Shown here piece by piece: positions 1 to 64,000 of a stretch of 64,000 bases of DNA. The notes beneath the pieces were generated by a model, which was given only the letters and a program-made list of their open reading frames with translations, did not search any database and was not told where the DNA came from. A program made the position numbers and the translations under genes. How positions within the stretch are numbered: position 1 is the stretch's first letter; the number at the start of each line of letters is the position of its first letter. This stretch comes from Opeltia flavorubescens. Taxonomy: Eukaryota > Ascomycota > Lecanoromycetes > Teloschistales > Teloschistaceae. The stretch is taken from assembly GCA_000442125.1 (NCBI GenBank), contig KE546972.1:1200022-1264021 (forward strand), in the 5' to 3' direction.

Positions 1-233
1 CGTTATATAATATTTATAAAGCTTATATAGCTCTATTTTATATATTCTCTAAACTTATTTTCATTTAAAATTCGTAGATCTAGTTTAATAGTAAAATTTA
101 TTTTTTATTTATATAGTATTTTATAAAAATAATATATTTTTTAAATTTTTTATATTAAATCCATTTTATACGTTCTTTAATTTAGTTATTTTCAATTTTT
201 ATATAAAATTAAAATATATATACGATTCCTTTA

Positions 234-470
234 ATATTTATTTCTAGTATTTATTTTAAATACCCCTAAATATCTATTAATACCTTCTTTATACTCTTTA
301 AACCCTGGCTCCAGGGGGTATATAATATCTATAGGAGCCCAGATTTTTATCGCCTGAGCTATAAAAGCTCTATCTAAGGTATTTAAATAGACTACCAGTA
401 CTATAAAAGCTATNCCAGCCTCTTTTATATACCGGCGGAAGCCGGGTAAACTTATATATACCGGGTAAAT
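234..470 (-). other. 79-codon open stretch without a start codon, possible coding remnant
   Basis: Read on the minus strand, this frame runs 79 codons from just after a stop at 471-473 to a stop at 231-233, with no ATG. It keeps codons that RIP tends to destroy (TGG, CAG, CTG). Its composition looks protein-like: charged and hydrophobic residues alternate, there is a hydrophobic IAFIVLVVYL run near residues 20-29, and the later part has LEPGFKEYKEG around residues 53-63. I do not recognise the family. A second minus-strand frame over the same bases also gives plausible residues between its stops, so it is not certain which frame was coding, or that either was. It could be a piece of a transposon gene or of a host gene caught in the repeat block. 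Confidence 0.25.
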
Positions 471-561
471 TTACTAGTAGGAGCTAGATAATACTCGTTT
501 CTATTTACTACTTAATATATTATTTATATTCCTTATATACTAAGTAGTGGTTTTTATACTC

Positions 562-606
562 GAAGCTATAGAAGCTGTAGAAGCTGCTATAGCGCCTATA
601 GCGCCT
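562..606. repeat. Short 9-bp repeat array (five units in register)
   Basis: Three units of the form GAAGCT-NNN (562, 571, 580) are followed by two identical units ATAGCGCCT (589, 598). The 9-bp period keeps frame, so the tract could encode three-residue repeats. It lies next to the open stretch at 234-470. Confidence 0.55.
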
Positions 607-785
607 ATAGATAGCCGTATTCTAGCTATATTCTAGGCGATTTTTAAGCGCTTTTAGCTACTATAGCAGCTATAAACTACTTAAACTATAGAAGCTTATT
701 TATTTACTTTATTACGTAATTTTTACGTTTTAAATAGAAGTATTAAAATTACTAGTTAGTTTAAGTAATTATACTACTCTAGATA

Positions 786-832
786 AAAGCAAATGGCCGA
801 AGGCTATTTGCTTCTTTAACCAATCAATGCAA
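786..832. other. Island with little RIP mutation
   Basis: This short stretch keeps several CA and TG dinucleotides (CAAATGGCC, CAATCAATGCAA) while everything around it has almost none. It sits at the left end of the D2 fragment. Since RIP acts on duplicated DNA, this may be a remnant of single-copy target sequence. It is too short to say more. Confidence 0.45.
787..813. repeat. 12-bp inverted repeat (hairpin)
   Basis: AAGCAAATGGCC (787-798) pairs with GGCTATTTGCTT (802-813) around a 3-nt loop. All twelve positions pair, one of them as G-T. It resembles a bacterial terminator but the context is fungal, so I treat it only as a structural inverted repeat, perhaps the end of a small element. Confidence 0.6.
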
Positions 833-954
833 TTATTATATTTTAATACTATTTTCTATTTATAAACTAACGAGTAAATTAAACGATGAAATTAAATTTT
901 AAAATAATTTTTAAAAAATTAATATATAATAATAATAAGTATATTTTTATTAAT
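833..954 (+). mobile_element. Element D2, left piece (5'-truncated Ty3/gypsy fossil)
   Basis: This stretch aligns with the reverse complement of D1 near 20450-20590, for instance around GTAAATTAAACGAT at 871. It is the left part of D2, cut from the rest (30174-32750) by insertion of A1. It ends in TTAAT (950-954), the target-site copy repeated after A1 at 30174-30178. The D2 5' end is missing: similarity to D1 fades near 833. Broken and heavily RIP-mutated. Confidence 0.75.
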
Positions 955-1159
955 TATTATTGCTATATCGTATAAATAGAAGACTAATAGGGCAGGTAGG
1001 GCTAAATAGCTACCGTAGCTCGAAGGAAGCCTTTTGAATATATTTATCTAGTTAGATTTAGCGCCTTTTAGCGCCTATATTTATTTAATTATAGATTTTA
1101 TAAATAGATAATTTTTCACCTTGAATATAATACTATTACCTTATATTTAGTATATAATA
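955..1159 (+). repeat. A1 5' LTR (205 bp)
   Basis: Aligns without gaps to the LTRs of A2 (47090-47294 and 54080-54284). The conserved core around GGGCAGGTAGGGCT (990-1003) makes it easy to spot. Preceded by the TSD TTAAT. Confidence 0.9.
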
Positions 1160-2100
1160 AATAGTAGTAATTAAAGGTAATTTATATAAAATATAATACT
1201 ATTAACTCCTATATATATTTATTATTAAATATTATATAATACTAAATCCTTTAAATAAATCTAATACTCCTTTATTTATTAAACTACCGCTTTTATATTA
1301 ATATTCGGTTAATAGAGTTAATTAAAATATATTCTAGTTTCTAGTCCTTCTAATAAAGTTCTAGATATTTTTTATAATAATTTAGAGGATTTTATTAACT
1401 TTATTATTATACTAGCTTTTATTATAATTATCTTTTAAATTAAAATATTTTAAAAATATATTAAATAATTTTTAAAGTAGGATTAGACGTTTATAAGAAT
1501 TTTTAAAATTTATACCGACTATATTTATAAAAGAAATCCGAGTCTATATTATTTTTTAATATAGGAATCTTTTAATAACTAGGTAACTTAAGCTAGTACA
1601 GCTTTTATTACTATTTACTCTATAATTTAAAGAGAATATTTATATATTTTTACTAAAATAATAAACGATTTCCGTAATAATACTACTATAATTTTTAAAA
1701 ATAAAAGCTTTTAAATTTATATTTAAGAACTAGTAACAATATTAACCTAGAATAGTTTAAATCTATACCTTTATTTTCTAAATTTATTAAAAAACTTATA
1801 ATAATTTAATAAATTATAAATATTACTAAATTTATTAATATATTTAAGTACTAAAATTATATTTCTAGTACCGAATTCAGCTTACTCTATTTAATAAAAT
1901 CGAAAGAAAATATTATACCGCCGCTAGATATAATAGGACTTCTACTATAATAATAATAGGATAAATCTATAAGTAATAATAATTTACTATAATAATAGTA
2001 AGTTCTTTTAAATAATTAACTACTTATAAATACCCGTCTAGCTTAACTATTAGAATTTTTTATACAAAACTTCTAAAATTAATTAATTACTATACTAATA

Positions 2101-2296
2101 AATATCGAAAGTATATAAGTAGTATACCGCCAAGCATGCCAAGACGGGTACTCCCGTAGAGCCTCAGTAGAGTTTTATTTACCTAATCGGGTTAGACTGG
2201 TATAAAAGGATCCCTAACCACCAGATTTATCTATATATAAAGTAGGTAGAGCCTACTAGTTAATTAATTAAGCAGTATTTTATATATATAATTTTA
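2101..2296 (+). repeat. B 5' LTR (about 196 bp)
   Basis: Matches 8876-9071 along its whole length. Landmarks shared by both copies are AAGACGGGTACTCC and CGGGTTAGACTGGTAT, and both end in TATATATAATTT(C/T)A. It keeps patches of higher GC than the body of the element. Confidence 0.85.
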
Positions 2297-2313
2297 TCAG
2301 GTTATAAGCCCGG
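2297..2313 (+). other. B primer-binding site, half initiator-Met tRNA type
   Basis: TCAGGTTATAAGCCCGG directly follows the 5' LTR. It closely resembles the primer site of Drosophila copia (GGTTATGGGCCCAG), which pairs with the anticodon-side half of initiator methionine tRNA. This supports the copia call independently of the protein relics. Confidence 0.7.
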
Positions 2314-4199
2314 AGCTTATAGCTATTTATTTATATTTATTATATCGTTTAATTTATTACTCTTATTTTTATATAAATACTTCCTAGTATTATTAATACG
2401 TACTACGTTTAAGTATCTACTAGAACTTTATATAAAGCTTATAACTAGGCGAGTAATATATAGAATTACTAAGTAGAATAAAAGAAAAAAGGAATAAGTT
2501 TAGTTTATAGCTATTATATATTATACTATAATTTTTAGATTTTATATACTAATATAATCTAGATCTATTAGCTAAGTTAATCTATATATTTACCCTTTAT
2601 ATTTTACTTATTAAGTAACTATTATATTAAGCTTCGGGTAGAACGCTAATCTACTATATAGTTATATTTTATTATTCTTTAAGAAACGGTATAAAGTTAG
2701 GATAATATAACGCTATTATTAGTTAATTAAACGCGCTATAGCGCTTTTAAACTATTTTCCCTACTATTTTAGGAAGAATCTAAATATCTAGATAGTTATA
2801 TAAATATTTACTAGTTTTACTAGCAGTTTTAAAATATAAATAAAAGAACTAGCGTTATTATAGTACTAGATTTTATTTATAAAAAAGGGGTTAGTTAATA
2901 ATTTTCTAGTTATTATATTCTATTATTAATTATTCGTATTAGTTAAAAAGTTTAAAATATATCTACTAACTATTAAAACTATTATATAATATATTATTAG
3001 ATAAAGAACCCTTATATATCTACTATCTATTTTTCTAGCCTCTATATTACTAGCTATATTAGCTATAATAGATCTATTAGGGTAATATTAAGCTTTATTA
3101 TTTAAAATACTTTTTCGTTTATATAAAATAAATAAATAATTTAAACGATTTATTAAAAAACGTTTTTTTAAAAGTCCACCTTTAAATTTTCGTATATAAC
3201 GCGTTAAGAAAAACTTTAATTAAATTATTAAAAAGCTTTAAACTATTAATAAATATTAATAAATTATTAATATTACTAGTAGCGATTTTAAAAAATTTAA
3301 TAATTAGAATTCTAACTATTAATTATTTAATAAATTACCTTCTATATTAGTTTAACTAATAAACCCTAATTCTATTAATCTATTTAGCCTATTATTATTA
3401 GTATATCTTTTCGGTTTAATAGTTAATACTTTATTTAATAGCCTTTTTACTTCTTTTTTACCTTTTTTTTTACCGATTCCTATATCTAGTTATTTATAAA
3501 CGCCTAGTTATAGTTATTTATATCTATTAATCTCGCGAGACTATAGTAAATTTATTAATATTATATTTATTAATAAGGATATTACTAAACTAGAGGGTTT
3601 AAACCTTATAATTTTATTAATTCCGATTTTAAATATATTTAATAATTAGAAGCTATAAAATTATTATATTTAAAAATTCCTATTAATTAATAAGTTAGAT
3701 AGTATTTTTAAGAAAGTTTTTAACTATTATATACCTACTTCTTTATAATAATACTAGAATAAAAAAATATATAGAGCTATTAAAGTAATCTATAAATTAA
3801 GTACTTATACTTTTATAAAATATATAAATATACTACTATAAATAATTATTAAACTTAAAGCTAGCTTTAAACTATAAGGAACCGCTAATCTAAAATAAAT
3901 CTAGGCCTATTTTAATAATCTTTATTATTTATAATTTAAGAATATTAAAAAATATATAATAAAATTCTATTATTTAAATAATAAATTTATAATTATAAAT
4001 CTTATTTTTTCTAAATTAATATTTATTAATAAATTTCTTTCGAGTCTTAAACCTAATTTTTCGATTTTTTATACTATTTTTATTATTACTAATATCGTTA
4101 TATCTAAAGCTGGTATATAAAACGTTACTCTAGATAAAATAGTCCGTATAGCTAAAAAGGAGGAATATTTTTAATAAACTAATACCTCTATTAATTTAA

Positions 4200-7100
4200 T
4201 AGTAATAATAGCTATAAATAGCGAGAAACGTCTAGCGGATTAATATACTATTTATAAGAAATTAGGCTATCTAGTTAAAAATTACTTTAAAAACTATCCT
4301 AAACTCCGTTTAAAATAGTATAAAAAAGGCCTAGATAGTTATAAAGGTAGTTATAGAGGTTATAGCGGCTATAATAGTTATAATAATAATAAAAATAGTA
4401 GTAAAAATAATAAGAATAAAAAAAAGGATAATAAAAAACGCTATTATAATAATAATAATAATTCGCGCTTTAAATCTAAAAAGAGTAAATAAAAAGACGA
4501 TAAAAAAACCGTTAGTTTCTTAATAATAATTACCCTATTAACTATTAACCTAAATCTTACTAATAACTAGATATTTAATAATACTTACTTATAGTATATT
4601 ATTTTTTAAAAATACCTATTAAATAACCTTTATCTATTAAAATAGATATAAATAATAGAATACTTTAGTATTAAAAATAATTTAATATATATAAATTTAT
4701 TAAAGCTCTAATATATAATTAATAAAAAATTAAAGCTAGTGATAATTATAGATATCTAGTATATACTAAAATCGGTAGCTAACTTACTATTAATAGACTA
4801 GTTTTAGAAAAAAAATACTAAATTTAAACTACTAAATAAAGGCTTCCGTTTTAATTTTAAAACCCTTAAAATTATATTAATTACTAGAAGGCGCGGTAGA
4901 TATTACCTATTATATCTAGTTAAAATACTTTTATTAACGTTATTAAAAACTATAAATATATTTTTAATAGTTATTAATAAAAAGGTTAAAAAAATCTAGT
5001 ATATCTATTTAGACTATATTAGTAATTAAAAAATTCTAAAATTTACTAGCTAATTAACCGGTATTAATTTAAAAAGGATTCCGAATAATTATATATATAG
5101 ATTTTATATAATTAATAAATAATATTATTATTTTTATATTTCACTGATTAAACTTCGTAAATTATTAATAAAATTAGTTTATTTAAATATTATAGGTTTC
5201 GTTTAAATATCCCTTTATAAACTTTTTATAGTTTATAATAGTATAGTTTATATACTAACCTTTCTAGATAATATAATTTAAATTTATAACGTATTTTATA
5301 ATAGAATAAAAAACGCCGAAACTATTTATACCTACTAGAATAAATTTCGGACTTTATATAAAATAGATTTTTATAGAATTAAACGTTTCTAAAGCGATAA
5401 TAATAATAAATATAAAAATAGATTTTTTACTACTAACTTCGTGGAACGTAGTATATATTAGAAGCCTATTATTACCGAAAATTTAAAATAAAATAAAACT
5501 ATTAAATAATTCGAATAAATAATTATATATAAAATATATTTAATATTTATCGCTAATAGTATAAATCTAAAATACTAGTTTCTCTTTATTAAAACCGCTA
5601 CTTTCCTTTATTTCCAATCGTTAAATAGTAAATTTAATAATATAATACTATATTAAAAAATATATAAAATTTTATTAAATCTATTTAAACTTTATATTTT
5701 AGATTTAACCGCGTATCTTTTTTATATATACTACTTTTATAAATTTAACTCTCGGGCCGAACGTTATATCTATATTAACTATTTTTTAAATAGTATATAT
5801 AAACTAATAAAACCTAATAATAAAATTATTTATTATTTTTTAGTAAAGTTTAATAAATTTAATAACCTAGATATAAATAATATTAAAGATAGTAATAATA
5901 AATTAAAATAATTTAAACTAGCTTTTAAATATTAGAAACGGCCTTTATATATAAATATTAAAGGGTTACCTTTTAGATAAATATTATATATAAATTAAAA
6001 ATCCGCGGTATATAATTAATTAACGTTTTTACTATTAATATTATTATAATCTATATCGAATTTATTATTAAAATCTTTACTTCCACTATTATTAATAATT
6101 TAAATACGTTATAATAAACGATTTATAGTAAAAATATCTAGTTTAATTTAAAGCTATTCTATTAATATATTAATTAATACCTTTAAAAATTATCTATAAC
6201 TACGCTTTTTTTAATTACTATCTAGATTATTAGATTTAATTACTTTTTTATCGGCTTTATTTAATAAGATAGGCCTTAAAAGCGACTCTCTAAAGTCTAG
6301 AATATATAAAGAAGCGATAGCTAGACTATACGCTAAATAGTAGAATTAAATAATAAAAAAAAAGCTAGAGTTTTTAGAATATAATAATATATAAATAATA
6401 TATACTAAATTATTACTACTTTTTATATAGTTTATTTTTTCTAGCCGCTAGATCTTTAAAATTAAACGTAATATATATAATAATATTATAAAATTTAAAA
6501 TATAATAAATAATCTATAGTTTTTTATAGTAATCTAATTTTAATTATAATTAAACCTTTATATTAATAATAAAGCTAATAAATTATAAAGTAATTTTCGT
6601 TATAATAACTATTCTAGGTCTTAAAGTTAACTAGATAAATATAAAAATAACCTTCTTATATAATAAAATTAAGGAGGTTATATATATAGAGTACCTTTAT
6701 AGTTTTAATAATTCTAGCCTCGTTTATAAACTAAATAAGGTTTTATATAAATTTAAATAAAGCTTTTAAACTTAGTATAAATATTTTATTTATTTTTTTA
6801 AAATAATTAGTTTTTAATTTTTATTATCCAATAATAATATATTTTATAATAGGTATATTATTATTAGTATATATATAAATAATATTTTTATTTATAGCTA
6901 TTATTTAAAGGTTAATTCTATTAAAAAATAGTTTAATAATATCTTTTAAATATTAGATCTAGATTTTATTAATTATTATTTAGGTATAAAAGTTATTAGA
7001 AATTATAAAGCTAGCGCTCTTTATTTTAATTAAATAGCCTATATCGAATAAGTTTTTAGCGACTATAAAATAGTATAATATAAACTAGTTTATACGCTAA

Positions 7101-7850
7101 TAATAACCGATTATTATTTAATTTCCTCTATTAATTTATAATATAAGTATCTAATAAAGCTAAAATATTAATATTAAAACACAGTAGGCTTATTAATATA
7201 TATTCTACTAAAAACTCGGCTTAATATTGTTAATATAATTATAATAGTTAGCCGCTTTATATCGAATTTAATATAATCGCATTTTATAGCTATTTAATAA
7301 ATTTTTCGGTATTTATAAAATACTAAAAATTTGGTTTTAGTATATACTAGAAGTTTAAAATAGTTAAAGAGCTAGATAGATTTAAACTAGGCTAGTAATT
7401 ATAATATAAAACGCTTTATATCTAATTATATCTTTTATATTAATAGTAACGCTATTAGCTGGTTATTTAAACGATAGAATATAGTAGTACTATCTATTTA
7501 TAAAGCGGAATATAAAAGTTAAACCTAGGCGATTAAAGAAATAATCTAGCTATAAAACCTATTTAACTAACTATCTATTAATAGTATAAATAATTTAAAT
7601 TCGGAGCTAGTAATAGTAGTACTCTACGGCGATAATTAAAAAGCTATTATCTTAACTAAAAATCCTTAGTTTTATAGGCGTATTAAATATATAAATAATA
7701 AAATTAAGTTTTTACGCGAATAATAAGTAATAGATCTAGCTTTTATATTTATAAATAAATAAATTACTAATAAACTTATTAAAACTTTTAATAGGCCAGC
7801 TTTTAAACGTTTCTATAATATACTAGGTTTTTAATAGCTAGAAGGCTATA
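4200..7850 (+). pseudogene. B gag-pol relic (zinc knuckle, integrase, RT, RNase H)
   Basis: Read on +, in order: a zinc-knuckle-like stretch near 4235-4310; the integrase zinc-binding part and catalytic core about 4980-5850, including the piece where copia integrases have RFRSDNGGEY (near 5385-5420); reverse transcriptase about 6240-6950, with the YVDD-type active-site region near 6855-6885; and copia RNase H to about 7750, recognisable from the DNQ-A-I-L-KNP-F-R-KHI pattern near 7630-7700. Integrase before RT is what separates copia from gypsy. The frame is broken by very many stops. Limits are approximate. Confidence 0.75.
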
Positions 7851-8406
7851 TACCGCTAATACCGCTAAAGATAAAGCTTAAATAATTATATATACGCCGT
7901 AAAGTAAACTTTTAACTCGTTTTTTTTTATTATTATTATTAAAACTCGTTATAATCTTTTATTTTTAGGCTATAAGAGCTTTAATAATCTATCGGGCTAT
8001 AGAATAAACTTATTTTTATTACTAAATACTAAGAATTATCCGCTATAAGCGCGTTATACGTGGTTTTAGTATATTTCCGGGCGTAATTTATAGATATAAT
8101 CTATTATAATACTATAAACGTTTTTATTAATAATATTATTAATTTTTATCCGATTAACGCTATAATTATATAAAGTATTTAGGTATCTTATAACTATAAA
8201 CTCTCGTTATTAAATAAGATATATACCGCCTATAGCTACTATTATAGGCTCGCTGCTATTTATCTAGCTATTAATATATAAAATTGTTATAAAGTAATAA
8301 AAGGCTTTATTCCTATATATTCTACGGGCCTATTTTTATCTAGAATTCGCGAATCTAAATTTATAGTAAAATTTTATTTTTAAAATATATACGAAAGTAT
8401 AAAAAG

Positions 8407-8490
8407 GGTATATTATATTACTAGAAGTATATTATATTACTAAAGGTATATTTTATTACTAAAGGTATATCGTATTACTAAAGGTATATA
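8407..8490 (+). repeat. 19-bp minisatellite in the B 3' region
   Basis: Four consecutive 19-bp units (8407, 8426, 8445, 8464) of consensus GGTATATTATATTACTAAA are followed by a partial fifth at 8483. The array lies between the RNase H relic and the 3' LTR, so in untranslated DNA. The units differ from each other at only one to three positions. Confidence 0.9.
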
Positions 8491-8875
8491 AAATCCCTTT
8501 TTAATAGAAGGAAATTAATAAAATACTCTTAGTAATTAATTCCTTTAAAGTCGGTAAAATAAATCTATAATAAATAAAACGAATATATATATTTTATATA
8601 TAGTAAATTAGTACTAATAATATATAGAAGTACGCTACTACTATAGGGGGTTTAATACTATAGAAGTTTTATACTAGCTATTCTATACTAAATTATTTAG
8701 CGTTAAAAAGCGTACTAGAGTTATTAAAATAGCGGGCTAATAAATTTATAGGAGCTTTATACTCCTATTCTATTTTATTTAGTTTTCTCTATTTTTTTTC
8801 GATTAACGTAACTATATATATATCTATTTTTTCTTTTTTTCTACTAAGGCGTTGGTAATATAGTATTTATATACA

Positions 8876-9071
8876 AGTATCGAAAGTATATAAGCAGTAT
8901 ACCGCTAAGTATACCAAGACGGGTACTCCTATAGAGCTTTAATAAAGCTTTACTTACTCAATCGGGTTAGACTGGTATAGGAGTATTTCCAGCCACCAGA
9001 TTCATCTATATATAAAGTGGGCAGAGCCCACTGGTTAGTCAATCAAGCAGTATTTTATATATATAATTTCA
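8876..9071 (+). repeat. B 3' LTR (about 196 bp)
   Basis: Partner of 2101-2296. It is less mutated than the 5' copy, keeping for example CCAGCCACCAGATTCATC at 8989-9006. It is followed by the TSD copy and then by the A1 sequence. I could not see a clear polypurine tract in front of it. Confidence 0.85.
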
Positions 9072-11699
9072 ATAATAAATCTAATAATTATATTAATAGC
9101 TACTAAATCGTAATAAAGAACTTATAATATTAATCTATTTTAGCTAGATAGTAATAAATAGTCTATAAAGTTTATAAAGTTATATAATTTCTATTATAAT
9201 ATATACGCTTTTATATAATATATAAAAATTAAGTATAAAATAATAAATATATTATTAATATATTATAATCTGGATTCTTATTTATAAAGCGAAGCGGTTA
9301 TATAGTTTACTATTATAATTAATAAGCCTACCCGTAAATCGCTATAATTACACGAAAATAATAAACTATAATATATATTTTTTAAAAACTATTTCAGCGA
9401 GCTATNGTCTACTATACTAGCGTAGCTAGAATAAATATACTATATTATTAACAATATACGCGCTTAAAAAAATCCTTCGGAATATTTTAATAATATTATT
9501 ATTAAAATAAAAAATATAAAAATAATATTTATTAAAAATATTTAAATAATAATTAATATTAAATATTTTAACGCCTGGTTATAGATATTAATTTCAGATA
9601 AAACCGTAATAATTATAATTAAAACCTTTTATAAATTTCTTTAAAATAAAAAGAATAATTAATTTAATATTTATAATAATAATAAAAACTATAAAGCGCC
9701 TAAAACTAAATCTTTTATAAAAAAAATAAAAATAAATAATATAAAGAAGTAATAATATACTAGCCGCTATAAAATAACTCTTTTTATACACCTAGATATC
9801 TATTTATATACTTAAACTATATATAAAAAACTTAATCGAATATATTTTCTATTATATATTAATATTAAAATCTTTCTATAACTTTATAAGCTCCGTTAAT
9901 TTAAAGTAAGCCGGATATATAGAATAATTAACGTACTATTTAAAATAATTATTAATAATTTCTATTTAAAAATAATATTCTATTATAATAAAATTAAACC
10001 GGAAATTAATAAAATTATAATTATTAATAATATAATAATAGCCAGAATTTTTATAAAAACCGCTAATTAAATAACTAGTAAGTTTACTTCTAATAGAAAG
10101 CTTTAAGCGAGCAGGTTCTAGATAATAAAATAGAATAGTACTAGAATTATAAAAACGGCTTCTATTAATTAATAGATTTTACTAAAGCTAAATATATAAT
10201 AAACGAGGAACCTAATAAAGCTCTATATATTACCGCTAAAAATTTTGACTAATATAATAATATAATAGAATTCTATTTTATTATAGTAAAATATATAGTA
10301 TTTAAACCAATTAAAATATACTATTATAATAAATATAACAAACTTTTTAAATTAAATAACGCTTTATATCGGTATTTACACTCCGATTATAGTAAAAAAC
10401 CACTCCTAGCTATAGCTACCACGGTTGAGCTAACTATTAAGTTAAATATTCTACTAGTACCAACGCAAACTCACTTAAAACCAGCTGAACTATTTAAAAA
10501 AACGCTAAAGGTTATTAAATAACTACCGCTACAGGCGCTATAATTAATTCGCTCGACCGTAAAGAATATACTAATAGTAGGCTTTACCTTTTAAAAATAC
10601 TATTATATAACCGTAGATATTCGCTTATAATTTAATATAAAAAACTATAGCTTTTATTAAAATATAAACTATATAATAAATCTAATTAATTAAAAATTTC
10701 TATTAAAATAACTACCGCATGCTATAATTTAGAAAATACTAGTTTTTATAAATATTAAAAGTATTAGCGAGAGGCGATATAATATTATTAAATTTATTAT
10801 TATTAAAATCTTTATACTTAATAAAAAAATTATAGAGTTTACTATTATTATATACGAGTTTTATCTAATAAACAATTTAAGCGCTAATATATTTATTAAT
10901 ATCGATATTATAAAATTTAAAAATATCAATATATATTTATCTATAAATATAATAATTATTAACTCCTATAATAATATAGTAGTATATATCGATATTAATA
11001 TTATAGATACTAGAATAAACGTTATCGTTTATAGTATTTAATATATTATAATATTTTTATATATTAATAAAGCTATTAAAATCGCTAGCCTATATTAAAA
11101 CTCTCTAAACCTTTTATAAAACTATAATTTTATTTATAAACTAAAGATTTTAGATACTTTTACTAGTTATATATATATTATAGATTTTATATTTAAATAA
11201 ATCTACGTTTAAAACGATTTACTATTTTTTATTTAATTAACTATAAAAACTTAACTAGGTACTATTTTAAAATATAAAATTAATAAATATTATTAAATTA
11301 GCTTAAAAGATTATAATCTAGCTATTAAAATATTAAAATAAAAGCCTGGATAGTTTTTAAAAACTTTTGAATACTATATAATAGCTATTATAATAGCTAT
11401 TATAGCTTTAAATACCGCTATTATATTATTTATTAATTCTAACTATTGGATAAAAATAGTATATTCTATAAAAGTAACGATTTTTAAAATATAAACTAAA
11501 TAAATTACTTTAACTACTTTAATTAAATACTACCCGCGTTTATAATAAAATACCGGTAATATAATTAATATATTAGAATTAAAATATATAAATATTTTAT
11601 TAATAAAAAACTAAGAATAGATTTATAAATTTAAGTAAACCTATATATACCTTATTAATATTTATAATAAAAAGGTTATTAATATAGTTTATAATAAAC

Positions 11700-14600
11700 T
11701 TTATAAATAAAATTAAATAGAATAAACTACTATAACTATTTTATTTTTATTTTATTATTTTATAATTTAAAAAAATATTAATTAGAGTTTTAAAAGCCGT
11801 ATTATTATTAATATTTAAATATTTAATAAAATTATAATATTAAATACCTACCTAATTTTATAATAAATAGAAATTTTAATATAAATTTATAACGCTAAAA
11901 TTCTTTTTATAATAGATTTTATAAATTTTTTCTATTAATAATAGATTAATTAATAGTATCGCTATTATTTAATAATAGTTTTATATTAAAGGTAAAAAAT
12001 ATTTAAAGTACTAGTAATAGATTACTAGAATTTACTAGTTTATATATAATAAAAAATAAATAGAATTTTATACTTATTTCGCTTCTTTTATAGAGTCTAT
12101 ATTAATAATATTATAATATTTTCCTTTTTAATAAAAAAATATATAGAGTATTTTAACTAGATTTTTAACACGTTTAATATTAAAAATCTATATTTATTAT
12201 TTATAAAATTATTTATTAATTTTATATCTATATATTTATTAAATTAAATGATTAATACCTTTAAACTTATTATTATAAAAAATAAGCTAGAAGTAATTTT
12301 AAAACTCTCGTTTTTATATATACTCTAATAATTTAAAAAATATTTTAGCTTAATAGGCTACTTTTAATAAGATATTAATAATTATATAACTATTATTAAA
12401 CTATTTTTAAAGCGTAAAATTTATATAAACCGCGATATTACCGTTAAAAATAATATTTATAAAAAAACTACTATCTAAAATCTACTAGTAGTATTTATAT
12501 TTAAAGAGTTTAATATATTCTACTATTTATAAAAGCTCTTTTTATTACTATTGATTTTAGTCTATGTTAAAAAAAGTTCAATACTATATATAGATTTAAA
12601 TACTAATAAAGAGTTTAATTTTATAACCTATATCTATTATAATATTAACGAAGCTACTTATAAAATAAATAAAAAACTTAAATAGAAATTAAAACGATCG
12701 ATTCTATTTTTTAACCGCTTACTATTAAATACTAAAATATACTATTAGTCTATAGAATTAAAGGTTATAAATATCGTTTAAATAATTAAAAAAATCCGTT
12801 ATATAATTAAAATAATTAAATATATAACTATTATTTATACGGACTATTCTACTATTGTTAATATTTTACGCTAGATTAACTTAAATATAATATCTATAGA
12901 AAAATTGAGTGTCTATTTAATATTTTAAATTTAATATCCGATATAAATTTAAAATTATAAATATAGTTTTAGATATACTATTAAAGCTTATTAGCTATAA
13001 ATATTATTTAAAAATAAACGAATCGCTGGATATATATATCTTTATAATATATTCCTTCCCGATAAACCTAATAAAAATATTAACCGAATTCCGCTAATAA
13101 TTAATCGATAGATATATAAAAAAAAATTACTAGATTAAAATTAAAAAATTTATTAAAAATAATATAAAATTAAATAATAATATTATTAAAATATTATATT
13201 ATAACATTAACGCGCTATTTGATTTTAATAATAATAAATAAAGCCTATATTTAATAATACTTATAAATATAAAAAAGAAAGTATTCTAGTTAGTATATAA
13301 TAAAATAGGCTATTTTAGCTATATATATACGTATAAATATCTAATAAAAGGCCTTTATATATATAATATATTAATAAAACTATATAAATTTTTTTATGAC
13401 TATCCGTATTATTAAATTAATTAAATATCTTATTATTATTTATATAGAACCCTTTAACTAGTATTTAGCCCGATAAAACTATTTTATACGTTTATTATTA
13501 ATTTTATTCTCGTTTTACTAAAATTATATAAAGAATATAATTATTATATATTAATAATAAATAAATTTACTAAAGTAATTATTTATATATTTAAAAAAAT
13601 TATTTAAAATAATAAATAATAGATCGAATAATTATTAAATAAACTAATAAAACGAAATTAAAGTATATTATAAATAGTAAATTTAAATTATAATAGGAAA
13701 TTCGTAGATTAGCTATAGCGTTAAATAATTAAAATATTAAAAGTAAATTTATAGTATTCTATTATTTAATACTGGTAAATTAATAATATATTAAAATAGT
13801 CTAATTAAATTATTAAAATTATTATATACTATTATATCGCTCTATTAAACAATTCTAAGCTATAGTTTATTATTTTTTTATAAATATTAGCGGTTTTTAA
13901 TAATTCTATAAACTATAATTTTATATTTAAAATATTTAATTAAATATTATTCGGATTTAAAATTTATAAAATATTAACTTTTATATATCTATTAAACCTT
14001 AAATAAATTATTTTATTAAAAAATACGCTAAATTTTAAAACTCTCGTCGACGCTTTTATTAAAAAACTAACTAGCTTTCTAATTATAATATAAATAGCTT
14101 ATTATTATAACCCGACCATTTTAAAGGCTAGTAAATTTATAAACGCCCTTATAGTACGGAATACTATAATATTAATAGTTATAGAAAAATACTAGCCTAT
14201 ATATATTTATATTAAAAATACTATACTTTTTATTATAATAAAAATAAAAAAATTTTATAATATATATTATTAACTAGTTTATTTTAAGATTAGTAATTTT
14301 ATAAAAATACGAGGCTATAATATATTAAAGCTTACTTTTTAAAAAATAAAATAATAATTAATAGGCTTTTTTAAAATTATTAAATATATTAAATAAATAG
14401 CCTATTATTTAAAGCTATTATCTATTATAAATATTTATAATATAATATTAATAGTATATTTAAAACCGAGTCCTAACTCTAGTAATAATTTCTATTAGCC
14501 CTACTATATATTTATACCCCTGATCGTTATTAATAATAATAAAAAGTTTAAGATCGAATAAATCCTCCGTAAATACTATATCTATAAAAATAAAAGTTGT

Positions 14601-14730
14601 TCTACTTAATACCTTATTTATTAAATAGGTTATAGGTTTAAAAATAATTAATAAATACCCGAAAACAGTGTAAATAATATTAAAATACTAATAAAAAAAT
14701 ATAAATACCGATTTAACTTAAATTCGACCC
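11700..14730 (+). pseudogene. A1 pol relic (RT, RNase H, integrase, chromodomain-like tail)
   Basis: By alignment with A2, the reverse transcriptase active-site region lies near 12090-12115. RNase H lies around 12550-12800, the integrase zinc-binding part near 13190-13430, the integrase core about 13470-13990, and the GPY/F and chromodomain-like tail about 14240-14650. In the living family these copy the RNA genome and insert the DNA copy. Here the reading frame is destroyed throughout by RIP. It ends where C inserted at 14737. Domain limits are approximate. Confidence 0.7.
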
Positions 14731-14736
14731 TAAACT

Positions 14737-14949
14737 TATAAGATCGGAGACTCAGCGGGTATAAAATTCGCAGGAGGTAGGGCTATACCTAATATAGGTA
14801 GCGCCTATACTTAGTAAAAACCCTATAGACTCTAGGCTACTAATTTTTTAGTAATTAGTTCTACTATTATTTAAATAGGCGTTTTTTATATTCTACTATA
14901 TAGCTTTATTAATCCGAGGTTTATAGGCTGCTTATTTAATAATTTTATA
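14737..14949 (+). repeat. C 5' LTR (213 bp)
   Basis: Same length as, and colinear with, 29630-29842. Its first 90 bases are fairly well kept (AATTCGCAGGAGGTAGGGCT at 14766-14785) while its last 20 are strongly mutated. The 3' copy shows the opposite pattern. Confidence 0.9.
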
Positions 14950-17040
14950 ATTCTAATTATTTTTTAATTATAAGAAGTTACTTAATAAAATAGCGAAAGA
15001 AACTTAAAAAGAAAAACCTCGCGTGTAAATTTTAGAACAGCTAGAAGCCTTATAGAAGGACCGAATTATAAAGTTTAGCGATAGCGAGTAAAATCTATTT
15101 AAAAATTTAGGTAAAAATAACAAAAATAATTTAATAAACGAATTTTTATTTAATAAAAAAAATATTAAAATAATAAGCGATTAAATAGATAAAGCCTTTA
15201 ATAAATCGATTTTATTAAAAAAAAAACTAGAATATAAATACTATAAGTTTAGTTTTATATTTAGAAACTAGAATTAAGAAATAAGTTATTAAAAACTCGC
15301 TTGTAAATTATTAAATTAAAAGCTAGTATAGATTATTAAAAGTAATATAGCGATAATTATTACTAGTCTTCTTTAAATACTAAAAAAAAAACTAATAAGT
15401 CGAAAATACCTAACAAATAGCTATATATTAAATATAAAAATTTAATATAGTAGCTTACCGATTATAAAGAATATATTAATACTTTATAGGAAAAATTTTT
15501 TATTAAAAAGAAAAAAATTTATTAAATAGCTTTTAGATTTAATAATATATCTAAAGTTTAATAACGCGATTATATTAAACTATTAAATACTAAAAATATA
15601 TCGTTTATCTAAAAGAATTTTATTAAATATTATAAAAATATATTTAATAGTCTAACGATCCGGAATATATAAATAGAAATCTAGCTAAAATCTATAAAAT
15701 AATTAAAATCGTAATTAGTATTTATATTAAACCAGTATTTATAATACTAATATAATAATTTAAATTATTTAATAAATAAATCTTTAAAATTTTTTTTTTA
15801 TAAACTAAAGTAAATAAACGAATTAGTAATAAAGCGCTATAAAATTTTAAAAAACTGAAAACCTATTAAACTCTTTTAATATAATATATTATACTAAAAG
15901 AATACTTATAAAAAATAGATATTATATTTAAATTAAAGTATAAAATATTTAATAAAAATATTTAATCCTCTAAATAAAATAATCGGAAAAGATATTTATA
16001 AAAAAAAAGAGAGATTTAAATCGCGGTAAAAGCGGTAGTTAAAATTTAATTAAACGCTTTAAAAAATATAAAAAAGTAGCGCTTAAAATAAAATATTAAA
16101 TTTATAAAATTAAAGGATATAAAGTAAAAAATTCTATATATTTTAAATTTTTAAAAAAACAGGAAAAATATAATAAAGGAAAAGGAATATAAAGAAAAAA
16201 TAAATTCTAGTATATACTACTACTATACTAGAGTTATTTATAACTAAACGGTAAATATTTATTATAATAGTTTTTTTATATATTAATACCCCTATAAAGC
16301 TTTAATAGCTTGTTATTTAGTTAATTCTAGTATAAAAAGAAATTTTATTTTATAAACGTTTATTAAAAATTTTTTTTTATTTAAAAACTAAATAGCTTTA
16401 AAGTATATTAAAGCGGTAGATAGCCGTTAAATCCTATTTTATAGTTCTTATCTATTAAATATAAATTTAATAGATAATTATAGGGTAAAAAAATATTAGA
16501 AAAATAATTACTATATAATAGATATATATAAATATAATATAATTTTAAGCTATTTCTAATTAGTTAAAATAGATTTTAATATTTACTAGTAAAACTAGAA
16601 ATAAATTTATTAAAGTACTTCTACTATTTATAAAATAAAATTAAACTAAATCGATATTTATATTATAAAGGAATTTATTAAATTAGCGATACTAGTAATA
16701 AATAAAAAAAATAGTATATAAATTATATATTCTTATTAATTAATATCTAACTTAAAAATAGAAATAGTTATTTTAAAAATAGCGAGGTATAGTATAATAT
16801 AGACTAAGGATTCTAAAATTCTACCGGCTTTATAAAACTTAATAAAGTTTTTTTTAAAGGAATTTACTAATAATTTAAATATATATAATTAAATAAAGTA
16901 TCCTATAGATTTGAAACGAAATAAATAGCTAAAAATAGATTAAATTTATAATATATTATTAATCAAATTAGCGGTAATTTAAAATTACCTCGTTAGTATA
17001 TAAACTAAAAGCTAGATAAAATCTTTAAATAGTCTAGTAA

Positions 17041-17800
17041 AAATATTAGTATTATTTATTAAAAAAAAGATAGTAGTTTATAATTATATATAGATTATAA
17101 AAATCTTAATAAAATTATTATTAAAAATAAATATCCTTTACCTCTATTATTAAAAATCTTAAATAGGTTTATATATATAAAATAATTTATTAAAATTGAT
17201 ATTTATAATATTTATTATCATATTTAAATTAAATAAAAAAATAAATAGAAAATTATATTTTAAACTTATTATAGGTAATTTAAATATTGAATTATATTAT
17301 TAAACTTTATAGATACTTCTATTATATTCTAATTATAAATTAGAAAAATATTATAATTTTATTTAAATATATTTTACAGAATTTATTTAAATTATATATT
17401 AATCTATTTTAAAAAAAAAAAAAAAGTATTAAAAATATATTTATATAATTATTAAAGCTTTACTAAAGTATTATTTATATATAAAACTATTAAAAAATAT
17501 TTTTAATTAAGTTAAAGTTATATTTTTAAATTTTATAATAGATTAATAAAAAATTTATATAGAACCTTTAAAAATTAAAACTATAAATAAATAGCTAGTA
17601 CTAGAAAATATAAAAGATATTCTAATATTTTTAAAATTCGTAGGATTCTATAGGCGATTTATAAAAGGTTTTTTATAAATAGCTATCCTTTTAACCGATC
17701 TAATATAAAATACGAAAAAAAAATAAGCTAGGCCTAAATTTATTTAATTTAAAAAAGTATAAAAAGCTTTTAAAAAACTATAAAAGTTTTTTATTTTAAT
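17041..17800 (+). pseudogene. C reverse transcriptase relic
   Basis: Read on +, this carries the gypsy RT pattern: the D-Y-x-x-L-N-K-I-T-I-K-N-x-Y-P-L-P-L block at about 17085-17145, the K-I/L-D block near 17190-17220, the Y-L-D-D-I region near 17390-17410, and the F-L-G-F-x-x-F-Y-R-R-F-I-K block at about 17630-17670. The relic stops where D1 inserted, just before the RNase H part, which resumes at 25525. Gag-like sequence lies upstream (about 15000-16400) but I could not define it well. Broken by many stops. Confidence 0.75.
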
Positions 17801-17805
17801 CTTTA

Positions 17806-18062
17806 TATAAAAAGGATGCAATAGCAGGGAAACTATATAGAAATATAGATAATAATCTAGCGTTCTACTATCGTATACACGAAGCTATACGTAGAGAATA
17901 TATATATATTAATATCTAGAAAGCTATAAATATTAAAGGGAATTCCTTTAACTATATAGGCCCCCTTTTCTACTAGTATAATATAGCGATATAATATTTT
18001 AATTAAAACTATATAACAGCTCTATAATATTATAATAAGCTAAACTATTATTAATTATAATA
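17806..18062 (-). repeat. D1 3' LTR (257 bp, minus-strand element)
   Basis: Equal in length to 25263-25519 and clearly homologous to the D2 LTR at 32494-32750 in reverse complement. On minus it begins TATTATAATTAATAATAG and ends CCTTTTTATA. Confidence 0.9.
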
Positions 18063-18076
18063 ATATCCCCTCTTTT
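18063..18076 (-). other. D1 polypurine tract
   Basis: On minus this reads AAAAGAGGGGATAT immediately before the 3' LTR, the expected place for the plus-strand primer. The same tract stands before the D2 LTR (about 32480-32493). It fixes the orientation of the D family. Confidence 0.75.
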
Positions 18077-21000
18077 ATAGTAGTATCCTTACTATTTTAT
18101 AATTAGGCGATATATATATAATAAATAGCTAAACTTTTTATATAAAGCGCGCGTACTTAAATATATATTAGTTAAATTAATAACTTAAAAATACGTAACG
18201 CTAATATATATATATATATAAAGCGTCTCGTTATTATATATAAAATATATAAATAGCTTTATTTTATATATTAAAAATTATTCGGTATTAATATTAATAT
18301 TAGCTATCGCGTTATAATATATTATTAATACTTTTTAATACTTATTAAATATTTATACTAAAATATATCTATAGAAATTAATATTATTTAATAACTTTAT
18401 TTAATAGCTTTATTATACTATAATAATTATAAATAATTAGAATTATTAAACTTTAAATAATTTAATTTATATTATTAATATTATAAATTTTACGTTAAAT
18501 AATATGATTTTATTTTTTACTTATAAATATATAATAAACGTTTTTCCTTTAATATAAATTTATTTCTTAATTTAAGTTTTTATTATTTTTATTATACTTT
18601 ACTTTTATTTACTAGCTTTATTTTTTTATAAACCTTCTTTAACTTTTATATCTTTTATTATAGATTTTAAAGCTCCTAAAATTTTTATAGTTAAAAAAAC
18701 TCTTTAAAATATATAGGCGCCCGATATTCTAATATTATTAAATACTCTAATTTTATAAAAGGATTATTACCGTTAATATATTAAAACTAGTATTATAATA
18801 TATATTACTTATTTAATACTATTATTTAATAACTCCTAATAAAAAATAATTAAAGAATAACTTTACTATTTACTATATTTTTACTTATTATATAAAACTT
18901 AATATTAATTTTAAATATTATACGCGTTATTTTAATTTTTAAAAAAAATATAAGCTAATATATTAAATCTATATATCGCGGTAGCTTTTTTAATTTATAT
19001 AAATCCTTTAAAGATTTATTTTAATAGCTAATAAAATAATTTCTATAATTATTACTATTAATATTATTAATAAAAATAAAAAGTAATATATTATATACCG
19101 CTCGCGTATTATTATTTTCTTTAATTATAAATAAATTAAAGTTTAAAAAAAAATTAAAACACGGTAAAAAAAGATTATCGGTACCTTTAATATTATTAAA
19201 GCTATTTATATATTAAAAAAATTAATTAATATAAATATTAATATAATATATTTTATTATATATTTACCCTTTTTACGCGATTTTATATATTAACTTTATA
19301 TTAAAACCGCTTAAATCTTTTAATTATTAAAAAAGAATAGTTAAATTTAGTTAAAAAAAAATAATCTTTCCTCTATTAATCAAAGCGAGGTAAAGAAAGG
19401 TAATACTATTATATAATTTTATATTTGTCTAGCGCTTTATATCTATCTTTAATATCTATTCTTATATATTTATTTCTATATTTTATTTTCGGGTTTATAT
19501 CGCCTTTAAATAATTATAGTTTTATAATTTATATTTTAATAAAGCTTCTTTTTAACTTTAACCTTTTTTAATAATATACCTTATAATATATATTTTCTAA
19601 TATATATTCTACTTCTAATCTTTAGTAATTATATAAAATTTTATTTTTATTACTACTTTATATTTTTAGTATTACTTATTACCTTATTTATTACTTTATT
19701 TATACGCTTATATATAGTTTAATTATTGCTTATTCTCTTTTTTTACCTTTTTTTTAAAGAGCCTTTTTTACTATTATTTAATAGTTTTTTAGAATATATA
19801 TAATAAAAGTCCTTTATATATTTACTAGCTCCCGATATTTCTTTAATATTAAACTAGCTATTATTTTTAAGACTATAGCTAAACTATTTTATTAGATATT
19901 ATAATTTTCTATAATACTATTTTAAATTAAACACTTCTTTTATTTTATATTATTTTTTACTATCGATAAATAAGGGTAGTAGATTTTTTTTATTTCTTTT
20001 TTCTACTATTATATATAGTTTAAAAAGAGAGATATAAAAATAGAATAGATATAACCTATTAATACTAAAAATTCTAGATAGTATAACTATAAACTTATTA
20101 GTTTTATTATTTTAAAAAACTTATAAAATTTATAATCTAATTTTTTTAATAGTTTTTTTATTTTAATATTACATTTATTTAGTTATATTATATTACTAAT
20201 AATAAAAAATTTTATATAATATTTTTAGTTATAATATTTAAATTATTTTTCTATTATTATTTTTTATTAGCCTTTAAGTTAAATATATATACGCGTATAT
20301 TTTTTAATATACTAATATATTCTAGATATATTACCTTCGGTATTATCGATTTAGATATTATTTCCTAGATTAGAATATCTATTAATAGCGGCGAAAAATA
20401 ATATTATATTAGTAAAAATATATTTACTATTATTATATATAAATTTCGTAAAAAGTAGCTATTTATTTTAATTATTTTAATTATAATTAATAAAACTTTT
20501 TAAAAATTATTTTAAAATTTAATTTTATCGTTTAATTTACCCGTCGATTTATAGATAAAAAGCGGTATTTAAATAGCGCTTAATCTTTAAATAATAATAA
20601 AAGGCAAATTAAAATTAAAAATAAAAAAAGTTTTTTAATCGAAAACTAGCGATTTAAATATATTATAATAATTATATACCTTATTAATAAAGGTATCCGC
20701 TAGTTTTTTTATAATTATAATTATCTAATATAAGATATATATAGCGAGCTTTATATAACAGTCGACTATTATAAAAATTAAATTATATACGATGCGGAAG
20801 CGTTTATATAGAAATAAATTAATAATAAAATCTATAATTAAATTACTAAACGGTTTTAAAAGTTTTTCTAGCGGTTATATTTTACTGTATAGTTTATACC
20901 TTATAGGTTTTATTTAATAATATATATTATAAATATATATATAATATTTAATATCTTTTATTATATTTAACTAAAAGTATTTTTAGTAAATAAACTCTAA

Positions 21001-24000
21001 CGTTTTTTTATAGTTAAAATAACCTATTATAGAATTATTATAATTATATTTAAGGGCCTTTTATTTAATTATATTAGAAAGTAGATACTATTTTTTATTA
21101 TAATAAAATAATTTTTAATTCTAGTATTATTTATAGTCTTTATTAAATTATTTTAGCGTTATATAAACATTTAACAAATTATTAAATAATTTCTTTTTTA
21201 AAATTATCAATTTTTTAATTATATTATTAAGCTGTTAAAATCCTTTTATAATATAGTAGAAGAATAGCGGGGGTACGTTATATATATTCTTTAAAGCCGC
21301 TTTTTTAACGATTTATTATTTTAATTATAGATTTTTAAGATTATTAAAATTATTTAAAAGAATCGATTAAATATTATTATATATAGTAGTATTAGATTTA
21401 TAAAAAGCTAAAAGCTTTTTATATACCCTAAGACTATAAGTCCTTATTAATATCTATCTCTTTTCTATTTTAAAAGACTTCCTTTTAATTATAAAAAATA
21501 GAGTCGACGCTTTTATATCGCTCTTTAAAATATTTTTATCTCTTTTTTCTATTAATATTAAAAGTATCCTCTAATTATAAAAAGGTATAAACGATATAAT
21601 ATTATCGCGCTTCTTTATATAAATATTAAATATACGACCTTTTATTAAAAATCTATATTTAAAGATATTTTTTAAAAACTCGCCTTTTTTATTAGAAATA
21701 TTAGCTTTTACCTTCTTTACTATATAGTATATTACTACCGTTTTTTAAATATCTTTAATAATAGTTTTAATATTTTTAAATAACTTTTAAAAGTTTTTTT
21801 AAATATTTTTAAATAACTTTTAAAAGTTTTTTTAAATATTTTTAAAATTAATTAACGATATTTTATTATTAAAATAGCTCTCTTTATTATTTTTTAACGA
21901 CTTTCTAGTATTATTTAGGATCTTCTATAAGCTCTTAGATTTATTTTTATTTTATCTTATAAAAGTTTTAAATAAATAATACTAGATTCTTAAAGGACCT
22001 ATAATCGGTTTTATACTTTTTTTAAAATTTTTTTAAAATTTCCTAAAGTATAGAGTTAAATAGATATATTTTTAATTTAGGGTATTAAAAGTAGCGTAGG
22101 CTTTAAATACTTTATAATCGCTTCTCTATAATATTATATTAATAGAATTTAGTTTATTTAGTCTATACTTTAGGTCTAGATCTAGCCTAGCTAGCCGTTT
22201 TTATTATCTAGCGTTCTTATAACTAAGCTCCTTCTTTATAAAAAAATTATAAAAATTTATATAATTAATAATAACTTCTATTTTATAAAAGACTTCTTTA
22301 ATATAATATCGCTACTATTTATAGACGTAAATAATAATTAGTATTTTTAAATCTTTAATACTATAATTATATTTAGCCGTTATTTTCTTTTAAAATTAAT
22401 AGGCGATAAAGTACTAGCGGATCTATATATTAATATTAAAGGACTATAAAATAATTATTAAAATAGTATATTTTAAAGCGTCTATTTTAATATAAATTTA
22501 AAATATATAGTTAAATTATTATAAAATAAATACTATTATAAAATATTCCTTTAATATTTTAAACACGTTAACTATTTTTTTAATTAAAATAAATTTAATA
22601 TTAAATTTTCTTTTATTACCGCTTTTTAATAACGATATTAGTAGTAGTATTACCCGCGAGAATATTTTAATAAAACGTTAATAAGAGTTTACGAATTTAA
22701 AAAAATATTATATATTATAGTATAATTTTAAAAGGGATTAATTTTTTATATATTTAATATAGGACTTTTTTATTATAATACTATTAAAGTAAATAATAAA
22801 TTTTATAAATCTAATTTTATATATATTAAATAAATACTTATTTAATTTAATATATAATCTATATTATAATAGTTTTATAAAAACTTTTTATATATATATT
22901 AAATATTTAGTTTTATTTTTAAAATAAACTAGTAAATTCTTTATATATATTATAATAAAAAGGTCTAAGAAGTTTTTAAAAACGTTATTAATATATATTT
23001 AAAAAGTAACTAGGGTATTTATTAAACTAAATAATATAATATAATATTTAAAATGGCTATAATAAGTATAAAATATTATTTTTTATTTATCGCCCTTCTA
23101 GATCTTAATATAATAGTAGGTATTCCGGATATTTAAGCGGGTAAAGATTATTACTCTATATAGCCTATTTAAAGCTTTTAATATTAGGGGAAAAAGGTAT
23201 TAATTCTTAATAGTAACCCGGTTTAGCCTTTAATAGTTAATATAAAAGTAAAGGCTACTATCTTTTTTTTTTATAAATATAATTAAAGCGCTAGCTCGCG
23301 ATATTAAATAATAGATAAACCTTTTTACTAGATTCTTATTAATATAGATCTATAAAATCTTTAATTTAGTAATTAAAAGATTATATAAAAGTTTAAATAA
23401 TAGATTACTTATTATTTTAAGGGCGTAATTACTTATAGAGTATTTAAAAAGTTTATTAGCTTTTTAAAGGTTATAAACTCTTTTTAAATTAGTATATTTT
23501 TTAAATAAAATCGCTTTTTTAATATTATATAGAGCAATTATATCGTTTTTATTATATAGCTCTATATTAAAAAAGTATAACTATTTAAATCCTTTTATTT
23601 TTAATAAGTATCCTAATTCTTTAACCGGAATTAGTTTAATATCTATTTTTATTAGAATAGCGCTAGAATCGCGTTATATTTATTATATATATACCTAGTT
23701 AATATTTAAGTTATATTAATATAATTATAAGAGGCTAAATATAATATTAAAAGACTTAATATTTATTTTAATATATTTATTTATTATTATTTTAAATTTC
23801 TTTTTTAAATTAATAAAGTTAATTAAAAATTTATATTTTTAAAAATAAATTAAGTTTATATTATTTAATATTCTAACCGGCGCTTTAATATCGCGGCTAT
23901 TATATAGCTTTAGCTCTTTTATATAGTATTATAATATAAAATTTAGGCTTATACTATAATTAATAAATACGGGTAATTTAATCTTTTATTCTTCTTTTTA

Positions 24001-25262
24001 AATAATTATATTTATAACTAGATAAAATATTTATAACCTTATTTATTAACGATTTAATAGTATAAAAATAATATTTATTAGATTTTATCTTTTCCCTTTT
24101 TATTTTTATAAGGGTAATCGGGTCTTTTATAACTTTTTTTACTATACTTTTAATAAGTAATCGTTATTAGTACGTTACTATTTTTATAAAAGCCGCGGCT
24201 ACTATTTAAATTATATTTTCAAGAATTATACTAGCCTTTATAATTTCTATAACTAGTTATTATTGTATTCGCGCTAGTCGCTGGTATAGTAGTATTAGAT
24301 AGATCTTATTTTTTTTAACTACTTCTATAGCTTTTAAAATTTAATATTCTAGTATTTATATTACTATAATTAATATACGTTTAATATTATAATTAAACCG
24401 ATTTATTTTTAATTATTTAATTAATAATCCTTTAATATATTTTTAGAAGGTTAAATATTTTAAATATTTCGTCAATTATACTATTTTAAAAGNCGTTCTT
24501 TAGAATATTTACCTAAATATAATTTAATAAAATTTTCTTTATATAATCTTTAAAGTCTTCTAAATATTTAATAAATAAAAAAATATTTTATTTATTATAG
24601 TACTTCGCGTTAAAATATTATAATATTATTTTAATACCGCGGATAGTTTAAAGGTTAAATTAATTTAATAAAAGTTTTAGCTATTTCTTTTAAATTATTT
24701 TAAATCTAGTATTTAGATTTATTTCTTTAATTTAGTTCTATATATTCGCTGGATAGCGACCAAGGTAGTTTATATTAAATAAAATCTTTAAAGCTTCCGT
24801 CTTATATATAACTAAATAAATTTTAAAAATATATTTATATTCGCGTTTAAATAATATATACTTTATATAGCTTTTATCTTTATATTAAGTAGGATTAGAG
24901 ATTTTTAACTTTGATTTTTTATTTATTTTCTATTTTTTAATATATTTAAGGTCGTTAATCGGGGTTTTAAAAGCTTATTATTAATATATAATAGTAGATA
25001 ATTCCGGGAATTCTAATTTTTTTTTAGCTTTTAATATTTCTAACCTTTTTTATTAATAAACTAGAGCTCGTTTTATCTTAAAGGCTCGAATCTTTATATA
25101 TAAAATATTACTAATAAGCTTATCTATATTATTATCTTATAATATAACCGTATTTTTTAGCGGTTATAATCTAGTTATAGGTATAGTATTATTATTACTA
25201 CCTTATTTTATAGCTTCGCGATATAATCGAACTGCTTTTTATAAAAAGTAAAAATATTAAGA
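18077..25262 (-). pseudogene. D1 internal region relic
   Basis: By comparison with D2, the GPY/F-like end of integrase maps to about 20000-20110. Integrase, RNase H, RT and gag should therefore follow to the right in that order (about 20300 up to 25200). I did not resolve each domain by reading. About 1.7 kb between the chromodomain-like part and the 3' LTR is unassigned. One ambiguous base lies at 24493. Broken by very many stops. Confidence 0.55.
21771..21845. repeat. 33-bp tandem duplication inside D1
   Basis: The unit TATTTTTAAATAACTTTTAA plus 13 more bases occurs twice in perfect tandem (starts 21771 and 21804), with the beginning of a third. The second unit carries no change, so the duplication looks more recent than most RIP in D1. 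D2 lacks this part of D, so it cannot be compared. Confidence 0.85.
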
Positions 25263-25519
25263 TATAAAAAGGATATAATAGTAGAGAAACTATATAAAAA
25301 TATAAATAATAGTCTAGCGTTCTATTATTATATACACGGAGCTATATATAGANAATATATATATATTAATATCTAAAAAGCTATAAATATTAGGGGGAAT
25401 TCCCTTAACTATATAGGCCCCCTTTCCTATTAGTGTAATATAGCGATATAACGTCTTAGCCGAAGTTATATAACGACTCTATAATATTATAATAAGCTAG
25501 ACTATTGCCAACTATAATA
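25263..25519 (-). repeat. D1 5' LTR (257 bp, minus-strand element)
   Basis: Partner of 17806-18062. On minus it starts TATTATAGTTGGCAATAGTC and ends in CCTTTTTATA. It keeps more unmutated bases (GTTGGCAATAG) than its partner. One ambiguous base lies at 25353. Confidence 0.9.
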
Positions 25520-25524
25520 CCCTA

Positions 25525-27700
25525 TTTTATAATACTATAATATAAATACTAAAATTCGTATAAAAACGGATATATTAAAGCGTAAAATAGGGGGGATTTT
25601 TAGCTAAAAACTAAAAGAAAGTTTATACTAGTATCTAATAGTATTTTTTAGCTATAAATTTAAAAATATAGAATTCTACTAGAATATATATAATAAAGAG
25701 CTTTATATTATAATACTAGGCTTTAAAAATTAGCGGTATTATTTATAAAAAGTTAGAAAAATAATTTATATAATTATAAATTATAATAATTTTAGGTATT
25801 CTATAATTATAAAAGAACTTATTATAAAATAAATACGGTAAATAAAAAAACTAACTATATTTAATTTCTATATAAATTACTAGAAGAGTTTATTAAACCT
25901 AATTGATATACTATTTAAAAAGCCTAATATTATAAAACCTAATAATAGTAAAGATAATAATAATAACTTCCTATTTACTCTATAAAATAAACTTTATAAT
26001 AAAGACTACTAGTTTAAATTATAGAAAGAAAATAGAGTACCTATAATAATTAAACTTATAGTAATTTTAATAGTATAACTAGATAGTATAATTATTATAA
26101 ATACCCTCGCTATTTATAAAAATAAAGAAGAACTTAAAAGAATTTATAGATTTTTAAATTCTATAAACTTTTAGCTTTTAATTTAATAGGTTATTAAATT
26201 AAAAAAATCTTTTTTAAATATATAATTATTTATAATAGAGTAGCTTTTTAAATTTTAATAAAAAAACGTCTTTATTATTAAAAAGGAATAGCGCTAAAAA
26301 TTTACTACTAATTAAAAAGAATTTTTAAAATAAAAGGTTAAAGAGGATAAACTATTTTAAAAGGGGGGAAAATTTATATATCTAATAATCTAGTTATAAA
26401 AGAAAAAATCTTTTATATAAATTATAATAATTTTAAAGCGGGTTATTTCATAAAAAAAAGAATAAAGGATTCGATTTATAAAAAATACTATTAGTTAAAT
26501 ATAATTAAAAAAATTTAAAATTATTATAAAATATATCCTAATTATTAAAAAGTACGAATTTATTATTATAGACTTTATAACTAATTAAAATTAATTTTAT
26601 TAAAAAGTATAAAACCGTTTTATATAGTAATAATAGACTTTATTACTAATTTACTATTTATAACCGACTTTAATATAAAAAAGACTTATAATTTAATTCT
26701 TATATTAATAAATAAATTAATTAAATATATAATTTATATTTCTATTATTAAAGATATTAATATAGAAAAATTTATAAAGTTATTATAATATAAATTTATT
26801 AAATACTATAAAATTATATAAGAAATTATTAATAATAAAAGGTCGTTTTTTATAAATAAATTTTAAAGTATTTTTTATTATTATTTAAATATTAAAAGAA
26901 AATTTAGTACTATATTTTATTTTTAAATTAATAGCTAAATAAAGCGTGAAAATTAAATTTTAAAATATTATTTATAAATTTATTATAATTATAAATAGAA
27001 TAATTAATCGGAATTATTACTTTTAATAAAATTTACTTATAATAATAATATATATATAAGTACTAGTAAACCGCTAAATAAATTATTTAAAAAATATATT
27101 ACTATTTTAAAAATTAAATTTAAAAATATAATTTCTAAAAAAAAGGCGTTTTAAATATCTAAAAAAATAAATTAATTAAAGGATTTAAAAAAATATTTAA
27201 CTAAATTTTATAAAAAAATTTTTAAATAATAAATAAAGTAGTATAATATCTATTGTAAAATAATAAACTTTTAAAAAAATAATAAAATACTACTATAAAA
27301 TATTAATATCCGTATTTTAAAATTTAAAAAAAAGCTAGACTATAAATAATTAAAACCTTTTAAAATTTTAAAAAGAATTAATAAATAAATTTATTTTTTT
27401 AAAATAATTAAATAATATAAAAAAATCTACTCTATATTTTATATTAGTCTACTTAAACTATAGTACTTTTATAATAAAGACCTTAAGCTTTAGCCTATTT
27501 TAATAAAAGATAAAAAAAAATAAAAAATAAAATAGATATTTAATAAGCGTATAGTTAAAGGTAAACTTTAATATTTAATTTATTAAATTAATACTATATC
27601 TTTTAAAGATTTTTAGAAGCTAATTAATAACCTAGATAATATAAAGAAATTTATTAGGGATTTTAAATAGATAAAACTAAAGATAAATATATTAAAAAAA
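25525..27700 (+). pseudogene. C RNase H, integrase and chromodomain-like relic
   Basis: The frame of the RT relic resumes right of D1. RNase H starts near 25550 (R-I-x-T-D pattern) and runs to about 26000. The integrase zinc-binding region lies near 26440-26600 and the catalytic core about 26600-27080. A GPY/F-like stretch (K-L-x-x-x-x-x-G-P-F-K-I-L type) lies near 27330-27470. A chromodomain-like stretch follows near 27510-27650. Broken by many stops; limits approximate. Confidence 0.7.
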
Positions 27701-29629
27701 ATAAAGGCTGGAATAAAAAGTATATCTAAAAGTAAAAAAAAAGGGGTAAATTATATAAAACCTATTAATTATTTAAAAAAATTATTACTAGAAATTTATA
27801 TATAAATTAAAAAAATTTATATTACTATACTAATTTAAATAATTATTATTTCTATAAACTAGTCTATAATATATCTATATTTTTAAGCGAAACTATTAAT
27901 TATTATATTTAAAAGTAAATTATTAATAAAAGCTTTTAAATAAATAATTAAAAGAATAATTATTAATATATATTTTTTTAGCGATTTATTAAATATTATT
28001 TACTTTATTTTATAATAAAATAAAAGCCTCTTTTATTATAAAAATAAAAAGTTTAGCTGGATTTATTATTATTAAAATAGTAGTATTAATAAGCCTGCGT
28101 TCTATAAAAAGCTTTACTTTAAATTTTTAAAAATATTATTACTAGAAAGCGAAGGTAACTTTAAAGTTCGCTTCTAGATAAAAGTATTAGTAAAAATTCT
28201 TAAATATATATTACTTTTTTAAAAGGTAGATATTCTATTTATATAAATAATTAATAAAAGAATAGTAATTATATTTAATAGTTTTTTCTATAAATATATA
28301 ATAAATATATATAAAATTTATTATAAAATATTTAATATATTATATATATTAAATTAGGCTTTTACCGACTAAAAAAGATTATATTAGTATTTAATTTAAA
28401 AAAATTTAAAAATTTAAATAATTATTTAAAAATACTATTAAAATTATAAATCGCGGAATTATAATTTAAATATATAAAAATCTATTTTTTATATATTTTT
28501 AAACTACGGCTCCTTTTTATAATCTTTTTTAAATAGAAGGGCTATAGTAAAAATTATATAAAGAGTTAAAAAAAAATTTTAGAATTTATTTACCTATTAG
28601 ATTAGCTAAAATTTATAAAATTAAATAAAAATTTTAAGGAAATAAAAAAAATTGATAATTTTAGTACTATAATTTAATAAATAAATTATAATAATAGCTA
28701 AATATTATATTTATATAGTAGATTATAACTTTAAATATAAAATAAAAAAAAAAGCTATAAAAAGTTCGCAGTTTAATAAAAAATAAAAATTTAAAAAAGG
28801 ATATAATTATTTAAATATTTTAAAAAATATTCGTTAAAAAAATATTATAAAAATAAAAAAAGGCTTAATAAATAATAGTTAAATAAAAGAATAATTATTT
28901 ACTTTTTTATTATATTTATAACTTATTAAAAAATATAATTCTAAAAAAAATTCTAGCTTATTTTATATCTATTACTATATATTTTTTAAAAGTAAATTAA
29001 AGCCGAAAATCGAATTTTAAACGACTTTATATAATATAAAATAATTTAATACTATTAAAATAGATTTAAAATATTTTATTATTATATAATAAATAAAATA
29101 ATATTTTAAAAAGAAAAATTATATAGTAAAAATATTATTTATTTATAAATTTAATATTTAAAAATAATCTAATACGGTTAAAGGCTGAAATTTATAGATT
29201 TTACTTTTTAAAAAAGTTTTAAAAGTATTTTATATTATTTTAAATTATTTTATAATAAATAAAAAGATAAAATTTTAGTATATTTATTTATAAATTTTAT
29301 TTTTTAAATTTTATAAAATAACGCTAAATAGATATTATAAGCGAGAAGTTTATAATTTATAAATATTTAAATAAAATTAAAATAATTAATTTAATTTATT
29401 TAAATTAATTAAATAAATCGAAAAAAAAAAATTATACTTTTAATTAAATTATAAAGTATTTAGAATTTATAATTATATATAAAATTCGTTTATCTATAAT
29501 TTATAAGGTTAAGTTTTATAGATCCTAATATAACTATATACCGGCTAGTAAAAAGTAGAAGTATACTATATAAACCTATTATTTATTAATAGGATTTAAA
29601 GGACTAAATCTAATTAAAAGGGATATAAT
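27700..29629 (+). other. C 3' tail, about 1.9 kb without recognised domain
   Basis: Between the chromodomain-like relic and the 3' LTR lie about 1.9 kb that I cannot assign. No second LTR pair or TSD is visible inside it. It may be a long 3' untranslated region, an extra gene of the family, or a further insertion too decayed to see. Confidence 0.5.
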
Positions 29630-29842
29630 TATAAGGCTAGAGGTTTAGTAGATATAAAATTCGTAAAAAATAAAGCTATATTTAATATAAATAGTATTTA
29701 TATTTAATAAAAACCTTATAAACTTTAAACTGCTAATTCTTTAGTAATTACTTCTACTATTATCTAAATAAACGTCTTCTATATTCTACTACGCAGCTCC
29801 GTTAACCTGAGGTTCGCAGGCTGTTTGCCTAGCGACCTTATA
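29630..29842 (+). repeat. C 3' LTR (213 bp)
   Basis: Partner of 14737-14949. Here the last 80 bases are well kept (around CCTGAGGTTCGCAGG) and the first part is strongly mutated. The TSD AAACT and the A1 sequence follow directly. Confidence 0.9.
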
Positions 29843-29968
29843 AAACTATAATAAGGCCGCTAATAATACTAATATTAATATTAAATAGCAGGAATAAATT
29901 AAAAAGCCGTTTATTAATAAAGAAAAGTTTATTATTAAAAGCTAATAGTTTTATTTATTACCGGTATC

Positions 29969-30173
29969 TATTACGGCTATACCGTATAAGCAGAAAGTTA
30001 ATAAAGTAGGTAGGGCTAAATAGTTATTATAACTCGAAGGAGGCTTTTTAAATATATTTACCTAGTTAGATTTAGCGTCTTTTAGCGCCTATATTTATTT
30101 AGTTATAAGTTTTATAAATAAATAGTCTTTTACCTTTAATATAATACTACTATTCTATACCTATTATACAATA
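29969..30173 (+). repeat. A1 3' LTR (205 bp)
   Basis: Colinear with 955-1159 and preceded by the A-family stretch CCGGTATC, as in A2. Followed by TTAAT (30174-30178) and then by the D2 sequence. Confidence 0.92.
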
Positions 30174-32750
30174 TTAATATAACGCCGTTTGTTATTATTA
30201 TTATTAATAGATATTATAATTTAAAAAATTATATTAAAATTAATAATATTAAAAATAATTTATTTAACGCGCGTTAATATATTAAAGAATATAAATATAT
30301 ATATATTTAGTTTAAAAGTTTATAAAAAATAATAAAAAAAAAATCTAAATACTATAATTAAAAATATTCCATAAAATTTTTTTTTACTAGCGATATAATA
30401 TAGTTAAATAAATATAATATTAACATAAAAAGGCTATTAAACAAATTAGATTATAAATTTTATAGATTTTTTAAAATAATAAAACTAGTAAATTTATAAT
30501 TATACCGCCTAAAACTTCTAGTATTCATAGATTATATTTACTCTATTTTTTATATCTCTCTTTTTAAACTATATATAATAGTAGAAAAAAAAGATAAAAA
30601 AACTTACTATTTTTATTTATTAATAGTAAAAGTAATATAAAATAAAAGAAGTATTTAATTTAAAATTATATTATAGAAAATTATAATATTTAATTAAAAA
30701 GTTTAATTATAATTTTAAAAATAATAACTAATTTAATATTAAAAGAATATTAGAAGCTAATAAATATATAAAGGACTTCTATTATATATATTTTGAAAAA
30801 CTATTAAATAATAGTAAAAAAAACTTTTTAAAAAAAAAGTAAAAAAAGAAAATAAACTATAGTTAAATTATATATAAGTATATAAATAAAACCACGAGTA
30901 ATTCTAGAAATATAAAATAATAATAAAAATAAAATTTTATATAATTATTAAAATTTACTAGTAGAATAAATATTAAAAGATATATATTATAAAATATATT
31001 ATTAGAAAAGATTAAAGTTAAAAAAAGACTTTATTAAAATATAAATTTTAAAACTATAATTACCCGAAAATAATATAGATTTAAAAGTAGAATATAAAAA
31101 TAAATATAGAAAAATAAATATTAAAAATAAATACAAAGTATTAAATAAATATAAAACTATATAATAATACTATTTTTTTCTATATTACTTTTAAAAATAA
31201 AAAAATTATTTTTTTTAATTAAATTTAACTATTCTTTTTTAATAATTAGAAAATTTAAATAGTTTTAATATAAAATAAGTACGCGAAATTATATAGAAAA
31301 GATAAATATATAATAGAATATATTATATTAATATCTATATTAATCGATTTTTTTAAAATATAAATAGCTTTAATAGTATTAAAAGTATTAATAGTTTTTT
31401 TTTATTATATTTTAGCTTTTTTTTAAACCTTGATTTATTTATAATTAAAAAAAATAATAATACGCGAGCGGTATATAATATATCGCTTTTTATTTTTATC
31501 GATAATATTAATAATAATAATAGCGAAAATTATTTTATTAACGATTAAAATAAATTTTTAAAAAATTTATATAAATTAAAAAAGCTACTATAATATATAA
31601 ATTTAATAGATTAATTTAAATTTTTTATAAAATCTAAAATAATATATATAATACCCTAAATCGATACTAGACTTTATATAGTAAATAAAAATATAATAGA
31701 TAATAAAATTATTTTTTATTTATTTTTTATTAAAGATTATTAAATAATAATATTAAATAAGCGATATATATTATAATACTAGCTTTAATATACCGATAAT
31801 AATAATTTTTTTATAAAACGAAAATATTTAATAATATTAAAATATCGGGTATTTATATATTTTAAAAAGTTTTTTTAAATATAAAAGTTTTAATATAATA
31901 AAAGATATAAAAATTAGAAAAAATTAATAAAAATATAGAACCGGTAAATAAAAATAAAGTACAGTAAAAATAATAAAAATTTAATTTAGAAAATAAGTCT
32001 ATATTAAAGGAGAAACGTTTATTATATATTTATATATAAAAAATAGAATTATATTATTTAATATAAAATTTTTAATACTAATAATATAAATTAAATTATT
32101 TAAAGTTTAAAAGTTTTAATTTATTATAATTATTATAATATAATATAGCTATTAAATAAAGCTATTAAACGATATTAATTTCTATAACTATATTTTAACG
32201 CGAGTATTTAATAATTATTAAAAAATATTAATAATAAATTATTAAATAATAATTAATATTAATATTAATATCGAATAATTTTTAATATATAAAATAAAAC
32301 TATTTATATATTTTATATATAATAACGAGATATTTTATATATAAATGTATATTAATATTATATACTTTTAAATTATTAATTTAATTAATACGCGTTTAGG
32401 TACGCGCGCTTTATATAAAAGGTTTAGCTATTTATTATATATATATCGCCTAATTATTAAATAATAAGAATACTATTATAGAAAAAGGGATATTATTATA
32501 ATTAATAATAGTCTAGCTTATTGTAATATCGTAGAGCTATTATATAGCTTCGGCTAAAATATTATATCGCTATATTATACTANTANNAAANGGGGCNTAT
32601 ATANTTANANGAATTCCNNNTAATATTTATAGCTCTCTAGATATTAATATATATATATTTCTTATATATAGCTCCGTATAAACGATAGTAAAACGCTAAA
32701 CTATAGCCTATATTTTTATACAATTTCCCTGCTATTATATCCTTTTTACG
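30174..32750 (+). mobile_element. Element D2, right piece (3' part of a Ty3/gypsy fossil)
   Basis: Continues the D sequence of 833-954 after A1 and aligns with the reverse complement of D1 from about 20440 down to 17806. It holds a GPY/F-like stretch near 30440-30560 (Y-K-F-x-G-P-F-K-I type, then H-x-V-F-H-V-S-L-L), a likely chromodomain-like region near 30590-30800, a tail of about 1.7 kb, the polypurine tract and one LTR. Together the D2 pieces make about 2.7 kb, so roughly the 5' two thirds of the element are missing. Broken by many stops. It is the oldest layer of the left series, since A1 inserted into it. Confidence 0.85.
32494..32750 (+). repeat. D2 3' LTR (257 bp)
   Basis: Homologous over its full length to both D1 LTRs and preceded by the polypurine tract. 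Eleven ambiguous bases are clustered at 32583-32620, which suggests mixed or unclear reads at this repeat. It ends ..TTTTTACG. No TSD can be checked because the 5' end of D2 is lost. Confidence 0.88.
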
Positions 32751-33722
32751 CCGATTTAAAAAAATTTACTAATATAAAAAATAAATTTATTAAAGCGGTT
32801 TATAATAAAAACTATAATAAAAAATATTAAAAAAATAAAAGCGATAGCTATAATATAATAGAAAAAAAATTAAAAATATTTCTAAATCGAATATATTAAA
32901 TATACCGCTATTATTAAAAATAATACTAAAAATTATTAAATTAGCTATTATTTAATATATATACTTTAAAATTTTTTCTATTCTATTTTATTCTTTTTAA
33001 TATTTTCAATATAGCGGTAGATTATTTATATTATTTTTTCTACAAATTAGTTTTACTTCGGGATAAAATATTTTTTTAGAAAATAGTATTTATTATAAGT
33101 ACTATAGTATATAGTAGCTTTCTTTATTGTATATATTATTGCTAATAGTAACTAGAAACGGCGACTACCGCCTGCACTTAAGCTACTAATAGTAGCAACT
33201 TTTTAGATAAAATAATTAATACTTTTATATATATTATATTCGTATTTTATTGCTAATATAACAGTTTTACGATATTATAATAGATTAGACGATCATTAAT
33301 TATAATAACTAGTAAAAAATATAAAATTTACTTTTATATTAAATAAAATAAAATAATATATATTTGATAATAAATTATTATTAATATTTTAATAGTATTC
33401 CGATAATATTTTAATAATAATCAAATTATATTATAAGAAAATAATTTATTTTAAAAAAAATCAGGTTTTTTTAATTAAATAAATATAATTATTAAATGAA
33501 AATAAATTTAATTAAAAATTTTTTATATTTTTTTTTAAATTATAATAGTTATTTAATTTTATTTTATTTTACTAATTATCTATTATATAATACAATTGCA
33601 ATTTTTAATATTAATTTATATTATAATTTTATATTTATTATTATAAAAATACTTTTTTATATTTATTATATAATTAATATTGAAATTTATTAAAAATTAT
33701 TTGTATTTTATTACTTTTATAA
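32751..33722. other. Spacer between the two nested series
   Basis: No similarity to families A-E was noticed. Bases 32751-33000 look like RIP-mutated repeat sequence of unknown origin. From about 33119 CA and TG reappear (ATTGTATATATTATTGCTAA, CCTGCACTTAAGC), so part of this may be low-copy DNA that escaped RIP. After 33480 the AT content is extreme and a 65-codon ATG frame (33496-33693, +) occurs by chance: it is made almost only of I, L, F, Y, N and K. No gene is supported. Confidence 0.5.
33182..33196. repeat. Short palindrome in the less-mutated spacer
   Basis: GCTACT-AAT-AGTAGC forms a perfect 6-bp stem with a 3-nt loop inside the island that keeps CA and TG. A related GCTAATAGTAAC lies at 33141-33152. 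Function unknown; may be chance. Confidence 0.4.
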
Positions 33723-33726
33723 TAAT

Positions 33727-33931
33727 TATTATATTATTAATATAGAGTAATAGTATTATATTAAAGGTAAAAAACTATTTATCTATAGAATCTATAACTA
33801 AATAAATATAGGTATTAAAAGGCGCTAAACCTAATTAAATAACCTTATTTAAAAAGCTTCCTTCGGGTTATAAGAGTTATTTAACCCTATCTACTCTATT
33901 AGCCCTTTATCTATATAGTATAGCTATAATA
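33727..33931 (-). repeat. A3 3' LTR (205 bp, minus-strand element)
   Basis: Reverse complement of the A LTR, followed by the A-specific ACCGGTAATAAATAAAACTA at 33935-33954. Strongly AT-rich. Confidence 0.92.
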
Positions 33932-36900
33932 AATACCGGTAATAAATAAAACTATTAGCTTTTAATAGTAGATTTTTTTTTACCAATAAACGGCTTTTTA
34001 ATTTATTTCTACTATTTAAAATTAATATTAATATTATTAACAGCTTTCTTATAATTTAAAGCTTATTCCGAATTAAAATAACGTTTATATTTTTCTATTA
34101 ATATTATAGTATTATTTAAACGATATTCGAATATTTACTAGTTATTTTTAAACCTATAACCAACCTAATAAATAAGATATTGAATAAACTAGCTTCTATT
34201 TTATAAATATAGCGTTTATAAAAAATTTATTTAATTTTAAACTTTTTATTACTATTAATAATAACTAGAGATATAGATATATAATAGCGCTAGTAATAAT
34301 TATTACTAAAGTTAATAATAGGCTTTAAATATATTATAAATATTATATTATAAATTTTTATAATAAAAAGTAGCTTTAAATAATAAATTAATAGTTTAAT
34401 ATATTTAATAATTTTAAATGGATTTATTAATTATTATTTAATCTTTTTAAAAATAAATTTTAATATATTATAGTTTTAGTATAAATATATTCTTATAAAT
34501 TCGCTAATTTTAAGATAAACCGGTTAGTAGTATATATTATAAAATTTTTTTATTTTTATTATATTAAAGATAATAATATTCTTAATATTAATATATATAG
34601 GCCGGTCTTATTTTATAATTACTAGTATTATAGCTTTTTATTTTATAAATATATTTATAAATATAACGGCTTTTAAAGTAGTTAAATTATAGTAATAAAC
34701 TATCTATATTATAATCAGAAAAATAGTTAGTTTTTTAATAAATATTTGAATAAAAGTTTTAAAACCCGGCGTTTTTTCTAGCTAGATAATTTATTTAAAA
34801 TTTAATAAATATAAAAGATTTAATATCTCGCGAGTTTTAAATTTAAGTAATATTTAATTAAATACTTTAAATATAAAATTATATTTAATAGTATTATTAA
34901 AAGCCGCTAATATTTATAAAAGAATAATAGATTATTATTTAAAATCGTTTAATATTCTAATATAATAACGTATAATAATTTTAATAATTTGATTAAATTA
35001 TTTTAATATATTATAAATTTATAAATACTAGGCTATTAAATATTATAAATCTATTTTTAAAGTTTTAAATATCTAATATTATAGCTATATAATAAATTTT
35101 TTATTATAATTCGAGATTATTATTTATAATAAACTTAAATTTAGTTTTATTAATTTATTTAATAGCTATTTAACCTATTATTTATTACTTTAAATAATTT
35201 TTTTAAATATATAAATAACTATTTTAATAAATTTATATATTATTAATATATAATAATTATATCCCTTATATAATTTCAATAGAATAAATATAAAATTAAT
35301 AATAAATATATAGAATAGTTTTATCGGGCTAAATACTAGCTATAAAATTCTATATAGACGGTAATAAAATATTTAGTTTATTTAATACTATAAATAATAA
35401 CGGATTAATTTATATAGCTTTATTAATATATTATATATATAAAAGCTTTCTATTAAGTCTTTATATATATATATATAGTTAAAGTAATCTATTTTATTAT
35501 ATACCAGCTAGAATACTTTTTTTTCTATATCTATAGATATTATTAAGCGCAGGCCTCGTTTATCATTATCGTAGTAGAGCAGCTTGTTAATAATAAAATT
35601 TAGTAATTTAATAATATTATTATCTAATTTTATACTAGTTTTAATAGATTTTTTAATTTTAATCTAGCGGTTTTCTTTAATATACCTATTAATTAATTAT
35701 TAACGGAATTTAGCTAATATTTCTATCAGATTTACTAGAAAATATTATATTTTAAAAGTATTTATATTTAATAATTCGTTTATTTCTAAATAATATTTAT
35801 AATTAGTAAACTTTAATAATATATCTAAAATAGTATTTATAACCCTAAATTTATAATAAATATCGAATTTAAAATATTAAAATATTCGGAGGTTTATACT
35901 AAATAAAGATTAAACTTTTTAATAGATACTATATTTAAATTAATCTAGCGTAAAATACTAATTATAATAGAATAATATATATAAATAACAGTAATATATT
36001 TAACCATTTTTATTATATAATAGATCTTTTTTACTATTTAAATAATATTTATAACCTCTAATTCTATAAATTAATAGTATATTTTAGCGTTTAATAAAAA
36101 GCGGCTAAAAAATAAAATTAATTATTTAAATTTTTATTTAAACTTTTTATCTATTTTATATATAATTTTATATAAATTATAATAAATATAAGCTATAAAA
36201 TTTAATTCTTTATTAACGTTTAAATTTATAAATAGTATTAGATTTTTATTAAAATAAACTAAAATTAATAATAATAAAAAAAGTTTTTATAAATAATAAA
36301 ATACGTTAAACTCTTTAAATATAAATACTATTAGTAAACTTTAAATAGTAGCTTTTTTCTAAATATTACCTTTAATAATAATATCGCGCCTTAAATGAAT
36401 TTTTTATTTTTAAAATAGTTGAATAATAGCTATAGAATTATTAATATATTATTAAAGGTAGCTTTTTAAATTAAAATATTTTTCTAACTATTAAAATATA
36501 CGCGGAAATAAAAACTTTAAAATTATTTTTAGTTTATTTTTTATTATAATAAATTTAAAAATATTAACCTTTTAGCCTAATAAATATATTAAAATATAGT
36601 TAATAAATAATTTTATAAACGATAAATATAGGTTTATATTATTAAATATACTAAAAATTTCGTTAAAATACTCTATATATTCTATAATTGAAAAGAAAAA
36701 AACTTAATATTATCGATATAAATTTTATAAAAAAAATAAAATAGGTATAAAATCCTATTTATTATTTATTATATATAAACTAATAAATTATAATAATCTA
36801 TTATTAGTATTTTAAATATTTTTTATTTTCAATATAAAATTACTATTAAATAGTATTAGTACTATTAATTAATCTATTATTAATAGAAGAAATTTATAAA

Positions 36901-39900
36901 ATTTATTATAAAAAGAATTTTAATATTATAAATTTATATTAAAAATTTCGTTTATAATAAAACTAGATAAATATTTAATATTATAATTTTATTAAATACC
37001 CGAGTATTAATAATAATATAGCCTTTAAAATTTTAATTAATCTTTTTTTATATTATAAAATAAAAAAATAAAAATAAAATAACTATAATAATTTATTTTA
37101 TCCGATTTTATTTATAAAATTTATTAAAGATTTTATTAATAACTTTTTTATTATAAATATTAATAGAATATATATAGGTTTATTTAAATTTATAAATTTA
37201 TTTTTAGTTTTCTATTAATAAAGTATCTATATACTTTAACTTTAGTATATTTATTATATTACTAGTATTTTATTATAAACGCGGGTAGCGTTTAATTAAA
37301 ATAGCTAGAGCCGTTTATTTAGCTTATATTTTAAAAATTGTTATTTTTATAAAATATACTACTTTTATTTAATAATAGAAATTAATAAATAGTATAATAG
37401 CGATATTTAAAATTATAATAGCTATTATAGCGGTTGTTATATAATATTTAAAATTTTTAAAAAATTATTTAAACTTTCGTTTAAATATTTTAATAATTAA
37501 TTTATAATTTTTTAAATTATATTAATAATATTTATTAATTTTATATTTTTAAATAATATTTAATTAAATTTTTATAGCTAATTAATTAAAAAATAGTAAA
37601 TTATTATAAATATAAATTTATTTTAATATATAATCTATAATATAAATATAGGTTATAAAATTATCTGATATTTTTAATTTATATATAAAGTTATAATTTT
37701 TTTAAAAGTTTAATAGATTTTAATATAAATTTATAATTTTAATAGTTTTACTAATATATAATAATATTATAATATTGTAAATATTATAAATAATAGCGCT
37801 TATTTTAATACTTTCAATATTAATAGCGATTAGTATTATTATATTATTATAAAATTAAATAATTTTTATATAAATAAATAAATATATATTACTATTTTTT
37901 AACTTTATAATATTAACATTAATAAATTTATTAATATTTAAATCGTCTATTAAATAAAGCTCGCGTATAATAATAGTAAATTTTATAGTCTTTTTATTAA
38001 ATATAAAAATTTTAATAATCGCGAACTTAATAATATTTTTAATAATTATAAAAACTAATATTTTTTAAATTATAGTATATAGTAATTATTCTAATAGAAA
38101 TCTTCGATTAATTAAACTTATTATACAGTTTATATTTTAATAAAAGTTATAATTTTTTATATTAAACTATAAATAAATATTTATATTTATATAATAGTAT
38201 TTTTAAAAAGTAAAGCCTATTAATAATATATCTTTTATAATCGAAAAAATTAACTAGAATATTTATAATAATAGCTATTTAATAATCTCTAGTTTAATAA
38301 CCTTTAATATATTTTTAAATAGTTTAATTAGTTTTAAATAAATTTTTACTAATAATATTAAAACATTTCGCTTAATAATTAATTTAACTATAATAGCTAT
38401 AATTAAAAATAGTTTTCTATTACAATTAGAATATAAATAATAATATAAAGTATTATTCAATTTAAAAATTTTATTATATTTATTATATTAGTATATTTTT
38501 ACCGATTTAGATTTAAATACTATATATTTTGTTATAATAAAATAAAATTTAGCCGTATTATTATACTAATTAGGATTTTTAGTAGTAATATATAGTATTT
38601 TATTATATTTTTTATCTATTATATATTTAACTTTAATAAAGTCTATTAATTAATAAAAGCTGTTTTTATAATTCCAATATTATTCCGTTTTATTATCGGG
38701 AATCTATTTACCGGAAATTTTTTATTAGAAATAAACTTATTAATTATTTAACTAGTAGTTTTTATAAAGGTTCCGGCTATTATTATACTATTAATAGCTA
38801 TAGCTTTATTAATTTCTACTTTAATTTTATTATAACGGAATTTGAGCTCTAAATAAAAACTATTAATAGTTATTTTAAATAGTATACTAATTATTATATA
38901 TATTAAATTTATTTTTAATCAATAAAGTTTATAAAATTATAAAAAAATTCCGGTATTAATATATAATAGAAAATATATTCGGCTGAATTTTTTATATATA
39001 GTTCAAGTATATAAATAGATATTTAAATATATAAAATAGGTAATTTTATAATAATTAATATACCGCCGCTCCTTTATATTATTTATTTTTATTTTTTATA
39101 GAAAATTTTATTTTAGCGTTTTATAGTTTTTATTACCGCTATAAATATTAAATTAATTATTCTTTTTATTTTATAATAATTTATAAAAAACTTTAATAGT
39201 AATTATTATAATTTTATTTCAAATTAATATTTATAATTAAACGTTAAAGTATTTAATATTAATTATTATATAAATATTTTTAATAAACGCTATTTTTATA
39301 TTTTTAACTTTAATAATAATATTATTAAAATATTTTAAAAGATTTTTTTAAATCTATATATTATTAAAGGTATAACGTATCTATTTTAATTATACTAGTA
39401 TAATAGACGGTAGCTTATTAAAACGATTTTTAAAAAATATATACTATAATTTAATATTTTTATTAAATTATATAGATTTATAAATAGGTTTACTAATTAT
39501 AATTGTATATTATATAACTATTTCGTTTTATAAATAAAAATCTAAATTATAGTATATTAATAATATATTTATTATTTTATATTAAATTTTTACCCGTTAT
39601 ATAAAAGTATTTATATTATAATAAATATTATATAATTCCAGAAATTCTATAAACTATTTATTATTATTTAATTAAAATTGACTAATATTATAAATCTTTT
39701 ATTATAATTTAATAACTATTAGTATAATTATTAAATTTAATAATATAATAACTAGTTAATTTTAAAAGTTTTATATAAAAAATTTTAGTAATTAAACCAG
39801 ACGGGTATTTATTAATAGTTATTTAATTAAAAGAATTTATTAGTATTATAATAGATTGTTATAATTTATAAATTTATTCTATTATTATAATTATAATAAA

Positions 39901-40706
39901 AATATTATTATATTTAGTAATAATATAATATTTTTTTTTAATTTAATGAAATAAAGTAAACTAGATTTAATATTAGAAATATAGTTTTATTATTTAAATA
40001 TATTATTAAATTTAATAATATTTATAAATTTATTAAACCGTTATAAATCTTTTAATAAATTTAAAAAATAAAAATAAAAGTATAAATTATTCTAAATAAA
40101 AGTATAAATTATTTTAAATAAAATTTATAATTAGTTTTTAAATATAAATTTAAAAATTTTTATTTTTAAAAACTATAATAATATTATTATAAAAACTTTT
40201 TATTATTTTAATAAAAATATATAAATACTCGTTTTAATTTAAAAAACAAATAGCGATAAAAACTATACTAATTTATAAATTATTTAATTATTAGAGAATT
40301 TTTAAATTAAAAAATAATATAAATCTAAACTTTTTTTATAAATATAATCAGTATAAATTTTAAATATTATTATAAAAACCCGATTTTATTTTAAAAACTA
40401 TTTAATATATTTTTAAAATATTTTATTATCAAAGGTAATTATAATAAAAGCTAGTATAATAATAAAATTAATTAAATCTTTTAAATTATTATAAAAAATA
40501 TCTAGAACTTCGCTAAAAAAACTAGAAGCTAGAATATATTTTAATTAATTCTATAAATTAAATATTATTATAAAAGCGGTAGTTTTATAAATAAAAAAAT
40601 ACTAAATTTATTTAAAAAATCTAGTATTATATAATAATCAATAATATATATATATAGAAATTAATAGTATTATATTTTATATAAATTATTTTTTCTTACT
40701 ATTATT
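33932..40706 (-). pseudogene. A3 gag-pol relic
   Basis: Mirrors A2 base for base apart from small length differences. Reading right to left: gag-like part, protease region, RT (active site near 36710), RNase H (about 36050-36250), integrase (about 34870-35500), GPY/F and chromodomain-like part (about 34070-34500). Broken by very many stops. A 61-codon ATG frame at 38275-38460 is a chance frame within it. Confidence 0.7.
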
Positions 40707-40911
40707 TATTATATTATAAATATAAGGTAATAATATTATATTAAAAATATAGAACTATTTATCTATAAAATTTATAACTAAATAAATATTAGCGTTAAAA
40801 GGCGCTAAATTTAATTAGATAAACTTATTTAAAAGGCCTCCTTTAGGCTATAATAGCTATTCAGCCCTATCTATTTTATTAACCTTCTGCTTATACGGTA
40901 TAGCCGCAATA
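40707..40911 (-). repeat. A3 5' LTR (205 bp, minus-strand element)
   Basis: Partner of 33727-33931. Only one base separates it from the A4 LTR that starts at 40913, so the two look like a tandem LTR pair. Confidence 0.92.
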
Positions 40912-40912
40912 A

Positions 40913-41117
40913 TAGTATATAGTAGGTATAAGGTAATAGTATTATATTAAAGGTATAGAATTATCTATTTATAGAATCTACAACTAAATAAATATAGGCG
41001 CTAAAAGGCGCTAAATCTAACTAGGTAAATTTATTTAAAAAGCCTCCTCCGGGCTACGGTAGCTATTCAGCCCTACCTACCCTATCAGCCTTTTACCTAT
41101 ACGGTATAGCCGTAATA
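40913..41117 (-). repeat. A4 3' LTR (205 bp, minus-strand element)
   Basis: Reverse complement of the A LTR with a well-kept core (GCTATTCAGCCCTACC at 41062-41077). It starts in the duplicated target bases of A3. Confidence 0.9.
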
Positions 41118-41198
41118 GATACCGGCAATAAATAAAACTATTAGCCCCTAATAATAGGCTTTTCCTCGCTAATAAACGGCTTTTTAACTTATTTCTAC

Positions 41199-41495
41199 TA
41201 TTACTATTAAGCTATAGAAGCAGTTAGTATTTTGACCCCAGGTGGAAATTATATAATAGAAACAATATATTAAGTTACTAGTGTAACGGGCCTATTAAAA
41301 GGCCTAAACGGGGTTATTTAGGTAATTACTATTTAATATAGGGTAAATATATTTTTAAGTATATAGTAATCCNCTTTACTTTCTACTAGAAAGTAAAAGT
41401 TAATTTTTTAATATATCTAAATATATATATTATAAATAGTTCTTTTATAATAGTCTACGCTTCTAAATTAGTTTAATTATATCTACTATATTATA
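41199..41495 (+). repeat. E 5' LTR (297 bp)
   Basis: Colinear with 57233-57529. It keeps a mildly mutated start (TTTTGACCCCAGGTGGAAAT at 41238-41257). The first four bases differ between the two copies, so the left border is uncertain by a few bases. One ambiguous base lies at 41373. Confidence 0.85.
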
Positions 41496-41519
41496 ATTTT
41501 AACTTTTTCTTTTTATATT

Positions 41520-44500
41520 NGGAGGCCTGGATTATTATTAAAGATATTTATTAAAAGAGCTTATAGTTATAATAAAAATAGGAATAATAGTAATAATATA
41601 ATTATTAATTTTTAAAATCCGAATATTTAATCGAAAACTATATATATAAATCTAATAGGCGGATCTTCTAATATAACTAGTCTAACAATTCTTTAAAACG
41701 AGCGTATTATAGAGCTATTTAATAACGCTATAGAATTATAGCGGAATAGTAGTATTTTTTTTAACNGAGTCGATACTAGGTTTTAATACTCGTTATTATA
41801 AAAGTAAGAAGCTAATATATAATATAATTCCGTCCCTTTTACTACCTGGTTTTAATAGTAGCTATAATAATAATAATTTTTCGAATACTTTTTTAAATAT
41901 ATAAACGGAATAAAAAATTAAAGATTTAAAACATAAAATAAAAAAAGTTATTTAATATATTTATCGCTTTAAAAAGGTTAAAATAGTTTATTAATAAATT
42001 TAAATAACGCTTTAAAAGTTTTATATACCTATTAATATATTTACTTCTATTATTCTATTTATTAATACTAAATCTTTTTATTATTATAAGATTAAAAAAT
42101 ATTAAGCTAGCTTTTTTACCGGATTATCCGCTAAAAGATAGCTTTACTAGCTATTAGATATAAATATTATAAGTGAATATAATATTTAAATTATTATAGG
42201 ATTTATTTTTAATAAATAAAATAAAAATTTAGTTTACTATATTATTATTAAAAAATAACCCTTTAATATAATAAATTTAAACTATAAAAACGGATAAAAT
42301 TAATATAAACTGGTCTAATTTTTATAATTAACTACTTAATTTTTTATTAAATAAAAAAAGCTAATTTTTAAATTTTTTATCGAAATATTATATATTAGGA
42401 TAAAGTATAATAATATTATAGAAACTTTATAACTAAATAAAAGTAGTTAAAAATTAGTTACTAGAGTTATTAGAAAATTAATAAATAATAAATTTTATTA
42501 TAAAACTTAAACGCGATATTTAAATACTAGTATATTAGTTTAAATATATATCTAAAAATAAGATAAAGGATAAATAGATAGCTTTAGTAACCTGTATAGA
42601 AGATATTATAAAAAGTATTAATATAAGTACCTTTTATAAAAAGCTTTTTTCTTTAAATTAAAGTAGCTAGGGTAGTTAGATTTTAAAGAAGTTTTATAGT
42701 AGTTATATAGGGGATAAACGAAAATATAATAATTATAAGCCCTATAACGGGCTTTTTATAGGATTAAAAAATAGTAAAAATATTAATTTAAAAGATTTAA
42801 ACTAAATAGAATATTATAATTATTATAAAAAAAGTTATTATTTTATTAATTACTTTTATATAAAAAAGTAAATAAAAAAAGTATCTATTAAAAGTACTAA
42901 ATTTAGCGCTAATAAAAATTCTAATATAGTTTTAAAAAACAATTAAATTTAAATAAAGTTTTAATATTTAAATATTATCTAATTAAAATAATAAGAGGAA
43001 TTAAAATAGTATTCCGGTTTTATATAGGCGATTAGATTAAAAGGGCTTCTATATTTTTAAATACGAGGTTAAATATTAATTATATCTTATAAACTAAAAC
43101 TATAGAATAAAACTTTACTTTAATAAATACTAGTTATCCTATATTAAACTAGCTTTAAAATTAGTAGTATTACTACTATAAGGCCTATAATTTTAAATAG
43201 ATCTCTATTAATAGCTAGAGTATAAAATAAACGATTTCTATTATTTTTTTTATACTATCGATTTAGATAAATATAATATAATTTTAGGTACCTTAAAAAT
43301 TTATAAAACTAGCCTATTTATTAATATATAGGCTATAAAATAGCGTTTTTTTATTAGAATTAATAGAATATAGATAAACCGTCTATAAGTTTTTAAATAA
43401 TCCCTTAAGATACGCTTTATTATATATATTTTAGTAGTATTAATAGTAAAGGATCTAGTTAATATTAATAGTATAGAATTTTTATATTAGAATAAAGTCT
43501 TCGAACCTATATTTTTTATAGTAAAATCGGGTAAATTATTTTAGTCGAAATCTAGTAATTATATTATTAATCTAATAAAAGGTAAAAAGCTATTATATAA
43601 ATTAATATATAACTTATTAAATAATAAGTTAAAAAAATTATACCGCTATTTTAAAAAAGCTTTTAAAAAGGGCTGGATTTAATATTTAGTCTCGCTTATA
43701 AGAATTTTTATTCTATTTATACTAAAGAAGGATAATAGAATATATTTATATATAAATTATTATAGTTTAAATATAGTAATAATTAAAAATCGGTATCTAT
43801 TTTTTTTAATTATTAAAATTTTAGACCGCCTATATAGTATAAAGAAATTTACGAAAATAAATATATATAATATCTATTACTAGATTAGAATTAAATAAAA
43901 AAATAAGTAGAAGATAATATTTTATACTAGGTACGGGTATTTTAAATTCTTTATTATATTTTTTAATTTAGTAAATATCTTTATAAGCTTTTAAATATAT
44001 ATTAATTAAGCGTTAATAAAAATAGTTAATATTTTTTATATAGTATACTTAAATAATATTCTAGTATATTTAGATTCCGAAAAAAAATACTAGGAGTATA
44101 TTTATATAATCCTACGCCGACTTTATAAATACTAGTTATTCCTAAATTTAAAGAAATACGTATTTAATATAAAATAGCTAGAATTTCTAAAATATATTAT
44201 ATTATTTAAAAGAGTAGAAATAGATTTTAAAAGAATAAATATAGTTTAAAATTAGCTTATTCTAAAATTATATAAAAATATTTAGATATTTTTAGATTTA
44301 ACGAATTTCTATTAGCGATTTATTAAGTATTATTTAAAGATTACGGCGCTTATAATTAACCTATTAGTTAGTATAAATAATAGTAAAAAATTAAAGCTAT
44401 TAAAAAAAAATAATACCGTTTAAAAAATCTTTAAAAAGTTAAAAAAAGCTTTTACTATAGTACCGTTATTAAAATATTTTAATTTAATATATAAAATCCG

Positions 44501-46800
44501 GATTAAAATAAATATTTTATATTTTAAAATTTTTAGTATTATAATTTAACTAGATAATAATAGTATTTATTATCTAGTAGTTTTTTAGTCGAGGAAAATA
44601 ATAATAGCTAAATAAAACTATAAAATTTATAATTAAAAACTATTTACTATTATTAAGGTTTTTAAATAATAGCGGTATTATTTTAAAAAGGTTTAATATA
44701 TTATTAAAATATAATTAGATTTTAATAATTTAAAGGGATTTATATATATTAAATAATTTAATAGTAGGTAACGGCGTTAAATTATAAAGTTAGTAGTTAT
44801 AATTTTCGAATTTTTTTATTAAGCTAGAAAATTAAATCTAGTAGATTTCCTATTAAAAAAGCCAGATTATTAAAAAATTAACTCTAAAGCTTTAATAATA
44901 ATACCTATATTATAATAAAAGCTATCTTTTATTAATAATATATTATTTATACCGATAGCGGTAAAAAAAATAAAAGTAGTATATTTATATAAAAGGCGTA
45001 AAAGAAGATTTAAAAGTTTTTTATTAAAGGTTAATATTTTTAAAAAATTTAATAGTAATCTATCGGTTTAAAAATCTTATAGTATATTAGCGCTAATAAC
45101 GCCTTATAAAAACTCCGTTAAAAGCTTTTAAAAAAAAGACCTATTTTTTAATAAAGAAGATATAATAAATCCTATTATTAGAATAGCTGGTTATAAATAG
45201 TACGTCCTATATTAGATAGTAAAAGATACTACTTCTAGTAAAATAGCTTATAATAATAGCTCGATAAATATAAAGGAAATAATTTTATAATTTTAGCGGG
45301 ATAATAATTTTATTATTATTAGAAAGTATAATATTAAAAGCGCTTATAAAAAGAATTCTAAATATATAAAAATTAGATTATAAAGTTTAAAAGTAGAAGG
45401 CAAGTTACTATTTTATAGATTTTTATATATTTTAAAAAACTTTATTATTTATATAAAGCTTATAATAAAACGTTATAATAATTTTTTAATTAAATATTTT
45501 AAAGCGGAGCGAATAATAAAATTATTTTACTGCTAATATTAATAGTTAAATTTAAATAAAAAAGTAAAGGAATATATATAGATATACGATATTTATTAAT
45601 ATATAAAAGTATATTAATATAAGCTGTATAGTAAATTATAGTTTTTTTTTATTTCTAACGATTTATATTAAGAAATTGCTTTAAATTTTATAATAAGATT
45701 ACTATTATTAAAGTATTATATAGATATAATTAATACTATATTAATTATAGTAGACCGATATTTAAAAATAGCTATATATATTTTTTATATAAAAATTATT
45801 AATATAGTAGAGTTTATAGATTTTTTCTTTAAAATAATAATTTATAAAAGGATTATACTAAAAAGTATTATTATTAATAAAGGTTTATTATTTATAAGCT
45901 AATTCTAGTCTAAAATCTACTACTATTTAAAAATAAAAAGAAAATTAAATACTATTTTTTATTTATAAATAGATGGCTAGATAGAGCGCTAGAATTAATT
46001 ATTAGAATATTATTTTCGAATTTATTTAAATAAGAAGTAATTTAATTAAACGAAAAATTTTTTTATAATAGAATTTATATATAATAATAATATCTATTCT
46101 ATTATAGGTAAAATATCATTTCTTTTATAGATTAAAATATACTTTAACCTGGAATTTAATATTACGGATAATATTTTTAAAAAAAAAACCTATAAAGCTA
46201 GTATACTAGTAGTAAAAAAATATATAAAGAAATAAATAGAATTATATAAAAAGCTAAACTAGAAATAGTAAAAGATATAAAAACGATAGGCGAAATACTA
46301 TAATCGTTTTTATATAAATATAGAATTTAATCTAAACGATATAGTATTTCTATTATTAAAGAATTTAAAGTTAAAGAAATTATTAAAAAAACTTATTTAT
46401 TATTATATTAGACTGAATTATATTAAAGAATATATTAGTTTCTAGACGTATAAATTACTATTACCGCCTGGTTCGTATATTTATAATATTTTCTATATTT
46501 TTTTATTAAAAAAGTATTAGTAGAAAAAAAAGTAAAAGATTTTTTAATATTTACTTCTAAAGTTTATAGATAATAAATTAGAATAAAAAATAGAAATAAT
46601 TTTAAATAAGCGTATTAAAAGATTTAAAAATAAAACGGAATAGTATTGAATTAGTTAAATAGGTTAGTTAGAAAAATATAATTTATAGTAGCCGAAATTA
46701 AATTTAGTAAATATTAAAGATTTAATAAAAAAATTTAATTAAAGCTATAAAGAATCGTTAAAAAAGTATAGGAGGAAAAGCTAAATATTTTAGTTATACT
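41520..46800 (+). pseudogene. E gag-pol relic with chromodomain-like end
   Basis: In order: a gag-like part from about 41550; a zinc-knuckle-like motif near 42810-42860; RT about 43690-44180, with the pattern K-K-D-x-R-I-x-L, then Y-x-x-L-N near 43760, T-K-I-D near 43850 and the Y-L-D-D-I-L-V-Y region near 44045-44075; RNase H about 44500-44700; integrase about 45180-46100; GPY/F-like near 46330-46480; and a chromodomain-like stretch about 46600-46750 (W-x-P-x-x-N-L pattern near its end). Ambiguous bases at 41520 and 41766. Broken by very many stops. Confidence 0.75.
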
Positions 46801-47089
46801 AGTCGCTATTTTTTTTTAAGTTTTTAACGGGCCTTTTATAAGCCTAAATAATATTATATTTAAATTAAAAATAAATATAGAGAAAAATAATATAAATAAT
46901 AAAATTTATATTAAATTTTTAAAAATTAATTAGTTTATTTAAAAAGAACTTATTAAATATAAATTAAAAACGAATTTAAAATAGTAAATAGAATTTATTA
47001 AATTAAAATTTAAATTTATTTAATAAAATAAGCGCTTTTTAGTAGTTATATCCTATCTAGTTTTCTTATACTATATTTCCGTATATTAT

Positions 47090-47294
47090 TGTTGCGGCCA
47101 CACCGTATAGGCAGAAGGCTGATAGGGCAGGTAGGGCTGAATGGCTACCGTAGCCCGAAGGAGGCCTTTTAAATAAGTTCACCTAGTTAGATTTAGCGCC
47201 TCTTAGTACCTATATTTATTTAGTTACAGATTCTATAAATAAATAATTTCTTACCTTTAATATAATACTATTACTCTATACCTATTATATAATA
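47090..47294 (+). repeat. A2 5' LTR (205 bp)
   Basis: Begins TGTTGCGGCCACACCGTATA and is the least mutated A LTR in the window. It keeps its TG start. Confidence 0.95.
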
Positions 47295-50200
47295 AATAGT
47301 AGTAATTAAAGGTAACCTATATAAAATATAATACTATTAACTTCTATATATATATACTATTAACTATTATATAGTACTAGATTCTCTAGGTAGGCCTAGT
47401 ACTCCTCTACCTACTAAACCACCGCTTCCGCACTAATACTCGGTTAATAGAGTTAATTAATATATACTCTAGCTTCTAGCCCTTTTAATAAAGTTCCAGG
47501 CACCTTTTATAATAATTTAAAGGATTTAACCGACCTCGCTATTATACTAGCTCTTATTATAACTACCTTCTATATTAAAAAGTTCTAAAAATATATCAAG
47601 CGGTTTTTAAAATAGGATCGGGCCTTTATAATAATCCTTAAAACCTATACCGACTATATCTATAAAAGAAGTCTAGGTCTATACTATTTTTTAATATAGG
47701 AATCTTCTAATAGTTAAATAACTTAAGCTAGTATAATAAAAGCTAGTATAACTCCTATTACTACTTACTCTATAAACTAGAGCGAGTATTTATAGATCTT
47801 TATTAAAGTAATAAACGATTTCTATAATAATATTATTATAGTCCTTAAAGATAAAGGCTTTTAAATCTATACTTAAAAGCTAGTAATAAACTTTACCTAG
47901 AATAGTTTAAACCTATACTTTTACTTTTTAAGCTCGCTAGAAAATTTATAATAGCTCGACGAATTTATAAATATTATTAAATTTATTAATACATTTAAGC
48001 AGCGGAACTATATTTCTTCTAGTACTAAATCCAGCCTATTCTACTTAGTAAAATTAGAAGGTAGCGTTATACCGCCGCTAGGTATAGCAGGAATCCTACT
48101 ATAATAATAATAGGGTGGATTTATAGGTAATAGTAATCCGTTATAATAGTAGTAAGTTTTTTTAAATAGGTAACTATTTATAGACGCCCGTCTAGTTTAG
48201 CTACTAGGATTTTTTATATAGAACTTCTAGAATTAAATAATTACTATACCCGTAAATCTAGTAGTTATACTAGCGATTACTAAATTATAATAGAGGGTTT
48301 ATAATATTAGTCTATTTTAACTAAATAGTAATAAACCGTTTATAGAGTCTATAAAGTTATATAATATTTATTACAATATATACGCTTTTATATAACGGGT
48401 AAAAATTAAATATAAAATAATAGATATATTATTAATACGTTATAATCTGGATTCTTATTTATAAAACAAGGTAGTTATATAGTTTACTACTATAATTAGT
48501 AAATTTACCTATAAGTCGCTATAATTAGGCGACGATATTAAATTATAATATATATTTTTTAAAAACTATTTCGGCGAGCTACCGTCTACTACGCTAGCGT
48601 AGCTAGAATAGATATATTATACTATTAACGACGTACGGGCTTAAAAGAACCCCTTAAAATACTTTAATAATATTATTATTAAAGTAAAAAATATAAAAAT
48701 AACACCTACTAAAAGTATCTAAATAATAATTAGTATTAAATATCTTAACGCCTAGCTACGAACATTAATTCTAGATAAAACTATAATAATTACTATTAAA
48801 GCTTTTTATAAGTTCTTTTAAAATAAGAAGAACGATTAGTTTAATATTTATAATAGTAATAAAAACCGTAAGACGCTAAAACTAAACCCTCTATAAAAGG
48901 ATAAAAGTAAATAATATAAAGAAGTAGTAATATACTAGCTATTATAAAATAACCCTTTTTATACGCCTAAATATCTATTTATATACCCGAACTATATATA
49001 AAGAAATTAATCGAATATATTTCCTATTATATACTAATATTGAAATCTCCTTATAACTCCGTAAACTCCACTAATTAAAAATAAGCCTAGTATATAGAAT
49101 AATTAGTATACTATTTAAGATAATCGTTAGTAATTTCCGTTTAAAGCTATTATTCCGCTATAATAAAATTAAACCGGAATCTAGTAAGGCTACGGCTATT
49201 AATAGCGTAATAACAGCCGGAATCTATATAAAAGCCGCTAGCCGAATAACTAGTAAGCCTACTTCTAATAAAAAGCTTCCGGCGAGTAGATTCTAGTCGA
49301 TAAAATAAAATAGTATTAGAGTTATAAAAACGGCTTCTACTAATTAACGGACTTTATTAAAGCCGAATATATAGTAGACGAGGAACCTAATAAAGCTCTA
49401 TATACTACTATTAAAAATCCTAACTAGTATAATAATATAATAGAATTTTATTTTACTATAATAAAGCGCACGGAACCTAAACTAGTTAAAATATACTAAT
49501 ATAATAAATACGACGAAATTTTTAAATTAAATAACGCTTTATATCGGTACCTGCGCTCCGGTTATAGTAAAAAATCACTCCTAGCTATAGCTACTACAGT
49601 TAAACTAACTATTAAGCTAAATATTCTACTAGTACTAGCGTAAACTTACTTAAAACTAGCTAAGCTATTTAAAAATACGCCGAAGGTTATTAAGCTAGAG
49701 GTTATTAAATAGCTACCGCTATAAACACCCTAATTAATTCGTTCGACCGTAAAGGATACGCTAATAGTAAGCTTTACTTTTTAAGGATACTGTTATATAA
49801 CCGTAGATATTTATTTATAACTAAACGCTAAAAATTATAGCTTCTACTAGAATATAGGCTATATAATAAATCTAATTAACTAAAAATTTCTACTAGAATA
49901 ACTACCGTATACTACGATTTAAAAAATACTAGCTTTTATAAATATTAAAAATATTAATAAAAGGCGATATAATACTATTAAGTTTATAATTATCAAAATC
50001 TTTATATCTAATAAAAGGGCTATAAAGCTTACTATTATTATATACGAGCTTTATCTAATAGACGATTTAAACGCTAATATATTTATTAGTATCAATATTA
50101 TAAAGCTTAAAGATATTAATATATACCTATTTATAAATACGATAATTATTAGCTTTTATAATAATATAGTAGTACTAATCGCTACTAGTATTAAGGGTAC

Positions 50201-53200
50201 TAAAATAAGCGCTATCGTCTATAGCACTTAACGTATTATAGTACCGCTACACGCTAGTAAGACCGTTAAAATCGCTAGCTTATACTGAAAACCTCTAAAC
50301 CTTCTATAAAACCGTAACCTTATCTATAAGCTAAAAACTTTAAATACCTTCACTAACTATATATATATTATAGATTATATATTTAAGTAAGTCTATATTC
50401 GGAACGATTCGCTATTTCCTATTTAATTAGCTACGAAAATTTAATTAGGCACTATTTATAAATATAAGGCTAATAAATACTATTAAATTAGCTTAAAAAA
50501 CTATAAACTAGCTATTAAAGCGCTAAAGCGAAAGCTCGGATAGTTTTTAAAGAATTTTAAGCGCTATATAATAGCCGCTATAATAGCTACTATAGTTTTA
50601 AATATTACTATTATACTATCTATTAATTTTAACTATTAGACGGAAGTAGTATATTTTATAGAAGTAACGATCTTTAGAATATAAGCTAAATAAGCTACCC
50701 TAGTTACCTTAATTAAACGCCACCCGCGTTTATAATAAAATACCAGTAACGTAATTAATATACTAGAATTAAAGTATATAAATATTTTATTAGTAGAAAA
50801 CTAAAAGTAAATCTATAAGCCCGGGTAAGCTTATATATACCCTATTAGTATTTATAATAAGGAGGTTATTAATAAAGCTTTTAATAAATTTTATAAGTAA
50901 AATTAGATAAAATAGACTACTATAATTACCCTATTTTCGTTTCTTTACTTTATAGTTTAAAAAAATACTAATTAAAATTTTAAAGGCTATATTATTATCG
51001 ATATTTAGATATTTAATAAAATTATAATACTAGACGCCTATTTAATTCTACTATAAACGGAAATCCTAATATAAATTCGTAGCGCTAAAATCTTTTTTAT
51101 AATTAATTTTATAAGCTTTTTCTATTAATAGTAGATTAACTAATAATATCACTACTACTTAATAATAGTTTTATATCAGGGGTAAAAAATATTTAAAGTA
51201 CCGGTAATAGGCTACTATAATTTATTAGCTTACGTATAATAAATAATAAATAGAATTTTATACCCGTTTCGCTCCTTCTATAAAGTTTATATCAATAATA
51301 TTATAGTTTTTTCCTCTTTAGTAAAAAAATATATAGAGTATCTTAATTAGATCTTTAATACGCTTAATATTATAAATCTATATTTATTACCTATAAAATT
51401 ATTTATTAACTATATATCTATATATTTATTAAACTAGAAGGTTAATACCTTCGGGCTTACTATAATAAAAAATAAGCTAGAAGTAATTTTAAAGCTCTCG
51501 TTTCTATATATACTCTAATAATTTAAAAAATATCTTAATTTAATAAGCTACCTTTAATAGTATATTAATAATTATATAGCTATTATTAAACTATTTTAGG
51601 AGCGTAAAACTTATATAAACCGCGATATTACTATTAAAAGTAATACTTATAAAAAAGCTACTACCCGGAGTCCACTAGTAGTATTTATATCTAAAAAGTT
51701 TAATATATTCCACTATCTATAAAAGCTTTTTTTATCATTATCGATTCTAGTCTACTTTAATAAAAGCTTAGTACTATATATAAACCTAGATACTAGTAAA
51801 AAATTCGGTTTTATAGTTTATATTTATTATAATATAAATAAAGCTATTTATAAAGTAGGCGAAGAACTTAAATAGAAATTTAAGCGATTAATCCTATTTT
51901 TTAGCCGCTTACTATTAAACGCTAAAATATACTATTAGTCTATAAAATTAAAGATTATAGGTATTATTTAAATAGTTAAAAAGATCTACTATATAATTAA
52001 AATAGCTAAATATATTATTATTATCTATATAGATTATTTTACCGTAGTTAATATTTTATACTAAACTAGCTTAAATACGGTATTTATAGAAAAGTTTAAT
52101 TTTTATTTAATATAAACTTTTAAATACTTTTAACGCTTTAAGTTTAATATTTATTATAAGCTTAGGGTTATAAATACTATTCTAGATATACTATTAAGGC
52201 TTACTAGCCGTAAATACCGCCTAGAAATAGACGAATTACTAAATATAGATATCTTTATAGTACGTTATTTCCTAGTAAGCCTAGTAGAAATATTAACCGA
52301 ATTCCGCTAATAATTAATCGATAGATATATAAAAAAAAGCCGTTAGGCTAAAATTAAAAAATCCGTTAAAACTAATATAAAATTAAGTAATAATACTACT
52401 AAACTATTATATTATATTATTAACGGGCTATTCTACTTCGACGATAATAAGCAAGATTTACGTTTAATAATACCTACGGATATAGAAAAAAAAGTATTCT
52501 AGCTAGTATATAATAAAATAGGTTATTCTAGTTATATATATATATATAAACGCTTAATAGAAGGCCTTTATATATATAATATATTAATAAAGCTATATAA
52601 GTTTATCTATTACTACCCGCAGTATTAAGTTAACTAGATACCTCGCTACCGCCTATATAAAGCCCTATAGCTAGTATTTAATCTAGTAAGACTGTTTTAT
52701 ATATTTATTATTAATTTTATTTTTACCCTACTAAAATCGTATAAAAGGTATAATTATTATATATTAATAATAGATAAATTTACTAAAGTAGTTATCTATA
52801 TATTTAAAAAGACTATTTAAAGCGGTAAATAATAGGTTAAACAGCTATTAAATAAACTAATAAAGCTAAATTAGGATATATTATAAATAGTAATTTTAAA
52901 TCGCGATAAAAAGTTTATTAATTAACTATAACGCTAAATATTTAAAATATTAAAAGTAGATTTATAGTATTCTATTACCTAGTACCTATAAACTAATAAT
53001 ATATTAAAACGGTCTAATTAAACTACTAAAATTATTATACGCTATTATATTATTATACTAGACGACTCTAGACTATAGTTTACTATTTTTTTACGAATAT
53101 TAATAGCTTTTAATAATTTTATAAACTATAATTCTATATTTAAAATATTTAATTAAATATTATTCGGATTTAAAACTTATAAAATACTAGACCTTTTATA

Positions 53201-54079
53201 TTTACTAGACCTTAAGTAAGCTATCTAGCTAGATAGTATACTAGGCCCTAAAACTCCCGTTAACGCTCCCGTTAAAAAACTAGCTACTTTTTTAACTATA
53301 ATACAGATAGCTTATCGCTATAACCCGACTATTTTAAAGGCTAGCGAGCCTATAAACGCACCTATAGCACGGAATATTATAATACTAGTAGCTATAGAAG
53401 AATACCGGCTTATATATATCGATATTAAGAATATTATTACCTTTACTATAATAAAAATAAAAGAATATTATAATATATATTACTAACTAATTTACTTTAA
53501 GGTTAGCGATTTTATAAAAATACGTTTATATCGAGGCTATAATATACTAGAGCTTATTTCTAAAAAGATTAAATAATAATTAGTAGGCCTTTTTAAAATT
53601 ATTAAATATATTAGACTATTAGCTTATTATTTAAAGCTACTACCTATTATAAAAATTTACGATATAATATCAGTAGTATATCTAAAACCTACTACTAACC
53701 CTAGTAATAATCTCTACTAATACTACTATATACCTATACTCCTAGTCGTTATTAATAATAATAAAGAGTTTAAAATTAAACGAATCCTCTATAAGTACCG
53801 TATCTATAAAAGTAGAGGTTTTTCTATTTAATACCTTATTTATTAGGTTAATTATAGATTTAAAAACGATTAATAGATATTTAAATACCGCCTAGGTAAT
53901 ATTAAAGCACTAGTAGAAGAGTATAAACGCCGCTTTAGCTTAGAATCGACCCTAGACTATAATAAGGCCGCTAACGATACTAATACTAATATTAAATAGT
54001 AGAAATAAATTAAAGAGCCGCTTATTAATAAGGAAAAGCCTACTATTAGAGGCTAATAGCTTTATTTATTACCGGTATC
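47295..54079 (+). pseudogene. A2 gag-pol relic
   Basis: Gypsy order on +. A gag-like part lies from about 47650, then a protease region around 50000. The RT active-site region lies near 51285-51310. RNase H is about 51750-52000, with the Y-I-D-L-D-A-S pattern near 51775-51795. The integrase zinc-binding part is near 52400-52640 (ending in a Y-I-Y-N-x-x-x-K-L-x-x-F-I pattern), the core about 52680-53200. GPY/F-like (R-x-Y-R-G-Y-N-I pattern) is near 53520-53650 and the chromodomain-like end about 53760-53920. Only about 150 bp separate that end from the 3' LTR, so family A is compact. Broken by very many stops. Confidence 0.78.
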
Positions 54080-54284
54080 TATTGCGGTTATACCGTATAG
54101 GTAGAAGGTTAATAGGGTAGGTAGGGCTAAATAGCTATTATAGCCTAAAGGAGGCCTTTTAAATAAGTTCACCTAGTTGGGTTTAGCGCCTTTTAGCGCC
54201 TATATTTATTTAGTTACAGATTCTATAGATAAATAGTTCCTTACCTTTAATACAATACTATTACCCTATACCTACTATACAACA
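54080..54284 (+). repeat. A2 3' LTR (205 bp)
   Basis: Exact length partner of 47090-47294. Ends TATACAACA and keeps its CA end. Followed by the TSD ATTAT. Confidence 0.95.
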
Positions 54285-54731
54285 ATTATTCTATAATTTA
54301 TTATATTTTTTCGTTCTATAATTTACCGCGCTTTTTTATATTAATAAGCTCCCGACCTATTTTTTTTGTATTAGCCCCGTTGGGTAATAAAATTTTATTA
54401 GCGACTTTATCGGTAGCTATACGGCGATAAAGAATAATATTATTCTTTAGAGTTTTAGATATTTTCAAAGTTTTTAGAGTTTAGAGGCTTTAAAGCTCCT
54501 TTTATAGTACTAAATAAACTTATTCTATTAATAAGATAGATAGTTTAAAAAATAAAGGTCTTATACTCTCTCTTCTATTATATATATCCTTCTCTATATT
54601 CTTTTCGTTAGTATTTCTATTAGTAGTTTGCTACTGGTTTAGTATAAAAAAGAATTAATAGTTATAAAGATATTATCGGCGTTAAAGATTTAAGGAAACT
54701 AATAATCGAAGCGGTATTATTTAATTAAAGA

Positions 54732-54827
54732 AGTATTATTTAATTCGTTTCTTTTTTTTTAAAAGTATTATTTAATTTATTCTTTTTTTTTAAAAGTATT
54801 ATTTAATTTATTCCTCTTTTCTTTAAA
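54732..54827 (+). repeat. 31-32 bp tandem repeat, three units, in the E tail
   Basis: AGTATTATTTAATT followed by a T-rich run recurs at 54732, 54764 and 54795, with a partial related copy GGTATTATTTAATT at 54713. The T-runs of 9-10 bases differ slightly in length, which suggests slippage. Just downstream ATAACCGAAG occurs twice (54833 and 54857). Confidence 0.85.
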
Positions 54828-54929
54828 ATATTATAACCGAAGTTTTTAAAACGCTATAACCGAAGCCGTTTTTTATTACCGTATTAATTTTTATATATTT
54901 TAGATTAATTTAAAAGCAATAAAACGGAA

Positions 54930-54974
54930 TATAAATCTATAGTTTATAATATTAAAGTAAATTATAGATTTATA
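54930..54974. repeat. 16-bp imperfect inverted repeat in the E tail
   Basis: TATAAATCTATAGTTT (54930-54945) faces AAATTATAGATTTATA (54959-54974) across 13 bases, with one mismatched pair. It could form a stem but may be incidental in AT-rich DNA. Confidence 0.55.
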
Positions 54975-57232
54975 TTTATCTTTTACTAAATTATACCTTT
55001 AGGTTAGCTTTTTTTCTCTATACTTTTTCAGCTCGCGGATATAGTTATTGCTTTTATTTTTTTATTTAATTTAAAGTTGCTTTTAGCTTTAATAAATTAT
55101 TTAGTTAAATAGATAATAAAAAATAGTTTATAATAATTAGCGCCTTAATATTTAATTTTAAAAGCTTTAATAAAATTAAATCTCGCGATTATTAAAAAAA
55201 GTAAATAGAAAATAATAGAATTTAATATAATAAATATAAATTCACTAGGTTTAATAGACTGGCTAGCCCTTTTATAAAAATAGATTGTTTTTAATTAGTT
55301 TAGCTACTATTTAAGACCCTCTTTAAGTTGTTATTAAAAACCGACCGTTATTTTAAATCTAGACGAGGTTTTTATTAAAGCTAAACGGTATAACGAGCTA
55401 CTATTTTATATTATTTAGCTATCGATTAGTTTAAAGCGAAATTATTAAAAAAATCGGCTTTTAAAAGTATATAAAGTAATATTAAAGGCTCTAGTATAAA
55501 TTTAATAATAAATCTAGCGGAAAAATTAATTAGTATTAAATCCGGGTAAACTATTATTAAAAATTATATAAAAAATAATAAAAATTATATTAAATTTTAT
55601 TAGCTAAGTTTCTAGTTATTAAATACCGCTTTTATTATAGAAGATATTTTATTTAAAGGTAATTAATTAAAATTTAGTAATAAAATTTTATTATATTAGT
55701 TATAAATTAATAGTAAATAAATTAAAAGTAAAAAATTTAATAATAATTTATTATAATATAATAAAAATTTATTTTTATCGTTATTAAATACTATAGATTT
55801 AAAATTTTTTTTTTTTTTTTATTCCTCCTATCTATATTATTTAAACGGGTCTTCTCTTTTTATAGAGGAATACTTACTATATAAAGGTTATTAGACTAAA
55901 TAAAATTAAATATATAGGTTTATTTATAAAATTTCTAATTTTATAAAAGCTTTTAAAGTCTATTATTAAATTATTTAAAATTTTAAAATAAAACCTCTTC
56001 TATTAAAAAATCTAGGAAAAGATTTTTACTTTAATTTATAAATAGACTTCGACCGCGAGAAAATAAATCTAAATTTAGATAAAAAAAATAATAAACTTCT
56101 ATAAATATAAATAATTAACGACTTATATATAATATATTATTTTCCTATTTTAATTTTTATATTTATTATTTAAAATTATAGATTTTTTAATAAAAATTTT
56201 TTTATTTAATAAAATTCTAGCGGGTTTTATATAAAAGTTTATTATTATAAACTAGTAGTAAATCGGTTTAACTATTAGTTAAATCTACGTTTTAGTTATA
56301 AATCTAGAAATTCCGAGTTATTTTTACTAGTTTTTTATTTATAGGGGGTATAAGGTTTTATTTTTAAATAATATCTAAATATTTCTAAATATATCTAAGA
56401 TATTTTTATATTATTAGCCGTATAAAATAAAGAATTTAGATAAATTTAATATAAAATAACCGATATATTAATAAATTTATTATTAAATAATTCTAAGTAT
56501 TTTTATAATTTTAGCGGTATATATAATATAAAAACCCCGTATATTCCTTCTAGTATAATATATATAGAATTTTATTATCGAAAAACGTAGTTTTTAATAA
56601 TATATAGAAGTAACGGCTATATAATAAAGGCTCTATATTAAGTTAAATTTATAATTTAAGTAATTATTAAGTTTAAGTTATTATATAAAAACTTTATCTA
56701 TTAAAAAATAAATATAAAAATAAAAGAAATTTATTATTAATATTTTTAAAGGCTTTGCTATTAATAGATTTACTATTATTAAATAAACTACTAGATATTA
56801 TAATATCTATTATAACTAGTAAAAAAAAAGAAAGAAAAGATTTTTATAAAAGCCTATATTTATCTATTTATATAATTACTTACCCCTTTTATATTATACT
56901 AGAGTAAAGTTTATATATTAAATAAAAAAATATTTCTAATCCTTTTAACTATAATAATACTATAATATTTTTCCTACCGGTTTTCTATTAATAAAAGTAT
57001 ATATAACGTTATAAACTTTTAATAGGCTTTTAACGGAATTTTAATAGTAGAAAAATAATAAATATTAATAACTATTTTTATAGTTAATAGTATTACTATA
57101 AATAATTTTTTTTTTTTTTTTTTTTATTAAATTTTAGATAATTTTTAATAAATATTTATTTATATATTTTAAATAGTTTAAAATATTTTTAAACTTCAAT
57201 ACTAAGAATAGTATTTTAAAAAATAAGATAAT

Positions 57233-57529
57233 TTATACTATTAAATTATAGGAGTAGTTAATATTTTAACTTTAAGTAAAAATTATATAATAAAAATAAT
57301 ATATTAAGTTATTAGTATAGCGGGCTTTTTAAAAAATTTAAACGGGGTTATTTAAATAATTACTACCTTATATAAAATAAATATATTTTTAGGTATATAG
57401 CGATTCCTTTTACTTTTTATTAGAAAATAAAAGTTAGTTTTTTAATATATTTGAATATATACGCTATAGGTAGTTTTTTTATAATAGTCCACGCTTCTAA
57501 ATTGATATAATTGTATCTAGTATATTATA
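57233..57529 (+). repeat. E 3' LTR (297 bp)
   Basis: Partner of 41199-41495 and more strongly mutated than it. A purine-rich AAAAAATAAGATAA lies just before it (57219-57232). Followed by TCTAT and then by the A4 sequence. Confidence 0.85.
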
Positions 57530-57534
57530 TCTAT

Positions 57535-60500
57535 TATTTAATATTAGTATTAGTATTATTAACGGCTTTATTATAATTTAAAGNCGATTTTAAACTAAAA
57601 CGGCGCTTATATTCTTCTATTAATACTTTAATATTATTTAAGCGGTATTTAAATATTTATTAATTATTTTTAAATCTATAACTAACCTAATAAATAAAGT
57701 ATTAAATAGAAAAATCTTTATTTTTATAAATACAGCATTTACAGAGAATTTATTTAATTTTAAATTTTTTATTACTATTAATAATAACTAGAGGTATAAA
57801 TATACAGTAATACTAGTAAAAATTTTTACCAGAGTTAATAATAGGCTTTAGATAAATTATTAATATTATATTATAAATTTTTATAATAGATAGTAGCTTT
57901 AAATAATAGACTAATAATTTAATATATTCGATAATTTTAAAAAAGCCTACTAGCTATTATTTAATTTTTTTAAAAGTAAATTTTAATATATTATAACCTT
58001 AATATAAGCGTATTTTTATAAAATCGCTAACTTTTAAATAAATTAGTTAATAGTATATATTATAGTATTCTTTTATTTTTATTATAATAAAGATAATAAT
58101 ATTTTTAATATCGATATATATAGGCCGGTAGTCTTTTATAGTTATTAATACTATAATATTCCGTACTATAGATATATTTACAGGCTCGCTAGCTTTTAAA
58201 GTAGTCGAGTTATAATAATAAGCTATCTATATTATAGTTAAAAAAATAGCTAGTTTTTTAATAAAAGCGTTAGCGGGAGCTTTAAAGTTTAGTATATTTT
58301 CTAGCTAGATAATTTATTTAAAGTCTAGTAAATATAAAAAATCTAATATTTTATAAATTTTAAATCTAAATAATACTTAATTAAATACTTTAAATATAGA
58401 ATTATAGTTTATAAATTTATTAAAAGCTGTTAATATTTATAAAAAAATAATAAATTATAGTTTAAAATCGTTTAGTATAGCGATATAATAATATATAATA
58501 ATTTTAGTAATTTAATTAAATCGTTTTAATATATTATTAATTTATAAATATTAGGTAGTAGAATACTATAAATCTACCTTTAATATTTTAAATATTTAAC
58601 GCTATAATTAATCTATAAATTTTTTATTATAATTCGAAATTATTGCTTTTTATACGCCCTAATTTAATTTTAATAATCTATTTAATAGCTATTTAATCTA
58701 TTATTTACCGCTTTAAATAGTTTTTTTAAATATATAGATAATTATTATAATAAATTTATCTATTACTAATATATAATAATTATATCCTTTATACGATTTT
58801 AATAGAGCGAGGATAAAATCGATAGTAAATATATAGAACGGTCTTATTAGGCTAAATATTAGTTATAGAGCTCTATATAAATAGTAGTAAAATATTTAAT
58901 TAATTTAATACTACGGATAATAGCGAATAAATTTATATAGTTTCGTTAATATATTATATATATAAAGGCCTTTTATTAGGCGTTTATACGTATATATATA
59001 GTCGGGGTAATTTATTTTATTATATACTAGCTAGAATACTTTTTTTTTTATATCTATAAATATTATTAAGCGTAGGCCTTATTTATTATTATTAAAATAG
59101 AATAGCGCGTTAATAATATAATATAGTAGTTTAATAGTATTATTATCTAGTTTTATATTAATTTTAATAATTTCTTTAATTTTAGTCTAATAGCTTTTTT
59201 TTATATATCTATTAATTAATTATTAATAGAATTCGGTTAATATTTTTATTAAATTTACTAAAAAGTAACGTATTATAAAGGTCTCTATATTTAATAATTT
59301 ATTTATTTTTAAATAATATTTACAGCTAGCGAGTTTTAATAGTATATTTAAAATTATATTTATAATTTTAAACTTATAATAAATATTAAATTTAAAATAT
59401 TAAAAATATTCGGAACCTTATATTAAATAAAAATTAAATTTTTTTATAAATACTATATTTAGACTGGTTTAGCGTAAAATACTAACTATAATAGAATAAT
59501 TTATATAGATAATAATAATATTATTAGCTGCTTTAATTATATAATAGATTTTTTTAATTATTTAAATAATATTTATAATTATTAATTCTATAAACTAATA
59601 ATATATTTTAGTATCTAATAGTAATTAGCTAAAAAATAGAATTAATCGCTTAAATTTTTATTTAAATTCTTCGCCTATTTTATAAGTAGCTTTATCTATA
59701 TTATAATAAATATAAATTATAAAATCGAATTTTTTATTAATATCTAGATTTATATATAGTACTAAAATTTTATTAAAATAAACTAAAATTAATAATAATA
59801 AAAAAAGCTTTTATAAATAATAAAATATATTAAACTTTTTAAATATAAATATTATTAATAAATTTCGGGTAGTAGCTTTTTTATAAACGTTACCTTTAAT
59901 AGTAATATTACAGTTTATATAAATTTTATATTTTTAAAATAATTTTATAATAGCTATATAATTATTAATATACTATTAAAGATAGCCTATTAAATTTAAA
60001 TATTTTTTCAGCTATCGAAATATATATAAAAACGAGAGTTTTAAAATTACTTCTAGCTTATCTTTTATTATAATAAACCCGAAGGTATTAACCTTTTAGT
60101 TTAATAAATATATAGACGTATAATTAATAAACGATTTTATAAATAATAAATATAGATTTATAGTATTAAATATATTAAAAATTTAGTTAAAATACTTTAT
60201 ATATTCTTTTATTAAAGAGGAAAATATTATAATATTATTAATATAGATTTTATAAAAAAAAGAAAATAAATATAAAATTCTATTTATTATTTATTATACT
60301 TAAGCTAGTAAATTATAGTAATTTATTCCTAGTATTTTAAGTATTTTTTATTTTTAATATAAAGCTATTATTAAACGGTAGCAGTATTATTAATTAATTT
60401 ATTATTAATAGAAAAAGTTTACGAAGTTAATTATAGAAAAAATTTTAGCGTTATAAATTTATACTAGAATTTCCGTTTTATAATAAAATTATATAAATAT

Positions 60501-63500
60501 TTAATATTATAGTTTTATTAAATATTCGAATATCGATAATAATATAGCTTTTAAAATTTTAATTAATATCTTTTTAAACTATAAAATAAAAAAATAAAAA
60601 TAGAATAGCTATAATAATTTATTCTATTTAATTTTATTTATAAAATTTATTAAAGGTTTTATTAATAATTTTTTTATTATAAATATTAATAAAATATATA
60701 TAGGCTTATTTAAATTTATAAATCTATTTTTAATTTTTTACTAATAAAATATTTATATATTCGAATTCCGGTATATTAATTATATTACCGGTATTTTATT
60801 ATAAACACGGGTAGTATTTAATTAAAGCAGCTAGAGTAATTTATTTAATTTATATTTTAAAAACTATTACTTCTATAGAATATACTATTTCTATCTAATA
60901 GTAAGAATTAATAGATAGTATAATAGCGGTATTTAGAACTATAATAGCTATTATAATAACTATTATATAGTATTTAAAGTTCTTTAAAAACTATCTAAAT
61001 TTTTACTTTAAAACTTTAATAGCTAGTTTATAATTTTCTAAACTAATTTAATAATATTTATTAGCTTTATATTTTTAAATAATATTTAGCTAAATTTTTA
61101 TAGCTAATTAAATAAAAAATAGTAAATTATTTTAAATATAGATTTATTTAAATATATAATCTATAATATATATATAGCTTGTAAAAGTATCTAGTATTTT
61201 TAGTTTATATATAAAATTACGATTCTATAAGAAATTTAATAGATTTCGGCGTAGGCTTGCGATTTTAATAGTTTTACTAGTATACGGCGGTATTATAATA
61301 TATTAAATACTATAAATAATAGCGTTTACTCTAGTACTTTTAATACTAGTAGCGATTAGTACTATTATATTATTATAAGAGCTAATAGTTATTATATTCG
61401 TAAATAAATATATATCGATATTTATATATTTTATAATATTAATACCGATAAATATATTAATATTTAAATTAACTATTAAATAAAGCTCTCGTATAATAAT
61501 AATAAACTTTATAGCCTTTTTATTAAATATAAAAATTTCGATAATTATAAATTTAATAATATTATATTATTTTTTACTAATACCTTTAATAATTATAAAA
61601 GCTAGTATTTTCTAAATTATAATATATAGCAGCTATTCTAGTAAAAATTTTCGATTAATTAAATTTATTATACAGCCTATATTTTAATAAAAGCTATAAT
61701 TTTTTATATTTAATTATAAACGAATATCTATAATTATATAATAATATCTTTAAAAAATAAAATCTATTATTAATATATCTTTTATAATTTAATAAATTAA
61801 CTAGAATATTTATAATAATAGCTACTTAATAACCTTTTATTTAATAATTTTTAATATATTTTTAAATAGTTTAACTAATTTTAAACGAGTTTACGCTAGT
61901 ATTACTAAAATATTTAATTTAATAGTTGGTTTAATAATAGTAGCTACTATTAAAAATAGTTTATTATTATAGCTAGCGCGTAAATAATAATATAAAATAT
62001 TATTTAACTGAAAAATTTTATAATATTTATTATATTAGTATATTTTAAATTAGTTTAAATTCTATATATTTTACTATAATAAAATAGAATTTTATTATAT
62101 TATTATACTAATTAAAATCTTTATTAGTAGTATATAAAGCTTTATTAAATTTTTTATCTATTATATATTTAATTCTAGTAAACTCTCTTAATTAATAAAA
62201 GCTATTTTTATAATTCTAGTACTATTCTATTTTATTACTTAAAACCTACTCGTTAAAAACTTCTTATTAGAAATAGGCTCGCTAGTTATTTAACTAGCGG
62301 CTTCTATATAGATTCCGGTTATTATTATACTATTAATAGCTATAATTTTATTAATTTTTAGTTTAATTTTATTATAGCGGAATAATAGCTTTAAACGGAA
62401 ATTATTAATAAATATTTTAGATAATACGCTAATTATTTTATATACCCGGCTCGCTTTTAAATAACGGAGCTTATAGAGCTATAGAAAGATTCCGGTATTA
62501 ATATATAATAGAAAATATATTCGGTTAGTTTTTTTATATATAGTTTAAATATATAAATAAATATTTAGGCGTATAAAAAGGATTATTTTATAATAGCTAG
62601 TATACTACTACTTCTTTATATTATTTACCTTTTTTTTTCTATAAAAGATTTAGTTTTAATATTTTACAGTTTTTATTACTACTATAAATATCGAACTAGT
62701 TATTTTTTTTATTTTAAAAGAACTTATAAAAGGCTTTAATAATAAATATTATAATTTTATTTAAAATTAATATTTATAGCCGAATATTAAAATATTTAAT
62801 ATTAATTATTATTTAAATATTTTTAGTAAATTCTATTTTTATATTTTTTACTTAAATAATAATATTATTAAAATATTTTAAAAGATTTTTTTAAGTCTAT
62901 ATATTATTAATAGTATAGTATATCTATTTTAACTATATTAATATAATAGACGGTAGCTCGTTGAAATAGATTTTAAAAAATATATACTATAGTTTAATAC
63001 CTTTATTTAATTATAGCGATTTATAAATAGATTTATTAATTATAATAGTAAACTATATAATTATTTTATTTTATAAATAAAAATCCAGATTTTAATATAT
63101 TAATAATATATCTATTATTTTATATTTAATTTTTATACGTTATATAAAAGTATATATATTATAATAGATATTATATAATTTTATAAACTTTATAGACTAT
63201 TTATTACTATTTAATTAGAATAAATTAATATTATAAACCTTTTATTATAATTTAATAATCGCTAGTATAATTATTAAATTTATTAATATAATAATTAAAT
63301 AATTTTGAATATTCTATATAAAAAATTTTAATAGTTAAATTAAACGGGCGTTTATAAATAGCTATTTATTTAAAAGAGCTTACTATTATTATAATAGATT
63401 ATTATTATCTATAAATCCGCCCTATTATTATTATAATAAAATTCCTATTATATTTAATAGCGGTATAATACTATTTTCCGATTTTATTAAATAAAATAGA

Positions 63501-64000
63501 CTGGATTTAATACTAGAAGAAATATAATTCTATTATTTAAATATATTAATAAATTCGATAATATTTATAAATTTATTAAACCGTTATAAATTTTTTAATA
63601 AATTTAAAAGATAAAAATATAAATTTAAACTATTCTAGATAAAATTTATTACTAGTTTTTAGATATAAATTTAAAAGCTTTTATTTTTAAAAACTATAAT
63701 AGCGTTATTATAGAAATTATTTATTATTTTAATAAAAATCTGTAGATACTCGCCCTAATTTATAAAATAAATAATAATAGAAGCTATACTAGCTTAAATT
63801 ACCCGATTACTAGAAAATTCCTATATTAAAGAACGGTATAGACCTAGACTTTTTTTATAGATATAGTTAGTATAAATTTTAAAAATTATTATAAAAGCTC
63901 GATTCTATTTTAAAAATCGTTTAATATATTTTTAGAACTTTTTAATATAAAAAATAATTATAATAAAAGCTAGTATAATAATAAAATTAGTTAAATTTTT
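57535..64000 (-). pseudogene. A4 gag-pol relic
   Basis: Colinear with A3 from about 34000 to 40480 and with A2 on the other strand. From left to right: chromodomain-like and GPY/F parts, integrase, RNase H (about 59560-59760), RT (active site near 60240), protease and gag-like parts. Gag runs to the window edge. The copy is broken by very many stops. Confidence 0.7.

What the first reader, a model, noticed from the sequence alone, without database searches (positions are those of the whole stretch)
833..32750. Four-deep nest in which family D is both the oldest and the youngest layer
D2 was split by A1, A1 by C, and C by D1, each step supported by paired LTRs and by a 5-bp duplication (clear for A1 and C, plausible for D1). 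Family D was therefore active before A1 arrived and still active after C had inserted. This gives a relative clock for three families from one locus.
Basis: seen in the sequence. Interest (0 to 1): 0.7.

Follow-up and report, generated by a model that had tools for sequence, protein, structure and literature searches.

The report
Nested dead retrotransposons in fungal AT-rich block
In an AT-rich, possibly centromeric stretch of a fungal chromosome, mobile elements jumped into one another four layers deep, with the outermost and innermost from the same family; the order is real, but nests like this are well known and it does not rank the families by age.

Summary
The four-deep nest is real. D2 is split by A1 (target duplication TTAAT/TTAAT), A1 by C (AAACT/AAACT), C by D1 (CTTTA/CCCTA, two C/T differences). 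Uninterrupted relatives run through each insertion point. D2 reaches about 9.8 kb beyond the window's left end and is also split by element F; A1 also holds B1. All is RIP-degraded: GC 16.8%, CpA at 0.11 of expectation, 152 of 159 LTR-pair differences in the four layers are transitions. LTR divergence therefore gives a wrong order (D2 11.8%, A1 18.8%, C 28.1%, D1 14.1%). Whole-element transversions, which RIP does not make, recover it: D2 0.0199, A1 0.0152, C 0.0076, D1 0.0033 (the D2 and A1 intervals overlap); host exceeds guest in 8 of 8 comparisons made. So D was active before A1 and after C. It is no clock for families: elsewhere A sits in C (two loci) and D in F, and this window also holds A in E in A. 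Of 174 tallied hits, 164 lie in one block of at most 250 kb per contig on 21 contigs, suggesting centromeres (inference). RIP-degraded nests in AT-rich DNA are a known kind. Open tension: D2's LTR pair shows only 1 transversion in 245 sites.

The parts
849..954 (+). D2, fragment between F and A1 (includes the copies of the F and A1 target duplications 849-853 and 950-954)
   Evidence: Matches D1 20575-20469; straight-through match to D copies across the A1 insertion
30174..32750 (+). D2, right fragment with its 3' LTR (about 32494-32750); the 5' part of D2 lies left of the window, to about -9756
   Evidence: 82% identity to D1 over 2.58 kb; left part in L016; LTR ends
1..848 (+). F, right end of a Ty1/Copia-type element that starts at -5558 (LTR about 108 bp; TSD CTATT/CTATT at -5563..-5559 and 849-853); inserted in D2
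   Evidence: LTR pair 83.8%, ends, RVT_2 matches inside other F copies
955..30173 (+). A1, split by B1 and C; LTRs 955-1159 and 29969-30173; TSD TTAAT/TTAAT
   Evidence: A2 47090-54284 is an uninterrupted relative
2100..9071 (+). B1, Ty1/Copia-type element in A1; LTRs 2100-2296 and 8875-9071; TSD CTAAT/ATAAT
   Evidence: RVT_2 matches inside other B copies
14737..29842 (+). C, Ty3/Gypsy-type element in A1, split by D1; LTRs of about 200 bp; TSD AAACT/AAACT at 14732-14736 and 29843-29847
   Evidence: RVT_1 matches inside other C copies
17806..25519 (-). D1, Ty3/Gypsy-type element in C; LTRs 17806-18063 and 25262-25519; TSD CTTTA/CCCTA at 17801-17805 and 25520-25524
   Evidence: empty site in other C copies; RVT_1 matches inside other D copies
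40911..41198 (-). A5, 3' end with LTR (second nest)
41199..57529 (.). E, element with LTRs of about 294 bp, inserted in A5 (TSD TCTAC/TCTAT) and itself split by A2 (second nest); coding strand not tested
   Evidence: (LTR pair 81%)
47090..54284 (+). A2, complete element inserted in E (TSD ATTAT/ATTAT); uninterrupted reference for A1
57530..64000 (-). A5, main part; runs on to about 64437 in L017 (second nest)

Best explanation
A stack of LTR retrotransposons (C and D of Ty3/Gypsy type, B and F of Ty1/Copia type, and A, whose polymerase no profile recognised) that integrated one into another with 5-base target duplications in an AT-rich block of a fungal chromosome, and were then mutated by repeat-induced point mutation (RIP, C-to-T change in repeated DNA during the sexual cycle) until inert. 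Order at this locus: D2, then A1 (and, separately, F), then in A1 the elements C and B1, then D1 in C. Shown: the structure, the order of the four layers, and the RIP signature. Inferred: that the block is this chromosome's regional centromere, that nesting arises because insertions there are tolerated or targeted, and that A, C, D and F were active over overlapping periods.
For: Paired LTRs, target duplications and continuity of each host across its guest. Empty site for D1: by my count of rows, 16 of 20 neighbouring left/right C pairs have the same 15-base spacing once unaligned ends are allowed for, one has 16, and three differ (deletions or matches that stop short); three copies read directly run through. 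Joined-flank tests. RIP: CpA and TpG at 0.11 and 0.08 of expectation; 152 of 159 LTR-pair differences in the four layers are transitions. Transversion branches D2 0.0199, A1 0.0152, C 0.0076, D1 0.0033; B1 0.0056; F 0.0109; stricter masking keeps the order and cutting three copies as a control changes none by more than 0.0001. 38 of 40 RVT_1 and 27 of 27 RVT_2 matches in the genome have in-frame stops.
Against: D2's LTR pair has only 1 transversion in 245 sites. If D2 is at least as old as A1 by the branch clock, about 7 are expected (my arithmetic; Poisson chance of 1 or fewer about 0.005). Two D2-specific transversions occur in both its LTRs, so part of D2's branch predates its insertion. 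Bootstrap intervals of D2 (0.0163-0.0236) and A1 (0.0124-0.0183) overlap. Terminal branches depend on which relatives were fetched (3 to 7 copies per family). The D1 duplication is only 3 of 5 identical. No read data were available. None of the listed polymerase matches lies in the window copies themselves. CenH3 was not testable.
Confidence: 0.92

Rival explanations
1. The nest is partly an assembly artefact: similar copies were joined wrongly.
For: The region is highly repetitive; D2's 3' LTR holds 11 N; no reads were available.
Against: Duplications flank every layer; no N within 20 bases of the nine junction positions checked; hosts resume at the exact base on the other side; comparable nests with identical duplications occur on C19 and C9.
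Confidence: 0.04
2. D1 and D2 belong to different subfamilies, so 'the same family, oldest and youngest' overstates the case: an older D lineage gave D2 and a later one gave D1.
For: D2 has 134 transversion sites of its own against 26 for D1, two D2-specific ones occur in both its LTRs, and only 1 separates those LTRs; D2 and D3 lack about 52 bases that four other D copies have.
Against: D1 and D2 align over about 6.8 kb with 2.4% transversions and the same LTRs; D3's LTR pair (7 in 250) agrees with its branch as post-insertion change.
Confidence: 0.25
3. The families came as successive waves (D, then A, then C, then D again), as a family-level clock would have it.
For: The order at this one locus.
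Against: A in C at C19 and C9, A in C in A at C13 (one end each), D in F at C6 and F in D2 here, A in E in A in this window.
Confidence: 0.05

Closest known systems
Nested LTR-retrotransposon clusters of Mycosphaerella graminicola (Zymoseptoria tritici), PMC4522978 (passages seen)
   Same: Clusters of 2-7 elements, LTR elements as base and insert, verified 5-base TSDs, RIP-type transitions, lowered GC.
   Different: Here the nests gather in one block per contig, and order was also tested with transversions; the passages that I saw mention no transversion test (0 occurrences of the word in its main text).
AT-rich, RIP-derived heterochromatin and regional centromeres of Neurospora crassa (PMC10246852, passages; nested clusters in putative centromeres mentioned in PMC4522978)
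   Same: Transposon relicts mutated by RIP making up AT-rich, gene-poor blocks, of which centromeres are a subclass.
   Different: No CenH3 or H3K9me3 data here; centromere identity is inferred from clustering alone.
Nested retrotransposons of maize (SanMiguel et al. 1996; recalled, seen only in a reference list)
   Same: LTR retrotransposons inserted in one another, dated by order of insertion (recalled).
   Different: No RIP there (recalled), so LTR divergence works as a clock; here it does not.

Membership tests
LTR retrotransposon (A, B, C, D, E, F) | Paired direct LTRs | tested here: met
   LTR pairs for all six families
LTR retrotransposon (A, B, C, D, E, F) | Short target-site duplication of fixed length | tested here: met
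   5 bases; identical for A1, C, F and A2; 4 of 5 for B1, E and D2; 3 of 5 for D1
LTR retrotransposon (A, B, C, D, E, F) | TG...CA ends | tested here: met
   Seen in less mutated copies: D on C6 and A2; mostly TA...TA elsewhere, as RIP would make it. Ends of B, C, E and F were read only in mutated form
Ty3/Gypsy (C, D) | RVT_1 reverse transcriptase | tested here: met
   Matches inside other C and D copies, with stops; none listed in the window copies
Ty1/Copia (B, F) | RVT_2 reverse transcriptase | tested here: met
   Matches inside other B and F copies, with stops; none listed in the window copies
Ty3/Gypsy or Ty1/Copia (A) | Recognisable reverse transcriptase or integrase | tested here: inconclusive
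   No RVT_1, RVT_2 or Integrase_H2C2 match listed in an A copy; pieces of A2 gave only sub-threshold, unrelated Pfam matches. By eye some pieces look Gypsy-like (recall, not a test)
RIP-mutated repeats | C-to-T bias and CpA/TpG depletion in repeats | tested here: met
Regional centromere | One AT-rich repeat block per chromosome | tested here: met
   164 of 174 tallied hits in one block of at most 250 kb on each of 21 contigs of 23; capped lists, densest 250 kb chosen per contig
Regional centromere | CenH3 (CENP-A) nucleosomes | not testable with these tools
   Needs ChIP-seq or CUT&RUN

The most novel reading that the evidence does not exclude
RIP-degraded, centromere-like blocks are a readable stratigraphy. 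Although RIP spoils LTR dating, whole-element transversion depth tracks nesting order (8 of 8 comparisons here). It shows several families (A, C, D, F) re-invading the same blocks over one long overlapping interval despite RIP, with D copies at four depths (about 0.020, 0.015, 0.003 and under 0.001). None of the listed polymerase matches in D, C, B or F copies is free of stops, so their source was lost, was missed by the capped search, or came in by mating.
Probability: 0.5. Interest if true: 0.5.

Novelty: new member of a known kind. Interest (0 to 1): 0.35.

Why it matters
A nest gives an order of events that needs no mutation rate. In a genome under RIP the usual LTR dating misleads: here the third layer looks more than twice as old as the first. 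Transversion depth agrees with the nests examined, so nests could calibrate a RIP-proof clock for transposon activity. It also shows that families overlap in time, so one nest must not be read as a sequence of family waves.

Tried and rejected
LTR-pair divergence as a clock: rejected, as it orders the layers C > A1 > D1 > D2. LTR-pair transversions: too few. My first D2 boundaries gave 5 transversions, and the Fisher test printed rests on them; with mended boundaries D2 has 1, so that test is void and not used.

GC content as a measure of RIP dose: copies of one family vary widely (A copies 0.123 to 0.245), so it was not used as age.

Organism name: not pursued beyond 'fungus' (Fungal_trans; no PDB match at 1e-10). 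Class of family A: not settled. A first self-BLAST with loose scoring timed out.

Whole blocks on other contigs could not be read, so there is no genome-wide host-guest matrix.

Literature: seven searches (listings) and passages in PMC4522978, PMC13041039, PMC4994206, PMC10246852 and PMC10787394. In these I met no paper that tests nested RIP'd elements with transversions; most of the 47 papers found were not opened, and the library lacks most subscription journals.

Full report
What was checked. The window is G000:C8:1200022-1264021 of a 34.4-Mb assembly in 23 contigs. It is 16.8% GC with 19 N. DNA of about 46-51% GC begins just right of the window. An open frame there of 1002 codons carries the Fungal_trans domain, so the organism is a fungus. 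CpA and TpG stand at 0.11 and 0.08 of expectation and TpA at 1.27: the RIP signature.

The nest. Self-comparison and 110 kb of flanks give D2, about -9756 to 32750, as the outermost element. It is interrupted by F (-5558..848) and A1 (955-30173). A1 is interrupted by B1 (2100-9071) and C (14737-29842), and C by D1 (17806-25519, opposite strand to D2). Target duplications: F CTATT/CTATT, A1 TTAAT/TTAAT, C AAACT/AAACT, B1 CTAAT/ATAAT, D1 CTTTA/CCCTA, D2 CCGGT/CCGAT. The D1 and D2 mismatches are of the RIP type; the B1 mismatch is a transversion. D2 also lacks about 770 bases that D1 has and about 52 bases that four other D copies have.

Empty sites. In some searches, by my count, 16 of 20 neighbouring left/right C pairs keep the same 15-base spacing across the D1 site after allowing for unaligned ends, one has 16 and three differ. 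Three copies read directly run straight through (L022-L024). Joined flanks of six insertions were aligned to uninterrupted relatives. Five of six beat all 30 random controls with 60-base flanks. A1 in D2 did not (122 against 124); with longer flanks it scored 233-286 against five D copies, above the random-right-flank maximum of 199 in 5 of 5 and above the random-left-flank maximum of 250 in 4 of 5. No alignment has a gap at the junction itself.

LTR divergence fails as a clock. LTR pairs differ by 11.8% (D2), 18.8% (A1), 28.1% (C) and 14.1% (D1); 152 of these 159 differences are transitions. Over nine LTR pairs the mutated C was followed by T 115, A 75, G 49 and C 42 times (one N set aside).

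Transversions follow the nest. With purine/pyrimidine differences over whole elements and further copies, terminal branches are D2 0.0199 (0.0163-0.0236), A1 0.0152 (0.0124-0.0183), C 0.0076 (0.0053-0.0096), D1 0.0033 (0.0020-0.0050), B1 0.0056 and F 0.0109. Masking gap edges, match ends and clustered changes keeps the order (0.0162, 0.0116, 0.0061, 0.0026), and cutting one copy each of D, A and C as an interrupted host would be cut changes their values by at most 0.0001. With A5 over A2 (two layers, across E) and the two A-in-C nests on C19 (0.0112 over 0.0030) and C9 (0.0083 over 0.0012), the host exceeds the guest in 8 of 8 comparisons made. The comparisons share copies and are not independent, and branches depend on the 3-7 copies sampled per family. 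Against it: D2's LTR pair has 1 transversion in 245 sites, fewer than its branch implies, and two D2-specific changes lie in both its LTRs, so part of its branch predates insertion. I leave this as an open tension.

Family-level order. A is inside C on C19 (ATTAA twice) and C9 (TAAAA twice); on C13 the arrangement reads A in C in A, with one end of each insertion seen. Of seven D copies whose two ends were fetched, three had the same host on both sides (B on C19, F on C6, E on C7), one had a weak F match on one side, and three had no recognised host (library of six families). On C16 D abuts C on the left, and C is found again to the right, but the right junction was not read. In this window A5 is split by E (TCTAC/TCTAT) and E by A2 (ATTAT/ATTAT), so family A is there both outer and inner. 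The pattern is not peculiar to D, and the families overlapped. Three D copies elsewhere have branches of 0.0005-0.0008, so D was active more recently still.

Setting and mechanism. Of 174 tallied hits of five families (LTR or LTR-bearing queries; two short extra rows left out), 164 lie in one block of at most 250 kb on each of 21 contigs: D 40 of 40, B 30 of 30, F 23 of 23, C 38 of 40, A 33 of 41. Lists of A, C and D are capped at the best 40 or so, both LTRs of one element count apart, and the densest 250 kb was chosen per contig. This fits regional centromeres (inference). Nesting then follows from insertions being tolerated, or targeted, there. Of 40 RVT_1 matches 38, and of 27 RVT_2 matches 27, carry in-frame stops. 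RVT_1 matches fall inside C and D copies, RVT_2 matches inside B and F copies elsewhere in the genome; none of the listed ones lies in the window.

Comparison with the known. M. graminicola has 78 putative nested clusters, of 2-7 elements, with verified TSDs and RIP; the same paper notes nested clusters in L. maculans and Epichloe, and in F. oxysporum, N. crassa and M. grisea mainly in putative centromeric regions (PMC4522978, passages). This is a new member of a known kind. The agreement between nest order and transversion depth is the useful part.

Noticed in passing
window 40911-64000 (to about 64437 in L017): A second nest: A5 split by E, and E by A2, so family A is both outer and inner. 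A5's branch (0.0081) exceeds A2's (0.0013).
   Followed up: yes
window 40707-41117: Two A LTRs head to tail: A3's 5' LTR abuts A5's 3' LTR, as if A3 had inserted at the very end of A5.
   Followed up: no
genome-wide, one block per contig on 21 contigs: Hits of the five families gather in one block of at most 250 kb per contig (164 of 174 tallied), which suggests regional centromeres.
   Followed up: partly
contig C12 of the same genome (not fetched): One 2202-codon open frame holds both RVT_1 and Integrase_H2C2 matches without stops; its relation to the families here was not tested.
   Followed up: no
L009 (C13:487461-490658): Reads as A inside C inside A, with one end of each insertion seen.
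   Followed up: partly
L016, about window -6670: D2 lacks about 770 bases that D1 has (D1 21651-22424), presumably a deletion.
   Followed up: no
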